DNA of 64,000 nucleotides from Bacillus sp. F19 (lineage in GTDB: Bacteria; Bacillota; Bacilli; Bacillales; Bacillaceae): positions 832,001 to 896,000 of the forward strand of contig CP085710.1 of the NCBI GenBank assembly GCA_023823795.1, written 5' to 3'. Numbering within the stretch: the first letter of the stretch is position 1; every line of letters starts with the position of its first letter. Made by a program: the position numbers and the translations under genes. The notes under the pieces were generated by a model, which ran no database searches, had not been told where the DNA came from, and saw only the letters and a list, made by a program, of their open reading frames with translations. Below are positions 1 to 64,000 of the stretch, in pieces.

Positions 1-623
1 AGTGCCCAGTATGCTTCTTTGACAAGCTGCAGACGATGCTCTGTCTTTTCATTGGCCATTAGTGTCATGGCAATGACCAGATAACGTTCCTGAGGCAGTT
101 CAAATACTTTTTTATCAAAATCTCTTGCTAAATAGCGGTCAGACAGAGTGCGAAGTCCAATATATGTAAACAGCTTGTCTTTTTCCGGCTGAATGATGGA
201 AGAGAGGCTTTCTATTTCTTCATGTGAATAAGCGTTAAGCAAATGCGGACTGTATATGCCCTTATCAGTGAGTGTTTTGATCAGGTTCAGAAACGAATCA
301 TATCCATTATGCTGATTGCGGTTGAATGCAGCTTCCTTATAAAGCTTTCTTAGATAAATGCGAGCACAAAAGTAAGTCCATTGAGGCTCAAGCTCACTAA
401 TATTGGAGAGGCCTTCGAGAATAAGGAGATTGGAGATTTGGGATGTTGTGTAATCATTTCGGCCTTCGATGCTTTGGATGATTCTTGTGCTGTAATCATC
501 CAGGTCAAGCTCTTTGAAGTCGTGTCCGATTTCATCTATGAAGTTCTTAATCCGTTTTTCTGAAAATGGGGATTTTTCAAGTGTCAGTTCATTAAAAATA
601 ATAGTTGCCATTGTGGTTGCCAT
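1..623 (-). CDS. Ribonucleoside-diphosphate reductase, alpha subunit (5' part only)
   Basis: The coding sequence runs off the left edge, so only about 207 N-terminal residues are visible. They read through without a stop and include the stretch 'GIYSPHLLNAYSHEEI' and the pattern LTDKG...YIGLRTLSDRYL...PQERYLVIAMTLMA, typical of the N-terminal half of class I ribonucleotide reductase large subunits, which reduce NDPs to dNDPs. The start is the ATG at 623, preceded by AGGAGG seven bases upstream; a second ATG lies four codons in. The cobalamin riboswitch and terminator upstream argue for repression by B12, a known arrangement where a B12-independent reductase backs up a B12-dependent one. The catalytic cysteines lie outside the window, so the class is inferred. 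Confidence 0.82.
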   Translation of the reverse strand, partial: MATTMATIIFNELTLEKSPFSEKRIKNFIDEIGHDFKELDLDDYSTRIIQSIEGRNDYTTSQISNLLILEGLSNISELEPQWTYFCARIYLRKLYKEAAFNRNQHNGYDSFLNLIKTLTDKGIYSPHLLNAYSHEEIESLSSIIQPEKDKLFTYIGLRTLSDRYLARDFDKKVFELPQERYLVIAMTLMANEKTEHRLQLVKEAYWA

Positions 624-643
624 TTGACATCCTCCTAAAAAAA

Positions 644-700
644 TAATAAAAAAGCGCAAGCGCCCTTGTCAGCTCCTGGTTCTGAACGGGGAGCTGAATT
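644..700 (-). repeat. Shortened copy of the dispersed 125-nt intergenic element
   Basis: Read on the minus strand this has CAGCTCC, a short loop, GGAGCTG and then the tail GGGCGCTTGCGCTTTTTT. The three longer copies at 6596, 30047 and 57820 share this layout: a CTAGCTCC-like 5' arm and a GAGCTAA...GGGCGCTTGCGC-like 3' arm. The middle is missing here. Confidence 0.5.
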
Positions 701-710
701 TTTATGCCTA

Positions 711-740
711 AAAAAATCCGCTCATGGGATCATGAGCGGA
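711..740 (-). terminator. Intrinsic terminator between riboswitch and reductase gene
   Basis: Perfect palindrome at 717-740 (TCCGCTCATG...CATGAGCGGA) followed on the minus strand by a run of T. It lies between the cobalamin aptamer and the reductase start codon, which fits the expression platform of a transcription-terminating riboswitch. Confidence 0.75.
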
Positions 741-825
741 TCAAACGATAGAATAAAAGGGTGCAAGCAGTCCTATTATTAACCATCGTTCCATCTCCTC
801 AGTCCCCGAAGAATTCGAAACTATA

Positions 826-991
826 AGCAATCAAATGGCAGGTCTCCTGACTTGTGATCATTCTGCGCTGAGTCCTTCCCATACTTAATCTTGTACAGTG
901 GTAATCTCAGTTCGTCACACTTACAGTTGCGGGGACAGTTCCGGATTTGCACCGAATTCCCTTTTAAGCCAATAAATTGGCACCTTTGCTC
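826..991 (-). promoter_or_regulatory. Cobalamin (B12) riboswitch
   Basis: The minus strand carries the conserved core in the right order: GGGAATTCGGTGCAAATCC, then GGAACTGTCCCCGCAACTGT, then GTCAGGAGACCTGCC, with an outer 5' segment AAAGGTGCC. These are the hallmark segments of the AdoCbl aptamer, including the B12-box-like portion. It sits about 200 nt upstream of the reductase start and is followed by a terminator hairpin, so B12 binding would be expected to switch the gene off. Confidence 0.93.
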
Positions 992-1249
992 GCTGTTGTT
1001 TTTCAATATGTAGTATTGTATTTTTCATTAAATATCAATATGTTGTGTTTTTGGCTAATTTCATCATAATGGACAGGAAAAGAAATTTCAACTGAAATCT
1101 GCTAAAAATTCAAATAAAAATGTAAAACCATTTTACAGACCAGCGTGTTTCATCATAACATAGGGAGAGGAAGTTTTTCATTCAATCTCATTTATTTGAT
1201 CCGATTTATTTTTGAAAACAGCCTTCAATCTAAACAAAGGAGCCTTCAT

Positions 1250-2083
1250 ATGTACATACTTTTAAACGGTGAATTTAAACAGAAAAACGAAGTATCCATT
1301 GATTTTGAGGATAGAGGATATCAATTCGGGGATGGTGTGTACGAGGTTATCAGAATATATAATGGCTCATTTTTTGCGATGAAAGAGCACATGGAACGAT
1401 TTGTAAGAAGTGCAAAAGAGATTAAAATTGTCCTGCAGAATACAGCAGAGGAATTAACGGCGATGCTGAATGAGCTGCTTAGCAAAAATCAAGTGCAGGA
1501 TGGTGCGGTCTATATGCAAATCACACGGGGCGTAACAGGGAGGAAGCACCTTTTTCCAGGGCAAGACGTTAAGCCTCAAATTGTGGCCTATCCAATTCCC
1601 TGTTCAAAACCTGCAGCAGAGCAGGAAAAAGGAATTAAATTGCATTTGATGGAGGATGTCCGCTGGCTCCGATGTGACATTAAAAGTTTGAATTTGCTTG
1701 GGAATGTCCTTGCCAAGCAGGAAGCTTTTGAAAATGGGGCATATGAGGCTCTGCTGCACAGGGGCGAGCATATAACAGAAGGCTCTTCGTCAAATTTTTA
1801 CGGAATAAGGAACGGTGTGATTTATACTCATCCTGCTAATAACTTGATTTTAAATGGCATCACACGAATGAAGGTTGTTGAGCTGTGTGAAAAAAACGGT
1901 TTAACGCTAATCGAAGAAATGATCAAAGCAGATGATCTTGTAAACCTTGATGAAGCGTTTATTACATCAACAACCAGTGAAGTCATTCCAGTTATTGAGA
2001 TTGACTCAATGAAAGTCAGTGAGGGAGTACCGGGGCCGGTTACGAGAGAACTTCAGCGATTGTTTGAGGAAATGATAGATTAA
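1250..2083 (+). CDS. dat: D-amino acid aminotransferase
   Basis: A 277-residue fold-type IV PLP aminotransferase that interconverts D-alanine and 2-oxoglutarate with pyruvate and D-glutamate, supplying D-amino acids for peptidoglycan. The N-terminal 'MYILLNGEF' and the block DFEDRGYQFGDGVYEVIR are characteristic. The PLP lysine falls at residue 145 (IKSLNLLGN), the same number as in the characterised Bacillus enzyme. EGSSSNFYG and the late TTTSEVIPV block are also present. The ATG at 1250 follows AAAGGAG; an upstream in-frame start at 1145 would add 35 residues that do not belong to the family. It converges on nhaC, as in B. subtilis (dat = yheM). Confidence 0.95.
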   Translation: MYILLNGEFKQKNEVSIDFEDRGYQFGDGVYEVIRIYNGSFFAMKEHMERFVRSAKEIKIVLQNTAEELTAMLNELLSKNQVQDGAVYMQITRGVTGRKHLFPGQDVKPQIVAYPIPCSKPAAEQEKGIKLHLMEDVRWLRCDIKSLNLLGNVLAKQEAFENGAYEALLHRGEHITEGSSSNFYGIRNGVIYTHPANNLILNGITRMKVVELCEKNGLTLIEEMIKADDLVNLDEAFITSTTSEVIPVIEIDSMKVSEGVPGPVTRELQRLFEEMID

Positions 2084-2107
2084 GCAAAAGTTCAAATCAT
2101 TATAAAA

Positions 2108-2135
2108 AAAGGAAAGAGCCATAGCTCTTTCCTTT
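2108..2135. terminator. dat/nhaC convergent terminator, left copy
   Basis: GGAAAGAGCCATAGCTCTTTCC is an 11-bp inverted repeat with A on its left and T on its right. The same 28 bp recur at 3678-3705 on the other side of the insertion sequence, so this is one half of a target-site duplication of a bidirectional terminator. Confidence 0.8.
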
Positions 2136-3677
2136 CAGACTGTCGACAAATCCCCCCTTTTTGGGGGATTTGTCGGCAGTTTTTTTATATAATGAAAATA
2201 GAACAATACAGAGGTGATTTGGATGTTGTCTAAAAATAATCAAATGAATCGCGATCAACTAGAAATGATTACACTTGAACAGTTGGTGCCGGAAGATCAC
2301 TTAGTCCGTAAAATTGAACAAGCTCTCGATTTTTCTTTCATCTATCCATTAGTAGAGAAAGTCTATTCCGCAGATCGAGGTCGTCCAAGTATTGATCCGG
2401 TCATATTGATTAAAATGACCTTCATCCAATACCTTTTCGGTATTCGATCCATGAGAAGAACCATTGAAGAGATTGAAACCAACTTAGCCTACCGTTGGTT
2501 TTTGGGTTTTGGTTTTCATGACAAGGTGCCCCACTTCTCAACATTCGGTAAAAACTATGAACGGCGCTTTAAGGATACAGATCTGTTTGAGCAGATATTT
2601 TACCGCATCTTAAAAGAGGCGATTGATAAGAAACTGGTCAATGGAGAACAGGTATTTATTGATTCAACTCACGTAAAGGCTAGTGCTAATAAACGAAAGT
2701 ATCAGAAAAAAAATCGTACGAAAAGAAACGAAATCATATGAGGAAAGGCTCCAAAACGAACTCAATCTAGACCGCGAAGAAAACGGAAAAGCCTTTTCCC
2801 CAGATAAATTTGAACCGGAAGAGAAAGAGATTAAAGAAAGTACGACGGATCCGGAAAGTGGCTATTACGTAAAAGATGAAAGAACAAAACAGTTCGCTTA
2901 CTCATTTCACGCAGCCTCTGACGAAAAAGGATTTGTTCTGGGGACAATCGTTACGCCTGGTAACGTGCACGACAGTGCAATATTCGAGCCTCTACTTGAT
3001 CAAGTAACTGAGCTTCACAAGAAACCTGCTGCTGTTGCTGCCGATGCTGCTTACAAGAACCCTGCTCTTGCTCACTATTTGAACGAAAAGAAATTCGTCC
3101 GGTTTTTCCTTATACACGGCCAAAAACAAAAGATGGATTTTTCAAGAAAAGTGATTATGTGTACGACGAACATTTTGATTGTTACATATGCCCGCACGAT
3201 CAAGTGCTTCCTTACAGAACTACTACGAAAAAAGGATACAGACAATACTCTTCCGATCCGAAGGTTTGTGAAAATTGCCCATTCCTAAGCCAATGTACGG
3301 AGAGCCAAAATCATCAGAAATTGATTGAAAGGCATCTCTGGCAAGAATACTTAGATGAAGCTGAACACCTTCGTCATACAGAAGAGAACAAAACAATTTA
3401 TGCAAAACGTAAAGAAACGATAGAGCGTGTCTTTGCAGATGCAAAAGAAAAGCATGGTATGCGTTGGACAACGTTGAGAGGACTCAAAAAATTGTCCATG
3501 CAGGCGATGCTTACTTTTGCTGCCATGAACTTGAAAAAGTTGGCATCCTGGACATGGAAGCCAGCGAAAGCGGTATAAAAATAGTCAACGAATAGGCCTA
3601 CAAACATCAAATTAGCCCTAGAAATGACAAAAAGCATTCGGATAGAGTTCATCCGAATGCCTTTTGTCTACAATCTG
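2136..3677 (+). mobile_element. IS1182-family-like insertion sequence (about 1.54 kb)
   Basis: Bounded by imperfect terminal inverted repeats: CAGACTGTCGACAAA on the left and, read inward on the other strand, CAGATTGTAGACAAA on the right (13 of 15 identical). A stem-loop lies just inside each end (2143-2174 and about 3633-3662). The element is flanked by a 28-bp direct repeat that is itself a terminator palindrome. The transposase inside is frameshifted, so the copy is probably inactive by itself. Insertion between dat and nhaC leaves both genes intact and each keeps a copy of the terminator. Confidence 0.85.
2223..3578 (+). pseudogene. IS1182-like transposase, two frameshifts
   Basis: Three overlapping reading segments (2223-2741, 2683 to about 3091, about 3091-3578) together form one DDE-type transposase. 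The first has the N-terminal DUF772-like domain (GRPSIDPVILIKMTFIQYLFG) and the catalytic 'FIDSTHVKASANK'; the second has the TPGNVHDS and AADAAYKN blocks; the third has 'CYICPHDQ' and a C-terminal ERVFADAKEKHGMRWT block. The first shift is at an A8 run (2706-2713), where one A fewer would restore the frame. The second is near 3091, where one extra A would restore it. The shifts compensate. Start chosen at ATG 2223, seven bases after GAGGTG. Confidence 0.85.
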
Positions 3678-3705
3678 AAAGGAAAGAGCCATAGCTCTTT
3701 CCTTT
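3678..3705. terminator. dat/nhaC convergent terminator, right copy
   Basis: Second copy of the 28-bp palindromic sequence found at 2108-2135. It is followed by seven T on the plus side and preceded by AAA, and on the minus strand it lies directly after the nhaC stop codon, so it should terminate nhaC. Confidence 0.8.
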
Positions 3706-3710
3706 TTTTA

Positions 3711-5114
3711 TTAAGATGCAATTGATTCTAAGTTTGGTTTCCTGTTATTTTTACGTTCAGGAAGAAACCCGAACAAAATGCTGAACAAAGGAGAAAGATA
3801 TAAGAAGAACGCAAACGGAATGTACTGAATAACATCGACCCCAAGTGTCTGTGCAAAGAACGCTCCGCTGACTCCCCACGGGATTAATGGATTGACGAGA
3901 GTACCTCCATCCTCAAGTGATCTTGATAGGTATTTCTTTTCTATGTTCAGTTTTTCAAAAGCACTCTTGAAAGCTTGACCGGGAATAAAAATAGAAAGGT
4001 ATTGCTCTCCTGTTACTAAGTTGACTCCGATTGACGAACAAACTGCAGCAAGGATCAGCTGACCTTTTACTTTGATTCGCTGAATTAAGCCGTTCAACAG
4101 TGTCTGTATCAGCTGAAGAGTGTCCATTAAACCGCCTAAAGCAAAAGCGATCATAATAAGAGAAATCGACCACATCATGGACTGAAGTCCTCCGCGATTC
4201 AGCATGTTTTGAACCACTTCATGTTCAATGCTGAACGAAGTGCCGTTTTGCAGCACATTTAAAAATTGGGCAAACGTAGCTTGATCTTGAAATAAGAGTC
4301 CGATTGCACCGGCAGTCCCGATTCCGGCTGCAAGAGCAGGAATGACAGGTATTCTTGTCATTGCAAGGACAATCACAAGCAGGGGAGACAGGAGCGTCCA
4401 TGCACTGATCTGTACATGCTGCTGCATCACTGTCATGATTTCTTCAATATTAGCCAAAGTTGCCGCATTAATAGTTAAGGTTGTACCCATGTACCAAAAA
4501 AGAAAAGCTGTAATTAAAAAAGCAGGAATCGTTGTTTTGGACATATGCTGAATATGTGTAAAAATATTGACGGATGCAACGCCCGATGAAAAGTTTGTCG
4601 TATCGGACATTGGCGACATCTTATCCCCAAAGCAAGCTCCGCAAATCACAGCGCCCGCAGCCCACTCGACAGGAACACCTGCAGCAATGGCAACGCCCAT
4701 AAGAGCGACTCCAACTGTACTCACAGTTGTGAAACTGCTTCCCACTAATGAAGAGATAATGGTGCAGCAAATGAGAGTCAAAATGAGCAACGAACCAGGA
4801 TCAATCAGATTCAGTGCATAAATCATGACGGTTGGAATGGTACCGCTGAACATCCAAGCACCGATCAGGATACCGATTAATGCAAGGATAATTATGGGCT
4901 GAACGCCATTTTGTATTCCTTTTACTAAACCTGCTTCGATCTCTTTCCAGGAAAATTTATAAATGAAGGCAACTCCGCTTAATAAAACAATACACAGCAT
5001 CAGCGGCAGGTGCGGTTCTGTTTTTAAGTAAAATAAACTGATAAATATAATGGCAATCATCGATAGAAAAACCATGACTGCAGTTCCAAATGGAACGGTT
5101 TTGGAATGATTCAT
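3711..5114 (-). CDS. nhaC: Na+/H+ antiporter NhaC
   Basis: A 467-residue polytopic membrane protein, about the usual length of the NhaC family, with many hydrophobic helices from residue 8 on. Family blocks include 'GTIPTVMIYALNLI', 'SFTTVSTVGVALMGVA', 'CGACFGDKMSPMSDTTN' (the conserved GDKMSPMSD signature) and 'LIPWGVSGAFFAQTLGV' near the C-terminus. It should exchange external protons for internal sodium for pH and sodium homeostasis. A near-consensus sigma-A promoter lies about 50-85 bp upstream. Position next to dat and nhaX matches B. subtilis yheL. RBS AAGGAAGG precedes the ATG. Confidence 0.94.
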   Translation of the reverse strand: MNHSKTVPFGTAVMVFLSMIAIIFISLFYLKTEPHLPLMLCIVLLSGVAFIYKFSWKEIEAGLVKGIQNGVQPIIILALIGILIGAWMFSGTIPTVMIYALNLIDPGSLLILTLICCTIISSLVGSSFTTVSTVGVALMGVAIAAGVPVEWAAGAVICGACFGDKMSPMSDTTNFSSGVASVNIFTHIQHMSKTTIPAFLITAFLFWYMGTTLTINAATLANIEEIMTVMQQHVQISAWTLLSPLLVIVLAMTRIPVIPALAAGIGTAGAIGLLFQDQATFAQFLNVLQNGTSFSIEHEVVQNMLNRGGLQSMMWSISLIMIAFALGGLMDTLQLIQTLLNGLIQRIKVKGQLILAAVCSSIGVNLVTGEQYLSIFIPGQAFKSAFEKLNIEKKYLSRSLEDGGTLVNPLIPWGVSGAFFAQTLGVDVIQYIPFAFFLYLSPLFSILFGFLPERKNNRKPNLESIAS

Positions 5115-5171
5115 AACTTGTAATTCCTTCCTTTTATACTTGAACGCTTTTGTGCTTTTGTGTATAAAAGT

Positions 5172-5199
5172 ATTATATCAATCTATTAACTTATGTCAA
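5172..5199 (-). promoter_or_regulatory. Sigma-A promoter of nhaC
   Basis: On the minus strand TTGACA (5199-5194) and TATAAT (5177-5172) are both exact consensus hexamers, separated by 16 bp. The start codon is 57 bp downstream of the -10. Confidence 0.8.
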
Positions 5200-5235
5200 C
5201 TGGGGAAAAATAGGAAGAAAAACCTTGTGACGAAG

Positions 5236-5319
5236 ATCAAAATCTCATTACTTTCCTAATCAGGTTTTTTACTTCCCGGAATAACACTTTTACTTGCCAG
5301 AACGGAATAAATACTTGCC
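5236..5319 (-). repeat. Degenerate 21-bp tandem array, GGCAAGTA type
   Basis: Four successive units of exactly 21 bp on the minus strand, each starting with GGCAAGTA, GGCAAGTA, GGGAAGTA or GGAAAGTA followed by 13 variable bases. Only the first 8 or so bases are conserved. It begins about 60 nt beyond the terminator of the 5400-5681 gene, on the same strand as that gene. A matching array is at 54704. Confidence 0.75.
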
Positions 5320-5380
5320 AATCTGATAGAAATACTGTCTTTTTTCCATATCATAGGCTTAGCGAAGAATTAGAAATCTA

Positions 5381-5414
5381 AAAAAAAGAGGAGCAGGCTC
5401 TAACTGGCCTGCTC
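5381..5414 (-). terminator. Terminator overlapping the end of the 5400-5681 gene
   Basis: GAGCAGGC (5391-5398) pairs with GCCTGCTC (5407-5414), and the minus strand continues into a T run. The stop codon of the gene lies in the loop. Confidence 0.75.
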
Positions 5415-5681
5415 TTCTTTTTTGTATATATACAAGGTATCATCTTCACCATAGTGGAAATGTATGTTGTGGCCATTATTATTTAACACTGGAATTAGGG
5501 TGTTGTGATACTCTTCATCATGAACATCTCTAAAATGAAGCTTCAAAGCTTTATTCGTCATAGAAACTTTACCGCTCAGCATTTCAAGATGCTCTGCATC
5601 TTCAATTGAAGCACGGAGAAGATTTGGGTTAAGGATAAAGTATTCATGAATGTCATATAAAACAATATTTAAATTACTCAT
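5400..5681 (-). CDS. Uncharacterised 93-residue protein
   Basis: A small acidic, soluble protein with no transmembrane segment and no motif I recognise. It starts at ATG 5681 behind AGGAGGACAGC and ends inside its own terminator, so it looks like a self-contained monocistronic gene between nhaC and nhaX. The C-terminal part is rich in His, Asp and Tyr (HNIHFHYGEDDTLYIYKK). I know of no gene at this spot in B. subtilis, so it may be lineage-specific. The clean RBS, terminator and codon use support a real gene. Confidence 0.75.
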   Translation of the reverse strand: MSNLNIVLYDIHEYFILNPNLLRASIEDAEHLEMLSGKVSMTNKALKLHFRDVHDEEYHNTLIPVLNNNGHNIHFHYGEDDTLYIYKKEEQAS

Positions 5682-5840
5682 CAGCTGTCCTCCTGAATAT
5701 GGATAATTTATTTATATCCAAAAGAGAATGGAGGCATACAGCTCTTCTATAAGTCAATTGCAAACGATTTTATTTTCTGAGGTCGTTGATCTCCTTTGAA
5801 ACATCGGATAAACCTGAAAAAATAGTAATGAAGACAAAAA

Positions 5841-5862
5841 ACGAATGCAGGAGAGCATTCGT
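5841..5862 (-). terminator. nhaX terminator
   Basis: ACGAATGC, loop AGGAGA, GCATTCGT, followed on the minus strand by TTTTTGTC; located just after the nhaX stop. Confidence 0.8.
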
Positions 5863-5870
5863 TTGCTAAG

Positions 5871-6389
5871 TTATTTTGCGATCAGCACCGAAATAGCTGA
5901 GTTATGGGACACTTTATCGCTTACTCCGCCAAACAGCAATTTTTTGAGGCCGCCTGAATCTCTGCTGCCCATTACAATTAAATCAGCATTTTTTTCTTCT
6001 GCATAATTCAAAATCGCATCTGATGGAGAACCTGATAAGATTTCAATCTCTCCAATAGCCTGATTCTCATCCATTTTCATCCTGATTCTTGAAACCATTT
6101 GATCTGCGTTATCAAAATAATCATGCTGGGTGTGAGTTTGATCGAGCTGCTGTGACGGGTCAGGCGCGACCGGATAGTTTTGCAGATTGTCTGTCAAATA
6201 GCCATTGGCAGGTGCACTTGGAATAACAGGCTGAATTCCTCTGGTGCGCATCGCGTGTTCTTCTTGGAAAACGTGAACGACAGTCAGCCTGGATTCTAAT
6301 TGTTTGCTCAAATCTATTCCTGTTCTTAAAGCTGCCTGACTTTCATCCTGTCCATCATAGGCTACCACTATATGTTTAAACGTGTTCAT
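5871..6389 (-). CDS. nhaX: Universal stress protein NhaX
   Basis: A 172-residue UspA-family protein. The N-terminus has the Rossmann-like 'IVVAYDGQDESQAALRTGI' pattern (beta strand, then Asp that contacts ATP). The C-terminus has the ATP-binding signature 'DLIVMGSRDSGGLKKLLFGG' followed by 'VSHNSAISVLI', i.e. the G-2x-G-9x-G-(S/T) type motif. A proline- and glutamine-rich insert of about 40 residues lies between. Family members bind ATP and respond to stress. The position beside nhaC is that of B. subtilis nhaX (yheK). ATG 6389 follows AGAGAGG. Confidence 0.92.
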   Translation of the reverse strand: MNTFKHIVVAYDGQDESQAALRTGIDLSKQLESRLTVVHVFQEEHAMRTRGIQPVIPSAPANGYLTDNLQNYPVAPDPSQQLDQTHTQHDYFDNADQMVSRIRMKMDENQAIGEIEILSGSPSDAILNYAEEKNADLIVMGSRDSGGLKKLLFGGVSDKVSHNSAISVLIAK

Positions 6390-6595
6390 TTTATCAAATC
6401 CTCTCTAGAGAAAATGTGTTTATAGATAAATACCCTTTTTCTGAAAAAATAATCAATTAACATAAAGAAAACGAATTTATAAAGAATTTAGGACCGGACA
6501 GACACAATTTTTCCTAAATAGGCGTACACCTTTGATAATTAGGGTAATAAGTAGAAGAATTTATTTTCAAATTATAAAAGAATAGAATTGAACGC

Positions 6596-6719
6596 ATTGA
6601 TGTCTAGCTCCATTGCCCAACTGCTCGGCCAGATTAAATCCGCCAAAAAAATCAAACCCGGACTTTTCTGCCGGATTCTTATCTGACTGCGGGAGCTAAA
6701 CGGGCACTTGCGCTTTTCT
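6596..6719 (+). repeat. Dispersed 125-nt intergenic element, copy 1
   Basis: Starts ATTGATGTCTAGCTCC and ends GGGAGCTAAACGGGCACTTGCGCTTTTC. The middle contains an internal inverted region around AATCCGCC and GGCCAGA. It aligns along its length with the copy at 30047 and less closely with 57820. Upstream is an AT-rich TATAAAAGAATAG stretch that could act as a promoter. It ends directly before the RBS of the penicillin-binding protein gene. Confidence 0.7.
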
Positions 6720-6737
6720 AATATCAGGGGGTTACTA

Positions 6738-9005
6738 ATGGTCAAGTCACTATTTTCTACTAAGGGTGTATTTACAAAGCTGATTATTTTCGTACTGCTG
6801 GCAATCATCCTTGTGTTTATGGTACATAATGTAGTCATCGCATCACAGGATGTCAGCAAATTAGAAGAAAGAGCAAATGCACCAACTATTATTTATGATC
6901 AAAATGGCGAGATTGCAAGCAAAATTTCAACCTCTAAAAATGAGTGGGTAGATTATCAGGATGTACCGGAGCATTTCTACGAAGCTCTTCAAGCTACGGA
7001 AGATCAAAATTTCTACAGTCACGGCGGTATCGATTATATCGGCATTATGCGTGCTGCTTTTAAGAATGTGGCGGCTGGAGGCGTAGTTGAGGGAGGAAGC
7101 ACACTCACTCAGCAGCTTGCCAAAAATACGCTGCTGACTCAGGATCAAACGTTTAAACGGAAGTTCGATGAGTATTTTATTGCAAAAAAGATTGAAGAAG
7201 AATATTCAAAGGAAGAAATTTTAGAACTCTATGTTAATAAAATCTATTTCGGAGAAGGAGCATGGGGGCTGAAAAGAGCAGCTAAAGTTTATTTTGGAAA
7301 AGAAGCAGCTGATCTCACAATAAATGAATCTGCTATTTTAGTAGGACTAATTAAAGCGCCGACGAACTATTCTCCTGTGAAAAATCTCGAAAAATCATTA
7401 GACCGCAGGGATGTTGTCCTAAGTTTAATGAAAAAAGAAAAGTTCATAACGGATGAACAAATGAATGAAGCGAAAAATGAAAAAGTCGTGCTCGAAAGAA
7501 AGGAACTTGATGAATATAAGGGACGTTATCCTTTCTATGTGGATCATGTCATTGAAGAAGCCATTAAAAAATATGGCCTGACTCAAAATGAAATTTTAGC
7601 AGGAGGCTTTGAAATTCATACAGAGCTGCGTCAGGATATGCAATCATCCATTGAAGAGGTTTATAAGGATGATGCTAATTTTCCTGATAGTCAGAGCGAT
7701 CAGCTCGTTCAAAGCGGAGCAGTCCTCGTCAACCCTAAAACAGGAGGAGTACAGGCACTTGTTGGTGGAAGAGGAGAGCATTCATTCAGACAGTTTAACA
7801 GGGCAACTCAGCTGAAAAGGCAGCCTGGTTCGACGATGAAGCCAATTGCTGTTTATACACCTGCTTTAGAAAACGGGATGGACGTTTATTCGAAATTGAA
7901 AGACGAACCGCTTGATATCAACGGGTATTCCCCTAAAAACTTCGACGGCAGCTATCATGGCGAGGTTACTATGTATGAGGCTCTAGTTAAGTCGCACAAC
8001 GTTCCGACTGTATGGGCGCTAAATGAAATAGGCGTACAAGCAGGCGTTGATGCCTCTAAACGCTTTGGCCTGCCGATTACCGAGAATGACAAGAACTTAA
8101 GTTTAGGTCTCGGGGGTCTTGATAAAGGCGTGTCTCCTCTGAATATGGCAGAAGCTTACACTGCTTTTCCAAACGAAGGAACCCGTGTTGAGGCTCATGC
8201 CATTACCAAAATTGTAGATGTTCAGGGAAATACGATTGCAGAATGGAAAAAGAAAGAAACAAACGTTACAACAAAGGAAGTAGCGCAAAAAATGACCCAT
8301 ATGATGCTTGGGGTAGTAAAAGAAGGAACAGGGAAAAAAGCACAGCTTGAAAATCATGAGCTGGCCGGAAAAACCGGCTCCACACAGCTTGGTATTGATG
8401 GAATAGATGGAGTAAAAGATCAATGGTTTGTCGGATATACTCCTAACGTTGTTGGAGCCATATGGCTTGGCTACGATCAAACAGATCAAAACAATTATCT
8501 GAACACATCAAGCAGTGCGACAGCTGCACCATTATTTAAAGTTATTATGGATGCGGCCCTTAAAAATGAAAAACCGGAGGATTTTAATCTTCCTCCTCTC
8601 AAGGAAACGGAAAGCAAGTCAAAGAAAAAGAAAACAGATCCTTCTAATGAAGAAATCAAAAAGATACAAGAAGAAAAAAGAAAACAAGAAGCCGATGAAA
8701 AAGCTAAACGAGATGAACAGGCAAGAATGGAAGAACAGGAACGCTTAAAACAGGAAGAAAAAGCAAAAGCCGATGCGGCTAAGCAAAAGGAAGAAGAGCA
8801 AAAACAAGAGCAAAAACGCAAAGAAGAACAAGCTAAAAAAGAAGAAGAACAGGCTAGAAAAGAAGAGGAAGAAGCTAAAAAAGAAGAAGAACGTAAAAAA
8901 GAAGAAGAGAAAAAACAAAACAAAGAAAAACCGGCAGAACCGGAACCGCCGGCAGAGCCCCCGGCAGATGGCGGCTCTGACACCGGAGATACATCAGGAA
9001 ATTAA
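6738..9005 (+). CDS. Class A penicillin-binding protein (bifunctional transglycosylase/transpeptidase)
   Basis: A 755-residue peptidoglycan synthase of the PBP1A/PBP2C type. Residues 10-32 form the signal anchor. The glycosyltransferase (GT51) domain has ATEDQNFYSHGG (catalytic Glu near 88) and GGSTLTQQLAKN (near 120). The transpeptidase domain has STMK (Ser near 365), SHN (near 418) and KTGST (near 545). From about residue 620 a long Lys/Glu/Gln tail is predicted as a charged helix, ending in a Pro/Glu segment and GGSDTGDTSGN. Resembles B. subtilis PbpF in the core, but that protein lacks such a tail. ATG 6738 is chosen because it follows AGGGGG. A strong terminator follows at 9011. Confidence 0.93.
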   Translation: MVKSLFSTKGVFTKLIIFVLLAIILVFMVHNVVIASQDVSKLEERANAPTIIYDQNGEIASKISTSKNEWVDYQDVPEHFYEALQATEDQNFYSHGGIDYIGIMRAAFKNVAAGGVVEGGSTLTQQLAKNTLLTQDQTFKRKFDEYFIAKKIEEEYSKEEILELYVNKIYFGEGAWGLKRAAKVYFGKEAADLTINESAILVGLIKAPTNYSPVKNLEKSLDRRDVVLSLMKKEKFITDEQMNEAKNEKVVLERKELDEYKGRYPFYVDHVIEEAIKKYGLTQNEILAGGFEIHTELRQDMQSSIEEVYKDDANFPDSQSDQLVQSGAVLVNPKTGGVQALVGGRGEHSFRQFNRATQLKRQPGSTMKPIAVYTPALENGMDVYSKLKDEPLDINGYSPKNFDGSYHGEVTMYEALVKSHNVPTVWALNEIGVQAGVDASKRFGLPITENDKNLSLGLGGLDKGVSPLNMAEAYTAFPNEGTRVEAHAITKIVDVQGNTIAEWKKKETNVTTKEVAQKMTHMMLGVVKEGTGKKAQLENHELAGKTGSTQLGIDGIDGVKDQWFVGYTPNVVGAIWLGYDQTDQNNYLNTSSSATAAPLFKVIMDAALKNEKPEDFNLPPLKETESKSKKKKTDPSNEEIKKIQEEKRKQEADEKAKRDEQARMEEQERLKQEEKAKADAAKQKEEEQKQEQKRKEEQAKKEEEQARKEEEEAKKEEERKKEEEKKQNKEKPAEPEPPAEPPADGGSDTGDTSGN

Positions 9006-9010
9006 GAGGA

Positions 9011-9043
9011 AAGCTGAACGAGATCAATTCGTTCAGCTTTTTT
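9011..9043 (+). terminator. Terminator of the penicillin-binding protein gene
   Basis: AAGCTGAACGA, loop, TCGTTCAGCTT followed by T6. Confidence 0.85.
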
Positions 9044-9235
9044 ACGGACTATTTCTCATTAACAGGTTAGGGTGATTAATTTTTTTCAAGTAGATAAATT
9101 TCGGAATTCGGCTGATAACTCTTCAAAACCGATTGATAAAAAATTGAATTTAGGGAGATGAATTAGAATGGGCAGTCTATGAAAATCATTTTAGCTTTGT
9201 CCAGTTTCTCAGTCAGGACGGAATCTTAGTAAATA

Positions 9236-9264
9236 TAAAAAACACACCCTGCAATGCAGAGTGT
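9236..9264 (-). terminator. Terminator of the 52-residue membrane protein gene
   Basis: Minus strand: CACACTCTGCATTGCAGGGTGTG hairpin followed by a T run; it lies 22 bp past the stop codon at 9286. Confidence 0.7.
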
Positions 9265-9285
9265 GGATTAAAAAACTGAAATTAG

Positions 9286-9444
9286 TTATTGAAACATTGG
9301 TAAAATATAAGTAATTAAAAACCAGATAATACCGAAGAATATAACCAAATATGCTGCATATTTAATAAAAGTGGCTCCAAGAAGACTATTGTTCGTTTTA
9401 TGCTCTTCTTTTCTCTCAACGTTTACTTGTTTATGTTCAGACAT
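9286..9444 (-). CDS. Small membrane protein, 52 residues (YheJ-like by position)
   Basis: Begins MSEHKQVNVERKEEH, a charged head of about 20 residues, followed by one membrane helix (residues 29-49, AAYLVIFFGIIWFLITYIL) and a short tail MFQ. The ATG at 9444 follows GAGAGGAAC and the gene has its own terminator. Size and place (between nhaX and yheI) fit B. subtilis yheJ, which is also about 53 residues, but I could not compare sequences. Function unknown. Confidence 0.65.
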   Translation of the reverse strand: MSEHKQVNVERKEEHKTNNSLLGATFIKYAAYLVIFFGIIWFLITYILPMFQ

Positions 9445-9468
9445 AAGGTTCCTCTCCCTTGTTTATCT

Positions 9469-9540
9469 TTATAGAATTACATTAAGCAGCCAGCCGATAA
9501 CAACAATTGCTCCGATAACGATTAAAATAGTTCTGATCAT
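9469..9540 (-). CDS. Membrane microprotein, 23 residues
   Basis: ATG 9540 follows AAAAGGAG at ten bases. The product MIRTILIVIGAIVVIGWLL plus four residues is a single hydrophobic helix with no hydrophilic domain, resembling the very short YoeB/Lmo0937-like membrane peptides common in Bacilli. It is 24 bp upstream of the 9286-9444 gene on the same strand, so they may be one transcript. Too short for certainty. Confidence 0.45.
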   Translation of the reverse strand: MIRTILIVIGAIVVIGWLLNVIL

Positions 9541-9614
9541 AAGTCATAATCTCCTTTTCTCTGATGTCTGTAAGTAATTCATACTCCCTTATCTTTTGTA
9601 AGGGTTAACTGATT

Positions 9615-9929
9615 TTATACCTTTACTTTTTCAGCTGTGTTTAAAAAATTAGATGACAATCTTGATTCGGTTGAACAGATTATGTCCATTTCAGCCAAGA
9701 TCTCGCTCGGATTATCCCCATCAATCAGCACTTTCATCTGATTAGATCCAGATGTCATCAGAAAGAAAGTAATCAAAGAAGGAAACTTTGAGACATCGAC
9801 GATGCTTCGTTTTCCAGCTAAGAAGTACACCTTTCCTTTATAGTTTTTTGCGAGCTGATTCAATCTGATAATTTGATCCATTCTTAATTGATCCTGGGTA
9901 CATAGGCTAGTGGAAACTAACTGGCTCAT
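9615..9929 (-). CDS. HPr-like domain protein without the phospho-accepting histidine
   Basis: 104 residues. The centre reads 'AKNYKGKVYFLAGKRSIVD' then SKFPSLITFFLMTSGSNQMKVLIDGDNPSEILAEM. This follows the HPr pattern of an S-x-x-x-L helix, a G-(x)n-hydrophobic-strand-(x)-G-x-D turn and an acidic helix. The loop where HPr has His15 has no histidine, so it cannot take phosphate from EI like HPr. ATG 9929 follows GGAGGAAAAC. Assignment to the HPr fold is by pattern only; a lone regulatory or binding role is possible. Confidence 0.6.
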   Translation of the reverse strand: MSQLVSTSLCTQDQLRMDQIIRLNQLAKNYKGKVYFLAGKRSIVDVSKFPSLITFFLMTSGSNQMKVLIDGDNPSEILAEMDIICSTESRLSSNFLNTAEKVKV

Positions 9930-10287
9930 TGTTTTCCTCCTTCAATTTTCCTGAACTTTTGTTGTTTGTTACAGTTCTTTACCTTGTTTTCTGTTATTTG
10001 AAACATACAGAAGGTGAAAATAGTGATATGGACCTATTTGGTGCTCTTTTTATGGGGGTCGATTTCAGAAAAGCAGATGAAAAGATGCAGCTCAAAGAGG
10101 GTGGTTCATGCAATCCATCTTAATGCTCCTCAGCTTCCTGACTCATTTTCTTCACATAGTATCGATGTGTACTTTATTAGAGCTCTGCCGTTATGCAGAA
10201 TGCATCTGAAATTATTGCCTATGGAACGGCTATATTTGTAGAAGATTAATCATAGAACATGAAGCAGAAAATAATGAAAAATCCCAA

Positions 10288-10317
10288 TTGACAAAATAAT
10301 GAAAAATATGGTAATCT
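10288..10317 (+). promoter_or_regulatory. Promoter of the bmr leader
   Basis: TTGACA (10288-10293), 18-bp spacer, TAATCT (10312-10317). It precedes the leader ORF by about 45 bp. Confidence 0.6.
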
Positions 10318-10362
10318 ATCTAAGGATAAAAAACAATAAATCGGTAAAAGGAGGGGTTTAAC

Positions 10363-10440
10363 ATGAAAAAGTTAAATGTGATTGCGCACGATCGTAACGT
10401 TATTTCTTGTGCAGCCCCGCCGTACCTTTATACCATTTAG
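10363..10440 (+). CDS. Leader peptide, 25 residues (BmrB-like position)
   Basis: ATG 10363 follows a very strong RBS (AAAAGGAGGGG). The peptide is MKKLNVIAHDRNVIS followed by CAAPPYLYTI. It lies between a promoter and two tandem intrinsic terminators ahead of yheI/yheH. In B. subtilis the same exporter (bmrCD) is preceded by bmrB, a translated leader whose ribosome stalling in the presence of ribosome-targeting antibiotics relieves termination. The Pro-Pro pair near the end would favour stalling. Sequence identity to BmrB was not tested, and this leader is shorter than BmrB (54 codons as I recall). Confidence 0.7.
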   Translation: MKKLNVIAHDRNVISCAAPPYLYTI

Positions 10441-10467
10441 AGAAATCAGTCTCTGAATATAAAAAGT

Positions 10468-10513
10468 AAAAGGCACAGGGGTATGCTGCATTGTATACTT
10501 CTGTGCCTTTTTA
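10468..10513 (+). terminator. Attenuator terminator 1 of bmrCD
   Basis: AGGCACAG (10471-10478) pairs with CTGTGCCT (10501-10508), with inner GTAT/ATAC, followed by a T run. It starts 30 nt after the leader stop codon, close enough for a stalled ribosome to influence folding upstream. Confidence 0.75.
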
Positions 10514-10524
10514 TGTTTGATTGT

Positions 10525-10563
10525 AAAAAGGCAGACCCCGGCATGCGGAGGTTTGCCTTTTTT
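10525..10563 (+). terminator. Attenuator terminator 2 of bmrCD
   Basis: AAAAAGGCA pairs with TGCCTTTTT, with inner CCG/CGG; T run at 10558-10563. Second terminator in tandem, so basal read-through should be very low. Confidence 0.75.
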
Positions 10564-10596
10564 ATATAACATTAAATCTTAAAGGAGGAAGAATTT

Positions 10597-10659
10597 ATGT
10601 ATGTAATGATGTTGAAACCAGAGAAAGTAGTGAAAAAGGGAGATCCAGACAGCGGTTAG
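10597..10659 (+). CDS. Second short leader ORF, 20 residues
   Basis: ATG 10597 follows AAAGGAGG. The peptide MYVMMLKPEKVVKKGDPDSG ends 35 bp before the bmrC start. It lies beyond both terminators, so it would be translated only on read-through transcripts and might couple translation into bmrC. It is short and could be fortuitous, but the RBS is close to ideal. Confidence 0.45.
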   Translation: MYVMMLKPEKVVKKGDPDSG

Positions 10660-10694
10660 CGAAAAAGGGATAGAGAGACAAAGGAGATGATGAC

Positions 10695-12452
10695 ATGTTT
10701 TCGGTGTTAGTGAAGTTAGGATGGTTTTTTAAAAAGTATTGGAAGCGGTATACAGCTGCAATCGTATTGCTTTTAGTTGTAAATGTTCTTGAAATTATTC
10801 CCCCTAAATTGCTTGGGAATGCAATAGATGATATTCAGGTTGGACGGTTTTCGAGTGAACTGCTCGTTCAATATATTGTATTGTTTCTTGGACTTGGTGT
10901 ACTTGTTTATATTTTATCTTATTTCTGGATGTACAATTTATTTGGCGGGGCTCATTTGGCTGAAAGAATACTAAGATCAAAACTGATGGGGCAATTCTTA
11001 GTTATGACACCGCGCTTTTATGAGAAAAACAGAACGGGAGATTTAATGGCCCGTGCCACGAATGATTTGAAGGCTATTTCGACGACTGCCGGATTTGGTA
11101 TTTTAACATTGGTTGACTCAAGCATGTTCATGCTGACGATTCTGATGACAATGGGAATTCTCATCAGCTGGCAGCTTACTTTTGCCGCGATTCTTCCACT
11201 GCCGATTATGGCGATTGCCATGGGAATCTACGGCAAGAAAATTCACGCCAGATTTATGGCAGCTCAGGACGCTTTTGGCGACATGAATGACCAGGTGCTT
11301 GAATCAGTGGCAGGCGTGCGGGTGATTCGTGCTTACGTTCAGGAAAAAGCAGATGTAAACCGATTTAACACGTTAACAGATGATGTTTTTCGGAAAAATG
11401 TAAGTGTAGCAAAAATTGACGCACTGTTTGAACCAACAATGAAATTGCTTGTCGGGATCAGCTATTTAATTGGACTCGGATATGGAGCTTACCTAGTCTT
11501 TCATAATGAAATCACCCTTGGTGAACTGGTGTCCTTTAACGTTTACCTGGGAATGATGATCTGGCCGATGTTTGCAATTGGAGAACTGATCAATATCATG
11601 CAGCGTGGAAACGCATCACTTGACCGGATCAGTGAAACATTATCTTATGAAGCGGATGTGAAAAATCATGAGCAGCCGCAGCATATAGATTCACCCAAAA
11701 AGATTGAGTTTAAAAATGTATCATTCCAATATCCTTCATCAGAAGTGGAGAACTTAAAAAATGTCAGCTTTACTGTAAATAAAGGGGACACAATCGGCAT
11801 TGTCGGAAAAACCGGCAGCGGCAAGACGACAATCGTCAAACAGCTGCTCAGACAATATCCGGCTGGAAGCGGTCAGATTACAATGTCCGGAGTTCCGATT
11901 GAGAAAATCCCGCTTGAAACACTGCATCGTTTTATTGGCTATGTTCCTCAAGATCATGTGTTATTTTCAAGAACGGTAAGAGAGAATATTTTATTCGGAA
12001 AGAAAGATGGATCAGACGCAGAACTGAATAAAGCGATCGATCTCGCTTTTTTCAGAAAAGATCTTGAAATGCTGCCGGATGGTCTGAATACATTAGTAGG
12101 GGAAAAGGGTGTTGCGCTATCCGGAGGTCAAAAACAGCGGATCTCCATTGCACGTGCACTTTTGGTCAATCCGGAAATCCTGATGTTAGATGATTCCCTG
12201 TCAGCTGTTGATGCAAAAACAGAAACGGCCATCATTTCTAATATTAGAAATGAGCGTGCCGATAAGACAACATTCATTACGACACATCGTCTGTCTGCTG
12301 TAGAACACGCAGATTGGATACTTGTACTTGATGAAGGAAAAATCATTGAAGAAGGCAGGCACCAAACGCTGCTTGCGAATAACGGCTGGTACAAAGAGCA
12401 ATATGAACGCCAGCAAATTGAAGCAGAAAACGAAGGCGGGGTAGGAGCATGA
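10695..12452 (+). CDS. bmrC: Multidrug ABC exporter half-transporter BmrC (YheI)
   Basis: 585 residues: an N-terminal six-helix exporter domain (about 15-310) and an ATPase domain with Walker A GKTGSGKTT (near 369-377), signature LSGGQKQR and Walker B ILMLDD. The residue after the Walker B aspartate is Asp500 instead of the catalytic Glu. This is the degenerate site typical of BmrC in the BmrC/BmrD heterodimer, so ATP at that site should be hydrolysed slowly. The stop overlaps the bmrD start by four bases (ATGA), indicating translational coupling. ATG 10695 follows AAGGAGATGATGAC. Controlled by the upstream leader and attenuators. Confidence 0.94.
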   Translation: MFSVLVKLGWFFKKYWKRYTAAIVLLLVVNVLEIIPPKLLGNAIDDIQVGRFSSELLVQYIVLFLGLGVLVYILSYFWMYNLFGGAHLAERILRSKLMGQFLVMTPRFYEKNRTGDLMARATNDLKAISTTAGFGILTLVDSSMFMLTILMTMGILISWQLTFAAILPLPIMAIAMGIYGKKIHARFMAAQDAFGDMNDQVLESVAGVRVIRAYVQEKADVNRFNTLTDDVFRKNVSVAKIDALFEPTMKLLVGISYLIGLGYGAYLVFHNEITLGELVSFNVYLGMMIWPMFAIGELINIMQRGNASLDRISETLSYEADVKNHEQPQHIDSPKKIEFKNVSFQYPSSEVENLKNVSFTVNKGDTIGIVGKTGSGKTTIVKQLLRQYPAGSGQITMSGVPIEKIPLETLHRFIGYVPQDHVLFSRTVRENILFGKKDGSDAELNKAIDLAFFRKDLEMLPDGLNTLVGEKGVALSGGQKQRISIARALLVNPEILMLDDSLSAVDAKTETAIISNIRNERADKTTFITTHRLSAVEHADWILVLDEGKIIEEGRHQTLLANNGWYKEQYERQQIEAENEGGVGA

Positions 12453-14467
12453 GTACAGGAAAAAGACTGATCCGCTATGCAGCCCTTTATAAAAGAACAT
12501 TAATACTGGCCTTAATCATGCTTGCCGTTGCAGTCGGGGCTGAGCTTACAGGTCCATTTATCGCAAAAAAAATGATCGATGACCACATATTGGGCATTGA
12601 GAAAAAGTGGCATGAAACAGCAGAAGGAGAAAATGCTGTAAACTACAATGGATCCTGGTATAAACGTGAGGATTACTTTGAACCAGGTGAAGAAAAAGGC
12701 AAGGAAGTTCACATTCTGCAAGTGCAGCGTGATTATTATTTCATACCGGGTGAAATTCAGTTTGACGGAGTCAGAAGAGCGAATGGAAAATCGGTCATTA
12801 TCGAACGTGGAACAGAATCTGTTTCTTATACAGGCAGCAGGCTCACATCTGAACAGCTGTTTACGTTCTATCAGCCAGAAATCAAAGGGCTCATTACTTT
12901 GATTGCCATTTATTTTGGTTTGCTTGTATTTGCCTCATTCTTTCACTATGGACAGCGCTATTTTCTGCAGATTACATCAAATCGCATTATTCAAAAAATG
13001 CGTCAGGATGTATTTGAACATATCCAGCGATTGCCGGTTGTTTATTTTGATAACCTTCCGGCCGGTAAGGTTGTTGCAAGAATCACAAACGATACGGAAG
13101 CAATTAGAGAACTGTTTGTAGCGGTGCTCTCAACATTCTTTACAAGTGCCATTTATATAACAGGCATTTTCATTGCATTATTCCTGCTTGATGTAAAACT
13201 TGCACTAATCTGTACGATTATCCTGCCAATCCTGGCCGTCTGGAGCATCGTATACCGAAAATACGCTTCAACCTACAATCATAAGATTCGTTCGCTTGTC
13301 AGCGATATTAACGGAACAATAAATGAATCGATTCAGGGTATGACGATTATTCAGGCTTTCCGCAGGCAGGAAGAAACGAAAGCGGAATTTGAAGAATTAA
13401 ACACATCCCATTTTCACTTTCAAAATAAGCTGCTTGGTCTGAACTCCCTGCTGTCGCATAATATGGTAGGATTTATGCGGAACTGTGCGTTCGTGGCCCT
13501 CATCTGGTATTTCGGCGGAGCCTCTATAGGCGTAGGTTCAATGGTATCAATAGGAGTTCTTTATGCGTTTGTAGATTATTTAAACAGACTTTTTCAGCCA
13601 ATCACAGGGATTGTGAATCAATTCGCCCAGCTTGAAACAGCACGTGTTGCTTCTGAAAGAGTGTTTAGCCTGCTTGATGAAAAAGGAACGGATGTCAGCG
13701 AGAAAGAAGAGCCGCGATATAAAGGAAATGTCGCGTTTGAAAATGTATGGTTCGGCTATAAAGAAGGCGAATATGTTTTGAAAAATATCGATTTTGAAGC
13801 GAAACAGGGTGAAACCGTAGCACTAGTCGGACACACAGGTTCCGGAAAAAGTTCGATTATGAATTTACTGTTCCGTTTTTATGATATTAAAGAGGGTAAG
13901 ATCACAATCGACGGCGAAGATATTCTATCAATGCCGCGCCAAGCGGTTAGAGAACATATGGGAATTGTGCTTCAGGATCCATTTTTGTTCACTGGAACGA
14001 TCGCTTCGAATGTAAGCCTTAATAATTCGGATATCACCAGAGAACAAGTGGAGAAAGCATTAAAAGATGTTGGCGCAGATCAATTGCTTAAGCATCTGCC
14101 GCTTGGATTCGATGAGCCTGTTATCGAAAAAGGCAGCACGCTCTCATCAGGACAGCGTCAGCTCATTTCATTTGCAAGAGCACTTGCTTATGATCCTGCT
14201 ATCCTCATATTAGATGAAGCTACGGCAAGCATTGACACAGAGACAGAAGCTGTCATCCAAGATGCACTTGAAGTTCTGAAAAAAGGCAGAACAACGTTTA
14301 TCATTGCTCATCGGCTTTCTACTATTAAGAATGCAGATCAAATTCTTGTCCTTGACCGGGGTGAAATAGCGGAGAAAGGCAATCACGATGAATTAATGAA
14401 GCTAAAAGGAAAGTACTATCAAATGTATGAACTTCAGCAGGGAAAACAGAATACCCTTGCAGGATAA
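12449..14467 (+). CDS. bmrD: Multidrug ABC exporter half-transporter BmrD (YheH)
   Basis: 672 residues, partner of BmrC. Between the first two membrane helices (about residues 45-130) there is a hydrophilic insert, matching the extracellular domain known from BmrD. The ATPase domain has Walker A GHTGSGKSS, signature LSSGQRQ and a canonical Walker B ILILDEA with catalytic Glu590. The heterodimer exports drugs such as Hoechst 33342 and doxorubicin in B. subtilis. The gene overlaps bmrC by four bases and ends at a strong terminator. Confidence 0.94.
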   Translation: MSTGKRLIRYAALYKRTLILALIMLAVAVGAELTGPFIAKKMIDDHILGIEKKWHETAEGENAVNYNGSWYKREDYFEPGEEKGKEVHILQVQRDYYFIPGEIQFDGVRRANGKSVIIERGTESVSYTGSRLTSEQLFTFYQPEIKGLITLIAIYFGLLVFASFFHYGQRYFLQITSNRIIQKMRQDVFEHIQRLPVVYFDNLPAGKVVARITNDTEAIRELFVAVLSTFFTSAIYITGIFIALFLLDVKLALICTIILPILAVWSIVYRKYASTYNHKIRSLVSDINGTINESIQGMTIIQAFRRQEETKAEFEELNTSHFHFQNKLLGLNSLLSHNMVGFMRNCAFVALIWYFGGASIGVGSMVSIGVLYAFVDYLNRLFQPITGIVNQFAQLETARVASERVFSLLDEKGTDVSEKEEPRYKGNVAFENVWFGYKEGEYVLKNIDFEAKQGETVALVGHTGSGKSSIMNLLFRFYDIKEGKITIDGEDILSMPRQAVREHMGIVLQDPFLFTGTIASNVSLNNSDITREQVEKALKDVGADQLLKHLPLGFDEPVIEKGSTLSSGQRQLISFARALAYDPAILILDEATASIDTETEAVIQDALEVLKKGRTTFIIAHRLSTIKNADQILVLDRGEIAEKGNHDELMKLKGKYYQMYELQQGKQNTLAG

Positions 14468-14473
14468 AAAAAG

Positions 14474-14511
14474 CACGTTCCTGATTTTTTAGTCATGAAC
14501 GTGTTTTTTTG
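14474..14511 (+). terminator. bmrCD terminator
   Basis: CACGTTC (14474-14480) and GAACGTG (14497-14503) form the stem, followed by T7; preceded by an A run, so it may also work for the convergent yheG. Confidence 0.8.
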
Positions 14512-14534
14512 TTTGCCCAGATGACGGTAAAACC

Positions 14535-15155
14535 TTAGTAAGCAAGTCCAGCGCGTTTACAGATAAAGGACTGTTCAGTGAGAACCTGATAAGTGAAATA
14601 ACCTGTATCCTCAGCAGATATTTGCTTTCCGTCCTGGGGAAGATAATCTTCCTCAAATCTGAATTTCTTTGTTAATTTCCCATCCGGCAAATAGGTTGGA
14701 CAGACGATTGTCCATTGGAGATTTGACGCTTTAAGTGTCAGGAAGGCATTTAAATGTTCGTTCGCTGCTCTTGTCATTGTCCGTTTTGACTCATTTGATT
14801 GAAATCTGTAAAGCTCAGGGTTGGACCGTGCCTGTAAAATACCAGCTGTACCAATCGTAATCACTCTGTTAATGTTTTCGTTTCTCATTGCCTGGACAAT
14901 AAGCGGCACTGAGACTGTCAGGGTATTATCTCCATCCGTGCCGAGACAGCTGACAACAGCATTACAGCCTGAAACTGTATTTTCAATACATTGAAAGTCC
15001 CGTGCATTTCCGTTAATGATTTCAGCATTTTTATATATGTCCTCTATTTTTGCAGGATCTCTGACAAGCATTCTAACCTGGTGACCACCATTTATGGCCT
15101 GTTTTAAAAATGCTTTGCCAACTCTCCCTGTTCCGCCAAATAATGCGATTTTCAT
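14535..15155 (-). CDS. yheG: NAD(P)-binding oxidoreductase YheG
   Basis: 206 residues, atypical short-chain dehydrogenase of the NmrA/BVR-B type. The N-terminus has the dinucleotide motif 'IALFGGTGRVGKAFLKQA' (GxxGxxG) followed by VRDPAK. Residues near 66-75 read AVVSCLGTDGDN. It lacks the classical YxxxK pair, as usual for this subgroup. Length and location next to yheH match B. subtilis yheG. It converges on bmrCD. RBS AGGAGAG precedes ATG 15155. Substrate unknown; flavin or biliverdin-type reduction is only a family analogy. Confidence 0.88.
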   Translation of the reverse strand: MKIALFGGTGRVGKAFLKQAINGGHQVRMLVRDPAKIEDIYKNAEIINGNARDFQCIENTVSGCNAVVSCLGTDGDNTLTVSVPLIVQAMRNENINRVITIGTAGILQARSNPELYRFQSNESKRTMTRAANEHLNAFLTLKASNLQWTIVCPTYLPDGKLTKKFRFEEDYLPQDGKQISAEDTGYFTYQVLTEQSFICKRAGLAY

Positions 15156-15261
15156 ATCAAACTCTCCTGTCTTTTTCTTTCATTTTACTTCATTTACAGG
15201 AAAAGAGAAAAACATACTCTGTTCCAATCTGGTTACACTAAATTAATATAAAACAAATGAA

Positions 15262-15290
15262 TTGACAGAAGGAAGTCTTGGAGGTAAGAT
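15262..15290 (+). promoter_or_regulatory. Promoter of the tcyABC operon
   Basis: TTGACA (15262-15267), 17-bp spacer, TAAGAT (15285-15290), with the start codon 51 bp downstream. Confidence 0.65.
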
Positions 15291-15340
15291 TCTAACATAC
15301 TTAAATAAAATCCGATAAGATTAGTGGGGGTTGGTTTACT

Positions 15341-16162
15341 ATGAAAAGATTTTTTAGTCTATTTGCACTTTTATCAGTGTTTGTACTGATTTTGTCAGCT
15401 TGCGGAACAGGCGGGGATAATAAGAAAGAGGGGGATCAGGCAGGTTCTGGCAGTGATGCTGAACTGTTTGATAAAGTAAAAGAAGAAGGTGTCCTTGTCA
15501 TTGGTACAGAAGGTACATATCCGCCTTTCACATTCCATGATGACAAAGATAAATTAACCGGTTTTGATGTAGAGATCGCACAAGAGGTTGCAAAGCGTCT
15601 TGGTGTGAAAGCTGAATTTAAAGAAACTCAGTGGGACGCTATGTTTGCCGGTCTTGATGCTAAACGCTTTGATATGATTGCCAACCAAGTCGGCATCAAA
15701 CCTGAACGCGAGGAGAAATATGATTTCTCTGAACCATATATTTCATCGGCAGCTGTACTTGTCACGCATAAAGAAAACAAAGACATCCAATCATTTGAAG
15801 ACTTAAAAGGGAAAAAAGCAGCTCAATCCTTAACAAGCAACTACGGGGAAATTGCCAAGGAAAACGGAGCTGAGCTTGTTGGGGTAGAAGGGTTTACACA
15901 AGCAATTGATCTCATTAATTCAAAACGTGCAGATGCAACGATTAATGACAAGCTTTCAGTACTCGATTTCAAGAATCAGCGCGGCAACGCTCCGATTCAA
16001 ATTGTAGATGAGAGCGAAGATGCTGCACAAAGCGGATTAATGTTCCGTAAAGACAGCGGCAAGTTAGTGGAAGAAGTGAATAAAGCATTAGCTGAAATGA
16101 AAGAAGACGGCACATACAAAAAAATCTCCGAAAAATGGTTTGGCGAAGATGTATCTGAATAA
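15341..16162 (+). CDS. tcyA: Cystine/amino acid ABC transporter, substrate-binding lipoprotein
   Basis: 273 residues. The lipoprotein signal ends in LSAC with Cys21 as the acylated residue, followed by a Gly/Lys/Asp linker. The family 3 solute-binding domain begins 'GVLVIGTEGTYPPFTFHD' and contains 'GFDVEIAQEVAKRLGV', 'KETQWDAMFAGL' and the terminal 'EKWFGEDVSE'. These blocks match B. subtilis TcyA (L-cystine) closely. It binds substrate outside the membrane and delivers it to TcyB. Start at ATG 15341 after GTGGGGGTTGG. It overlaps the permease gene by 14 bases. Confidence 0.88.
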   Translation: MKRFFSLFALLSVFVLILSACGTGGDNKKEGDQAGSGSDAELFDKVKEEGVLVIGTEGTYPPFTFHDDKDKLTGFDVEIAQEVAKRLGVKAEFKETQWDAMFAGLDAKRFDMIANQVGIKPEREEKYDFSEPYISSAAVLVTHKENKDIQSFEDLKGKKAAQSLTSNYGEIAKENGAELVGVEGFTQAIDLINSKRADATINDKLSVLDFKNQRGNAPIQIVDESEDAAQSGLMFRKDSGKLVEEVNKALAEMKEDGTYKKISEKWFGEDVSE

Positions 16163-16850
16163 TATTTTTGCAGACCCTGAACGGTTAGAACGTTTGGCGG
16201 ATATTGCACAAAGTTCCTTTCTCCCTTTGGTGAAGGGAGCTTTGTATTATACTCTTCCATTAACACTCATAACATTTGTCATTGGACTTATTTTAGCTAT
16301 TCTTACTGCTTTGGCAAGAATCTCGACAATAAAGCCTCTTCAAATAATTGCAAGAATATATGTATCAATTATTAGAGGAACACCTTTGCTTGTTCAATTA
16401 TTTATTATTTTCTATGGCCTTCCAAGTGTCGGAATCACAATCAGTCCGTTTATTTCTGCAGTTATAGGGTTTTCCCTGAATGTCGGAGCTTATGCATCTG
16501 AAATAATCAGGGCAGCAATATTGTCAACACCTAAAGGACAATGGGAAGCTGGATATTCAATTGGGATGAGTTATGCACAGACTTTAAAAAGAATTATTTT
16601 GCCTCAGGCTACACGCGTGTCTATACCGCCGCTGTCCAACACCTTTATCAGTTTAGTTAAGGATACGTCACTTGCATCATTAATTCTTGTATCAGAGATG
16701 TTCAGAAAAGCACAGGAAATAGCAGCAACGAATTATGAATTTCTTTTGATGTATTCTCTGGCTGGTTTTTTATATTGGATTATCTGTTTTATTCTATCTG
16801 TCATCCAGCAGCGCATTGAAGGGAAACTGGACCGTTATGTTGCAAGGTAA
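16149..16850 (+). CDS. tcyB: Cystine/amino acid ABC transporter permease
   Basis: 233 residues, His/Glu/Gln/Arg/opine-type permease with five or so membrane helices. The N-terminal MYLNN and the EAA loop 'SIGMSYAQTLKRIILPQATR' match TcyB; other conserved blocks are 'RGTPLLVQLFIIFYG' and 'KDTSLASLILVSEMFRKAQE'. Start chosen at ATG 16149; a TTG at 16140 adds three residues. The gene overlaps the end of tcyA, implying coupled translation. Confidence 0.88.
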   Translation: MYLNNIFADPERLERLADIAQSSFLPLVKGALYYTLPLTLITFVIGLILAILTALARISTIKPLQIIARIYVSIIRGTPLLVQLFIIFYGLPSVGITISPFISAVIGFSLNVGAYASEIIRAAILSTPKGQWEAGYSIGMSYAQTLKRIILPQATRVSIPPLSNTFISLVKDTSLASLILVSEMFRKAQEIAATNYEFLLMYSLAGFLYWIICFILSVIQQRIEGKLDRYVAR

Positions 16851-16865
16851 TAAAGGAGCACTTAT

Positions 16866-17603
16866 ATGATTTCAATTAAAGGATTGCATAAAAGCTTTAA
16901 TGAGCTAGAAGTTTTAAAAGGCATTGATTTAGAGATTGAAAAAGGAAAAGTTGTTGTTGTCATTGGTCCATCCGGATCAGGGAAAACAACATTCCTAAGA
17001 TGCTTGAACGTACTTGAACTTCCGACAAAAGGAATCATTCAGCTGGATCAGCAAACACTCGATTTCAGCGGTAATATTGCTAAAAAAACAATTACGGAGT
17101 TTAGAAGCAATACAGGCATGGTATTTCAAAGCTATAATCTTTTTCCGCATAAAACAGCTCTTGAAAATGTGATTGAAGGACCAGTAATCGTTAAGAGAGA
17201 AAACAAAGGAACAGCCGTAAAAAAAGCAAGTGCCCTTCTTGAAAAAGTAGGTCTTGGGGATAAAAAGGATTTTTATCCTTTTCAGCTCTCAGGCGGACAG
17301 CAGCAGCGTGTGGGCATTGCAAGAGCTCTTGCAATGGAGCCTAAAGTGATGCTGTTTGATGAGCCTACCTCAGCCCTTGATCCAGAACTCATCGGAGACG
17401 TACTGAATGTCATGAAAGATTTAGCTGCAGAAGGAATGACCATGGTGGTAGTCACTCATGAAATGAGATTTGCAAAAGAAGTGGCTGATGAAGTGATCTT
17501 TATGGATAATGGAGTAATCGTAGAACGCGGTGCACCATCTGAAGTATTTGATCGGCCAAAAGAAGAACGGACAAAACGTTTTCTTAGAAAACTTGCAGAG
17601 TAG
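16866..17603 (+). CDS. tcyC: Cystine/amino acid ABC transporter ATP-binding protein
   Basis: 245 residues. Walker [10 protein letters not shown] (near 32-40), Q-loop [11 protein letters not shown], signature LSGGQQQR, Walker [14 protein letters not shown] and the switch histidine in VVVTHEM. This is a complete polar amino acid importer ATPase. RBS AAAGGAG precedes the ATG, 15 bp after tcyB. The substrate is inferred as cystine from the TcyA similarity; cysteine-related diamino acids are possible. Confidence 0.9.
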
Positions 17604-17607
17604 GCGC

Positions 17608-17634
17608 GAGCATAAGCAGCCTGCTCTTTTTTTT
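17608..17634 (+). terminator. tcyABC terminator
   Basis: Short GAGCA...TGCTC stem followed by T8, five bases after the tcyC stop. Confidence 0.6.
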
Positions 17635-17661
17635 GTGGGAATTATGAATTTCCAGATGGAA

Positions 17662-17811
17662 TCACAACTTTACTGATTTAACATCTTTCAACAGCTGCTT
17701 TTTTTCCTGTTCAAAATAATACACTCTGGGCAAGTTAAAGTGAACAATCATTTCATGTGCAAGGCTTGCACAAACGAATGTAACAGATCTCCAATCAATG
17801 GTTTCAAACAT
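17662..17811 (-). CDS. yheF: Small protein YheF (by position)
   Basis: 49 residues, MFETIDWRSVTFVCASLAH followed by a charged C-terminal helix rich in Lys and Glu. ATG 17811 is preceded by AAGGAG at nine bases. It lies between yheG and sspB, where B. subtilis has the 41-residue yheF. No domain is recognisable and I could not align the two, so the symbol rests on location and size. Confidence 0.6.
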   Translation of the reverse strand: MFETIDWRSVTFVCASLAHEMIVHFNLPRVYYFEQEKKQLLKDVKSVKL

Positions 17812-17912
17812 TTGAGCATTCTCCTTCTGGATGTTTTATTCATGTATATGGAGAAGGGAACTTGTTTGATACTATGTGGAGAATAAGAAATGCTCTCTTT
17901 TGCTCATATGAG

Positions 17913-17940
17913 AAAAGACCCCGGCGGAATGCCAAGGTCC
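17913..17940 (-). terminator. sspB terminator
   Basis: Minus strand: GGACC...GGC...GCC...GGTC hairpin followed by TTTTCTC, just beyond the sspB stop. Confidence 0.6.
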
Positions 17941-17964
17941 TTTAAGCCATGTTATTCAATTTTC

Positions 17965-18174
17965 TTATTTAGAAAATCCGCTCATGTTTGATTGAGCAAA
18001 TGAAACTAAGCGCTTTGTGATTTCTCCGCCAACAGATCCGTTAGCACGAGAAGTTGTTTCTGCACCTAAGTTCACTCCAAACTCAGAAGCGATTTCGTAC
18101 TTCATTTGATCGATTGCTTGCTGTGCACCAGGTACAACTAGTTGATTTGAAGAATTGCTGTTTGATTGTGCCAT
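17965..18174 (-). CDS. sspB: Alpha/beta-type small acid-soluble spore protein
   Basis: 69 residues. Contains the family signature blocks '[18 protein letters not shown]' and '[18 protein letters not shown]', with the germination-protease cleavage region (YEIASEFG) inside. Such proteins coat and protect DNA in the dormant spore and supply amino acids at outgrowth. Start at ATG 18174 after AAGGAG; an upstream in-frame start would add 17 residues atypical for the family. Position matches B. subtilis sspB between yheF and yheE. Expected to be under sigma-G; I did not identify the promoter with confidence. Confidence 0.95.
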
Positions 18175-18427
18175 GTAAATACACTCCTTGATATAATATA
18201 GTTTTTGGGTAAGCTGGAGTTGCACCAGTGCATGAGTCTTAATGATTCATGGCCTTCTCGGCTAACCCATCATGATAAGGTGCTGCGGGTTGTTTAACTG
18301 TTGTTATTACGTATTATGTATTTCCCGAGAAAATATATGCACATGCTAAAATGGTAATTATTATGGAAATATAGGTATTACATAAAGTGAAAGAAAGTTA
18401 GGGAATATATAAAGAGGAAGCAAGTAT

Positions 18428-18736
18428 ATGAAGCTGCAGGTGATAAAAATGAACATGTGCCCGCTTTGTAATGGGTTTAACGACGAGATCGAAGCCGCAA
18501 CCTGTCCGAATTGCAAAATTAACATGATGGATCATGGGAAAATAACCGATTATATGGATGCGTACAGCGCATATATGGAGATTGATACAATGAAGCTTTT
18601 CGATGGGGTAATGGACTCCCTAGAATCACATCAGTGCATCCATTTGTTTTCATGCAGCAATTGTCTTCATGAAGAAGCAAAACAAATTAGGGAGCAGGAA
18701 AGGGATGGTTCTTTGGAGGGAGGAGCCCTGCAATAA
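18428..18736 (+). CDS. Zinc-ribbon-like protein, 102 residues
   Basis: Cysteines occur as CPLC (11-14), CPNC (26-29) and CSNC (76-79), plus Cys70; the first two pairs could bind one zinc ion. The middle is acidic with many Met and Tyr. No enzymatic domain is visible. ATG 18428 follows AGAGGAAG. It converges on msmX and shares a bidirectional terminator with it. Not recognised by name. Confidence 0.75.
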   Translation: MKLQVIKMNMCPLCNGFNDEIEAATCPNCKINMMDHGKITDYMDAYSAYMEIDTMKLFDGVMDSLESHQCIHLFSCSNCLHEEAKQIREQERDGSLEGGALQ

Positions 18737-18740
18737 AAAA

Positions 18741-18769
18741 AATCAGCCTGAGAGATTCTCAGGCTGATT
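18741..18769. terminator. Bidirectional terminator between the zinc-ribbon gene and msmX
   Basis: Perfect 13-bp stem AATCAGCCTGAGA / TCTCAGGCTGATT with a GAT loop, preceded by an A run so that the minus strand ends in T7. Confidence 0.88.
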
Positions 18770-18778
18770 TGGACCTTA

Positions 18779-19891
18779 TTATTGTTCACTTGCCGGACGA
18801 ATACGAACCTCTGTCTCTTTATTAAAGAAGTGAGCTTTGTTCATATCAAGAGCAAGCTGGATGATTTGGTCTGGTCTTACATCTGTGCGAGAATCTACGC
18901 GTGCAATGAAGTCCTGGCCTTCAATTTTAGAGTAGAGCATCGTTTCAGCACCCATAAGCTCAGATACTTCAATTTTTGCATCTACTTTTGATCCGTGAGA
19001 AGATTCGATGAAAACTGGCTCATCATGGATATCTTCAGGACGAACTCCCATGATCAATTCTTTGCCGACGTAGCCTTGCTCACGGAGATACTTCATTTTC
19101 CCTTCAGGAACAACAATGGATTGAGTTCCAATTGAGAATTTTCCGTCTGTTAATTGACCTGTAAAGAAGTTCATGGATGGTGAACCGATAAATCCGCCAA
19201 CAAAAAGGTTTTCAGGCTTTTCATATACTTCTTTCGGTGCACCGACCTGCTGAATGATACCGTCTTTCATAACAACGAGGCGTGTTGCCATTGTCATTGC
19301 TTCTGTTTGGTCATGCGTTACATAAATTGTTGTCGTTTGCAGGCGGTGATGAAGCTTAGAAATTTCAGCACGCATTTGCACACGCAATTTAGCATCTAAG
19401 TTTGATAATGGCTCATCCATTAAGAATACTTTTGCATCACGGACGATGGCACGTCCAAGTGCAACACGCTGACGCTGACCGCCTGATAATGCTTTAGGCT
19501 TGCGGTCTAAGTATTGATCAAGGCCCAAAATGCGTGAAGCATCTTTCACTCGGCGATCGATCTCATCTTTAGGGAATTTGCGGAGTTTAAGTCCAAATGC
19601 CATGTTGTCATAGACAGACATATGTGGATAAAGCGCGTAGTTCTGGAATACCATCGCGATGTCGCGGTCTTTCGGCGCAACGTCATTCATGCGTTTTCCG
19701 TCAATTGAGAAGTCGCCTTTAGAGATTTCCTCAAGGCCTGCAATCATACGAAGAGTCGTTGATTTACCGCAGCCAGATGGGCCAACGAAAACGATGAATT
19801 CTTTATCTTCAATATGAAGGTTAAAGTCTTCAACTGCCGTTACCTTGTTATCATACATTTTATAAATATTGTTTAATTTAAGCTCAGCCAT
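18779..19891 (-). CDS. msmX: MsmX-type multipurpose sugar ABC transporter ATPase
   Basis: 370 residues. ATPase domain with Walker [10 protein letters not shown] (near 37-45), Q-loop [14 protein letters not shown], signature LSGGQRQR, Walker [14 protein letters not shown] and switch ITYVTHD-like IYVTHD, followed by the C-terminal TOBE/MalK regulatory domain (GVRPEDI near 280). Such ATPases energise several oligosaccharide importers whose operons lack their own ATPase. A cre-like site lies upstream, consistent with catabolite control. RBS GGAGGATTC. It is not next to any sugar permease here, as expected for a shared ATPase. Confidence 0.93.
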
Positions 19892-19910
19892 TTGAATCCT
19901 CCTCAGAAAA

Positions 19911-19924
19911 TGAAAACGTTTTAT
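19911..19924 (-). promoter_or_regulatory. cre-like site upstream of msmX
   Basis: TGAAAACGTTTTAT fits the CcpA consensus TGWNANCGNTNWCA except for its last two bases. It lies 20-33 bp upstream of the msmX start codon. Confidence 0.5.
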
Positions 19925-20017
19925 TTGTAAATTCAGTTTAATTCATTTCTGAAGATAAGCCTATGGACAGGTTGCACAAAAAAATGTAAGGGTTTTCGTG
20001 CAAGATGAACAGCAGAG

Positions 20018-20908
20018 TTATTCAGTAAAGTGTTCTAGAAACTGCATAACTAAAAATGCAGCGGCAGCCTCATAGAAGTGCTTAATATCTATTCCGGTTT
20101 TTTCGATGAATTTCTCGATTCGGTATTGAACGCTATTCCTGTGCATATATAACTTTTTCGCGGTAAGAGAGACGTTAAGATTGCATTCAAAGTAAACTTG
20201 GAGCGTTTGAATAAGCTCCCTATCCTCAAATGATTCGGTTAAAAATTCGGAGAATACTTGCTCGCTGATCAGGCTGCTGCCATCAAAAATAAGGATGGGA
20301 AGAGCTTCATGAAAGGTTAAGCATTTCTTCCTTCTAAAGGATTTATAAATCGCCTCAAAGCAGCTTTGTTCTGCAAGAATTTTTGTCTTCAATGAGACGG
20401 TCATTCTGTGAAGCTGTCCAATATAAACATACAGCTCAATGAAAAAATCACTTGTAAATGTATCAATCCACTGATCAAAGCTTTCCTTATCAACAACGGG
20501 CTCAGAGTTTTCTTCAAAAATAATCCCTTTATGACGGCTGATCCATAATATCGTCGAAGATGGAATCGATCCCTGCATCGCTTCTTCAAAGTTTTGTTTA
20601 TCTGCGACCGGGTGCTTGCTGTAGAAATAATAGCACCTGATGCTGTTTGAAGAAGGGAGAAATGGAGGACCATTTTCACCGTACAAATAATGCAGCCATT
20701 TTTCAGAACGATCGCCGTGTTCCCCAAATCTATGGTCATAGGGTGTATATAATGTGGACAGCAGGTTTTCCTCCTGCTCTGTCACAGCACTTTTCAAAAT
20801 GCCAAACAGCTGTCCCTCATCTGTTTTGAACCACAAATATTCGGCCTTATCATGAGAATAGGCAAGAGAGAAGGCTTCTTTGTAATGGGATGCTAATTTC
20901 TCAATCAT
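20018..20908 (-). CDS. PucR/CdaR-type transcriptional regulator
   Basis: 296 residues. The C-terminal 60 residues form a PucR-type helix-turn-helix: 'LIQTLQVYFECNLNVSLTAK' followed by KLYMHRNSVQYRIEKFIEKTGID, the typical N-(x)-T/S-A-x-x-L-x-x-H-R-N-(T/S)-(V/L)-x-Y-R pattern. The N-terminal two thirds have no recognised domain. It is upstream of msmX on the same strand with about 125 bp between, so it may regulate msmX or act in trans. Ligand unknown. Confidence 0.8.
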   Translation of the reverse strand: MIEKLASHYKEAFSLAYSHDKAEYLWFKTDEGQLFGILKSAVTEQEENLLSTLYTPYDHRFGEHGDRSEKWLHYLYGENGPPFLPSSNSIRCYYFYSKHPVADKQNFEEAMQGSIPSSTILWISRHKGIIFEENSEPVVDKESFDQWIDTFTSDFFIELYVYIGQLHRMTVSLKTKILAEQSCFEAIYKSFRRKKCLTFHEALPILIFDGSSLISEQVFSEFLTESFEDRELIQTLQVYFECNLNVSLTAKKLYMHRNSVQYRIEKFIEKTGIDIKHFYEAAAAFLVMQFLEHFTE

Positions 20909-20937
20909 AATGATATCTCCTTTCCCTGCCTTTCTAT

Positions 20938-20980
20938 TATATAAAAAGAAGAGAGCCTGGCGATAGCCTAGCTCTCATTT
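20938..20980 (-). terminator. Terminator at the end of the 63-residue gene
   Basis: Minus strand GAGAGCTAGG...CCAGGCTCTC hairpin followed by TTCTTTTTAT; the stop codon lies beside the stem. Confidence 0.6.
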
Positions 20981-21159
20981 TGAGCGGGAGGTTCTTCTTG
21001 TTCGAGGTCACGTGCTTCTTCAATATTCGTGTACTTATCCCGCATATGCACAGAACCGCCTGATAATCCTTCATTGATCATTCTGTCTATATCCAAATAT
21101 GCTTGATCTCTGCCCTCATACTCCATATCTTTTTGTTCATACGTTTCCTTGTTTTTCAT
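20968..21159 (-). CDS. Small hydrophilic protein, possibly YozQ/DUF4025-like
   Basis: 63 residues, strongly charged, no membrane segment. The central 'DRMINEGLSGGSVHMRDKY' recalls the (I/V)NEG(L/M)xGG pattern I associate with the DUF4025 (YozQ) family, which is of unknown function. Start at ATG 21159 behind GAAGGAGG. It ends in its own terminator. Family assignment is tentative. Confidence 0.65.
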   Translation of the reverse strand: MKNKETYEQKDMEYEGRDQAYLDIDRMINEGLSGGSVHMRDKYTNIEEARDLEQEEPPAQNES

Positions 21160-21209
21160 GATGACCCTCCTTCGATTTATGTTTTTATTTTACGAAGGAA
21201 GGGTGGAAA

Positions 21210-21422
21210 TTAACCATCATAAACATGAAACAGCATTAACTCGTGAATATGCGAACGAATTTGTTCTTCATCATCTAATGCAGGAGTGGAAGTTCCCCAT
21301 TCGATTTCGCCATTTTTATGGTAAACCGCATCGTAGTGAATTCCTTTAAAGTAAAAAGAGACCCGCCAGCCAGGCAAATTTGTTTGTTTGAATAAAGGCT
21401 TCCATTGAAAATGTGTAATCAT
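21210..21422 (-). CDS. yheE: YheE
   Basis: 70 residues starting MITHFQWKPLFK, a DUF5342-type small protein found beside yheD in Bacilli. The ATG at 21422 is favoured over 21431 because the AAGGAG is only two bases from the latter and eleven from the former. Many aromatic residues and a GIHYDAVYHKNGEIEW strand-turn-strand pattern suggest a compact beta fold. Function unknown; a role with the coat-associated ATP-grasp proteins encoded upstream is suggested only by conserved linkage. Confidence 0.8.
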   Translation of the reverse strand: MITHFQWKPLFKQTNLPGWRVSFYFKGIHYDAVYHKNGEIEWGTSTPALDDEEQIRSHIHELMLFHVYDG

Positions 21423-21445
21423 CTCATTCATCGCTCCTTATATTT

Positions 21446-22507
21446 TTATCTTAAAGGAAGTTGAGAGCGAAGTGAAGATGTTCCTTCAGACAGCTGCAGA
21501 AATAAATCTGAAAGCTTGTCGATGCGGTGTGTTTGAATATGGGACTCATCGAAGCTCATGGGTTTGCTGTTTACTTCGTAAATGACCGGTCCCTTTTCCG
21601 TTACTCCAATATCCATTGAAAATTCGCCGATCTGCCCAAAATGGGAGACTAACTCCCTGCCGGCAATTTTTACAATCAACTGAAGCTCCTCCATGCTGAC
21701 TCTGTCTGAAACAGATTCATATGATAAAATCGACCCGCCATTTGGAACATGTGTGGTTAGTGTCTGATTATTTGCGGCTAGACGTACGCCAATTCCGCAG
21801 ATGAGAAAATCATTTCCTGATAGAAGCGCAAGTACCCGAAGGTCATATTTTTTGTGATGAAACGTATTTGCGGCTATTTCTTCTTGCATGAGATAGCCAT
21901 CATAAAAAGGGAATTTTTTTGCTGCAAAAACCTGCTTATCGAAGAATTCACATGTACCATCAACCGATGTTACCTCATAATGATGTCCTGCAGAGCGTAT
22001 CCGGTAGATTCCCTGTCCCTGACTGCTCCTCAATGGCTTCAAATACGCACATGAACGGGAAGCGAGAAAAGAGTTGATTTCCGCTGCTGAATGTACTTTT
22101 TCTGTATAGGGGAGATAGGAATGCAGAGATTTGGACAGGATTTGGTGCACCTTCCACTTATCAAAAAAGAAAGGATTAAAAAATGGGATTTGTGCTGAAA
22201 TCATTTGTTCTTTAAATAACTGAAAGTGTTCTCTGCTTTCTTCATCCCGGGAAGCGATCCGATTGTAGATGACATCCGGGTACGGACATGCAATTTTTGC
22301 CCATTGCTGTTTTTTCATACTGAAGGCAAATCCTTCAACATGGCGATCTTTCACGCCGCTCAAAGTAAATACATAGCAAAAGCCTCCAATTTCTCTCAAT
22401 TTGCGCTGAAGCCTTTTAAAGTACTTACCATCCCCATGAAAGATTTTCCCCTGTCCTCCTTCACCCGTAAGGATGCCGACAACTGGTCTGCAAAGAAGCA
22501 GGTTCAT
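21446..22507 (-). CDS. YheC/YheD family ATP-grasp protein, short paralogue (353 residues)
   Basis: Begins 'RPVVGILTGEGGQG', then the ATP-grasp core: 'KPLRSSQGQGIYRI' (nucleotide-binding loop near 157), 'MQEEI' and a late 'GEFSMDIGVTEKGPVIYEVNSKP' metal-binding block. Lacks the roughly 100-residue N-terminal domain of the other two paralogues, so it is close to B. subtilis YheC in size (about 363). YheC and YheD are spore-coat-associated proteins of unknown enzymatic activity; the fold suggests a ligase forming acyl-phosphate intermediates. The start overlaps the stop of the upstream paralogue by four bases (ATGA). Confidence 0.87.
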   Translation of the reverse strand: MNLLLCRPVVGILTGEGGQGKIFHGDGKYFKRLQRKLREIGGFCYVFTLSGVKDRHVEGFAFSMKKQQWAKIACPYPDVIYNRIASRDEESREHFQLFKEQMISAQIPFFNPFFFDKWKVHQILSKSLHSYLPYTEKVHSAAEINSFLASRSCAYLKPLRSSQGQGIYRIRSAGHHYEVTSVDGTCEFFDKQVFAAKKFPFYDGYLMQEEIAANTFHHKKYDLRVLALLSGNDFLICGIGVRLAANNQTLTTHVPNGGSILSYESVSDRVSMEELQLIVKIAGRELVSHFGQIGEFSMDIGVTEKGPVIYEVNSKPMSFDESHIQTHRIDKLSDLFLQLSEGTSSLRSQLPLR

Positions 22508-23868
22508 TCGTAAAGGACCTCTGGTTTTTCAATCGCTATTTTCGTCAAATACAGAGCGTACTGAAGAGACAGCTTTCTCGAATGCAAATCTTCTTCTATT
22601 AATGCAGGATGAGAAAAGATGGATCTTCCCGGTTTTGAATTTGCCTCAAACAGCCACACATTTTTGCAGGCGTCAATGCCCAAATCAAAGCCAATCTCAC
22701 CAATAAAACCATCAATGCTTTGGTCAATCTTCTCGCTTAGGACAAGAGCTGCAAGAGTGAGTGAACGAAAAGCCTGATTGCGTTCATCTTCCTGTTCAAA
22801 TAGCTCTTCAAGGGTTTTGATCATGCCACCATTATCTAGATGAGTAGTAACACTGCCTTTACCCGCCATTTTGGCGGCAATGGCTGTAACATGAAAGCGG
22901 CCTTTTGAATCCTTATTCGTATGAACACGAAAGTCGATCTGCTGCTGATCAACCCGGATTAGTTTTATCCGCTCTTGAAGGAGGTAATCATCCATCTTCC
23001 TGCTTCCAAATGAATACATGAAAAATTGATCAAGCGATCTGTATTTGCGCAGTATGTTATCTTCCTGTTCTGAACGGTATCTGCAGTAGTAAGTCTGATC
23101 ATCCGGAGAATAGATTAATTGAAATACACCTAGTCCAAGACTGCCGTTGCGCGGCTTTAAATACACGCTTTTATGACGGTTGAGCATTTCTTCAATTGCT
23201 TCTTTTGAGGGAGCAAGCTTAGTCTCCGGCAAATACAAGGCTGTCTCAGAGTGGGGAAGCAGGAGCTGGTGAATGGTCCATTTATCAAAAAAACCAGGAT
23301 TAAACCATGGAATCCCATACTCCGTTCTAAGACGCTTTTTGACCATTTTCAAGGCTTGATGTTCTTCTATTTCCCGGTTCGGCAAACGGTCATATACAAC
23401 GTTCGGAAGCGGAATTTTCACCTGTCTAAAGCCTTCATCATCAAACGTAAAACCATTTACGATGCCAGTTTCCCAATCAATGAGGTGTGCCCCAAAAACA
23501 TAAGCAAACAATCCTGCTGATTTTTGTGCTGTTAAGTACTTCGCAAAAAATAACGAGCGATTTCCTATTGGCCGCATAATCGAGCCGGTGAATCCAGCAG
23601 TGAATATGCCTATCAGCGGTCCAAGGTAGACAGTGTTCTGGTGAAAAATCAATTGCGTTTTTCCAAGTGGAAGATGGAGATCATCCATTAAGTCCTTTGA
23701 AATTTTTATTGCTCCATTCAGCTCCTGAAATTCGACAATACAACTAGATGCTGCAGTTCCAAAGATAACCACCGTAAGATCCTGATTTGTTTCATGCCTT
23801 GCGGAAGCCGGAAGAATTAATGTTTTTGATGCAGTGAAAGTGACGGTTATGTTGTAAGAAGGATTCAT
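22504..23868 (-). CDS. YheC/YheD family ATP-grasp protein, long paralogue 2 (454 residues)
   Basis: An N-terminal domain of about 110 residues (PASARHETNQDLTVVIFG...) precedes the ATP-grasp core. The core has 'GPLIGIFTAGFTG', 'FDKWTIHQLLLPHSET', 'YLKPRNGSLGLGVFQL' and 'GEIGFDLGIDACKNVWLFEA'. Length agrees with B. subtilis YheD (about 453). RBS AGGAGG precedes ATG 23868. It is the middle gene of a three-gene minus-strand set and overlaps the next gene by four bases. Likely expressed in the mother cell, by analogy with the family. Confidence 0.87.
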   Translation of the reverse strand: MNPSYNITVTFTASKTLILPASARHETNQDLTVVIFGTAASSCIVEFQELNGAIKISKDLMDDLHLPLGKTQLIFHQNTVYLGPLIGIFTAGFTGSIMRPIGNRSLFFAKYLTAQKSAGLFAYVFGAHLIDWETGIVNGFTFDDEGFRQVKIPLPNVVYDRLPNREIEEHQALKMVKKRLRTEYGIPWFNPGFFDKWTIHQLLLPHSETALYLPETKLAPSKEAIEEMLNRHKSVYLKPRNGSLGLGVFQLIYSPDDQTYYCRYRSEQEDNILRKYRSLDQFFMYSFGSRKMDDYLLQERIKLIRVDQQQIDFRVHTNKDSKGRFHVTAIAAKMAGKGSVTTHLDNGGMIKTLEELFEQEDERNQAFRSLTLAALVLSEKIDQSIDGFIGEIGFDLGIDACKNVWLFEANSKPGRSIFSHPALIEEDLHSRKLSLQYALYLTKIAIEKPEVLYE

Positions 23869-23915
23869 AAAACACCTCCTGCCTATTTTTTGTATTCAGC
23901 TTAATGGCTTTCATC

Positions 23916-25274
23916 CTAATAAGATTCGCTCAGAAATAGAGAGTAATCAATAATGGAGCGCGCTGATGGACGTGTTCCTAAGGATTTGCGCTCTTCTGCA
24001 TTTTTTGAAGGCTTTGTGTTGACTTCAATAATCCAGGGATGCCCTCCTGAATCAATGGCAAGGTCAATTCCGAATTCACCGAAAAGCCCGCCTGCAAACA
24101 TACCCAATGCCTCCGAAATCTCAAGTGAAAGTTCATTTAAAAGCTTTCTAATATGAGCTGCTTCTGACAATTCAAAAGAAGAAGATAATGCAGCTTTAAT
24201 TGTGTACAGCGAGCCGCCGCGGGCTAAATTGGCTACAAATTGATTTTCCGCTGAAACCCGGGCAACGGCAGAAGAGATTTTCCACTGCGAGAAATTTCTT
24301 TTATGGCACAAAATCCGAAAATCCATTGGCCTGTTCTCATAATTCAGCAGGTCGATTCCTTCTTGTACGATAAAAGCCTCCTTCTTTATTCTTGGAAGCA
24401 GACTTTGAAAAAGCTCGTCGAAAGAAAGATAATCCCGCAGCAAATGCCCTGAAAATGTAGAATAATCAAGTTCAAATCCTTCATCCGAATGAGAGATTCT
24501 GTAAATCCTTTTTCCCTGGCTGCCGTTAATAGGTTTGAGGAAAACAACAGGGTACTGTTGAACCATTGATTTAAGAACCGTTTTTGACGTAATCAGTTCT
24601 GTTTTCGGCAGGAAGGGAGTCATGTGGGAATTTGAACATAAAATCTGATGAACTTCCCATTTATTTAAAAATCGGTCATTAAAATAGGGAACTTTATGGT
24701 GTATGAAATCTGCTGTCATGTTTAAATAGTCCTGTGACTGTTCCAGGGTGCGGGAATGAATGCGATTATGAACAGCACTTGGATGCGGAACGGAACATTC
24801 CTGCCATTCATTCTTTCTGAGTGTGTAGCCCCTCATCTTTTCTTTATGAAAATCAGACAGGGAGAAAACATAAAAGAAGATTCCCTTATCAAAGCTGCAA
24901 GAAGCGAGTTCTCTGCAAAAGGAATCAATACTTCCAAAGGATACAGGCTTCTCACAAGCATTCGTTTCAGTTAATACCGCAAAAACAGGCCCAAGCTGAA
25001 GCAGGTTTCTATCTGAATCGTATCTTATGCTTATCGTAAAAGGCTGAACAGGAAGCGAAAGCTCTTTAAGCAGCTCTTCATGAACAGAAACATGTGAATG
25101 TTCTTCATTCATACATACGATTTTTGCAAAAATACTATTCCTTCCGCACACTACTTTTGAAAAGCCTGAGGCAAATGGCAATCTTAGTTTTTCTCTCAAA
25201 GAATGACTGATTCGAATGCTTTTGCTGCCATGAAATGTAAGATCGGGTGATACATCTATTTTTTCTCTATTCAT
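23916..25274 (-). CDS. YheC/YheD family ATP-grasp protein, long paralogue 3 (452 residues)
   Basis: Same architecture as the neighbouring 454-residue protein: an N-terminal beta-rich domain, 'LGPVFAVLTETNACEKP', then 'FLNKWEVHQILCSNSHM', 'FLKPINGSQGKRIYRISH' and 'FGEFGIDLAIDSGGHPWIIE'. B. subtilis has two such genes here (yheC, yheD); this genome has three, so one is an additional paralogue. It is 47 bp upstream of the second gene and is first in the set, divergent from yheB. Weak start context (TAGGAAACC is not visible as SD; the ATG is followed by NREKID). Confidence 0.85.
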   Translation of the reverse strand: MNREKIDVSPDLTFHGSKSIRISHSLREKLRLPFASGFSKVVCGRNSIFAKIVCMNEEHSHVSVHEELLKELSLPVQPFTISIRYDSDRNLLQLGPVFAVLTETNACEKPVSFGSIDSFCRELASCSFDKGIFFYVFSLSDFHKEKMRGYTLRKNEWQECSVPHPSAVHNRIHSRTLEQSQDYLNMTADFIHHKVPYFNDRFLNKWEVHQILCSNSHMTPFLPKTELITSKTVLKSMVQQYPVVFLKPINGSQGKRIYRISHSDEGFELDYSTFSGHLLRDYLSFDELFQSLLPRIKKEAFIVQEGIDLLNYENRPMDFRILCHKRNFSQWKISSAVARVSAENQFVANLARGGSLYTIKAALSSSFELSEAAHIRKLLNELSLEISEALGMFAGGLFGEFGIDLAIDSGGHPWIIEVNTKPSKNAEERKSLGTRPSARSIIDYSLFLSESY

Positions 25275-25392
25275 AGGAAACCCTCATTTGCTCACTGTTC
25301 TAACAAGCACTATAATAAGTTTATAGGCAGACGCTGATATGAACATAGTATGATAAATCAGGGAATCGGTGAGATTTGGAAGGCAGATGGAT

Positions 25393-26529
25393 ATGACTGG
25401 ATTGACGTTAATTTTGTTTATGGTAGCTATTGGAGCAGCAATTGGCGGAGTGACAAATCACCTTGCCATTAAGATGCTCTTCAAACCTCATAATGCGAAG
25501 TATATATTTGGAAAGAGAATACCGTTTACACCGGGACTTATTCCAAAACGGCGCGAAGAACTTGCAGCTCAGATGGGGGAAATGGTTGTCGGGCATTTGC
25601 TTACCCCAGAGGGCATTCGAAAAAAACTCGCAAATGATGATTTTCTTAAAACGGTGACATCATGGGTAAATAATGAAGCGAAACGGTTTATAAACAGTGA
25701 AAAAACAGTGACAGCATATGCTGCTGAATTTGGCATCACAGATTTGGATGGGAAAATTGAAACAAAGCTCAGTGAGATGATTGACTATAAAATGAAAGGG
25801 AAGGTTGAGCAATATCGGGGGCTTACTGTTAAAGAAGCATTACCTGCACACCTGAACGAAAAAATAGAGCAATCACTGCCTGCAGTTTCAGAATTTATTG
25901 TTCAGAAGGGCATTGACTATTTTCAGAGCGAAGAAGGAAAGCAGCGCATGAAAAGCATGATTGATGACTTTCTTGCAGAAAGAGGCATGCTCGGGGGAAT
26001 GCTTCAAATGTTTTTAGGAAATACGAGCGTGTTTGATAAGGTGCAGCCAGAAGTGCTGAAATTCCTTCGAAACGGTGAAACAAAAAGTTTGCTTACTTCC
26101 ATACTTGAAAAAGAGTGGAAGAGAATGAAAGAACTTAAACTGAAAGACTTTGAAGAAAAATTCAGTCTTGATGAGATACTGACTCTGACAAAGCAGGCAA
26201 TTCTGAAGGAAATCGCGATCAAAGACAGGCTGAATGTTCCTGTTTCTCACTATTTACTCACTTATGCCGATTCGATAACACATGACTTTATTCCAAGAAT
26301 GGTGAAATTGGCAGTTGAATACGTACAAAACAATATGGAAAAGATGCTTGGACAGCTGCACCTTCAAGAGATTGTCAGAGAGCAGGTTCAATCTTTTTCT
26401 GTTTCCAGACTTGAAGAAATGGTTCTCGGTATTTCGAGAAGGGAATTTACTATGATTACTTACCTCGGTGCATTGCTTGGGGGAATCATTGGAGGTTTTC
26501 AGGCTATCGTCGTCATGCTTATCGGATAG
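25393..26529 (+). CDS. yheB: DUF445 membrane protein YheB
   Basis: 378 residues. The N-terminal helix contains the family signature 'GGVTNHLAIKMLF' followed by KRIPFTPGLIPKRREELA, and a C-terminal hydrophobic segment (TYLGALLGGIIGGFQ) closes the protein; the long middle is helical and charged. B. subtilis YheB is about 377 residues. Of the starts available (GTG 25369, ATG 25387, ATG 25393) the last has GGAAGG at nine bases and is preferred. The family is of unknown function, probably a membrane-anchored helical bundle. Confidence 0.88.
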   Translation: MTGLTLILFMVAIGAAIGGVTNHLAIKMLFKPHNAKYIFGKRIPFTPGLIPKRREELAAQMGEMVVGHLLTPEGIRKKLANDDFLKTVTSWVNNEAKRFINSEKTVTAYAAEFGITDLDGKIETKLSEMIDYKMKGKVEQYRGLTVKEALPAHLNEKIEQSLPAVSEFIVQKGIDYFQSEEGKQRMKSMIDDFLAERGMLGGMLQMFLGNTSVFDKVQPEVLKFLRNGETKSLLTSILEKEWKRMKELKLKDFEEKFSLDEILTLTKQAILKEIAIKDRLNVPVSHYLLTYADSITHDFIPRMVKLAVEYVQNNMEKMLGQLHLQEIVREQVQSFSVSRLEEMVLGISRREFTMITYLGALLGGIIGGFQAIVVMLIG

Positions 26530-26622
26530 AGAAATGGGCACGAAATGAAATTTGTTGAATAGTTTGTTATAGTTGTAGGGTGCTTTAAGGCACTGCGTGA
26601 AAAGATGTTAGGAGGAATATTT

Positions 26623-26976
26623 ATGGCAGCGAATGTTTATGACTTAGGATATGATCTTGAGAAAGCACTTAGAGAAAGCGATGACTTCAAAACACTAAAG
26701 AGACTTTATGATGAAGTGAACGCTGATGATTCAGCACGGACTTTGTTTGAAAGCTTCAGAGATATTCAATTAAATCTTCAGCAAAAGCAAATGTCAGGCC
26801 AGGAAATTTCTCCTGAAGAAATTGAACAGGCACAAAAATCGGTTGCCCTTGTTCAGCAGCACGATAAGATTTCTAAGCTGATGGAAGCTGAACAGCACAT
26901 GAGCATGACAATAGCAGAATTGAATAAAATTATCATGAAGCCGCTTGAAGAGCTTTACGGCAGTCTTCAGCAATAA
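26623..26976 (+). CDS. yheA: YlbF/YmcA-family protein YheA
   Basis: 117 residues, all-alpha (DUF964) with the family features 'VYDLGYDLEKALRESDDF', 'LFESFRDIQLNLQQKQMSGQ' and EIEQAQKSV. Paralogues YlbF and YmcA act with YaaT on RNase Y and Spo0A phosphorylation; YheA itself is uncharacterised. ATG 26623 follows AGGAGG; an upstream ATG at 26605 is rejected as it overlaps the RBS. Location and length match B. subtilis yheA. Confidence 0.93.
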   Translation: MAANVYDLGYDLEKALRESDDFKTLKRLYDEVNADDSARTLFESFRDIQLNLQQKQMSGQEISPEEIEQAQKSVALVQQHDKISKLMEAEQHMSMTIAELNKIIMKPLEELYGSLQQ

Positions 26977-26984
26977 TAAGGATA

Positions 26985-27013
26985 CGGAGCGAAATAGATG
27001 CTCCGTTTTTTTT
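26985..27013 (+). terminator. yheA terminator
   Basis: CGGAGC, nine-base loop, GCTCCG, T8. Confidence 0.88.
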
Positions 27014-27030
27014 ATTGGGTGTACATCTGC

Positions 27031-27190
27031 AGCTAATAAGTTGAGATTTTGGCTAATATAAGGCAATTTCAGCTTATTGGTATGAATATCGGCTTAAACA
27101 TCAATCAAGAGGAAAATTCGGTACAAAATGAAAAAACAGCTAATCGAAATAAAACTTTCGCAAATAAATTGGGAATTTGCGCTAAAAAAA
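27031..27190 (+). repeat. Degenerate array of about 21 bp, GGCTAA type
   Basis: Successive units begin AGCTAA, GGCTAA, AGCTTA, GGCTTA, CGGTAC, AGCTAA and GCTAAA at spacings mostly of 19-23 bp. Only the first six or so bases are kept. It starts 18 bp beyond the yheA terminator and reads on the same strand as yheA. Confidence 0.55.
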
Positions 27191-27259
27191 CATGTCCCTT
27201 CGTTTTTTTCTTACCTGCCGATCCGCATTACTTAATGATTTTTCAGAATAAATCAAATA

Positions 27260-27273
27260 ATAAAACGCTTTCA
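27260..27273. promoter_or_regulatory. cre-like site 1
   Basis: ATAAAACGCTTTCA: the reverse of the CcpA consensus with two mismatches at one end. It lies 19-32 bp upstream of the -35 box of the candidate RNA gene. Confidence 0.4.
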
Positions 27274-27291
27274 TTTTTTTATTAAAACCCC

Positions 27292-27320
27292 TTGTCAAAT
27301 TAGACCTAACTTGCAATAAT
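27292..27320 (+). promoter_or_regulatory. Sigma-A promoter of the candidate structured RNA
   Basis: TTGTCA (27292-27297), exact 17-bp spacer, AATAAT (27315-27320). Expected transcription start near 27327. Confidence 0.6.
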
Positions 27321-27323
27321 AAA

Positions 27324-27337
27324 TGTAAGCGTTTTTA
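27324..27337 (+). promoter_or_regulatory. cre-like site 2, overlapping the expected transcription start
   Basis: TGTAAGCGTTTTTA matches the CcpA consensus TGWNANCGNTNWCA except for one base. Its position over the start point would give carbon catabolite repression. Confidence 0.5.
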
Positions 27338-27510
27338 TTTCACTTATTTAATGGTCTGCGATTATGGGGATAATCGCTTGAACCGTTCTGTCTTCGGAGT
27401 TTGCGGGTAACAGATTCCGGCACGTACTAATGGGAGAAGGTTAAATATAGGGGTTTTTCACTTATAGAAACAGCTCTGTGACTAAAATCACAGAGCTGTT
27501 TTCGTTTTTT
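27327..27510 (+). ncRNA. Candidate structured RNA or leader of about 184 nt
   Basis: From the predicted start to the terminator there is no convincing ORF with an RBS. It contains a perfect hairpin GCGATTAT-GGGG-ATAATCGC (27358-27377), then a stem from CCGTTCTGT and ACAGATTCCGG enclosing CTTCGG. The 3' end is a 14-bp perfect stem (27468-27481 with 27488-27501) followed by a T run, a strong terminator. The terminator is 115 bp before yhaX, so it is either an independent small RNA or an attenuated leader of yhaX. It does not match the core of any riboswitch class I could recall. Confidence 0.5.
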
Positions 27511-27624
27511 AGAGATTGATTTCTAAATCACTTAACAGAGGCTGGAGGTCATTTCGTTCTATTTCAGGATGAAGGGACATATCCTCATATTAGAAATCAG
27601 ACATCAGCTGAAGGGGGATTCACA

Positions 27625-28491
27625 GTGATCTACCGACTACTAGCGTTAAATATTGATGGAACATTGCTTCGTTCCAACGGTCGACTTCAACCTTCTACAA
27701 GGGAAGCGGTCCATTATGTTCAAAAAAAGGGAGTCTACGTCACTCTCGTTACAAGCCGCAATTTTCAGACGGCAAAAAAACTTGCAAAAGCGCTTAAGAT
27801 AAACAATATTTTGATTACGCACAGCGGTGCGTTCATTTCCGATAAAGTTGACAGATCTTTTTATGAAAACAGAATATCCGAGGAAAAAACATTTAACCTT
27901 GTTCAAGTGCTCGAAACATTTGATTGCAACGTCCGAATTGTGCATGAGCGTTTTTCGCTCGGAAACCGGAAGAAAGTATCATCAAATATCGTAGGAAAAA
28001 CATTGTTAAGCCCATCGGATCCTCTGTTTTATCCAGTCCAGTTTGTTGATTCGCTTGGAGAAAACTTAAGAGATGAACCGCTCTCGGCACCAAAGATTGA
28101 AGTGTACTTTTCAGAAGAACATGAATGCAGAGAGGTTGAAAAGCTCCTTTCTGACTCGTTCGAAGGCATTACAATAAGGGTAAAAAACCAAACAGTGCTT
28201 GAAATTACAGCGAAAGGCGTTTCAAAGGAGAACGGCTTAAGGCTGCTTGGTCAGCATTTAAACATTCTCCCTGAAGAAATGGTCGCAATTGGAGACGCGG
28301 ATGATGATAAAGAAATGATTGAGATGGCAGGTCTTGGAGTAGCGATGGGGAACGCGCCAAATTATGTAAAAAAAGCTGCTGACTGGATTACCAGAAATAA
28401 CGATGATCAGGGTGTTTCATACATGGTAAAAGAACATTTCAGAAAGCAGCATCGGATTGAGTTTTTAGATAAATTGAAGGTTGATCGATAA
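27625..28491 (+). CDS. yhaX: HAD-family phosphatase YhaX
   Basis: 288 residues of the Cof/HAD-IIB subfamily. The first motif is altered: 'LLALNIDGTLLRSNG' has Asn at the nucleophile position where the family has DxDGT. The later motifs are present: VTSRNFQTAKKL (motif II), the Lys in 'EITAKGVSKENGL' and 'VAIGDADDDKEMIEMAGLGV' (motif IV). Loss of the first aspartate would abolish normal phosphatase chemistry, so it may be a binding or regulatory protein. Its length equals B. subtilis YhaX. Start at 27625 (GTG) after AAGGGGG. Confidence 0.85.
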   Translation: MIYRLLALNIDGTLLRSNGRLQPSTREAVHYVQKKGVYVTLVTSRNFQTAKKLAKALKINNILITHSGAFISDKVDRSFYENRISEEKTFNLVQVLETFDCNVRIVHERFSLGNRKKVSSNIVGKTLLSPSDPLFYPVQFVDSLGENLRDEPLSAPKIEVYFSEEHECREVEKLLSDSFEGITIRVKNQTVLEITAKGVSKENGLRLLGQHLNILPEEMVAIGDADDDKEMIEMAGLGVAMGNAPNYVKKAADWITRNNDDQGVSYMVKEHFRKQHRIEFLDKLKVDR

Positions 28492-28548
28492 AAATAGATC
28501 ACAGCTTATTAGGAGAGCTTTAAGGGAGAAAACATCAAAATACAGAAG

Positions 28549-28588
28549 AAAACGGGTCCTAAATTGCAAAACAATTTGTATCCGTTTT
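28549..28588 (+). terminator. yhaX terminator
   Basis: AAACGG...CCGTTT stem with inner AAATTG/CAATTT, followed by T7; 58 bp after the yhaX stop. Confidence 0.65.
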
Positions 28589-28669
28589 TTTGTTGTTTCG
28601 GGGTGCACTCACTCTCAAGTGGTACTTAAAACCCTAAGTTGGCTTGTATCGGGGAATTAGCGATCCGGT

Positions 28670-28832
28670 ATGATTCCCAAAGTCTATAATTGGCATCATT
28701 TTAAGAACGAAAACGTATGGTATTGTGTAACGAATCCGAGCTTTTACTATTATCTACAAAGATCAGGATAAGGTCGAAAAGAGCCCGATTGCCCGCCGTC
28801 TTGAAAAAGGAAGCAAAGACATTAGCCAATAA
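28670..28832 (+). pseudogene. Possible decayed coding fragment
   Basis: Two adjacent frames give protein-like sequence: MIPKVYNWHHFKNENVWYC... in one, continuing after a likely frameshift near 28755 as IYKDQDKVEKSPIARRLEKG up to a stop at 28830. Neither has an RBS and the family is not recognised. The rest of 28492-28947 holds only the yhaX terminator and the RBS of the next gene. Confidence 0.3.
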
Positions 28833-28947
28833 CTGAACATCCCGCCCTTTAAGCTAATTGTAAATTCTATGTTAATCTGTATCCTTTTACAAAGGATTTT
28901 TATAGATTAATAAGAAGATATAAGGATGCTGAAAAAGGAGGACCATC

Positions 28948-29886
28948 ATGATAAACAAAGCAGCTGTACGAAAGCCGTTTCTTATGAAAATGTGGGAGAA
29001 TTACCCGAAGCTTTGGAAGGGTTTAATTGATTTTGGAATACTGATGAAATACAGAACATTGGATATCAGCAAACTTCCAGACAAAATTGTGCTGCCGTCC
29101 TCAACCGTTCTTTTTGTCGATGCAAAGGAGAATCGGGGCAGAGCTCTGCTGATCAGCGGGGGAGTAACACAAAAGAGGCTTCTTTCTTTTTGGCAGCAGG
29201 CTGTTGAAACAGTGAAGCCCGACTATATCATTGATATTGGCGTCAACTATGGCGAATGTATTTTCTCAGTGATCTATCCGAAACATACAAAGATTTATGG
29301 AATTGAAGCAAACCGAAACCTGCTTACATATATCAGCCAATCCCGGGATGCTCATCCGAATCATTCACAAATCAGGATTGTTCATGCTTTTGCTTCCGAT
29401 TCAGACGGAGAAGATAAACTCTTTTTTATAGATAATCATTGGTCAGGCACATCTTCAGCTTCCTATATGCCTGCGCATCAAATGGTAGACGAGGTTTCAA
29501 TCAAGACAATAACAGTTGATTCATTATTTAAAAAGGGCATGGAAAATGAAACGGTTCTTTTTAAAGTTGATGTGGAAGGATATGAGGCTTTTGTTTTAAA
29601 GGGAATGAAGCAATTATTTGAAAACAGCCGTTCAGTTCTTGGTTTTATTGAATTCAACAGTGAGTATTTTGAAAAGTCAGGGGTAGACCCGAATCATTTT
29701 TTCGAGTATCTGAATCAGTATTTTACCATTTATATTTATAAAGAGAATGACGATATTGTAAAAGTAAAATCACTCAAAATAGAAATATTCCATGAAATGT
29801 TCGGATCTCATTATGTTCATACAGATCTTATCTTGGCGACAGATGAAGAAATGGCTGATTCATTAACAGGGAATGGAAAGAGCTGA
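28948..29886 (+). CDS. FkbM-family methyltransferase
   Basis: 312 residues. The SAM-binding domain begins near residue 90 with 'YIIDIGVNYGECIFSV' (motif I) and continues with 'KIYGIEANRNLLTYI' (acidic residue binding the ribose) and 'TITVDSLF', 'LFKVDVEGYEAFVLKGM', which is the FkbM signature. FkbM proteins O-methylate sugars or polyketides. ATG 28948 follows AAAAGGAGGACC. It has no sugar-biosynthetic neighbours, so the substrate cannot be guessed. I know of no equivalent at this place in B. subtilis; it is probably acquired. Confidence 0.85.
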   Translation: MINKAAVRKPFLMKMWENYPKLWKGLIDFGILMKYRTLDISKLPDKIVLPSSTVLFVDAKENRGRALLISGGVTQKRLLSFWQQAVETVKPDYIIDIGVNYGECIFSVIYPKHTKIYGIEANRNLLTYISQSRDAHPNHSQIRIVHAFASDSDGEDKLFFIDNHWSGTSSASYMPAHQMVDEVSIKTITVDSLFKKGMENETVLFKVDVEGYEAFVLKGMKQLFENSRSVLGFIEFNSEYFEKSGVDPNHFFEYLNQYFTIYIYKENDDIVKVKSLKIEIFHEMFGSHYVHTDLILATDEEMADSLTGNGKS

Positions 29887-30046
29887 TGCCTACAGCTCTT
29901 TTTTTTTGAGATTTTTGTATTCTTATAAAAAACAATCTATGCAAAAACAGTCATTGTTCAAAAGAACGAGAAGGTATTTTCGTTTTTATTTAGAAATAAT
30001 AAGGTATATATTTTTTTCGAGAGATAAGATAGTATAAAATTTTGCG

Positions 30047-30172
30047 CATTGATGTCTAGCTCCACCGCCCAACTCCTTAAACAGAGCAAATCCGTCAAAA
30101 AAGTCAAATCCGACTTTTCTGCCTGATGCTTATCTGCCATGCCTGAGCTAAACGGGCGCTTGCGCATTTCTT
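30047..30172 (+). repeat. Dispersed 125-nt intergenic element, copy 2
   Basis: Starts CATTGATGTCTAGCTCCACC and ends GAGCTAAACGGGCGCTTGCG. Nearly the same length and layout as the copy at 6596, with the same outer arms (CTAGCTC / GAGCTAA). It is preceded by AGTATAAAATTTTGCG, which could be a -10 region, and again ends shortly before the RBS region of a gene. Confidence 0.7.
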
Positions 30173-30228
30173 ATCATGTACGGGGCAATCACACTACGGG
30201 TCACTAACTAAAGAAAGAAGGTAAAGAG

Positions 30229-30708
30229 ATGAAAGGGGACTTCTTTTCAAATTACGAAAAGTATATTATTGTGCCGCTCGAAGTACAAAATGCTAATCAA
30301 GAATTTAATCCAGGCGAGTATCAATCGCACTTTATTCTTACGCTGTCCCTTTATGATTCACTCATCTCAAATTGGAGTGAAGCAGGCAAATTCGAGATTG
30401 AAATAGGAATGGGCCTTGAAAAGGTTCTTGAAGATTTTAACCGTAAACATGGGGATAGTTATCATCTGCAAGTTCTCGAACTGGATCATGAAAAGCCATA
30501 TTTTGTTTTGGCTTTCTCAAGTAAAGCCAAAATTGCAAGTGAAGAAGCCGAAGACCGGATTTCCTATGTGTTAGAGATCCTGCTTTCAAATCACTTTTAT
30601 GTCGGGCAAAGCTGGTACAGGCTGATTGGCGATAAAGGGAGAATTAAACGCCAGCTTTTCAGCTACTCTATTAAAGAGTACTTTGCAATGGAATCCGCTA
30701 ATGCTTAA
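30229..30708 (+). CDS. Uncharacterised 159-residue protein
   Basis: A soluble acidic protein with alternating strand and helix patterns, no signal peptide and no motif I recognise. Begins MKGDFFSNYEKYIIVPLEVQ. ATG 30229 follows AGAAGGTAAAGAG. It is separate from the HAD gene downstream (117 bp gap). Possibly lineage-specific. Confidence 0.75.
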   Translation: MKGDFFSNYEKYIIVPLEVQNANQEFNPGEYQSHFILTLSLYDSLISNWSEAGKFEIEIGMGLEKVLEDFNRKHGDSYHLQVLELDHEKPYFVLAFSSKAKIASEEAEDRISYVLEILLSNHFYVGQSWYRLIGDKGRIKRQLFSYSIKEYFAMESANA

Positions 30709-30825
30709 TGAATAATAAATCTGTTTTAACAAGTAACAGGAGTCTCCGCATGCATTCATTTGGTTTATCAGCCGGGAAAATGATATTCTATGTAAAGAGC
30801 TGACAAGGTATAGGAGGATTTTTAC

Positions 30826-31554
30826 ATGAATATTAAACTTATTGCACTTGATATGGATGGAACACTACTGAATGAAAAAAAAGAAATTTCAGAAGCCAAT
30901 CGAAAAGCGATCAGAGACGCTGAAGCTCGGGGCATACATGTAGTGATAAGCACCGGCAGAAGCATGGCAACACTGAGGGATCTTGCTAAGTCACTCAGCT
31001 TATCTTCTTATTTGGTAACTGTAAATGGAAGTGAGATTTGGGATGAGCATGGGGAACTTGTAGAGAGGAATATTGTCCATAATGATTTGATGACATGGAT
31101 GTTCGACCTTTCTAAAGCACATAAAACGGGCTATTGGGCAACGAGCACAGAAAGAGTATTCTTCAATGAAATGCCAGAGGACTTAAGCACTTATCAGTGG
31201 CTGAAGTTTGGATACGAAATTGAAGATGACAAAGCACGGGAGACCATTTTAAATGAGCTCCGCAGCAGAGGAGAATTTGAAATCACCAATTCAAGTCCTA
31301 CAAACCTCGAGGTGAATGCAATTGGAATCAATAAAGCCAAAGGCATTGAGATGGTATGCGGCCTGCTCGGCATTACAATGGAAAACGTGATGGCCTGCGG
31401 CGACAGTATGAATGACCTGGCAATGATTAAAGAAGCCGGTCTGGGTGTTGCCATGGGAAATGCACAGGAGATCGTCAAAGAAGCAGCAGACTGGGTTACT
31501 TTGTCAAATGATGAAGACGGAGTTGCAGAAGCAATTAAAAAATACGTGCTGTAA
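30826..31554 (+). CDS. Cof-type HAD-family phosphatase
   Basis: 242 residues with all four HAD motifs: 'LIALDMDGTLLNEK' (nucleophile Asp8 and Asp10), 'VVISTGRSMATL' (motif II), the Lys in 'INKAKGIEMVC' (motif III) and 'VMACGDSMNDLAMIKEAGLG' (motif IV). The C2-type cap lies between residues 80 and 180. Likely a sugar-phosphate or nucleotide phosphatase in the cytosol. ATG 30826 follows TAGGAGGATTTTTAC. Ends at a strong terminator and is followed by a 21-bp array. Confidence 0.9.
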   Translation: MNIKLIALDMDGTLLNEKKEISEANRKAIRDAEARGIHVVISTGRSMATLRDLAKSLSLSSYLVTVNGSEIWDEHGELVERNIVHNDLMTWMFDLSKAHKTGYWATSTERVFFNEMPEDLSTYQWLKFGYEIEDDKARETILNELRSRGEFEITNSSPTNLEVNAIGINKAKGIEMVCGLLGITMENVMACGDSMNDLAMIKEAGLGVAMGNAQEIVKEAADWVTLSNDEDGVAEAIKKYVL

Positions 31555-31560
31555 ATTGGG

Positions 31561-31586
31561 AGCAGATGGCGTTTAGCCATCTGCTT
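31561..31586 (+). terminator. Terminator of the HAD phosphatase gene
   Basis: AGCAGATGGC, loop GTTTA, GCCATCTGCT, then TTTTA. Confidence 0.85.
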
Positions 31587-31598
31587 TTTAACTTTTTC

Positions 31599-31747
31599 GG
31601 CTAAAAAAAGATGATTTCAGCTAAATCATAAGATTTGCAGATAAATGCAGCAATAAATGGCTAAAACAAAACAGCCGTTAGCTAATAAAACCTTTGAAAT
31701 GGCTAAATGAATAAAAAGCGCTATAAAAACTTTAGTTTTCGCTAAAT
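31599..31747 (+). repeat. Degenerate array of about 21 bp, GGCTAA type
   Basis: Units starting GGCTAA, AGCTAA, AGATAA, GGCTAA, AGCTAA, GGCTAA, GCTATA, GCTAAA at spacings of 19-21 bp. Its first two units are close to those of the 57642 array, differing mainly by A for G after GGCT. It starts 12 bp past a terminator and runs on the same strand as the upstream gene. Confidence 0.65.
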
Positions 31748-31879
31748 GGCCAGCTGCATTTGGTACAGGCTCACTGCTTCTAGCAGGCCAGATAACGAAT
31801 CCGTCTCTGCTTTTCTAAATTGACCATAAGCTCCAGGTTTTGTACACTTAAGGAAGTTTTGAATCTAAAAGAAGATAAG

Positions 31880-33382
31880 GTGAGAGTCTTGCGTTTTAAT
31901 ATAAATGGCATAAGTGATGAACGACTTTATCGTCCGCTGCAGTTAATTTCAAATTTGTTTTATGAAGAAACAGAGCTGAAGTTTGAAGAGTCAGAAGCGG
32001 ACCTCAGCATCGTTTTTGAAATAGAAGTAAATAACGGCAACATCAGCGTCCGCGGAACTCTGTCTGATATGAAAGGATATGAACAAGCGGCAGCGCACGA
32101 AAAAATTATTCCAGATGACCAGAGTGAAAAAGAAACCTTCAAAGCGGTCAAACATTCACTTGTTTTTGTGCATCTGAACCTGCTTCAGGAATACACTGGC
32201 ATCATTCAGCAGTGGGGGATTTTAACGGGCATACGTCCAACAAAGCTTCTTCATAAAAGATTGCGTGAAGGCATGTCCAAAGTGGAAGCGCATCGAATGC
32301 TTTCCGAAGAGTATTTGATCTCAGATGAGAAAATTCAACTCATGCAGCGGATCGTTGATCGTCAATTGAGTGTTGTTCCTGATTTATATGATCTTTCACA
32401 TGAAGTAAGCATCTATATAGGGATTCCGTTCTGCCCAACAAAATGTGCATATTGTACGTTCCCGGCATACGCAATCGGCGGCAGACAGGGCTCTGTCGAT
32501 TCTTTTCTTGGCGGATTGCATTATGAAATTCGTGAGATGGGAAAATGGCTGAAAGAGAAAAAAATCAAAATCACAACGGTTTATTATGGCGGCGGTACTC
32601 CAACAAGCATTACTGCAGAAGAAATGGATATGCTGTATGAGGAAATGTTTAAGGCTTTTCCAGGTGTAGATAACATCCGCGAGTTGACAGTGGAAGCAGG
32701 ACGCCCTGATACCATTACAGAAGATAAGCTCAACGTTTTAAAAAAATGGAATATAGACCGGATCAGCATTAATCCGCAATCCTATATTAATGAAACCCTG
32801 AAAGCAATAGGCAGGCATCATTCTGTTCAGGAAACGATTGATAAATTCCACTTAGCCCGTCAGATGGGAATGAACAATATTAACATGGATTTGATTATCG
32901 GTCTGCCTGGTGAAGGAGTAAAGGAATTTGATTACACCCTCTCAGAAACAAAAAAACTGATGCCTGAATCATTGACTGTCCATACATTATCCTTTAAGCG
33001 TGCTTCTGAAATGACTAGGAATAAACAAAAATACAAAGTAGCAGGCCGTGAGGAAATTGAAGAAATGATGGACCATGCCGTAAAATGGACGGATGAGAAT
33101 GGATACGCCCCTTATTACCTGTACCGTCAAAAAAACATACTTGGCAATCTGGAAAACGTAGGCTATGCGCTTGAAGGGCAGGACAGCATCTACAACATTA
33201 TGATAATGGAAGAACAGCAATCCATTATCGGTCTTGGGTGCGGTGCTGCAAGCAAATTTGTGGACCCTAAGACAGGGAAAATTACACAATTTGCAAATCC
33301 AAAGGATCCAAAATCCTATAACGATAGCTTCCAGCACTATACTGACGCGAAAATTAAAATTCTGGACGAAATGTTTGGCTGA
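31880..33382 (+). CDS. hemZ: Oxygen-independent coproporphyrinogen III oxidase-like HemZ
   Basis: 500 residues, radical SAM. The cluster motif is CPTKCAYC (Cys near 185, 189, 192) within 'IGIPFCPTKCAYCTFPAY', followed by the SAM-binding 'VYYGGGTPTS' and 'DRISINPQSYINETLKAIGR'. The C-terminal block 'IIGLGCGAASK' is typical. It is expected to decarboxylate coproporphyrinogen III to protoporphyrinogen IX anaerobically. GTG 31880 gives a length equal to that of B. subtilis HemZ (about 501); upstream in-frame starts are poorly placed relative to the RBS. Confidence 0.9.
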   Translation: MRVLRFNINGISDERLYRPLQLISNLFYEETELKFEESEADLSIVFEIEVNNGNISVRGTLSDMKGYEQAAAHEKIIPDDQSEKETFKAVKHSLVFVHLNLLQEYTGIIQQWGILTGIRPTKLLHKRLREGMSKVEAHRMLSEEYLISDEKIQLMQRIVDRQLSVVPDLYDLSHEVSIYIGIPFCPTKCAYCTFPAYAIGGRQGSVDSFLGGLHYEIREMGKWLKEKKIKITTVYYGGGTPTSITAEEMDMLYEEMFKAFPGVDNIRELTVEAGRPDTITEDKLNVLKKWNIDRISINPQSYINETLKAIGRHHSVQETIDKFHLARQMGMNNINMDLIIGLPGEGVKEFDYTLSETKKLMPESLTVHTLSFKRASEMTRNKQKYKVAGREEIEEMMDHAVKWTDENGYAPYYLYRQKNILGNLENVGYALEGQDSIYNIMIMEEQQSIIGLGCGAASKFVDPKTGKITQFANPKDPKSYNDSFQHYTDAKIKILDEMFG

Positions 33383-33393
33383 TTTTGAGATGA

Positions 33394-33428
33394 GAGGCTT
33401 TCCCATGTATTGGGAAAGCCTCTTTTTT
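33394..33428 (+). terminator. hemZ terminator, left border of the island
   Basis: GAGGCTTTCCC, loop ATGTATT, GGGAAAGCCTC, T6. Confidence 0.9.
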
Positions 33429-33841
33429 AGTAAGGACTGATTTTCTTTTTGTACCTGTAGAAGAAGGAGAGTAGAAGTGTTGTATTAAAATAAAAAAATT
33501 ATGTGTTTATACTTATTGCTGTTTTTTAATTAATCGATTCTTGCATATCACGTATCATTATCCTGGAAAAAATGTTTCACAATAATTGCGGACAAAACCT
33601 GCTTATCCAATTATTTTTTGGCATAACGATGCGTTTAACATTGGCATTAGCCGAGAACATATCATAAGAAAGGGCATATAATTATTATGTAATTCTTTAT
33701 TTATGCATAGTAGATAGGAAAACCATGATTGGCACATAGGTAACCATGTGAAAGTATTGCCGCTATTTGTTCTAAATTTCTTCCAACTTACTATCCGGCA
33801 TGGCGATACAAATGAAGCTGATCAAAGGAGGACTTTACAGT
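33429..33841 (+). other. Gene-free stretch upstream of the island chorismate synthase
   Basis: AT-rich, no ORF with an RBS. A CATATCATA sequence at 33658-33666 with AC 18 bp upstream weakly resembles a sigma-K promoter, but the spacing is one base long and this could be chance. GC content rises abruptly at about 33790 where the island genes begin. Confidence 0.3.
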
Positions 33842-34897
33842 ATGGCTGGAAATACGTTCGGCGAGATGTTCAAAATCACGACCTTCGGAGAGTCGCATGG
33901 AGCGGCGGTCGGTGTCATCGTGGACGGTGTGACGCCTGAGGTCGATCTGAGCGAAGAATATATTCAGATTCAGATGAATCGCAGAAAGCCAGGCCAATCC
34001 ACCGTGACTTCACCGCGCAAAGAATACGATATCGTCCATATTTTATCAGGTGTATTTGAGGGGAAGACGACCGGTACGCCGCTTTTTGTGATCCTGCACA
34101 ATCATGACATGAACCCGGCAGCTTACAGCAGTATTCAACATGCTTTCCGCCCGGGCCATGCGGACTTTACGTATCTCAAGAAGTACGGAATTCGTGATCA
34201 CCGAGGGAGTGGGAGGGCATCCGGAAGGGAAACAGCAGGCCGAGTGGTAGGTGGGGCAGTGGCGCGTAAACTACTGGAACGAAGGGGTGTGCAGGTGCTG
34301 GCTTATACGAAAGAAATCGGGGGAATTGCATGCCGGTTGTTCGAAGAGCAAGCCATCGAGCAAAATGCCGTCCGTGCCTGCGACCCGACAGCAGCAACTG
34401 AAATGACGAATAAGATCGAGCAGTTGGCGGCGGTTGGCGACAGCTGCGGAGGCATCGTAGAATGCCGGATCCGCGGTGTCATCCCCGGCCTCGGTGAACC
34501 GGTATTCGATAAGCTGGATGCAGAGTTAGCCAAGGCAATGTTATCTATCGGCGCGGTGAAAGGCATAGAATTTGGTTCTGGCTTCTCCGCAGCTTCGATG
34601 CTTGGAAGCGAGCATAACGACGAGATGAGCTCCGCTGGTTTTTTGTCTAATCATTCGGGTGGGATTATCGGCGGAATAAGTACAGGACAAGAAATCATTT
34701 TCCGAGTTGTCGTAAAGCCGACGTCATCGATTTCGGTTCCGCAGAAGACGATCAACGTTAGAGGAGAAGAACAGGAGATTCGAACAGAAGGCAGGCATGA
34801 TCCGTGTATTTGCCCGAGAATCGTGCCGGTCATCGAGGCGATGGCATGCCTGGTATTGGAAGATCATTATAAACGACAAACCGCTATGCTGGGCTGA
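33842..34897 (+). CDS. aroC: Chorismate synthase (island copy)
   Basis: 351 residues. Begins AGNTFGEMFKITTFGESHG; the GESHG and 'GRASGRETAGRVVGGAVAR' motifs for FMN and EPSP binding are present, as is the C-terminal 'GRHDPCICPRIVPVIEAMA'. It converts EPSP to chorismate by anti-1,4-elimination. Shorter than housekeeping Bacillus copies (about 390), close to the proteobacterial length. ATG 33842 follows AAAGGAGG at ten bases; the earlier ATG at 33800 lacks an RBS. GC-rich codon use differs from hemZ. First gene of the aryl-acid island; the essential copy is presumably elsewhere. Confidence 0.94.
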   Translation: MAGNTFGEMFKITTFGESHGAAVGVIVDGVTPEVDLSEEYIQIQMNRRKPGQSTVTSPRKEYDIVHILSGVFEGKTTGTPLFVILHNHDMNPAAYSSIQHAFRPGHADFTYLKKYGIRDHRGSGRASGRETAGRVVGGAVARKLLERRGVQVLAYTKEIGGIACRLFEEQAIEQNAVRACDPTAATEMTNKIEQLAAVGDSCGGIVECRIRGVIPGLGEPVFDKLDAELAKAMLSIGAVKGIEFGSGFSAASMLGSEHNDEMSSAGFLSNHSGGIIGGISTGQEIIFRVVVKPTSSISVPQKTINVRGEEQEIRTEGRHDPCICPRIVPVIEAMACLVLEDHYKRQTAMLG

Positions 34898-34923
34898 AGA
34901 TTATTTAGAACGGAGAGTTATCC

Positions 34924-36687
34924 ATGTCTGACGACAAGCTGGAGAGTGAGAGGAAGTTAAAGGATTTACTGGTACGTTTAACGGATTCGCCATTTTACAA
35001 ACGAAAATTAGCGGATTATAATCTGATGAACATAGGGTTAAAGAAAATCTCTACATTGCCGATTACAGTAAAAGGCGAACTTCGAAAGGCAGGAGCATTT
35101 GACCATCTTGCTGTTGACCGTAAAGAAACGGTGCATTATTGCGAATCGTTCGGCACTACTGGAGAACCGACATCTGCTTGGTTTACGAAGGAGGATTTGG
35201 AAACCGGCATAAGACAAATAAAAGGATGCAGGGTACGGTTTGACAAAGAAGACATTGTACTGCTTCGATTTCCACATGGATTGACGGCTACCGCATTTCT
35301 AATGCAGCAAACCTGCCTTCAAGTGGGGGCGACGATCATCCCCGAGCACAGTACGGTTACACCTTATCCTAAGGTGCTTGATCTCATGAATCGACTGTAC
35401 GTCACGATCATTGCCGGATCTCCTCGAGAGATAGAATTGCTGGCCGAGACGACGCGCTTGCTAGGTTTAAACAGTAGCGAGCATTTCCCCTCTCTCCGGG
35501 CGATTATTGTTACCGGAGAAGTAGTGGGTGAACGTCGAAAGGAGCATTTGAAACGGAGGTGGGGTGTTCCAATAATTGATATATATAGTACTGCCGAGAC
35601 TGCTAATATTGCAGCTATGTGCGAGCATGGCGCGATGCATGTCTTAGAGCAGGACGTTGTGGTTGAAGCGCTGAAGGAAGATGGTTCCGGGCTTGCCAAA
35701 CCGGGGGAGAGGGGGCTCGCTGCGATTACGACATTGTCCCATCAAGCTTCACCGCTGCTGCGGTATCTCAACGAAGACGTGATCTCAGTCGAGCAGGGTT
35801 TATGCGCATGCGGCCAAACCGAAAGCAAGCTCGTCCATTATGGTCGACTGAAGAATAGAACTAGATTTGGGGAGATTGTGTTGGATGACAAGGATATTCA
35901 GGACGCCATATACTCGTTGGCTCCGGTACCCGATGCTTGGAAAGCTATGCAGCAAGAGAACGGATTTCATATGATTCTCGATTCGGAGCGATATGCCGAT
36001 TGGTCGTTAGAGGGAATTCAGGTTCAATTATCCGAAATGCTGAAGGTGACGGTAACCGCGGAGATCGGCTTCGGTACGCTGCTTAACCGGGATGAGCTCG
36101 CACGAAATGTTGCTTCAAAGAGACAGGTCTATATATGTAAGCGCGACAACGAAGATCCCGACACAAGCAGCTCCATTCTACTGCGAGACTTGCTTCGTCG
36201 CGGTTACAGCGAGTTTATGAGCTGCAAGTACGAGAAAGCACAGCAATTGTTCGAAGAGGCGGTAGCGCTGATTCCACACAGTGCAGAAGCGCATGCATGG
36301 CTGGCTGCGGTTTACGGTCGGCAGATAGATGCCGCTTGGAGTTTGACGGAGAAAATTGAACTTTTTCCGATGCTGGAAAACGAGATCACGACCGCCCTTG
36401 AAATCGACCCGACATTGCCACTCGCTAGGAGAATGAACGGATCCAAATTGTTAAATACGCCGTATATGCTAGGTGGAGACCCCGCCGCCGCAGCCAATGA
36501 ATTCCGTTATTGTATCGACCAGGGGATGAATGACGTTGAAATATGGGTATCCCTGGCTGAATGCTATATGAAAACGGATGATCCGGTTAAAGCGAAAGAA
36601 GTACTAAAAGTAGCATTGGCTCTAGAGCCAATGCATGAAAGGGCGGCACAATTATTGCAGCAAGCAAAAAAACGCAAGCATTTATGA
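34924..36687 (+). CDS. PaaK-type adenylating ligase fused to a TPR domain
   Basis: 587 residues. Residues 1-410 are an AMP-forming ligase of the phenylacetate-CoA ligase type: P-loop 'FGTTGEPTSAWF' (Glu replaces the usual Lys), 'IDIYSTAETANIAAMCEHG' (aromatic-binding and A5-like motif), 'SPLLRYLNEDVISVE' (A7-like) and CACG...LVHYGRLKNR. Residues from about 415 form TPR-like helices ('GYSEFMSCKYEKAQQLFEEA', 'HSAEAHAWLAAVYGRQ', 'LAECYMKTDDPVKAKEVLKV'). The N-terminal part is paralogous to the 42189 protein. It should activate a carboxylic acid as an acyl-adenylate and transfer it to CoA or another acceptor. The TPR probably docks a partner. 26 bp after aroC. Confidence 0.88.
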   Translation: MSDDKLESERKLKDLLVRLTDSPFYKRKLADYNLMNIGLKKISTLPITVKGELRKAGAFDHLAVDRKETVHYCESFGTTGEPTSAWFTKEDLETGIRQIKGCRVRFDKEDIVLLRFPHGLTATAFLMQQTCLQVGATIIPEHSTVTPYPKVLDLMNRLYVTIIAGSPREIELLAETTRLLGLNSSEHFPSLRAIIVTGEVVGERRKEHLKRRWGVPIIDIYSTAETANIAAMCEHGAMHVLEQDVVVEALKEDGSGLAKPGERGLAAITTLSHQASPLLRYLNEDVISVEQGLCACGQTESKLVHYGRLKNRTRFGEIVLDDKDIQDAIYSLAPVPDAWKAMQQENGFHMILDSERYADWSLEGIQVQLSEMLKVTVTAEIGFGTLLNRDELARNVASKRQVYICKRDNEDPDTSSSILLRDLLRRGYSEFMSCKYEKAQQLFEEAVALIPHSAEAHAWLAAVYGRQIDAAWSLTEKIELFPMLENEITTALEIDPTLPLARRMNGSKLLNTPYMLGGDPAAAANEFRYCIDQGMNDVEIWVSLAECYMKTDDPVKAKEVLKVALALEPMHERAAQLLQQAKKRKHL

Positions 36688-36728
36688 AAAATAGAGAATA
36701 AAAGGTAAGAAAGTATAAAGTTCCTGAA

Positions 36729-36761
36729 AATATCACAGACATAATAACTGTGATATTTTTT
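36729..36761 (+). terminator. Terminator after the ligase-TPR gene
   Basis: AATATCACAG (36729-36738) and CTGTGATATT (36748-36757) form the stem, followed by a T run. Confidence 0.8.
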
Positions 36762-36825
36762 GTTATAATAATATCAGAATTTATAAATGGGTGCCCCATT
36801 TTGGCTTTTGCGTTAAAAAAGGTGT

Positions 36826-37311
36826 ATGGAAACAAACATCTTGAGACGTATTTTTTTCGATCACCATCATCATTGGGAGGTGTTTATAAAAAAACATGAC
36901 CAAACGCCTCGTCCGATTGTGAGAAAAGAGATGGAAAAATTTCGAGACTGTGGGAATCCAAAGAATGGGTTTAAACTATTCGTGTGCGAAGGTTGTCATG
37001 ATCCGATGATTTGTCACAAGTGTTCGTGTTATTTTGAATACAAAGGAGAAGTCTGTCCTCAGGATGGCGAGTTAGTGAAAAAGGCAGTATGTGAAACAAG
37101 CCATCAACTATCATTGCTTGGCTTGTCATGAGGAAGAGGAAATTCCTTATGATGTCGTACGAGATTTTGACATCATGGATGAAGGAGATCCGACCGTCCC
37201 ACCACAATTTAGCTGTGAAAAATGTAGAGCAGAAATGTATCCATAATACTACAAAGGCATTCATGGCCAGGAATACAAACTATCGGACCCTCTCATCATA
37301 ACAAATGACCG
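36826..37311 (+). pseudogene. Internally deleted IS91-like transposase remnant
   Basis: The first 60 residues (ILRRIFFDHHHHWEVFIKKH, 'FRDCGNPKNGFKLFVCEGCH') match the N-terminal zinc-binding region of IS91-family transposases. They run directly into CHKCSCYFEYKGEVCPQDGE, which looks like the C-terminal zinc domain, with the catalytic middle missing. The frame then shifts near 37095 (YHCLACHEEEEIPYD, 'PPQFSCEKCRAEMYP'), meets a stop at 37243 and continues in frame as YYKGIHGQEYKLSDP. So it is a deletion derivative with at least one frameshift and one nonsense change. Family assignment is by pattern. Confidence 0.6.
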
Positions 37312-37317
37312 GGCTGG

Positions 37318-37557
37318 TTATGCCCGGTTTTTCTTAATACCCTCTAACCCATTCGTCATCATTTCTTGTCCAGCTGCTACGGCACCATTCCTCAAGGTAG
37401 TAAGGATTCGGGGAGACTGATTTACATCACTACCACTCACCTCAACATCCATTTCATTGATGAATCGTGTAGCACCGGTGATCAAAGCAGTTGTAATGAT
37501 AGGCTTGGATTGTTCGCTTATTTTCTTAACGATCTTCTTAAAAGCATCTTTTGACAT
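37318..37557 (-). CDS. Small helical protein A of the island, 79 residues
   Basis: Starts MSKDAFKKIVKKISEQSKP, amphipathic helix with a basic face, and ends NGAVAAGQEMMTNGLEGIKK. The C-terminal pattern (N/K)G(A/V)xxAG(Q/E)xM(M/V)xxG is shared with the 45115-45393 protein, so the two are probably paralogues. ATG 37557 follows AAGGAGG at eight bases; a GTG three codons earlier overlaps the RBS. No signal peptide. Its function is unknown; the twin occurrence suggests a small structural or carrier component. Confidence 0.7.
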   Translation of the reverse strand: MSKDAFKKIVKKISEQSKPIITTALITGATRFINEMDVEVSGSDVNQSPRILTTLRNGAVAAGQEMMTNGLEGIKKNRA

Positions 37558-37614
37558 GCGTGTCACCTCCTTTCAAAAGAAACTTTCCCTCCCTATGGCC
37601 TGTTGCAGCATGGA

Positions 37615-38340
37615 CTAGCGCCGTCCTTTCTTTTTGAGCCGTTTGCGGGGAGTTTCTTCTTTCTTTTGCTTCGCCCAGCTTAGGAGCTCGCCCCCGGCGG
37701 CACGAGCGGCCCTTCTTATCAAAATTGATGTGGGTTTCTCGGCGTTCGGTATTTGCTCAACAGCTGGTTTCCCTTCCAAAGACTTAAGCCTTAGCTTGAG
37801 GAGATGCAGAAAATCAGGATCCTGCGTTTCGTTCTTCACCCTTTTCCAGCATATAGTCGCAGCCTGATTTCGACCGATCCGGCAGTATACCTCGCCAAGT
37901 TCGTAGATAAGCTGCAAGTATTTTTCGGTCTCAAGGAAGCCTTCTTCATGCATTTCCCGATCGATGAGAAAGGTGTAATCTTCAATCACCGTTTGGGACC
38001 GGTGGAAATGCTTTTCAGGCAACATATATACGGTCTTGCCTCGCAGCAGTCGGATCTTGCCATCCTGAGGGGCGGCACTTACCGCTCCATCAAGAAGCTT
38101 CAGTCCTGCTTTCGACCACCTCAATTTATCCAACGGTTTTGTCTTATCCCGAGCGATTAGCATCATGGTGATGCCATGGTATGCATCCGCAAGCGGCTGG
38201 CCCGGATAGTCGGATCGCACCCGTTCCAACAACTGATGCATGTCTTGAACGGCCTTTTCATTGCCTTCTACGGCGTCCTTGTGTAGTGAAATAACCTGCT
38301 CAAGTAACATCTCGATATCCTTCTCGCTTACATTCACCAA
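37615..38340 (-). CDS. TPR-type helical protein 1 of the island
   Basis: 241 residues, entirely helical: LLERVRSDYPGQPLADAYHG, KLRWSKAGLKLLDGAVSAAP, IEDYTFLID, LIYELGEVYCRIGRNQAATI. These are TPR-like helix pairs. Clearly paralogous to the neighbour 38345-38896 (shared 'RLLRGKTVYMLPEKHFHRS' versus 'RLLRANVCLRLPESFFHCS'). A very basic C-terminal tail (KQKKEETPRKRLKKKGRR) is unusual. The gene is 4 bp from its neighbour in the same minus-strand operon with the DUF4915-like gene. Probably a scaffold. Confidence 0.8.
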   Translation of the reverse strand: MVNVSEKDIEMLLEQVISLHKDAVEGNEKAVQDMHQLLERVRSDYPGQPLADAYHGITMMLIARDKTKPLDKLRWSKAGLKLLDGAVSAAPQDGKIRLLRGKTVYMLPEKHFHRSQTVIEDYTFLIDREMHEEGFLETEKYLQLIYELGEVYCRIGRNQAATICWKRVKNETQDPDFLHLLKLRLKSLEGKPAVEQIPNAEKPTSILIRRAARAAGGELLSWAKQKKEETPRKRLKKKGRR

Positions 38341-38344
38341 TTGT

Positions 38345-38896
38345 CTATTCCTCCCCTGTAATTTTTTTCTGTTTCTTTTTCTTTGATGTCAACTGGGTTA
38401 ATTGTTGCAATACTTCATTCGCTTCGCTCAATTTTCCTACATTTTGGTAAGCATCACTTAGATCCTCCATAATTCCCCTCACTTGCTTATTAGTAAGGTA
38501 ACCGGGATCTTCTTTATAACGATCCAGCAGGAAGGATAAGTCTTCGATTGCCGTCTGTGAGCAATGGAAGAAGGACTCTGGCAGCCGCAGACATACATTT
38601 GCACGCAACAACCGAATTTCCTTCTGGTTCGGGTCCATGGATATTGCTTGATTCAATGAATCTAGTCCTTCTTGCGCTTTATCCGCTTTTTCCAGTGGCT
38701 GAACAGCATCTCGTCCTAATAGCGCAAGTGTGCTGCCGTAATAGGCTTCAATAAGAGCATTGTCGGGCTCGGTATTGCGAAGCTTTAAGAAAATCTCATA
38801 GGCGATTTTCACCGCCTTTTTATCTCCGTCTACGCCTTTCATAAGAACCCTTTTTCCTTCCTCTAATTGCTTCATATGGGTGTCGTTTTTTTTCAT
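38345..38896 (-). CDS. TPR-type helical protein 2 of the island
   Basis: 183 residues, helical, paralogous to the 37615 protein but lacking its long C-terminus; ends in a Lys-rich tail (SKKKKQKKITGEE). Start at ATG 38896 after GGGGGG; an upstream in-frame start would overlap the preceding gene and add a non-homologous extension. It follows the DUF4915-like gene by one base, so the three genes are a tight operon (38898-39815, 38345-38896, 37615-38340). Confidence 0.8.
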   Translation of the reverse strand: MKKNDTHMKQLEEGKRVLMKGVDGDKKAVKIAYEIFLKLRNTEPDNALIEAYYGSTLALLGRDAVQPLEKADKAQEGLDSLNQAISMDPNQKEIRLLRANVCLRLPESFFHCSQTAIEDLSFLLDRYKEDPGYLTNKQVRGIMEDLSDAYQNVGKLSEANEVLQQLTQLTSKKKKQKKITGEE

Positions 38897-38897
38897 T

Positions 38898-39815
38898 TCA
38901 ATTCCCCCCTTCCAACGAAAAATCCGGATCAAGAACAAGAATCTGATACACCTGTTGCGCTGGCAATGATACAAATCGAGAGATTCTAAATTCGGGATTG
39001 TAGACATAGATTCCGCCATCCAAGCAGCAATTCGAGAACTCGTGAGGGATTCGTAAAACATGCCTCATCCTGCTCTGTCCGATAAAGATCGTATCGTCCG
39101 TTATTGCAAGTCCGCGTGTAAAACCTGGTAGTTGAATCGGCGCCTCGTTCCCGATTAGGACACTGAACGACATAGAGTCGCAATAAGATAGTTTGTTTTG
39201 ATGCACCATTACCGAATGAGGCATATACAAACTCTTTACGACGACATGATTCGCCGGGTCTATGCCGAGGTGTTGACCGGGATGAAAATCGGTCAAATCA
39301 ATCGCGACAATCCCACCGTTTTTATGAATCGGGTCCAGATACCATTTACCATAGGGAGAAAACATAGAAACATATAAAGTACGACTATCCAACCAAATGT
39401 CATTAATATGATGAACGTCTTTGTCCGCAGAATTGAATCGAATCTCCCCTATTCGGGTGAACGTATCGGTCTCATAGCATCCAATCGCATTAATCGCCGT
39501 TTCCACAACCAAAACAACATTATCATTAAACTTAACGATGTCGTGAAAATCGAGTTTCAAGTGTTTCGTTTTCTGGATGACTTGGAACCTCTCGTCCATA
39601 GTAATGATCTGATTATCGTCGGATGTTACGAATAATCGATCCTTAACCAATGTCATTCCCGAACAACTGCCGGTATAAAGCTTCTCCAAAGCGTTATTTT
39701 TAAAGTCTAGCAAAAATAGTCCACCCTGATCTGAACCACTTGCTGGACAGCTTATTAGAAGACGTGTATTGAGATATTCAAAATCTTGATCATTCTCCAA
39801 TCCGAATAACAACAC
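38898..39815 (-). CDS. DUF4915-like beta-propeller protein
   Basis: 305 residues. Begins MLLFGLENDQDFEYL then 'RLLISCPASGSDQGGLFLLD', followed by repeated strand patterns (LFVTSDDNQIITMDERF, 'HHINDIWLDSRTLYVSMFS', 'ITDDTIFIGQSRMRHVLRIP') suggesting a beta propeller such as that of DUF4915/TIGR03032 proteins, often found with TPR and glycan or peptide-modifying genes. No signal peptide. GTG 39815 follows AAGGAGGGG. The 5' end and upstream region are tandemly duplicated (39772-40121). Function unknown. Confidence 0.75.
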   Translation of the reverse strand: MLLFGLENDQDFEYLNTRLLISCPASGSDQGGLFLLDFKNNALEKLYTGSCSGMTLVKDRLFVTSDDNQIITMDERFQVIQKTKHLKLDFHDIVKFNDNVVLVVETAINAIGCYETDTFTRIGEIRFNSADKDVHHINDIWLDSRTLYVSMFSPYGKWYLDPIHKNGGIVAIDLTDFHPGQHLGIDPANHVVVKSLYMPHSVMVHQNKLSYCDSMSFSVLIGNEAPIQLPGFTRGLAITDDTIFIGQSRMRHVLRIPHEFSNCCLDGGIYVYNPEFRISRFVSLPAQQVYQILVLDPDFSLEGGN

Positions 39816-40121
39816 GGATCAATCCCCTCCTTAAAATAAACGATTTGTGTTAGTTACGATATGTATGGTTTATATGAACGGTTTGGATGAAATACTCATT
39901 TTTACAAAATGTGTTTTTGTCCGAATCAAGTCTAACTTTCGTATTTAGATATTCAAAATCTTGATCATTCTCCAATCCGAATAACAACACGGATCAATCC
40001 CCTCCTTAAAATAAACGAATTGTGCTAGTTACGATATGTATGGTTTATATAAACGGTTTGGATAAAATACTCATTTTTATAAAATGTGTTTTTGTCCGAA
40101 TCAAGTCTGACTTTCCTTGCA
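39772..40121. repeat. Tandem duplication of 175 bp around the DUF4915 start
   Basis: Two head-to-tail copies (39772-39946 and 39947-40121) differing at about ten positions. Each contains the first 15 or so codons of the DUF4915-like gene, its RBS and its whole upstream region. The outer copy can make a 41-residue truncated peptide starting at GTG 39990. It therefore provides two promoter copies for the minus-strand operon. Confidence 0.88.
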
Positions 40122-40152
40122 TTTCATAAAGAGAAAGGAAGGAGTGGAGAAC

Positions 40153-40305
40153 ATGAATGATGGAAAGCTAAATAAAGAAGAGAAAAAAGCAGAAAAAACA
40201 AAAAAAAGAGAAGAGAAGTTGGCAAAAAAAATGGAAGAGAAGCAGGTTAAAGATAAACGGAAATTAGAAAAGAAAGAAGCAAAAAAGATTGAAGCAAGAA
40301 ATTAA
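40153..40305 (+). CDS. Lys/Glu-rich coiled-coil protein, 50 residues
   Basis: Composed almost wholly of Lys, Glu, Ala and Arg (MNDGKLNKEEKKAEKTKKRE ... KKEAKKIEARN), a single charged helix. ATG 40153 follows GAAAGGAAGGAGTGGAG. Composition recalls the larger repeat protein at 46306. Read divergently from the DUF4915-like operon. Confidence 0.6.
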   Translation: MNDGKLNKEEKKAEKTKKREEKLAKKMEEKQVKDKRKLEKKEAKKIEARN

Positions 40306-40309
40306 TAGA

Positions 40310-40545
40310 GATGGATCAAAACTGTCCAAGGAAACAATTCGCAGTATATCGGAGGTTGCAAAGCTGTTTATAGATGCGGGAATGGTTACGCCTTTTCGCA
40401 CGGACCGTGCCCTCACTCGTTTTTTACTTCTTGAAGGTGATTTTATCAAAATTTATGTGACGTGTTCGCTCGGCGAATGCGAAAGACGCGAACCTAAAGG
40501 TCTTTATAAAAAGGTCACAGGATCTGCGCAACGAAATCTCCTACC
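40310..40545 (+). pseudogene. cysC (adenylylsulfate kinase) C-terminal fragment
   Basis: The frame 40310 onward reads 'RSISEVAKLFIDAGM', PFRTDRALTRFLLLEGDF, 'IYVTCSLGECERREPKGLYKK', matching the central and C-terminal part of APS kinase (compare IRRIGEVAKLF, PFREDRD, PKGLYKKA in CysC). The P-loop half is absent, so it cannot be active. A remnant of transfer or deletion beside the island genes. Confidence 0.85.
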
Positions 40546-40811
40546 GTTTGCTTATCGGTTTCTATAACGGTCTCTTGTGAACTAGGATTCATAAGGATAG
40601 GATATACCGGTAAATTCCAAGGATTTACTGCTTTACATTTCTATAACTATATTTTCCAAGAGACGCAATGATAGTTATCCGTTGGGACAGCCACAATCGA
40701 TATTAGGCTTCAGGTGGTTGTAGGATGTTGTCTATCTTGGGCCATTGGTACATGCAGTTTAGGCCGCGTAGATTCTAAGAGTATTAAGAATACATGGAAT
40801 GGAGGATTTAG
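40546..40811 (+). other. Gene-free stretch before the 447-residue ligase
   Basis: No ORF with an RBS. An inverted repeat (GGTCTCTTG near 40570 and CAAGAGACG near 40657) could fold a loop of about 80 nt. RBS GGAATGGAGG lies at the right end. Confidence 0.35.
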
Positions 40812-42155
40812 ATGAAGTTTCAAACTCATAAGATGACAGTTTCCATTGACGAACATTCATCCCATCTAGAACAATTCAAGGAATTTTATAAGCAATTGGA
40901 TGATGAAGGAAAAACTATTGAAATACTTCCTCATCAAAAAACAGAAGATTATCAGTTAAAGGCTGTTAACGCCACTCTTGCTCATGTGTGGAACCGAAAT
41001 GAATACTACCGTTCGACATTGGAAGAGGCAGGCTTCACAGAGCCTAAAATCGATAGTCTAGAACAATTAGCTTCCGTACCGATGCTGAAGAAAGATGTCA
41101 TTAGAGGTGATAAACAAAAGATATTATGCGTCGATCCGAAAGAAATAGGCCAAGTTCACCTTACTAGCGGCACATCGGGTAAGCCAATATATACCTCTTA
41201 CACATTAGCTGATCAATATGTATACGATCTGCTGCCGAAGTATTTGGAGCTGTTTAAGGAGACGAACGATGATGTCGCGGCAATTGCGCTGCCTTATGAA
41301 TTTGCGCTGCCCGGCCTTGGATTTCAGCGATTATTTCAATTTGCGTTTGGTACGGCGGTTCTATCGCTTGGCAAAGGCGGTTACATGGCTCCTATCGATA
41401 AGTCGTTGGAATTAATGAAGGAATTTCAAGCCACGGTCCTTACTACAACCCCTTCTTACGCAGCACTCCTAGCAGAAGAAAGCGAGAAGTTCGGTATAAA
41501 AATTGGTGAAGATATTCGCCTGAAGAAAATTTGGCTTACCGGCGAAGGATGCTCCTTCACCTTCCGCGAACGGCTGGAAAAGTGGTGGGGATGCGAAGTC
41601 TCGTTCTTCTACGGATCAACCGAGTGCGGAGTTATCGGTGTAGAATGCAGTAAGCATAAAGGGTATCACGTCATGGAAGGGCATGTGAAAGTCGAAATCG
41701 TTGATCCGGTTTCAGAGGAAGTGCTTCCGTACGGTCGAACGGGAGAAATCGTTGTGACAACGCTGCTGCGTGAAGGAATGCCGATGGTACGCTACCGGAC
41801 CGGGGATCTTGGCAACTTGCAAAAATCCAAATGCGATTGCGGAATCACATTGGACGTTATGCAGCTAAGAGGCCGAATGGAGCACATGCTGCGCGTGGGC
41901 ACTGAAGACTATTCTCCATTCTTGATCGAGCACTTTCTCATGGAGATTCCCGAAGTAGGTTTATGGTATCACCTAAAGCTGGATCAAGGAGTGCTCACAA
42001 TCGAAGCCGAGAAGTTTCGGACGAAGCTAAGTGACGAGCAATTGGCGGCGAAAATTCAAAAGCATATGGCTGATCGGATTGGGATACATTGCGAAGTCGT
42101 AATCAGACACGATATCCCTCGTACGTACGGCAAAGCGACCAGAGTATTCAATTAG
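40812..42155 (+). CDS. PaaK-type aryl-CoA ligase (447 residues)
   Basis: A full-length phenylacetate-CoA ligase family member. P-loop 'HLTSGTSGKPIYTSY' (near 120), 'FFYGSTECGVIGVECSKHKG', 'MVRYRTGDLGNLQKSKCDCG' (Asp binding the ribose), 'MQLRGRMEHMLRVGTEDYSP' and a C-terminal 'RTYGKATRVFN' with the expected catalytic Lys. A C-x-C pair may bind zinc. It should form an aryl-adenylate and then a CoA thioester. The enzymes around it suggest 4-hydroxybenzoate as substrate. ATG 40812 follows GGAATGGAGG. It starts the plus-strand run 40812-44992. Confidence 0.9.
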   Translation: MKFQTHKMTVSIDEHSSHLEQFKEFYKQLDDEGKTIEILPHQKTEDYQLKAVNATLAHVWNRNEYYRSTLEEAGFTEPKIDSLEQLASVPMLKKDVIRGDKQKILCVDPKEIGQVHLTSGTSGKPIYTSYTLADQYVYDLLPKYLELFKETNDDVAAIALPYEFALPGLGFQRLFQFAFGTAVLSLGKGGYMAPIDKSLELMKEFQATVLTTTPSYAALLAEESEKFGIKIGEDIRLKKIWLTGEGCSFTFRERLEKWWGCEVSFFYGSTECGVIGVECSKHKGYHVMEGHVKVEIVDPVSEEVLPYGRTGEIVVTTLLREGMPMVRYRTGDLGNLQKSKCDCGITLDVMQLRGRMEHMLRVGTEDYSPFLIEHFLMEIPEVGLWYHLKLDQGVLTIEAEKFRTKLSDEQLAAKIQKHMADRIGIHCEVVIRHDIPRTYGKATRVFN

Positions 42156-42188
42156 CTATATACAAAAAAGGAGAGAGGAGGTGCCTTA

Positions 42189-43424
42189 ATGAGCGACATC
42201 GATAGAGAGAGGGCGAAAAAGTTTCAGGAGATGTATGTGCGTATTCTAAAATCCCCTCTGTACAAGAGGAAATTATCGGACTATGCTTTAAACGGCATTG
42301 GATTGAGTCACATCCAGACACTTCCGTTAACGACAAAGGAAGATCTGCGGAAAGCGGGCATCTTCGGTCACCTCGCCGTCGATATGAAGGAAATCGCTCA
42401 ATATTACGAATCGACCGGCACGACCGGGGAGCCCTCTGCTGCCTGGTTTACGCAAAAAGATATGATAATTGGCGGAAGACAATTGAAGGAATGCGGTGTG
42501 CGTTTGACGTCTGAAGATCTGGTGCTGATCCGTTTTCCTTACGCAATGGCGCTGCCTGCATTCTTAATGCAGCATGCAGCTTGGCAGACAGGAGCTGGGG
42601 TCGTTCCCGCAAGCGGACGTACTGTAGTTACCCCTTACCCCAGAGTGTTAAGCCTGATGAAACAGCTTTCTGTCACGGTGTTGGCGGGACTCCCGCGTGA
42701 GATGGAACTGCTGGCCGAAGCGGCTCGTCTCGGCGGTTCTGAGCCGAGCAAGGACTTTCCGGCTCTGCGCGCCATATGCGTCGCAGGTGAATTAATGAGC
42801 GACAAGCGCAGGGAGCATATAGAAAAGCTGTGGAGCGTGCCTGTATTTAATATGTACGGTTCGACGGAAACTGCCAATATCGCTACAATGTGCGAGTATG
42901 GCACAATGCATATCGTAGAACAAGATTTTTTCGTAGAAGTCCTGAATGAGGACGGTTCAAGCCCCGTCGCTTATGGAGAAAGAGGGTTTGCGGCGATCAC
43001 GACGCTTTCCCATCAGGGTTCTCCTCTGCTGCGATACTTTAATGAAGACATTATCTCTGTAGAGCCCTGTTTATGCGATTGCGGCCGAGCTGGAGCCAAG
43101 CTGGTTCACTACGGCAGAAGCAAGGATCGAATCCGTTTCGGAAACACCGTCCTAGACGCAATGGATATTCAGGAAGCCGTATATTCGTTGTCTCCTGCTC
43201 CGGATGCTTGGAAGGTGCTAGAGCAGGAAGAGGGGTTGCACATTTTACTAGATTCGCATGATTCCGGGAAATGGTCCGAGGAAAATATCCGTTCTCGATT
43301 ATCTTCTCGACTTCAAGTGCCGGTCACCGTTGAAATCACTGCGTTGCTCGATCGTGTCGATCTCATGAGTAACGTTCCATCGATAAAGCCTGTATATATC
43401 AAAAAGCGAAGTAACGGCGCATAG
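42189..43424 (+). CDS. PaaK-type adenylating ligase (411 residues), paralogue of the fusion gene
   Basis: Very similar along its length to the first 410 residues of the 34924 protein (for example 'SPFYKRKL'/'SPLYKRKL', 'GTTGEP', 'ETANIA.MCE.G.MH', 'LVHYGR'), but with no TPR extension. P-loop 'STGTTGEPSAAWF', 'FNMYGSTETANIATMCEYG', 'SPLLRYFNEDIISVE'. ATG 42189 follows GGAGAGAGGAGG. Relative to the 447-residue enzyme this pair forms a distinct subgroup, so they may act on a different step or substrate. Confidence 0.88.
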   Translation: MSDIDRERAKKFQEMYVRILKSPLYKRKLSDYALNGIGLSHIQTLPLTTKEDLRKAGIFGHLAVDMKEIAQYYESTGTTGEPSAAWFTQKDMIIGGRQLKECGVRLTSEDLVLIRFPYAMALPAFLMQHAAWQTGAGVVPASGRTVVTPYPRVLSLMKQLSVTVLAGLPREMELLAEAARLGGSEPSKDFPALRAICVAGELMSDKRREHIEKLWSVPVFNMYGSTETANIATMCEYGTMHIVEQDFFVEVLNEDGSSPVAYGERGFAAITTLSHQGSPLLRYFNEDIISVEPCLCDCGRAGAKLVHYGRSKDRIRFGNTVLDAMDIQEAVYSLSPAPDAWKVLEQEEGLHILLDSHDSGKWSEENIRSRLSSRLQVPVTVEITALLDRVDLMSNVPSIKPVYIKKRSNGA

Positions 43425-43510
43425 AAATAGATCCATTGAATTCGGGTAGCATAACGATAATTGGTTAGGAAGATTCCCATTAATTAGGCTGAAAGAAAGG
43501 ATTGTTTATC

Positions 43511-44338
43511 ATGAGCGATAAATTGCAGCAAGAGAAACCACCGCTTCTCGTAAGCCGCCACCATAAAAGCGAGGATACGATTATTAATATTAAGCAAGCG
43601 GTGATCGGTGGTTCTTCGCATACGCTGATCGCAGGTCCCTGCTCGATCGAATCGAGAGATCAGCTCGTAACGGTTGCTTCCGCTTTAAAGAAAGCTGGCA
43701 TAACGGTCTTACGCGGCGGGGCGTTCAAACCGAGAACTTCTCCTTACGATTTTCAAGGGCTCGGTGAAGAGGGATTAAAAATTATGAAGGATGTGGCGGA
43801 TGAAATCGGATTGGTGACCATCAGCGAAATTATGAGTCCCACTCAAATCGATACAGCCGCCCGTTATATCGATATCTTTCAAATAGGCGCGCGCAACATG
43901 CAGAACTTCGACCTGCTGAAAGCCGTCGGGCAAACGAAGAAGCCCATACTACTGAAACGCGGCCTTTCCGCTACTTTGGAGGAGTTTATGCTCGCAGCAG
44001 AATATATTCTGCATCAAGGGAATGACCAGGTCATGTTAATGGAACGTGGTATACGCACTTTCGAGAAAGCGACTCGTAATACGCTTGATATTTCCGCTGT
44101 TCCAATCTTAAAGCAGGAGACCCATCTTCCAGTGCTAGTGGATGTCACTCATTCTACCGGGCGGAAAGATATTCTGCTGCCTTGTGCAAAGGCGGCGCTT
44201 GCCGCTGGCGCCGACGGGATTATGGTTGAGGTGCACCCGAATCCCCCGGCCGCTCTCTCCGACGCGAAGCAGCAAGTCAACATTGATGAGTTTCATGCGT
44301 TCTGGAAGGGGCTCTGCGATTCCGGTTTGTACCATTAA
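43511..44338 (+). CDS. aroF: DAHP synthase without regulatory domain
   Basis: 275 residues, type I-beta 3-deoxy-D-arabino-heptulosonate 7-phosphate synthase. Motifs: '[10 protein letters not shown]', '[19 protein letters not shown]', '[12 protein letters not shown]', '[14 protein letters not shown]', 'ERGIRTFE', '[11 protein letters not shown]', '[17 protein letters not shown]' (metal and phosphate contacts). It makes the first intermediate of the shikimate pathway from PEP and erythrose 4-phosphate. The B. subtilis enzyme carries an N-terminal chorismate mutase domain for feedback control; none is present here, so this copy is probably feedback-insensitive. ATG 43511 follows AAAGGA at nine bases. 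Confidence 0.94.
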
Positions 44339-44395
44339 CAATTTTCCATAACTGGCGAAGAGAGTCGCACACAATTGTCTAATGGAGGTGAGAGT

Positions 44396-44992
44396 ATGAT
44401 AGACTCACAGTTTGAGCGAAAGGCGTCGGATGTTTTACACGGTTTGATATTCGATTTTCTATTAGTAACGGATGGACGGACAACGGATTTGCTAGAAATG
44501 CTGTTGAACGAGAAACTTATTGTACATGTGATCCGGCAAGAACAAATAGGTGAAGAGGATGCAAACCTGATGGGTGAATCCTCGGGAGGTCCGTACTATA
44601 TTCGAGAATCGGTTTTGATCGGCGAGAAAAGTCGATTTGTCGTGTCACACAACATTGCGCTTGTATATTCTAAGCATGTACCTCCCGCTTTGTTCGAGAA
44701 AATTGCGCATCAACAAGAGGGAATTGGAAAAGCGATCAGCTCACTCGGAATGCGTACATTCCGAAAGGTGGCCGACTCCGGATTCATGAACGAAGCGGAA
44801 ACGGTCGATCTTTTCGGGCGGCCGATCAAGATCCACTTTCCTAATCTGCAAAATAAGGTGCCTTACAAAAGATACTTCATTTATTTCGGACGTAAACCGG
44901 GGATTCAGATGCTCGAATATTTCCATCCGAGCATCATCGGACACCGTTTACAGCAAGGGATGACGAAAGAGCAATCGAACAAAGAAGAATAA
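44396..44992 (+). CDS. Chorismate pyruvate-lyase-like protein (UbiC/DUF98 type)
   Basis: 198 residues. Pattern of the bacterial chorismate lyase-like family: 'GLIFDFLLVTDGRTTDLLEM', 'GPYYIRESVLIGEKSRFVVS', HVPPALFEKI, 'GIGKAISSLGMRTFRKVAD' and 'HPSIIGHRL' near the end. The reaction in characterised members is chorismate to 4-hydroxybenzoate plus pyruvate (some members give 3-hydroxybenzoate). ATG 44396 follows GGAGGTGA. It lies 57 bp after the DAHP synthase gene, and with chorismate synthase forms a supply line to an aryl acid. Product isomer cannot be told from sequence. Confidence 0.85.
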   Translation: MIDSQFERKASDVLHGLIFDFLLVTDGRTTDLLEMLLNEKLIVHVIRQEQIGEEDANLMGESSGGPYYIRESVLIGEKSRFVVSHNIALVYSKHVPPALFEKIAHQQEGIGKAISSLGMRTFRKVADSGFMNEAETVDLFGRPIKIHFPNLQNKVPYKRYFIYFGRKPGIQMLEYFHPSIIGHRLQQGMTKEQSNKEE

Positions 44993-45017
44993 GGTTCTGA
45001 AAGAAGAGTAACTGACC

Positions 45018-45072
45018 ACTGGCTGGCTTTACAGGGAGAAACGCATCCCTTAGAGTCAGCCAGTGCTTTTGA
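45018..45072 (+). terminator. Terminator of the 40812-44992 operon
   Basis: CACTGGCTG (45018-45026) pairs with CAGCCAGTG (45058-45066), inner GGGA/TCCC, then CTTTTG. Confidence 0.65.
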
Positions 45073-45114
45073 ATATGCAGGACTCACCAGTGAATTATAT
45101 GCTGACAGGCTTCC

Positions 45115-45393
45115 TTATTTTTTTCTCGATTTTGCTTTCATTTGTTCGAAGATATCGACTCCGGAGGCGACCATTTGTTCACCAGCATATTGTACACCCT
45201 TCTTTACGGCTTCGAATAATTTTCCTGCAACGATATCGACGGGTTGATCACGATCTTCTAAAGCTTCAATGATTTCTTGCTCGGCTACGTCTGCTCCGTT
45301 TTTAACCGCCGTCGTGTAGTTAGCGGTAAAGTATCTAAATCCCCGATTGATTTCGCGAAAAATTCTCGAAAACTCTTGATTTTCCCTCGACAA
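45115..45393 (-). CDS. Small helical protein B of the island, 92 residues
   Basis: Starts at TTG 45393, eight bases after AAGGAGG (same spacing as in the 37318-37557 gene, whose leader AAGGAGGTGA is identical). The protein ends 'KKGVQYAGEQMVASGVDIFEQ' KMAKS..., matching the paralogue's NGAVAAGQEMMTNG pattern. The N-terminal part is rich in Arg, Phe and Asn. No signal peptide. Function unknown. Confidence 0.7.
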   Translation of the reverse strand: MSRENQEFSRIFREINRGFRYFTANYTTAVKNGADVAEQEIIEALEDRDQPVDIVAGKLFEAVKKGVQYAGEQMVASGVDIFEQMKAKSRKK

Positions 45394-45429
45394 CTGTTTC
45401 ACCTCCTTACGATACTACATTTAGCCATT

Positions 45430-45830
45430 CTCGGCTCTTTCCTCGTTCAACATACCACTGCAATACTCCGCTTCCTGAAAACGATCGACCCGTTGATGCG
45501 CTTCACCAAGTTCGTAGATCATTCTATAATAAGTGTCTTTATCAAGACTGCCCGGTTGACGTAGTTCCCAATCAGGTAAGATGGATATAGTCTTCAATGG
45601 CTGTTACCACAGGATACAAGGATCGATCGGGTAACAGGGAAGATGCGGAATTGCGGAGCATACGGACCGCAGTATCCTAGGGTGAATAAGCGACAGCTTC
45701 ACCCGAGAAGACTCAGCCCTCGTCTCGCCAGCTCTCTCTTTTCTATCGGATTCGAGGCATCCCTTGCCATTAAAACCGCAACGTTGCCGTGGTATGCTTT
45801 CGTTACCCGAGCATCCCGGATGATCCAGAC
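45430..45830 (-). pseudogene. Decayed third TPR paralogue
   Basis: Minus-strand fragments in several frames read 'LDKDTYYRMIYELGEAHQR' and VDRFQEAEYC, RSLYPVVTAIEDYIHL, and LRNSASSLLP. These align with 'KYLQLIYELGEVYCRIGRN' and FHRSQTVIEDYTFLID of the 37615 protein in the same order. Stops and frameshifts interrupt all frames. So the island once had a third TPR gene next to the second small protein. Confidence 0.7.
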
Positions 45831-45922
45831 GCAATTGTGCGAATATGCGGTTTGCTTTCCAAATGGAGTCTACATTTCCTGCTGCCCCTTCATCATGAAA
45901 CAAAAATCGCTTCAGCCAGCCT

Positions 45923-46135
45923 TTACTCGTCGGATTCGGCTTTTAACGCGATCGCAACCTCGTCATCCTGCATCGGAACGGAATCAATCGTTCCCGTTTG
46001 TTTCCTGCCGTCCCTAGATGTAAGCAATGCAACGATAACGCCCGCCACTAGTACGAAAACAAACACGCCGCATAAACTCATACCTAGAATGAATAAGATT
46101 CTATCCCTAAAAAAATCCATGTTCCTTGTTTTCAT
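45923..46135 (-). CDS. Small single-pass membrane protein, 70 residues
   Basis: Begins MKTRNMDFFRDRILFILGMS with a membrane helix at about 13-40, then a hydrophilic acidic tail (TIDSVPMQDDEVAIALKAES). RBS weak. Faces divergently away from the repeat protein gene. Could be a membrane anchor for the neighbours; unrecognised. Confidence 0.5.
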   Translation of the reverse strand: MKTRNMDFFRDRILFILGMSLCGVFVFVLVAGVIVALLTSRDGRKQTGTIDSVPMQDDEVAIALKAESDE

Positions 46136-46305
46136 TCTGCTTTCAGTCCTTCCGTATAAGAATAGTTCAGTATATGATTAAATATCCTAGATCATATAGG
46201 TATTGGACTATTATTGGGTGAATTCCGCTTCAGCCCAATCCAGATTCGCTAACTCACATAAACATATACAGAGTCATTAAACATATAAAAGGAGGTTCCC
46301 AATCA

Positions 46306-47406
46306 ATGGATCATATCCAGAGGGAAACTGATTCTAATCCGGTCGCAGATGAAGAAGCACTTTCGACAGTTTCGAAACAGGAGGACGATTTGGAGTGGAA
46401 GCGGTTTATCCAAAAAGAGTTAGGGAAACTAGAAAATCAGGAAATGGATGAAGGGAAAGAAGACTCAGAGAAACTAGACTCAGAGAAGACCTCGCCGGCT
46501 GAGACGGAGTTTACTCTCAGTTCCCTTATCGAGCAGATACCTATAGAACAATTGGTCGGTTCGGCAATACGAATTTTTAATAAGAAGACAGAACCGGAAA
46601 AAACAGACGACAAACCAAAAAAGGTATCTAAAATAGAAAAGGAAAAAGATAAAAAGATAAAAAAGGAGAAACAAGAAAAAAAAACGAAAGAACGAAATCA
46701 ATTGACAGAGGGAAAACGACGAATAGAAGAAAGTAAAAATAACTACCATGAAGAGAAGAAAAAGAAAAAAGAACAAAAGGAAGAAGATAAAAAGATAAAA
46801 AAGGAGAAACAAGAAAAAGAAACGAAAGAACGAAATCAATTGACAGAGGAAAAACGACAAATAGAAGAAAGTAAAAATAACTACCATGAAGAGAAGAAAA
46901 AGATAAAAGAACAAAAGGAAGAAGATAAAAAGATAAAAAAGGAGAAACAAGAAAAAGAAACGAAAGAACGAAATCAATTGACAGAGGAAAAACGACAAAT
47001 AAAAGAAAGTAAAAATAACTACCATGAAGAGAAGAAAAAGATAAAAGAACAAAAGGAAGAAGATAAAAAGATAAAAAAGGAGAAACAAGAAAAAGAAACG
47101 AAAGAACGAAATCAATTGACAGAGGAAAAACGACAAATAGAAGAAAGTAAAAATAACTACCATGAAGAGAAGAAAAAGATAAAAGAACAAAAGGAAGAAG
47201 ATAAAAAGATAAAAAAGGAGAAACAAGAAAAAGAAACGAAAGAACGAAATCAATTGACAGAGGAAAAACGACAAATAGAAGAAAGTAAAAATAACTACCA
47301 TGAAGAGAAGAAAAAGATAAAAGAATCTAAAAAGCATGATTATGATAAATATGAAGATGATCAGGAAGAAGAAACAGTCTTAATCATCCGTTCTAGAAGG
47401 AGATAA
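46306..47406 (+). CDS. Lys/Glu-rich repeat protein with five 46-residue repeats
   Basis: 366 residues. Residues 1-110 form an acidic N-terminal domain containing 'TLSSLIEQIPIEQLVGSAIR'. From about residue 114 come five units of 46 residues (consensus starts DKKIKKEKQEKETKERNQLT, then EEKRQIEESKNNYHEEKKKI), predicted as one long charged helix. A tail of 24 residues (KHDYDKYEDDQEEETVLI...) closes it. ATG 46306 follows AAAAGGAGG. The first unit differs at a few positions; the rest are nearly identical in DNA, a sign of recent expansion. The Tyr/Asn cluster per repeat is regular. A structural fibre or acylation acceptor is conceivable but unproven. Confidence 0.85.
   Translation: MDHIQRETDSNPVADEEALSTVSKQEDDLEWKRFIQKELGKLENQEMDEGKEDSEKLDSEKTSPAETEFTLSSLIEQIPIEQLVGSAIRIFNKKTEPEKTDDKPKKVSKIEKEKDKKIKKEKQEKKTKERNQLTEGKRRIEESKNNYHEEKKKKKEQKEEDKKIKKEKQEKETKERNQLTEEKRQIEESKNNYHEEKKKIKEQKEEDKKIKKEKQEKETKERNQLTEEKRQIKESKNNYHEEKKKIKEQKEEDKKIKKEKQEKETKERNQLTEEKRQIEESKNNYHEEKKKIKEQKEEDKKIKKEKQEKETKERNQLTEEKRQIEESKNNYHEEKKKIKESKKHDYDKYEDDQEEETVLIIRSRRR
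46645..47334 (+). repeat. Five tandem 138-bp repeats within the repeat protein gene
   Basis: Units start at 46645, 46783, 46921, 47059 and 47197. Units 2-5 are almost identical at the DNA level; unit 1 has drifted. In frame throughout (46 codons each). Confidence 0.95.
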
Positions 47407-47418
47407 TAGATTTGTTCA

Positions 47419-47634
47419 ATGAATAAAAATAGACCCCATTATCAGAGGTCTCAAGTGGGCTATACATCATGGGATAACAGAGAAGTAGATGAATTCAGAC
47501 CGTTTACAGAAGATGCTCTTAAACGATTTCAAGCCGATCAAAAGATATATGGTAACAATGAACCGACTGGTGTGTATGATTACGTGACAGCTCGTGCTTT
47601 TGCTTTGGTGTTGTCCGTTTACCATAAGCATTAG
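47419..47634 (+). CDS. Peptidoglycan-binding-like small protein, 71 residues
   Basis: The second half, 'FTEDALKRFQADQKIYG' followed by TGVYDYVTARAF, fits the C-terminal half of the PG_binding_1 fold (A-(V/L)-x-x-FQ...TGxYDxxT). It lacks the first repeat and has no signal peptide. The RBS is about 16 bases upstream, so the start is uncertain. It lies 12 bp after the repeat protein gene and may be co-transcribed. Confidence 0.55.
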   Translation: MNKNRPHYQRSQVGYTSWDNREVDEFRPFTEDALKRFQADQKIYGNNEPTGVYDYVTARAFALVLSVYHKH

Positions 47635-47650
47635 ATTGAATCTAGATAAG

Positions 47651-47686
47651 AAAAAAGCCCTTCCTATTGAAGGGACTTATTTTAAC
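47651..47686 (+). terminator. Terminator after the 71-residue gene
   Basis: GCCCTTC, loop CTATT, GAAGGG, then TTATTTT; preceded by an A run. Confidence 0.55.
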
Positions 47687-47739
47687 GGGTTATTTTCAGA
47701 ATAGATCGATAACGACTAAGAGAAGGAGCATCACGACTG

Positions 47740-48549
47740 ATGAAGGAGACTCTTTTATTTCATTCCACTGTTTTACGAAATATAGCGTCATTGTTCTTAT
47801 TTGGGTCACTTATTATCATTTTGCAAACAAATCACTACCTGCTGATGAGTGTTTGGGGAATATGCGCATGGTTATTCTTCATCAATAAATCAATGAGATT
47901 TTTTATCGTGACAACGATGGCTTTCGGAATCGGATTCTTTCTATATGGCTATGTGAACTCGCATTTGATCACCGACCTGAATCCTGAGGAAATGCTCATC
48001 ATACTCAATAGGCTGTCGTTGATTTTTCTCATTCTTCCGTTAACAGCCATATCGCTTATTTACAAACTTCCTTTCATGCGCTATTGGCAGAAGCCGCAAT
48101 GGGGTGAGTTGGTTCGCGTACCGTTTATTTTGTCAGGCTGCCATCATACGAAGGTAAGTGTATTTCTCTCCATTGCGATGATTATAAATCTCATTGCTTT
48201 TATTCCATTTATTGTGAATAATGGTTGGGCATACATCCAGGAAATTTGGCGGTTCATGCTTATTTTTTCAATCATTAACTCCGTGCTTGAAGAAATCATT
48301 TGGAGAGGCATGCTTCTAAGTCGTTTTTCTGAGCACTTTGGCAATCGATGGGCGGTAATGATAACGAGCATAGGCTTTGGGCTGCAGCATTATTCCCTTG
48401 GATTCTCTTGGGGTGGTTGCCTTGTATTTACTTTGGGAGGGCTGTTTTTCGGGGCAATTACAGTCAAATCAAAAAGTATCGTTCCTGCAGTAATATGGCA
48501 TATGTCAATCAATGCCTTAATGGTTCTTAGCGGAATGATATTAAAATAA
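47740..48549 (+). CDS. CPBP-family intramembrane protease
   Basis: 269 residues, multi-pass membrane protein with the CPBP (Abi) motifs: EExxWR as 'VLEEIIWRGMLLSRF' (motif 1), 'SIGFGLQHYSLGFSWGG' (motif 2, His) and 'VIWHMSINALMVLSG' (motif 3). These residues form the predicted glutamate/histidine active site of CAAX-like proteases. ATG 47740 follows GAAGGAGCATCACG. Last clear gene of the island; could process a peptide or lipoprotein of the cluster, or be unrelated. In other bacteria such proteases act in bacteriocin immunity. Confidence 0.87.
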   Translation: MKETLLFHSTVLRNIASLFLFGSLIIILQTNHYLLMSVWGICAWLFFINKSMRFFIVTTMAFGIGFFLYGYVNSHLITDLNPEEMLIILNRLSLIFLILPLTAISLIYKLPFMRYWQKPQWGELVRVPFILSGCHHTKVSVFLSIAMIINLIAFIPFIVNNGWAYIQEIWRFMLIFSIINSVLEEIIWRGMLLSRFSEHFGNRWAVMITSIGFGLQHYSLGFSWGGCLVFTLGGLFFGAITVKSKSIVPAVIWHMSINALMVLSGMILK

Positions 48550-48989
48550 ATCAATGTATGGATATCCCTCGCCAAATGAAAGGAAAATCTAAAGACAAGC
48601 GTGAGAAAGAGCCTGTCCCAAAACGAAAGGAAGACATAACTCAACCTATTCCATATCGATGATATTGAGGACGTTCATTATGAAAGAGGTGACTCTCACG
48701 GGATCGGAATTAAAACGATCTCGTATTTCCCGAGTGACAGGGGGACAGAATATCAGTCTATCTTCACCAGTATCGTCAATTTCCCGTTTATCAAAAAATG
48801 TTATCTATATTTTAGTTATTCCATTAAATCCCTTAAATTTAGGATCTTTTTTTTTGGGGGCAATTATCATCAATTGTATTTTACATAACCATCTAATGAA
48901 AGATTTCAGATGCAATGAAGGAATTTTCAGAAAAATGATGAATGTTAATAAAGGGTTCATTTAAAAGGTAAGACTATCATCTTATTTTT
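48550..48989 (+). other. Right border region without an intact gene
   Basis: A short frame at 48558-48662 (MDIPRQMKGKSKDKREKEPV, ending in ITQPIPYR) and an overlapping frame at 48655-48780 (DDIEDVHYERGDSHGIGIKT, then FPSDRGTEYQS) look protein-like but lack RBSs and are interrupted; they may be one decayed gene. No recognised family. Confidence 0.35.
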
Positions 48990-49003
48990 TGTAAACGCTT
49001 TCT
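48990..49003 (+). promoter_or_regulatory. cre-like site before the beta-oxidation operon
   Basis: TGTAAACGCTTTCT matches the CcpA consensus TGWNANCGNTNWCA at all but its last base; it lies nine bases before the RBS of the acyl-CoA ligase gene, a position where CcpA could block elongation. Confidence 0.55.
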
Positions 49004-49022
49004 ATCTAAAGGAGGAGTTTCT

Positions 49023-50582
49023 GTGTATTTAACAATTGGAAAGACTTTTGATTTGACTGCTGAGAAATACCCATCAAAAGAAGCAATTTACGATGTCCGC
49101 AGGGGGATTCGCTTATCGTATGCCGATTGGCAGAAGGAAGTGAATAAGCTTGCAAATGCTTTTTTAGAAGCGGGCATAAAAAAAGGAGACCGCATCTCAA
49201 CGTATCTTTTTAATACGATTGAGCTTGCAACCGCTTATTTTGCAAGTGCCAAAATCGGTGCAGTCATCAATCCAATTAACTTCAGGCTGAAAGCTCAGGA
49301 GGTCGCTTATATTTTAAATGATGCCAAACCTTCCATCGTCCTTTTCGAACGGGCGCTTGAGCCTCAAATCAGTGAAATACAATCCCAATTTGATCAGATC
49401 TCCTTCTGGTTTATAGACAGTGAATCGCCTTCATATGCATCAAGCTATCATGATAACGTGAAGGATACAAAAAATAATCTTGAAGAAATAGAAGTAACTG
49501 AAAATGATTTATATGCCATCATGTATACGAGCGGAACGACTGGAAGGCCTAAAGGAGTTCTTCATCGTCACCGCGATATGATTGAGCAAAATCATGTTTG
49601 TATCGCTTTAAAAAGGCTGACAAAGGATGACCGGGGATTGGTAGCTGCGCCAATGTTTCACTGTGCTGAGCTACATTGCTGTTTCCTTCCGCGTGTTCAG
49701 GTCGGCGGGAGCAATGTAATCCTTCATCACTTTGAGCCGGAGCTTGTCCTCCAGCTTATTGAAGAGGAAAAAGTTACGGTTTTCTTCGGAGCACCAACGA
49801 TGTGGAACATGATGCTTCAAGAAAAAATTGAAAATTATAATCTCACATCCTTGCGTTTAGGGTTATATGGGGCAGCGCCTATGGCACCGGCTCTTGTCAA
49901 GCTATGCAAAGAAAAGCTTGGAACAGATCTTATTCAGGCGTATGGCATGACTGAGATGGGTCCTGCTGTAACGTTTTTGTCAGAGGATGAGCAGCTGACA
50001 AAGGTAGGCTCGGCTGGGAAAGCATGCTACGGGCATGAACTGCGGATTGTAAAGCCTAATGAAGAAGGACCATCGGAGCCTGATGATATTTTGCCTCCTG
50101 GTCAGGTTGGAGAAATCATTGTAAAAGGGCCTTGTATGATGGCAGGCTATTTCAACATGAAAGAGGCGTCCGAAAAAGCTCTGTACAAGGGCTGGTACCA
50201 TTCAGGCGATTTAGGATACCTGGATAATGACGGCTTTTTATATGTGGCAGACCGTGTAGATGACATGATCATCAGCGGCGGAGAAAATGTGTATCCGCGA
50301 GAAGTAGAGGATGTTTTATTTGAGCATTCAGGGGTTTTGGATGCTGCTGTTTTAGGGCAGCCGCACGAGAAATGGGGAGAGTGCGTAACAGCCTTTATTG
50401 TAAGGAAGGATTTGAATTTAACAGAAGAAGAGCTTGAGGAATTCTGTAAAACGAGTGATAAGCTTGCTCCTTATAAAAGACCGCGAACGTATCACTTTGT
50501 TGATGCACTGCCTAGAAACGCAAGCGGAAAAATACAGAAATTTTTACTGAGGGAAAAACTCGCAGAACAGCCAAGCGCATAA
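49023..50582 (+). CDS. Fatty acyl-CoA ligase (FadD-like)
   Basis: 519 residues, class I adenylate-forming enzyme. P-loop 'IMYTSGTTGRPKGVLHRH', 'IQAYGMTEMGPAV' (A5), 'WYHSGDLGYLDNDGFLYVADR' (A7), 'DMIISGGENVYPREVE' (A8) and the catalytic Lys in 'RNASGKIQKFLLRE' (A10). It activates fatty acids to CoA esters for degradation. GTG 49023 follows AAAGGAGG. First gene of a compact operon with dehydrogenase, hydroxyacyl-CoA dehydrogenase, thiolase and hydratase genes. Confidence 0.92.
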   Translation: MYLTIGKTFDLTAEKYPSKEAIYDVRRGIRLSYADWQKEVNKLANAFLEAGIKKGDRISTYLFNTIELATAYFASAKIGAVINPINFRLKAQEVAYILNDAKPSIVLFERALEPQISEIQSQFDQISFWFIDSESPSYASSYHDNVKDTKNNLEEIEVTENDLYAIMYTSGTTGRPKGVLHRHRDMIEQNHVCIALKRLTKDDRGLVAAPMFHCAELHCCFLPRVQVGGSNVILHHFEPELVLQLIEEEKVTVFFGAPTMWNMMLQEKIENYNLTSLRLGLYGAAPMAPALVKLCKEKLGTDLIQAYGMTEMGPAVTFLSEDEQLTKVGSAGKACYGHELRIVKPNEEGPSEPDDILPPGQVGEIIVKGPCMMAGYFNMKEASEKALYKGWYHSGDLGYLDNDGFLYVADRVDDMIISGGENVYPREVEDVLFEHSGVLDAAVLGQPHEKWGECVTAFIVRKDLNLTEEELEEFCKTSDKLAPYKRPRTYHFVDALPRNASGKIQKFLLREKLAEQPSA

Positions 50583-50601
50583 AAAGGGGGACCTGAGTCA
50601 A

Positions 50602-51753
50602 ATGCCTGCAGCATACTTGCAAGATGAGCATCAGATATTTCGTGAAGCACTAAGAAAATTTCTTCAAAAAGAAGCAGTACCATACTACGATCAGTGGGAA
50701 AAAGCCGGAATGGTTCCGCGGGAGCTGTGGATCAGAATGGGAGAGCAAGGCTTTCTCTGCCCATGGACCGATGAAAAATATGGCGGTTCAGGCGTAGACT
50801 TTGCTTATTCCGTCATTATAAACGAAGAACTTGAAAAAGTGGGCTCAAGTTTAATAGGCATTAGCCTTCATAATGATATTGTAGTGCCTTATTTTGATTC
50901 TTATGGCACGGATGAATTGAAGCAGAGATTTTTGCCGACTTGTGTAACGGGAGAAACAATTACGGCAATCGCAATGACAGAGCCTGGTGCGGGCTCAGAT
51001 CTCTCTGCCATTAAAACGACAGCTATTAAACATGGAGACTACTATGTGCTAAACGGGGAGAAAACGTTCATTACGAACGGAATCTCCTCAGACTTAATTG
51101 TAGTCGTATGCAAAACCGATCCGAAGGCACAGCCTGCTCATAAGGGGATCAGCCTGATAGTTGTTGAAAGGGATACACCTGGTTTTAAGAGAGGAAGAAA
51201 GCTTGAAAAAGTTGGCCTGCATGCTCAGGATACAGCAGAGCTTATTTTTGAGGATGCTAAAGTGCCTGCTGCCAATCTATTAGGAGAAGAAGGAAAAGGG
51301 TTCTATTATTTAATGGATAAGCTGCAGCAGGAACGCTTGCTCGTTGCGATTGGAGCACAGACGTCTGCAGAAAGAATGCTCTCAATTGCCAAACAATATA
51401 CAAAGCAAAGGAAAGCTTTTGGAAAATCAATCAGCGATTTTCAAACCGTTCAGTTCCGATTGGCAGAAATGGCAACGGAAATTGAGATTGGCCGGACATT
51501 TTTAGACTCCGTCATTAACGAGCATATGTCAGGGAAAAACGCTGTGACACGTGTTTCCATGGCTAAATATTGGATTACGGATATGGCAAAAAAGGTCGCA
51601 TCAGAGGTCATGCAGCTGCATGGCGGTTATGGATATATGGAAGAATACGAGATAGCCAGAAGATATCGTGATATTCCGGTTTCTGCCATTTACGCCGGGA
51701 CAAATGAAATCATGAAAACGATTATTGTGAAAAACTTAGATCTTGCATTATGA
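50602..51753 (+). CDS. Acyl-CoA dehydrogenase
   Basis: 383 residues. FAD and substrate motifs 'AIAMTEPGAGSDLSAIKT', 'VLNGEKTFITNG' and 'QLHGGYGYMEEYEIARRYRD', with the catalytic Glu expected near 'IYAGTNEIMKTIIVKNL'. It catalyses the first oxidation of beta-oxidation. ATG 50602 follows AAAGGGGG. 20 bp after the ligase gene; resembles B. subtilis MmgC-type enzymes. Chain-length preference cannot be told. Confidence 0.93.
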   Translation: MPAAYLQDEHQIFREALRKFLQKEAVPYYDQWEKAGMVPRELWIRMGEQGFLCPWTDEKYGGSGVDFAYSVIINEELEKVGSSLIGISLHNDIVVPYFDSYGTDELKQRFLPTCVTGETITAIAMTEPGAGSDLSAIKTTAIKHGDYYVLNGEKTFITNGISSDLIVVVCKTDPKAQPAHKGISLIVVERDTPGFKRGRKLEKVGLHAQDTAELIFEDAKVPAANLLGEEGKGFYYLMDKLQQERLLVAIGAQTSAERMLSIAKQYTKQRKAFGKSISDFQTVQFRLAEMATEIEIGRTFLDSVINEHMSGKNAVTRVSMAKYWITDMAKKVASEVMQLHGGYGYMEEYEIARRYRDIPVSAIYAGTNEIMKTIIVKNLDLAL

Positions 51754-51768
51754 GGAGGAAATCCTTCA

Positions 51769-52632
51769 ATGACTATTCATAAAATAGCCGTGATCGGTTC
51801 TGGGCTAATGGGCAGCGGCATCGCCCAAACCTTTGCAGCCGCAGGAAAAACTGTTTTTCTATACGATGTTTCGGAAAAGGCATTGGAGAAGGCGCAGTAC
51901 GGGATTGATAAAAGTTTGTCCAGGTTTGTAAAAGCCGGTCATTTATCTGAAAAAGCAAAATCAAAAGCGGCAGCTAACATTCAAACATATACGGATCTTT
52001 CTAAAGCCGTTCAGTCTGTTGAACTTGTCGTTGAGGCCATTCCTGAAAACTTTGAGCTGAAGAAGAGGATGTTTCAAGAACTTGATGAACTGACAGGAAA
52101 AGAAGTCATTCTGGCTACAAACACGTCTGAACTTAGTGTAACAGCCATTGCTGCAGCAACATCAAGGCCAGATCAGGTGATTGGCATGCACTGGTTTAAT
52201 CCAGCCCCTGTTATGAAGCTGATTGAAATCGTGAAGGGAATTGATACGTCTGATCAAACAATAGAAGCAATCAGGCTGTTATCAGAAGAAATCGGAAAAG
52301 AGACGGTTTTAGTAAAAGATGCTCAAGGTTTCGTGACGACAAGAGCACTGTCAGCTCATATGCTCGAATGTATACGCATTTACGAAGAAGGAATAGCAAG
52401 TGCAGAGGATATCGACAAAGCGGTAAAGCTTGGCCTGAATTACCCAATGGGTCCTCTTGAGCTTGCAGACTTAGTCGGACTCGATACAATGCTATTTGTG
52501 AGCAATGGCATGGCAGATGCATATGGAGACCGCTTCTTGCCGCCGCAGCTGTTAAGAAAGCTTGTTGAGGCTGGACATTATGGGAGAAAAACAGGAAAAG
52601 GATTCTACACATATGAAGGAGAGAGAAAATGA
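51769..52632 (+). CDS. 3-hydroxyacyl-CoA (3-hydroxybutyryl-CoA) dehydrogenase
   Basis: 287 residues. N-terminal NAD motif '[20 protein letters not shown]' (GxGxxG), '[16 protein letters not shown]' and the catalytic His-containing '[19 protein letters not shown]'; C-terminal domain '[18 protein letters not shown]'. Typical length of Hbd/MmgB. ATG 51769 follows TGAGGAGG. It overlaps the thiolase gene start by four bases. Confidence 0.93.
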
Positions 52633-53780
52633 CACGTGAGGTAGTAATCGTTGAAGCTGTAAGAACCGCAGTTGGTAAAAGAAAGGGGGCTTTTAGAGAA
52701 ACACATCCTGTTCATTTGGCAGCTGCGGTGCTGGATGAGGTTGTGACAAGAGCAGGTTTATCAAAAGAGCTCGTGGAAGATGTTGTCATGGGCTGTGTTT
52801 CTCCAATTGCTGAGCAGGGCTTCAATATTGGAAGACTTGCTGTCCTTGAAGCAGGTTTTCCTGTCAGCGTGCCTGCCGTTCAAATTAACCGCATGTGCGG
52901 ATCAGGCCAGCAGGCTATTCATTTTGCCTGCCAGGAAATCAGGTCGGGTGATATGGACATTGTCATTGCAGCGGGTGTAGAGAGCATGACGAAGGTTCCG
53001 ATCCTAAGCGATGGCAACGACGGAACGATTCCTGCAAGCTTGCATGAAAAATATAACTTTGTTCATCAGGGCATTTCAGCCGAAATGATTGCAGAAAAAC
53101 ATCAGATTACCCGGCAGGAGCTTGATGCTTTTTCTCTCAGGAGCCATCAGAGGGCACTTGAAGCAATTAAAAATGGAATCTTTCAATCTGAAATTCTGCC
53201 TCTAAAAGGATTGAATAAAGAGGGCGATGAAATCGTATTTGACCAGGATGAGGGTCCTCGTGCCGACACCTCTCTTGAAGCTCTGTCAAATTTAAAAACG
53301 GTGTTTAAAGAAGATGGCGTTGTGACAGCAGGGAATGCCAGCCAAATGAGTGATGGGGCAGCGGCTGTGCTTTTAATGGAGGGAACCAAAGCACAAGAGC
53401 TTGGACTTAAACCAAAGGCTAAAATTATTTCACAAGCCGTTGCAGGCTCTGACCCTACCTATATGCTTGAAGGCGTCATTCCTGCGACTCAGAAGGTACT
53501 TGCGAAAAGCGGGCTTACTGTAAACGATATTGATCTTTTCGAAATTAATGAAGCATTTGCTCCTGTTGTCCTTGCCTGGCAGAAAGTGATAGGGGCAGAC
53601 CTTGAAAAAGTGAATGTAAATGGAGGAGCTATCGCTCTTGGGCATCCACTTGGTGCTACTGGGGCAAAGCTTATGACGAGCCTCGTCAATGAGCTTGAAC
53701 GCAGGAAGGCACGCTACGGTCTGCTGACAATATGCATTGGACACGGAATGGCGACAGCCACAATTGTGGAGCGTATTTAA
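52629..53780 (+). CDS. Acetyl-CoA acetyltransferase/3-ketoacyl-CoA thiolase
   Basis: 383 residues. Nucleophile Cys in '[15 protein letters not shown]' (near 89), '[13 protein letters not shown]', '[18 protein letters not shown]' and the second active-site Cys in '[13 protein letters not shown]'. It cleaves 3-ketoacyl-CoA. The ATGA overlap with the dehydrogenase gene shows coupling. Shares the organisation of mmgABC/fad operons. Confidence 0.93.
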
Positions 53781-53785
53781 ATTAT

Positions 53786-53813
53786 CTGAAAATAATATCA
53801 ATTCTTTTCAGAA
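53786..53813. other. Inverted repeat between the thiolase and hydratase genes
   Basis: TCTGAAAA...TTTTCAGA; could be a regulator site or a weak terminator. A TATAAT at 53819-53824 just after it may serve a separate yhaR promoter. Confidence 0.35.
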
Positions 53814-53861
53814 CTAGCTATAATAAATAGGAGGATGGAAATTTAATAAAGGGGGATGGAT

Positions 53862-54632
53862 ATGGAAACTGTTACATATTCGGTACATGGAAGATATGCG
53901 ACGATTGAAATGAACAGGCCTGATGTTTTAAATGCCATGAATGAACAAATGCTGAGAGAACTTCTTCAGGCACTGAAGCTTGCTTGTGAAAGTGAAGCGG
54001 ATATTGTGGTTCTGTCTGGAAGCGGACGGGGATTCTCGGCTGGCGGGGATATTAAAACCATGCTAAATTCAATGGATAATTCGGGTTTTTCAGGGGTAAT
54101 GGATTTAATTTCAGAGGTCATCACGACGCTTTATACACTGCCTAAGGTAACGGTTAGCGCCATTCACGGACCGGCGGCCGGCTTAGGATTCAGCCTTGCT
54201 TTAGCGGCAGATTACGTTGTCGCACATTCAAGCTCAGTTCTTGCCATGAATTTTATCGGCATCGGTCTGGTGCCTGACGGAGGCGGACACTATTTCATGG
54301 AAAAACGCTTAGGCGAAGCGAAGGCCAAGCAATTGATCTGGAGCGGAGATAAGTTAAGCGCGGATGAGGCTTACAAACTTGGACTTGTTGACTTAGTCTG
54401 CGATGCTGATTTAAAAGATGCCGTACAATCTCTTGTCAGCGAATGGCTGCAGAAACCTGTAAAAGCGATGATTGCCAGCAAAAATATATATTCAGCTGTA
54501 AAGAAATCAGAACTGGAACAAATCCTTTCTCTTGAAAAAGCAACCCAATATAACATGAGACAATCTCAGGATCATCAAGAAGGCATAAATGCATTTTTAG
54601 AAAAAAGAAAACCTCAGTTTACAGGTAAATAA
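53862..54632 (+). CDS. yhaR: Enoyl-CoA hydratase YhaR
   Basis: 256 residues of the crotonase superfamily. Blocks: 'YATIEMNRPDVLNAMNEQM', 'GFSAGGDIKTML' (oxyanion hole), 'AIHGPAAGLGFSLALAADY' and 'SVLAMNFIGIGLVPDGGGHY'. It hydrates 2-enoyl-CoA. ATG 53862 is preferred over 53856 because AAAGGGGG is directly next to the earlier ATG. Same place as B. subtilis yhaR. Ends in a terminator. Confidence 0.9.
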   Translation: METVTYSVHGRYATIEMNRPDVLNAMNEQMLRELLQALKLACESEADIVVLSGSGRGFSAGGDIKTMLNSMDNSGFSGVMDLISEVITTLYTLPKVTVSAIHGPAAGLGFSLALAADYVVAHSSSVLAMNFIGIGLVPDGGGHYFMEKRLGEAKAKQLIWSGDKLSADEAYKLGLVDLVCDADLKDAVQSLVSEWLQKPVKAMIASKNIYSAVKKSELEQILSLEKATQYNMRQSQDHQEGINAFLEKRKPQFTGK

Positions 54633-54638
54633 ATTGAG

Positions 54639-54669
54639 AGCGGTTACGATTGTTGTAACCGCTTTTCTA
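54639..54669 (+). terminator. yhaR terminator
   Basis: AGCGGTTAC (54639-54647), seven-base loop, GTAACCGCT (54655-54663), then TTTCTATTT. Confidence 0.8.
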
Positions 54670-54703
54670 TTTCACTTTGGCAATTAGGAGGCGAATGGAA
54701 AAA

Positions 54704-54808
54704 AGAAAGTAAATCGTTCATTTTGGAAAGTGTTTAGCAGACTTTAGAAAGTAAAAAGGCGATTTTGGAAAGTAAGCCGATCTTTTTGGAAAGTAAACAC
54801 AGTTTCAG
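54704..54808 (+). repeat. Degenerate 21-bp tandem array, GGAAAGTA type
   Basis: Five units start at 54704, 54725, 54746, 54767 and 54788, exactly 21 bp apart, each opening with (A/G)GAAAGT(A/G) followed by variable sequence ending in T-runs. It begins about 35 bp after the yhaR terminator, on the same strand as yhaR. The rest of 54809-55060 holds no gene I can support. Confidence 0.8.
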
Positions 54809-55063
54809 CTTGGAACTGTGTCCTTTCAAACAACAAAGTCTAACTGCAACTAGGAAAAAACTATCTGTTTTTATAACGATAAGCCAGAAAACAGAAGCAT
54901 TTCATTCAAAACCCGGGAATATTTTCTGCTTTCCGCCTGAAAAAGAGCATTTTGGGAAACTTTTTTCTAAACATATTAACCCCCAGATTCCAGTATGATA
55001 AAAAGGACATTCCATATAAGAAATGCCCTCATAAACTTTTTTAAGATATTTACTATTCTTATC

Positions 55064-55249
55064 TTATCTTTCAAATAAAATCAATTTACCGCTTGCCGAT
55101 GTACAGCGATGCGTTTTTTTTAGATAATTTTTCTCTTCAAGCTTTTGCTCGCCGACTTTTTTTGCTTCCTGGTCATTGGCGGCTTCAAAGCTTTCATCCA
55201 TTAATTTTTCCCCGTCTTTATTAAATGCCGTTAAGTAATACATGCCCAT
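55064..55249 (-). CDS. yhzD: YhzD-like protein
   Basis: 61 residues. Pattern 'YYLTAFNKDGEKLMDESFEA', KKVGEQKLEEKNYL, 'THRCTSASGKLILFE' fits the YhzD family of Bacilli (conserved HRCTS...GKLxLF end). Soluble, unknown function. ATG 55249 follows GGGGG. Position near yhaQ agrees with B. subtilis. Confidence 0.8.
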   Translation of the reverse strand: MGMYYLTAFNKDGEKLMDESFEAANDQEAKKVGEQKLEEKNYLKKTHRCTSASGKLILFER

Positions 55250-55388
55250 TTATTAGCCCCCTTTGCATATGAAGTTTAAAATTTTTATAGGCTTATACCT
55301 ATAATTCTCATTATCTTCTCTTTTTCCTGCAAGGAATGAAACAATTGCTTAATGAGTTTCGTACATAAGATAGACAGGAGGAATCAGG

Positions 55389-56288
55389 ATGACATTAAAA
55401 TTGGATGGAATTACAAAACGATTCGGCTCACACACTGCGGTTGATCAGCTTTCATTAACGATTCCAGAGAGTGAAATGTTTGGTTTGCTCGGGGCCAATG
55501 GCGCTGGGAAAACGACAACATTCCGGATGATTTTAGGCTTATTAAATCCATCAGCCGGGCAAATTTCATGGGATGGAAAGCCAATCGGATATGATGCGAG
55601 TGATGAAATTGGCTATCTCCCGGAGGAAAGAGGGCTTTATCCTAAAGTGAAAGTGCGTGATCAGCTTATTTATTTAGGGCGGTTAAAAGGGATGAATAAG
55701 CAGGCGGCGCAAAAAGAAATGAATGAATGGCTTGAACGCTTTAAGATTCCGGAATATGCAAACAAGAAAGTAGAGGACCTCTCAAAAGGAAATCAGCAAA
55801 AGATTCAATTCATTACAGCAGTACTGCATCGTCCAAAGCTTCTGATTCTGGATGAGCCGTTCAGCGGTCTGGACCCAGTTAATGTAGAGCTCCTTAAGGA
55901 GGCTGTATTGGACTTGAAAAACGGCGGGACATCCATTGTATTTTCCAGTCACAGAATGGAGCATGTAGAGGAGCTGTGTCAGCATTTGTGCATTATGCAT
56001 AAAGGAAAGCCTGTAGTTGATGGGGCATTAAAGGATATTAAACGTTCCTTTGGAAGGAAAAACGTGATCGTTCATGCTGATTTTGATTTGTCCTACTTGA
56101 AGGAATTTGAAGGTGTGACAAAATATAAGCCGTTTTTTGAAGGAATAGAGCTTCAGGTAACAGGCGAAGAGGTCTCGCAGGAAATTATGGCTTCTTTGCA
56201 GGGCAAAGGATTTGTCCGGAAATTTGAACTGGCAGAACCATCTCTGAATGATATTTTCATTGAAAAGGTTGGTGCGGAGTATGAATAA
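55389..56288 (+). CDS. yhaQ: ABC transporter ATP-binding protein YhaQ
   Basis: 299 residues. Walker A GANGAGKTTT, signature 'LSKGNQQK', Walker B 'LLILDEPFSGLD' and a C-terminal DUF4162 extension. Together with YhaP it resembles NatAB sodium or drug exporters. ATG 55389 follows AGGAGGAATCAGG. The stop overlaps the yhaP start by eight bases. Confidence 0.92.
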   Translation: MTLKLDGITKRFGSHTAVDQLSLTIPESEMFGLLGANGAGKTTTFRMILGLLNPSAGQISWDGKPIGYDASDEIGYLPEERGLYPKVKVRDQLIYLGRLKGMNKQAAQKEMNEWLERFKIPEYANKKVEDLSKGNQQKIQFITAVLHRPKLLILDEPFSGLDPVNVELLKEAVLDLKNGGTSIVFSSHRMEHVEELCQHLCIMHKGKPVVDGALKDIKRSFGRKNVIVHADFDLSYLKEFEGVTKYKPFFEGIELQVTGEEVSQEIMASLQGKGFVRKFELAEPSLNDIFIEKVGAEYE

Positions 56289-57543
56289 ATTTTGGATCAT
56301 CTTTTGGCACACATATTCAAGCAAATTAAAGACAAAATCATTTTTGATTACAACAGGAATTACGCTGCTGCTGATCTTTGGGCTGACAAACCTGCAAAAT
56401 GTGATTGAGTTTTTTAATAATGGGGACAAAGAAGCGGCTAAGGTAGCTGTTATTGATCAAACGGAAGACAAAAGTATATATCCTGTTTTTGAGCAGAATG
56501 CTTCAGCACTGGATGAGAAACTGCAGCTGAAACGCGCAGAGAAGTCAGAGGAACAGCTGAAAAAGGATGTCCTTGATGAAAAAATGGAAGGATATTTGAT
56601 TCTGAGTCTTGACCAAAATGGTTTGCCGCAGGGCTCCTATTATGCAAGATCCATTGTAAACTCAAGTGTTTCAGGAACAATGGAGCAGGCTCTTCAGCAA
56701 ACGAAAATAGCAGCAGGTACAGCAAACCTTGGCTTAAAAAGTGAGCAGCTAAATCAGCTGTTTGCCCCTTCAGAGCTTAAGAAAACGGCCCTTTTAGAAA
56801 ATGCAAAATCTGAAGAAGAACTGAATCAGGCAAGAGGGCTGGTCTATGTTCTGCTGTTCATTATTTATTTTTCAGTGATCTTATATGCAAGTATGATTGC
56901 GATGGAGGTAGCGGTAGAAAAATCATCACGGGTGATGGAAATTCTGATCAGTTCTGTTTCTCCCATCAAGCAAATGTTTGCGAAGCTGCTTGGAATCGGT
57001 TTATTGAGCATAACACAGTTCATTCTAATTATCTTGGTTGGATACAGCTCTATGAAAGGGAATATGGAAAATGCCGAATTAATGGGTGACGGATTCTTCA
57101 GTTTTTCAGAAGTACCTGTTGCGACATTAGTCTATGCAATTGTTTTCTTTATTCTCGGGTATTTTATTTTTGCAACTCTCGCTGCTTTTTTAGGATCGCT
57201 TGTGAGCAGAATTGAAGATGTACAGCAAATGATTTCACCCATGACGTTTATAATTGTGGGGGCATTCATTATCGCGATGTTCGGGCTTGGAAATCCTGAA
57301 GCGCCTTTCATCACGGTTACCTCCTTTATACCGCTTTTCTCTCCAATGATCATGTTCTTGAGAGTAGGCATGCTGAGTGTTCCGGCATGGGAAATCGGAT
57401 TATCAATTGGAATTTTGGTTATTACCATAATCGCTCTTGCGGTATTGGGCGCTAAAGTTTATAAAGGCGGCGTCCTCATGTACGGTAAATCCTCATCATT
57501 CAAGGATGTCAAGAAAGCCTTGCAAATGTCAAAGGATCAATAA
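56281..57543 (+). CDS. yhaP: ABC transporter permease YhaP
   Basis: 420 residues. One N-terminal membrane helix (about 18-38), a large extracytoplasmic domain, then five helices in the C-terminal half; the conserved block 'EKSSRVMEILISSVSPIKQM' precedes the helices, as in ABC2 exporters (NatB). ATG 56281 lies inside the yhaQ end, so expression is coupled. Substrate unknown; sodium ion export is suggested only by the NatB similarity. Confidence 0.9.
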   Translation: MNKFWIIFWHTYSSKLKTKSFLITTGITLLLIFGLTNLQNVIEFFNNGDKEAAKVAVIDQTEDKSIYPVFEQNASALDEKLQLKRAEKSEEQLKKDVLDEKMEGYLILSLDQNGLPQGSYYARSIVNSSVSGTMEQALQQTKIAAGTANLGLKSEQLNQLFAPSELKKTALLENAKSEEELNQARGLVYVLLFIIYFSVILYASMIAMEVAVEKSSRVMEILISSVSPIKQMFAKLLGIGLLSITQFILIILVGYSSMKGNMENAELMGDGFFSFSEVPVATLVYAIVFFILGYFIFATLAAFLGSLVSRIEDVQQMISPMTFIIVGAFIIAMFGLGNPEAPFITVTSFIPLFSPMIMFLRVGMLSVPAWEIGLSIGILVITIIALAVLGAKVYKGGVLMYGKSSSFKDVKKALQMSKDQ

Positions 57544-57641
57544 GAAGAAGGAAGCAGAGTCTGTGCGGCTCTGTTTTATCTTTTGAAAGAAGATTTACAG
57601 TAGTTCTTATGGCGTTTCCTTATTCGGTTAAAAATTGATTC

Positions 57642-57775
57642 GGCTGAAAAAGGATGATTTCAGCTGATAGAAAAGAAAAGCGGCTGAATGCGGAGTTAAA
57701 AAGGCTGAAAGAATTAGAAAAACGGCTGTAAAAACCCAATTTCCGGCTGATAAAATTGTGAATTAGGCTGTATGA
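57642..57775 (+). repeat. Degenerate array of about 21 bp, GGCTGA type
   Basis: Units open GGCTGA, AGCTGA, GGCTGA, GGCTGA, GGCTGT, GGCTGA, GGCTGT at spacings of 20, 20, 21, 21, 21 and 21 bp. The first two units match those at 31599 apart from G for A. It follows the yhaP gene on the same strand. Confidence 0.75.
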
Positions 57776-57819
57776 TTGGCTGCGGTTCGCCAATTTTGAC
57801 GGGTGATTCCGCATTTCTT

Positions 57820-57942
57820 ATTGTCCAGCTTCACCTCCTAACTCCTCGGTCAGAACGGATCCGCCAGTAAAGGCAAAAAGCGCCTTTTCTGTCGGATCCT
57901 TATCTGCCTGCCTGCGCTAAACAGTCGGTTCCGCATTTCTTT
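57820..57942 (+). repeat. Dispersed 125-nt intergenic element, copy 3 (diverged)
   Basis: TTGTCCAGCTTCACC...GCGCTAAACAGTCGG with the same internal TTTTCTGTCGGATCCTTATCTGCC core as the copies at 6596 and 30047. Terminal arms are less conserved. It lies before yhaO. Confidence 0.6.
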
Positions 57943-58013
57943 TCAGAACGTGCATTCGTATTTCTGAGGTGGTACAATATAGAATAAGAGAGAAGTAAAG
58001 GAAGGAAACAAGG

Positions 58014-59246
58014 ATGGAACCTATTCGATTTATTCATGCTGCGGATTTACATATAGACAGCCCGTTTGCCGGAATGCATCAGCTGCCGGAAACAATTTTT
58101 GAAAGGCTGAAGGAAAGCACGTTTGCCGCTCTCGACAATTTGATTCACCTAGCCATCAGGGAAAAGGTTGATTTCATATTGATAGCCGGGGATTTATACG
58201 ATGGTGAGGACAGGAGCTTAAGGGCGCAGCTGAAGCTGAAAAAAGCATTTGAAAAGCTTGAGCTGCACGGAATTCAGGTATACGTTATACACGGTAATCA
58301 TGATCATATGAGCGGAAGATGGCTGGATCTTAGCTGGCCGCATAATGTTCATGTTTTTTCAGACAAAGAAGTGGAGTGTAAAACATACTGGAAAAACGGA
58401 AATACACCGGTCAATTTATATGGATATAGCTATCCAAAGCGCGCTGTCATTGAAAATATGACACCTTTCTATAAAAAACAGGGAGAAGCCGGTTTTCATA
58501 TTGGACTTCTTCATGGATCGATTGCAGGCAATACAGACCACGATGTGTATTCTCCTTTTTTGATCAGCGATCTGCTTGAAAAACAGCTTGATTATTGGGC
58601 GCTTGGTCATATTCATAAACGGATGCATCTTCATGAGAATGAGCCGCCGATTCTGTATTCAGGCAATATTCAGGGAAGAAACAGAAAAGAAACCGGAGAT
58701 AAAGGATGCTTTCTGGTTTCCATGTCAGAAAGCACCGTCTCTTACACGTTTAAACCGCTTCATGATGTGATATGGGAAGAACTCGCAATAGAGATGAAAG
58801 GAAGTTTTCAGGAGTGGATCGACAGTCTGCATCAGCAGCTGCATCAGCTAAGAGGCGACAATGTACCGCTTGTGGTTGCGATCCGAATAAGCGGAACAAA
58901 TGAGCTGTACCATTTGCTTCAGGAAGAGAATGTTCTTGAAGATTTAATGGATCAATGGAATGAAGATGAGACGGGGCGTGAGAACTTTGTATGGATCTCC
59001 TCCATCATCAATGAATCAATGCCGGTTATCAGCAAGGAATCGCTTCAGCTTGATTCTCATTTTTTATCGGATTTAACAGACATTATTGAAAGCTTTGATG
59101 ACTTTGAGGATACCATTCAGCCTCTGAAACAACATGCATTATACAGGAAACACATTCCGGCATTTGATGACGAAGAACAGCAGCAGATTGAAAAAGAAGC
59201 TGAATATCTGCTGTTTCAGGAACTTTTAAAGCATAGAAGACTGTGA
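58014..59246 (+). CDS. yhaO: DNA repair exonuclease subunit YhaO (SbcD-like)
   Basis: 410 residues, metallophosphoesterase. Motifs 'FIHAADLHIDSPF' (DxH), 'LIAGDLYDGED' (GDxxD), 'YVIHGNHDHMSG' (GNHD) and 'LALGHIHKR' (GHxH) bind two metal ions for nuclease activity. C-terminal helical region may hold YhaN. ATG 58014 follows GGAAGGAAACAAGG. It is nine bp ahead of yhaN; the pair parallels SbcD/SbcC or Mre11/Rad50. Confidence 0.92.
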   Translation: MEPIRFIHAADLHIDSPFAGMHQLPETIFERLKESTFAALDNLIHLAIREKVDFILIAGDLYDGEDRSLRAQLKLKKAFEKLELHGIQVYVIHGNHDHMSGRWLDLSWPHNVHVFSDKEVECKTYWKNGNTPVNLYGYSYPKRAVIENMTPFYKKQGEAGFHIGLLHGSIAGNTDHDVYSPFLISDLLEKQLDYWALGHIHKRMHLHENEPPILYSGNIQGRNRKETGDKGCFLVSMSESTVSYTFKPLHDVIWEELAIEMKGSFQEWIDSLHQQLHQLRGDNVPLVVAIRISGTNELYHLLQEENVLEDLMDQWNEDETGRENFVWISSIINESMPVISKESLQLDSHFLSDLTDIIESFDDFEDTIQPLKQHALYRKHIPAFDDEEQQQIEKEAEYLLFQELLKHRRL

Positions 59247-59255
59247 GGTGAAAAG

Positions 59256-62200
59256 ATGAAAATCATTGAACTGAATATCTATGGGTATGGACAATTTAAT
59301 CATATAAATTTCACCCTTCATCCCCGTGCCTTTCAAGTTATTTACGGAAAAAATGAAGCGGGAAAATCTACCATTATGTCATTCATACAGAGTATCTTAT
59401 TTGGATTTCCTGCAAAAATTCAAAATGAAAACAGGTATGAACCAAAACGAGTGAAAACATACGGCGGAGCACTGATTGTCGATACAGAGCAATATGGAAA
59501 AGTCAAAATTGAGAGATTGCCTGGAAAAGCAGCAGGTGAGGTTACGCTGTACTTTGAAAATGGAGAAACCGGAAGCGGGGAAATCCTTAATAAAATGCTG
59601 TCTCATTTTGATAAATCGATGTATAAGTCTATCTTTTCATTTGATATTCACGGCATACAGCAGGTCAGTAAAGTAAGTGCTGATGAACTTGGGAAGTTTT
59701 TATTGTCATCAGGCTTACTTGGGACAGATGCTCTCTTACAGACGGAAAGCCATCTCTTGAAAAAACAGGAACTGCTGTATAAGCCTAACGGCAAAAAACC
59801 GGAGATCAATGCAGCATTAAGCAGACTTAAGAGCATTCATTCAGAAATGCAAAAAGCAAAAGAACTGATTCAGCCTTATGAAGAACTTATGAAAGAGAAA
59901 GAAATGATTGAACGTCTGCTTAAGGAAAAAGAAGAAAGCAAGTCCACGCTTGAAGCACGATCAAGAAGGTTTGCTGAAATAATAGATGTTCTCCCATTGT
60001 GGCTTGAAGAAGAGACGATTCTTACAGAGTTGACAAAGACAAATCAGGCATTTCCTGCAGATGGATTAAAGCGCATGGATGAGATTGAAGCTAAGGAAGA
60101 ACCTTTGCAATCTGAAAAGCTGTCCCTTATTCGCGCGATAGAAGATCTTCAACAAACCATTTATCAGATGAATGTCAATGAATCTATCCTTTCGCATCAT
60201 GCGGAAATCGACCATCTCAGGGAGACATACTCCGCATATCATGCGAAAAGAGATCAGCATCAGCAGTACAGTCTGAAGTACGAGGCACTTACACGGCAAA
60301 TTTTTGATGAAAAAATGCGGTTTTTTGCAGAAAATATAGATGATAAAGCCGTGCTTTCATTAAACACTTCTATAACAGCCAAAGAAGAAATAAGAGAAAT
60401 CGTTTCGGATTATCAACAACTGCAGCAAAGAAAGCAGCTGCTCGATCAGCAGTTTGAACGGGCTAAAGAAAATCTGGAGGAAAGCGAAAATAGATTAACA
60501 GATTACGCAAAAGGAATGCTTGATGCAGAAGAGAGAAAGCTTCTGGAAAAAAAGGTAAAGCAGCATGAAGCCATGCAGCAGCAAGTATTGGATGAAAAAA
60601 GATTACAAGAAGAATATCGGAATAATGAAAAGAAAATCAATGAACAAAGCAAGACGAACCAATCTAAAAAGAATCAAATGAAAATAATGAAAGCAGCTGC
60701 GGCTGTTTTACTGATTTTGTGTTCCGGATGGCTCATATATGAGCAGCAATGGCTCATCTTGCCGTTTTTCTTAGGCTTAACCGGACTCGTTTTATTCTTT
60801 ATTTTTCAAAATGATAAAGGAGAAGATGCGTTTCTCATTCATTTGCGGAACAAACAGGAGGAATTAAAACGGCAGCTTGAACAATCGAGTGTGCAAGGTC
60901 ATACAGAAACAGAAGAGCTGGGAGGCATCCTATGGAAGGATGAGCAACTGAGACGATCTCATGAACTTGAGCAAGTGACATTTACACAGAATGAGAGAGC
61001 GTATCACCGCACAGTAAGCGGTTTTGATGATTGGGAAGAGGAACTTTATCAGTTAAACCGAAAAGTTAAAAAAGCGTACAGTGAATTTAGAGTGAGCAGT
61101 GAATTCTCTCCGCTTGCCCTGCCAGATCTTCTGCAAACATTGATTCAGCTCCAGAAAGATGTCCGGGAGAGCTCTCAAATTGAAACGAAACTTTCTGAGC
61201 TCACAGCTGTTCTTTCGGCTTATGAAAAACGGCTCAGGGGTGTATGTGAAAAATGCGGTTTTGAACAAACGACTGATTTGAATGAAACAATGCGGAATTT
61301 GTCTGACGCTCTTCAAGATTCGATTGAAAAGAAGAACAGGCAGCTTATGCATAAAGAGAAAATAGCTGATGCCGAGGATCGATTAGTAAAAATCGAAGCA
61401 GAGCTCAGTCTTCTATCTGAGAAGAGAATGGAGCTTTTCATCTTATCAAATTCAGCTGATGCAGAAGATTTTCGGAAAAAGGCAGATGAAGCGAATCACA
61501 GAAAAGCATTAGAGCAAAAATTAAAATGGATTCAGCAGCAGCTCCAGGCTAAACAGCATTTGCTCAAAGATGGAAAGCTGGATTTTCTGATTGATTATAA
61601 AGAAGAGAAGCTTTTATGTGATAACCAGCTTAGAGCAGAAATGGACCAGGAAAGCAGCTTGCATAGACGGCTGGCGGAGCTAAAGGCTGCTCTTCTGAAT
61701 ATAGAGAGCTCAGGACTTTACTCAGAGCTAAAACAGAAGTATGAGCTTGAAAAGGGTGCAGTAAAGCAGCTTGCACACAAGTGGGCCGTGCTTGCAGCCG
61801 CGAAAAATATGCTGAATAAAACAGTGGAATTTAACCGCTCAGTGAGACTTCCGAAAGTATTGAAAGGGGCAGAGCACTATTTCTCTGTCATGACGAATCA
61901 TCAATACAGAAAAATATTTCTGCCTGATGCTGAACAAACATTAATTGTAGAAAGAATGGATGGAAACCGATTTGCTGCAAACGAGCTTTCTCAGGCAACA
62001 GCAGAACAATTATATATTTCACTGAGGCTTGCCCTTGCCCATCACTTGAGCACTGGACAGGGCCTCCCGGTAATTATTGATGATGGTTTTGTAAATTTTG
62101 ATTTTGAAAGGACAAAACAAGTCCTGTCACTGCTGAAGGAATTTTCAAAACAGCACCAGATTATTTTCTTTACGTGCCAGGAGCACCTGCTGCCGCTGTT

Positions 62201-62279
62201 TGAAGAAGATCAAATTCTTGATTTAAAAGCAGATGAGTCAGCTTCAAAACAAGTATCTATTGAGCAGAGATTATTGTAA
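59256..62279 (+). CDS. yhaN: SMC-like ATPase YhaN (SbcC-like)
   Basis: 1007 residues. N-terminal Walker A in 'VIYGKNEAGKSTIMSFIQ', a long coiled coil (about 180-830) with a central hydrophobic segment (about 475-515) suggesting membrane contact, a small zinc-hook-like CEKC near 665, and a C-terminal ATPase half with 'ELSQATAEQLYISLRLALAH' (signature) and 'VIIDDGFVNFD' (Walker B). Likely partner of YhaO in DNA end processing. B. subtilis YhaN is about 963 residues. ATG 59256 follows GTGAGGTG. Confidence 0.92.
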   Translation: MKIIELNIYGYGQFNHINFTLHPRAFQVIYGKNEAGKSTIMSFIQSILFGFPAKIQNENRYEPKRVKTYGGALIVDTEQYGKVKIERLPGKAAGEVTLYFENGETGSGEILNKMLSHFDKSMYKSIFSFDIHGIQQVSKVSADELGKFLLSSGLLGTDALLQTESHLLKKQELLYKPNGKKPEINAALSRLKSIHSEMQKAKELIQPYEELMKEKEMIERLLKEKEESKSTLEARSRRFAEIIDVLPLWLEEETILTELTKTNQAFPADGLKRMDEIEAKEEPLQSEKLSLIRAIEDLQQTIYQMNVNESILSHHAEIDHLRETYSAYHAKRDQHQQYSLKYEALTRQIFDEKMRFFAENIDDKAVLSLNTSITAKEEIREIVSDYQQLQQRKQLLDQQFERAKENLEESENRLTDYAKGMLDAEERKLLEKKVKQHEAMQQQVLDEKRLQEEYRNNEKKINEQSKTNQSKKNQMKIMKAAAAVLLILCSGWLIYEQQWLILPFFLGLTGLVLFFIFQNDKGEDAFLIHLRNKQEELKRQLEQSSVQGHTETEELGGILWKDEQLRRSHELEQVTFTQNERAYHRTVSGFDDWEEELYQLNRKVKKAYSEFRVSSEFSPLALPDLLQTLIQLQKDVRESSQIETKLSELTAVLSAYEKRLRGVCEKCGFEQTTDLNETMRNLSDALQDSIEKKNRQLMHKEKIADAEDRLVKIEAELSLLSEKRMELFILSNSADAEDFRKKADEANHRKALEQKLKWIQQQLQAKQHLLKDGKLDFLIDYKEEKLLCDNQLRAEMDQESSLHRRLAELKAALLNIESSGLYSELKQKYELEKGAVKQLAHKWAVLAAAKNMLNKTVEFNRSVRLPKVLKGAEHYFSVMTNHQYRKIFLPDAEQTLIVERMDGNRFAANELSQATAEQLYISLRLALAHHLSTGQGLPVIIDDGFVNFDFERTKQVLSLLKEFSKQHQIIFFTCQEHLLPLFEEDQILDLKADESASKQVSIEQRLL

Positions 62280-62316
62280 AATGAACTGACGAAAGGTACC
62301 TGAAAGGAAGTACGCA

Positions 62317-63531
62317 ATGCAGCAAAATAAACATGAGAAAAAACCGCTTGGCAAACCTCTTTTTTTACTGAGCTTTAACTTATTTATTATTATGGTGGGC
62401 ATAGGCTTAGTCATCCCGATTCTGCCGTTTTATGTTGAAAAATTCGGAGCAGATGCAGCAACACTTGGATTTCTGGTTGCTGTATTTGCACTCATGCAGT
62501 TTTTTTTCGCCCCGATATGGGGGCGGTTATCTGACAGAATTGGCCGAAAACCGTTGATAACACTTGGTTTGTTTGGATTCGCATTAGCTGAATTTATTTT
62601 CGCTTTTGCAACGGATTTATGGATGCTGTTTTTATCAAGGATAATTGCAGGTATATTCGGTGCGGCGATTATGCCGAGTGCAATGGCATACGTTTCTGAT
62701 GTAACAACACCTGAAAAACGCGGGCAGGGAATGGGGTATTTAGGCGCCGCAATGGGTCTTGGTATTGTAGTTGGCCCGGGGATCGGCGGATGGCTTTCTG
62801 AATTCAGTCTTTCTTTCCCGTTTCTTTTTGCGGGTATTGCGGCATCACTGGCAGGAATTGTATCAATCTTCGTTTTGCCTGAATCTCTTTCAAAAGAAGC
62901 GATGCAAAAGACCACAGATGAAAATGAAAAACGCGAAAATCAATTTATTCTAATCAAAAAAGCTCTTCAAAGCCCTGTAGGCTTTTTACTGATCCTAGTC
63001 TTTATGATGAGTTTCGCATTAACGATTTTTCAGGCGATCTTTGGCTTCTACGCATTAGAGCGCTTCGGCTATGGACCGCAGGAAGTCGGTCTGATTATCC
63101 TTATAACAGGGATTGTTGGAACAATCACACAAGGAGCAGCAGTTGGAAGGCTTGTGGCTAAATTCGGCGATGAACGGGTTGTCACCTCTGCTCTTTTGTT
63201 GAGTGCATTTGGATTTGTGATTATGACATTTGCTAACTCCTTCGCAACGGTCTTATTGACAACCTCTGTCTTCTTTTTAGGGAATTCTATTTTGAGACCT
63301 TCTTTAAATACGTTTATCTCAAAATTAGCAGGAAGCAAGCAAGGTATGGTGATGGGGCTTAATAATTCTTTTATGAGTCTTGGGAATGTCGCGGGCCCTA
63401 TTTTAGCGGGTTACGTATTTGAGTATCAAATCAATCTTCCTTATTATATTGGTGCTGCGGTCATGCTTGCTGCACTTATTTCAACTAAGGTTTGGATTTC
63501 AAGAAGACAGCAAGCTGATGTCTCAGCCTAG
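62317..63531 (+). CDS. MFS multidrug transporter (NorA/Bmr-like)
   Basis: 404 residues, twelve predicted helices. Motif A 'GRLSDRIGRKPLITLGL' after helix 2 and motif C 'GAAMGLGIVVGPGIGGWLSE' in helix 5 identify the 12-helix drug:H+ antiporter group. ATG 62317 follows AAAGGAAGTACGC. It lies between yhaN and yhaM, where B. subtilis has no such gene, so it is a lineage-specific insertion. Confidence 0.9.
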   Translation: MQQNKHEKKPLGKPLFLLSFNLFIIMVGIGLVIPILPFYVEKFGADAATLGFLVAVFALMQFFFAPIWGRLSDRIGRKPLITLGLFGFALAEFIFAFATDLWMLFLSRIIAGIFGAAIMPSAMAYVSDVTTPEKRGQGMGYLGAAMGLGIVVGPGIGGWLSEFSLSFPFLFAGIAASLAGIVSIFVLPESLSKEAMQKTTDENEKRENQFILIKKALQSPVGFLLILVFMMSFALTIFQAIFGFYALERFGYGPQEVGLIILITGIVGTITQGAAVGRLVAKFGDERVVTSALLLSAFGFVIMTFANSFATVLLTTSVFFLGNSILRPSLNTFISKLAGSKQGMVMGLNNSFMSLGNVAGPILAGYVFEYQINLPYYIGAAVMLAALISTKVWISRRQQADVSA

Positions 63532-63604
63532 CTGCAGACGGGAAAAAGAGACAAAATTTATGCTATACTCAGGATACTGAGGCAATTTGGGAGGGACCGT
63601 TTTA

Positions 63605-64000
63605 ATGATGACAAAAGGAATTAATCATTACGAGGTAGGCGAGCAAGCGGATGTTTTTCTGCTCGTTAAATCATCGACTAAAGGAATAGCCAGTAACGGA
63701 AAACCATTTTTAACATTGATTCTCCAAGATCAATCCGGGGAGATTGAAGCAAAGCTATGGGATGCCGGACCAGATGATGAGGTGTCCTACAGTTCACAAA
63801 GCATTGTAAAGATATATGGCGATATTCATCACTACCGTGGACGAAATCAGTTGAAGATCCGCAATATCCGAACTGCCTCAAACACGGATAACGTAAAAAT
63901 TTCTGATTTTCTTGAAACGGCTCCGGTTGGACAAGAAGAAATGATGGAAAAAGTAACACAATTTATTTTCGAAATGAAAAACCCTAACATACAGCGTGTG
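63605..64000 (+). CDS. yhaM: 3'-5' exoribonuclease YhaM (5' part only)
   Basis: The first 132 residues are visible and the gene runs off the right edge. '[20 protein letters not shown]' begins an OB-fold RNA-binding domain with '[20 protein letters not shown]' and '[14 protein letters not shown]', matching B. subtilis YhaM in order and spacing. The HD-domain nuclease part lies outside. ATG 63605 follows GGGAGGG; the next ATG at 63608 is also possible. Confidence 0.93.

Follow-up and report, generated by a model that had tools for sequence, protein, structure and literature searches.

The window analyzed here, a 64,000-nucleotide stretch of Bacillus sp. F19 (contig CP085710.1), carries a gene island at 33842–48549 (33.8–48.5 kb), with hemZ on one side and a β-oxidation operon on the other. 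In our best explanation, which we hold to be somewhat probable, the island arrived by horizontal transfer, represents a variant of the Clx-type aryl-acid ligase clusters that is expressed during sporulation, and makes 4-hydroxybenzoyl esters or conjugates. All of the genes named in the initial annotation were recovered, as were both flanks; the IS91-type fragment, the APS-kinase remnant, the TPR gene debris, and a 175-bp duplication are additions to it (Table 1).

Table 1. Features of the island (positions in the window).
Feature	Position	Strand	Basis or remark
Accessory chorismate synthase (AroC)	33842–34897	+	PF01264, 451 bits; second copy in the genome
PaaK-TPR, ClxA-like ligase with C-terminal TPR fusion	34924–36687	+	Equivalents of T222 and K393 not conserved
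IS91-type transposase zinc-domain fragment	36826–37131	+	PF14319, 30.2 bits
smA, small basic protein	37318–37566	-	Homologues in 8 other clusters, one truncated
TPR1, TPR protein of Clx-associated family	37615–38340	-	Same family beside Clx-type genes in other Bacillota
TPR2	38345–38896 (approximate)	-	Listed ORF start 39061 overlaps DUF4915; second match G000:C1:870375-870884
DUF4915/TIGR03032-like protein, predicted β-propeller	38898–39815	-	47.4 bits, cut-off 35
Tandem duplication, 175 bp	39766–40115
Strict σK motif, AACC-N16-CATATCGTA	39855–39883	-	Upstream of the DUF4915-TPR operon
Second copy of σK motif, AACC-N16-CATATCGTA	40030–40058	-	In the 175-bp duplication
Short Lys/Glu-rich ORF	40117–40305	+	ORF list, composition
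APS-kinase (CysC) remnant	40289–40567	+	Family named by eye; full-length relative in L011
PaaK2, related to second ligase of Clx-type clusters	40812–42155	+	Has PaaK C-terminal domain
PaaK3, ClxA-type ligase	42189–43424	+	Best solved relative 9s3l (228.9 bits)
DAHP synthase, catalytic domain only	43502–44338	+	290 bits; second copy in the genome
Putative chorismate lyase, DUF98/Rv2949c fold	44375–44992	+	PF01947, 18.3 bits; fold search
smB, small basic protein	45115–45402	-	Matched by smA of other loci
TPR gene debris	45436–45806 (approximate)	-	Weak matches, G000:C1:877436-877806
TM70, 70 aa, one hydrophobic segment (by eye)	45923–46135	-	ORF list
σE-like motif, ATA-N18-CATATACT	46169–46197	-	Upstream of TM70
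KE366, Lys/Glu-rich repeat protein, 24.9% Lys	46306–47406	+	N-terminal part conserved
CPBP/Rce1-type membrane protease	47740–48549	+	In 4 of 9 clusters (fetched stretches)

The flanking operon consists of fadD and the genes of an acyl-CoA dehydrogenase and a 3-hydroxyacyl-CoA dehydrogenase, the latter two named by eye from the sequence. In two relatives of the same genus, the site of the island is empty and the operon is still there, and the GC content of the island is raised. Because of the empty site and the raised GC content, the island is regarded as an acquired and movable element, accessory as the initial annotation had it. The expected co-occurrence of its genes in other Bacillales was also observed, the same core cluster being present in eight other genomes. 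All nine clusters (the window, loci L007–L013, and genome G059) were found via the encoded lyase, whose presence is thus given by construction, and whether aroC, PaaK-TPR, and the CPBP gene are present was judged within the fetched stretches, which in L007–L013 included at most 10 kb of flank. Phage and plasmid origins were considered and rejected. A search of 50,697 phage records with the lyase gave no match, and none was confirmed in viral contigs. With PaaK3 as the query against plasmids, 292 records matched, every one at less than 60% identity; the best-ranked match (37.7%) was an Aneurinibacillus megaplasmid gene, and those of its neighbors that were inspected by eye are not cluster genes.

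The island resembles the closoxazole clusters (clxA–E of Clostridium cavendishii and pfxA–E of Pyxidicoccus fallax), in which aryl acids are coupled directly by an AMP ligase of the ClxA type together with a second ligase. Excerpts of two reports (PMC12519233 and PMC12118335) describe that ClxA and a homologue join 4-hydroxybenzoate to itself. Two of the three island ligases, PaaK3 and PaaK-TPR, are nearest to ClxA, and PaaK2 matches the second ligase of Clx-type sets (36–40% identity to those in G266, G779, and G233). Among solved structures, ClxA, AjiA1, and the 6siw group outscore PaaK as matches of PaaK3, in which the nucleotide and para-hydroxyl contacts of ClxA are conserved, in keeping with a ClxA-type ligase. 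PaaK-TPR may be catalytically impaired because two phosphate contacts of ClxA (T222 and K393) are not kept. The acceptor-site residues of ClxA, S118 and K140, are mostly not kept either, which counts against the best explanation; the position of K140 is occupied by Gly in all nine clusters. Since the ligases compare best with the directly coupling ClxA and the Clx-type second ligase, they are, as judged from sequence, not ordinary CoA ligases, and CoA loading is not the default. The initial annotation had the aryl acid loaded onto CoA or a protein partner; direct coupling of aryl acids takes the place of the loading onto CoA.

The closoxazole clusters and the island are both NRPS- and PKS-free; the island proteins gave no Pfam match to an NRPS or PKS module or to a carrier protein. 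The earlier view that this is not a usual aryl-capped cluster is sound in that respect, but the island is related to the closoxazole cluster type, which needs neither. In contrast to the closoxazole clusters, the island has no 3,4-AHBA genes (ClxB/ClxE): tblastn searches with the GriH/GriI-like proteins of L045 (E 1e-15) matched neither the island nor the eight other clusters, and no such genes were found among the profile matches of the island proteins. The cyclizing amidohydrolase ClxD had no match in any of the nine clusters, whereas ClxD-type enzymes are present in L045, L047, L048, and L076. DAHP synthase, chorismate synthase, and the lyase stand in place of the AHBA supply, and the DUF4915, KE, smA, and smB genes as well as the sporulation motifs are peculiar to the island in this comparison. 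The bagremycin and ferroverdin (bag/fev) systems provide the best NCBIfam model, BagE/FevW (PaaK3, 185 bits; PaaK-TPR, 142 bits), and their models include a DAHP synthase (BagF/FevY), but the island ligases score far below the model cut-off of 800 and no GriH/GriI-type AHBA gene was matched. The nataxazole and AJI9561 ligases, NatL2 and AjiA1, belong to the same ligase family and rank with the top structures that PaaK3 matched in the PDB. Their family has a domain-swapped C-terminal extension (excerpt of PMC12519233), and NatL2 uses 3-hydroxyanthranilate, after which an amidohydrolase acts (excerpt of PMC12118335), unlike the proposed island pathway.

Clx-type genes in other Bacillota neighbor the same TPR family as that of the island. 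This family lies beside full Clx-type sets in three other members of the order. Of the 20 Bacillota loci examined, which were drawn from 31 other genomes with TPR matches, 13 have two or more Clx-type genes next to it. Six of the seven loci without Clx genes (L117–L119 and L121–L123) had TPR scores below 89 bits, and the seventh (L116) had 105.4; L120, with all five Clx types, had 102.3, below L116.

With regard to precursor supply, the island encodes second copies of both DAHP synthase and chorismate synthase (the other copy of the latter is at C1:3363676), as the suggested boost in chorismate flux would entail. The Bacillus DAHP synthase has a chorismate mutase part. In L009, too, an aroC tail lies upstream of PaaK-TPR; in the fetched stretches, aroC is seen in just two of the nine clusters, which counts against the best explanation. 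The putative lyase scores below the Pfam gathering threshold of PF01947 (22 bits), and a search of its own genome with this model at E 0.001 gave no match. The fold search, with AF1396 and UbiC among its matches, supports the DUF98/chorismate-lyase family, in line with the earlier family assignment. Identity to the solved members (Rv2949c, AF1396, and UbiC) is 14–21%, the single sequence had no sequence match in the PDB, and hhalign of the lyase profile against Escherichia coli UbiC gave 3% probability. We take the catalytic residues of UbiC to be R76 and E155. R77 and E181 of the lyase are invariant in nine sequences (an alignment that includes a distant G040 homologue and leaves out the G059 lyase), and R77 falls on the WLRE motif of UbiC in a weak alignment. 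The UbiC/DUF98 lyases have a similar fold and likely a similar reaction; unlike the solved members, the island lyase shares its operon with the DAHP synthase and ligase genes. From its fold and context, it would yield 4-hydroxybenzoate from chorismate.

The DUF4915 model (pLDDT 69.5) gave generic β-propellers as best structure matches (TM 0.5–0.6, ~12% identity), and therefore no function was read from it. An aryl sulfotransferase role, an idea taken from the APS-kinase gene of L011, found no support among the best 50 matches listed. The two small proteins described as paralogous are weak paralogues, as smA of five other loci matches smB of the window (E 7e-4 to 8e-8). KE proteins occur in all nine clusters with 14.5–26.4% Lys; KE366 contains a 46-residue unit repeated five times (98% match). 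Their repeats differ from cluster to cluster, and conservation is confined to the N-terminal part. Stretches with at least one-third Lys over 30 residues occur in 11 of 135 cluster ORFs versus 3 of 199 flanking ORFs, the latter taken from 13 stretches, of which three carry full Clx sets.

Motifs for the sporulation sigma factors were searched with σK and σE consensus patterns. The strict σK motif is placed ahead of the TPR operon in seven of the nine clusters. It is upstream of only 6 of 291 ORFs, all in the TPR-operon gene family, a count that omits the TPR operons of L007 and L008 (DUF4915 broken) and in which the G059 operon is split over two loci. The sporulation motifs sit before TPR and TM70/smB genes and, in G059, before KE genes; the strict σK motif is absent in L010 and L011, and the σE-like motif is absent in G059. 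No conserved sigma motif was found by eye before the biosynthetic operon from PaaK2 to the lyase, which counts against the best explanation. Across the 20 other Bacillota loci, the strict motif was not enriched (1 of 76 Clx/TPR genes, a lone TPR gene, versus 3 of 247 others). In the three order members that carry full Clx sets, the TPR operon is preceded by no strict motif, though by a looser one in L047. The cluster is scattered among spore formers, with Metabacillus arenae, Peribacillus huizhouensis, and a Gracilibacillus among its hosts. These predicted promoters lend support to the spore link guessed at in the initial annotation.

The gene content, conservation, mobility, motifs, and active-site residues are observed; for the island, we propose a pathway whose substrate, product, and location are inferred. 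The additional DAHP synthase and chorismate synthase would provide more chorismate, and the DUF98-type lyase would convert it to 4-hydroxybenzoate. PaaK3 would adenylate this acid and couple it directly to a phenol or an amine, giving esters (depsides) or amides. PaaK2 may prime the chain or extend a free carboxyl group by another unit. The TPR proteins may act as a scaffold for the ligases; PaaK-TPR, a second ClxA-type ligase with a TPR of different type, is possibly a degenerate partner. Because there are no ClxD and AHBA genes, the product is expected to be linear and not a benzoxazole. Because the structural genes bear σK- or σE-type motifs, we expect the pathway to operate in the mother cell, with its product then located in or on the spore.

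A rather unlikely alternative is that the cluster, in late growth, makes a 4-hydroxybenzoyl depside or amide for secretion as a free compound (an antibiotic, chelator, or signal), with the TPR and lysine-rich proteins serving assembly or self-protection and the spore not being the target. Closoxazoles are small-molecule benzoxazole natural products (excerpt of PMC12118335), and the σK signal is missing from the Clx clusters of other Bacillota. CPBP proteases, found in some of the clusters, are a type known from bacteriocin immunity. No exporter or regulator was found among the window genes with counterparts in other clusters, however, and the constant lysine-rich proteins and the frequent σK motif of the TPR operon also argue against secretion. 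These lysine-rich proteins could themselves be the acceptors. It is unlikely, as a special case of the best explanation, that the ligases 4-hydroxybenzoylate lysines of KE or other coat proteins to form a cross-linkable, phenol-rich scaffold. The Lys content and density of the KE proteins are in line with this, as are the acceptor of ClxA, an aryl amine or phenol, and the wider acceptor use upon substitution of K140 by Ala, both as described in published excerpts, given the Gly at this position in the clusters. On the other hand, no ClxA-type enzyme is described as using a protein acceptor in the excerpts of PMC12519233 and PMC12118335, and the repeats carrying the lysines vary.

That the enzymes are ordinary aryl-CoA ligases feeding 4-hydroxybenzoyl-CoA into metabolism, for example into the adjoining β-oxidation operon, is improbable. 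They are of PaaK-type families, PaaK2 retains the C-terminal domain, and the operon adjoins the cluster in the window and in L007; but BagE/FevW outscores the PaaK models for both PaaK3 and PaaK-TPR, the ClxA group outscores solved PaaK for PaaK3, relatives without the island keep the operon, and the fetched flanks of L008–L013 contain no hemZ or fadD match. It is more doubtful still that the DUF98-like protein binds a ligand in the manner of a regulator and is not a lyase, the aryl acid then being another chorismate or shikimate product. UTRA regulators share the lyase fold with a Z score equal to that of UbiC, which counts against the lyase reading, as do the PF01947 score and the hhalign result.

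Beyond the preferred reading of a sporulation-expressed Clx-type variant, we tentatively suggest, at a lower probability, a modification of the spore coat or crust, in which 4-hydroxybenzoate would be polymerized to aryl esters or put on the lysine-rich repeat proteins late in sporulation in the mother cell. An open-licence literature search (titles and abstract starts; spores with 4-hydroxybenzoate, AHBA, benzoxazole, PaaK, or DUF4915) gave no such system among the matches listed. The analysis ties the recently described carrier-free joining of aryl acids to sporulation, a link likewise absent from the matches listed. It predicts that spores contain or bear products of the 4-hydroxybenzoyl ester or amide class, and it points to the TPR family as one that often accompanies closoxazole-type clusters throughout Bacillota. 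If this reading is true, Clx-type clusters with TPR scaffolds would form a wider class of non-ribosomal, carrier-free machines for aryl oligomers in Bacillota. The spores would bear a template-independent aromatic polyester or a phenol-loaded protein layer, possibly with a role in UV or oxidant protection or in cross-linking, and such a layer would represent a novel type of spore material.

Between hemZ and the fadD operon, the island starts with chorismate synthase and a PaaK-like ligase fused to TPR (PaaK-TPR). A minus-strand block with the small basic protein smA, a pair of TPR proteins, and DUF4915 follows. After it comes a plus-strand block of two PaaK-like ligases (PaaK2 and PaaK3), DAHP synthase, and a DUF98-like protein, the putative lyase. 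The last four genes are two minus-strand ones, for the small basic protein smB and a 70-aa protein (TM70), and two plus-strand ones, for a Lys/Glu-rich repeat protein and a CPBP protease. The GC content per 2 kb is 42–50% in the island, except for the Lys/Glu-rich gene stretch (34.5%), versus 38–45% outside it. In two genomes of the same genus (G082 and G715), the fadD operon directly follows hemZ; flank homology ends at position 33,429 and restarts at 48,887, and the two genomes have about 740 and 1,350 bases of other sequence in between. Two more same-genus genomes have hemZ with no fadD match within the fetched 10 kb, and no island gene was matched in the four 10-kb hemZ stretches (E 1e-5). 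The empty site and this lack of matches indicate that the island is acquired. The gene list of the initial annotation, and its placing of an accessory island between hemZ and a beta-oxidation operon, are thus confirmed by gene content and empty sites. Elsewhere in the window is a cobalamin riboswitch (118.5 bits) that has no connection with the island.

Coordinates of the features discussed (window positions unless a locus is named)
Feature	Position
Cobalamin riboswitch	820-1001, minus strand
hemZ (left flank)	31820-33382
PaaK-TPR	34924-36687
TPR protein TPR1	37615-38340
Tandem duplication	39766-40115
APS kinase remnant	40289-40567
PaaK2	40812-42155
PaaK3	42189-43424
Lyase	44375-44992
fadD operon (right flank)	from 49023
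APS kinase, full length	L011:5638-6243
Lone TPR genes	L044:4402-5098; L116:9450-11374
ClxA-like ligase cassette (example)	L073:8391-10692
G040 hybrid region	L006:9996-17617; L076:195-13291
Plasmid ClxA-like ligase	L018:12061-13239

Lyase matches were found in 3/299 order genomes, including the own genome, in 2/398 phylum genomes, and in seven named records with one cluster each (L007–L013): Bacillus sp. PAMC26568, Peribacillus huizhouensis, Metabacillus arenae, Gracilibacillus sp. YIM 98692, Paenibacillus psychroresistens, Gracilibacillus massiliensis, and G. kekensis. The match in G040 is a distant homologue in a different gene setting. The seven records, genome G059, and the window give nine clusters, with lyases 69–95% identical to the window copy. 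The initial annotation had proposed co-occurrence in other Bacillales as a check; PaaK2, PaaK3, DAHP synthase, and the lyase, in this order, occur together with a TPR protein in all nine. Lys/Glu-rich proteins and smA (one copy truncated) are likewise present in all, and smB in eight. Within the fetched stretches, CPBP was found in four clusters, and aroC and the PaaK-TPR fusion in two each; L010 and G059 have a stand-alone relative of the TPR part of the fusion. DUF4915 seems dispensable: L007 and L008 have broken copies of its gene, and no match was obtained in L012 and L013. An APS kinase gene (family named by eye) is full length only in the Paenibacillus cluster (L011), and remnants remain in the window, L007, L008, and L009, hinting at an ancestral sulfation step. 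The hemZ–fadD insertion site is common to the window and L007; neither gene was found in the flanks of L008–L013.

The nearest NCBIfam model of PaaK3 and PaaK-TPR is BagE/FevW, with scores far under its cut-off. The solved protein nearest to PaaK3 is 9s3l (228.9 bits), followed by AjiA1 and the 6siw group. Although its entry names the molecule phenylacetate-CoA ligase, 9s3l is taken to be the closoxazole ligase ClxA, since 10 ClxA residues named in PMC12519233 agree in letter and number. According to PMC12519233 and PMC12118335, ClxA couples aryl acids via the adenylate, forming 4-hydroxybenzoate dimers and trimers, and its homologue PfxC forms the 4-hydroxybenzoate dimer ester. The equivalents of ClxA Y219, T222, N226, D281, and H301 are conserved in PaaK3 of all nine clusters, and those of S118 and K140 are Ala in eight and Gly in nine, respectively. 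N226 contacts the para-hydroxyl group, and K140 is an acceptor-side position whose change to Ala broadened acceptor use (PMC12519233). As ClxA itself carries N226, this residue is not diagnostic of 4-hydroxybenzoate alone. Among the 11 ClxA-type sequences of Clx-bearing TPR loci (L045, L047, L048, plus eight loci of L105–L120), two have Asn at this position. Both PaaK-TPR copies seen have Ala at the T222 equivalent and Arg at the presumed K393 place, with Lys one residue earlier, so these proteins may be impaired as ligases; a pseudo-ligase retained for its TPR is possible. PaaK2 shares 36–40% identity with the second ligase of Clx-type sets.

Only ClxA and ClxC types were detected in the nine clusters; ClxB, ClxD, and ClxE gave no match there (tblastn, E 1e-15). 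The TPR1 profile matched 6/397 order genomes: the own genome, G059, three with full ClxA–E-type sets (G266, G779, and G233), and G104 with a lone TPR gene. The amidohydrolase of these three sets matches PF04909, and in G266 the ADH-synthase relative reaches 303 bits against a cut-off of 299. In G266 and G779, the AHBA-synthase relatives belong to the DHQS-II family and also match BagC/FevH at 228–230 bits, under its cut-off. In the phylum, TPR was found in 32/398 genomes (E 1e-10). At least two Clx-type genes adjoin it in 13 of 20 fetched loci, with all five types in six (L106, L108, L109, L111, L113, and L120; some of the others stop at contig ends), and none in seven. Strong ClxA-type ligases (232 bits or more; the next score, after a gap, is 135) occur in 13/397 order genomes: two of the 4-hydroxybenzoate type, three full Clx sets with TPR, one hybrid (G040), and seven two-gene cassettes. 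By these counts, TPR proteins and ClxA-type ligases travel together often, though not always.

In the odd cassettes (L069–L075), a ClxA-like ligase is directly paired with an MCP-signalling-domain protein (Pfam, 7/7). The large G040 region combines ClxA–E-type genes, TPR proteins, and the distant lyase homologue with ABC transporter, ketosynthase-like, ACP-like, and dehydratase-like genes (named by eye). Branched-chain amino acid type ABC importer-like genes (by eye) adjoin the Clx/TPR cluster in L105, L107, L110, and L112, and a 722-kb Aneurinibacillus plasmid carries a ClxA-like ligase gene among mostly hypothetical neighbors.

Sporulation promoters were searched with patterns that we take to be the sigma-K and sigma-E consensus. 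Across 15 stretches totalling 331,207 bases, the strict sigma-K pattern ([AC]AC, 16–17 bases, CATANNNTA) was found 17 times. It precedes the TPR operon at the same position in seven of the nine clusters (window, L007, L008, L009, L012, L013, and G059), a count in which the four closest clusters are not independent and L012 and L013 are also close; it is absent in L010 and L011. In the window it appears twice there, because a 175-bp tandem duplication copied the DUF4915 start and the motif. Among 291 ORFs of at least 100 aa (200 bases upstream to 30 inside), six have the motif: four genes that each head a TPR operon, the lone L044 TPR gene, and the Lys/Glu-rich protein gene of G059. The lone TPR genes of L044 and L116, which lack Clx genes, both have it upstream. 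A less specific sigma-E-like pattern (8/291 ORFs, three of them TM70-type genes and another the G059 TPR gene related to PaaK-TPR) precedes TM70 in every cluster where a TM70 ORF was matched: the window, L007–L010, L012, and L013. None of the three order members that carry a full Clx set has the strict motif before the TPR operon, and at 20 other Bacillota loci it was found at 1/76 Clx/TPR genes (the L116 gene) versus 3/247 other genes. Because the motif is absent or unenriched at other Clx loci, sporulation wiring is probably a trait of the 4-hydroxybenzoate type and some lone TPR genes.

The spore-linked role guessed in the initial annotation gains support from the sigma-K and sigma-E-like motifs. 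Its observations also stand, but the enzymology is revised: the island is a relative of closoxazole-type clusters. Whereas those use 3,4-AHBA as the building block and include a cyclising step, the island cluster has apparently swapped to 4-hydroxybenzoate and is without that step. That 4-hydroxybenzoyl groups are attached to the lysine-rich proteins is an appealing hypothesis. We expect that the mother cell would make linear 4-hydroxybenzoyl esters or amides.
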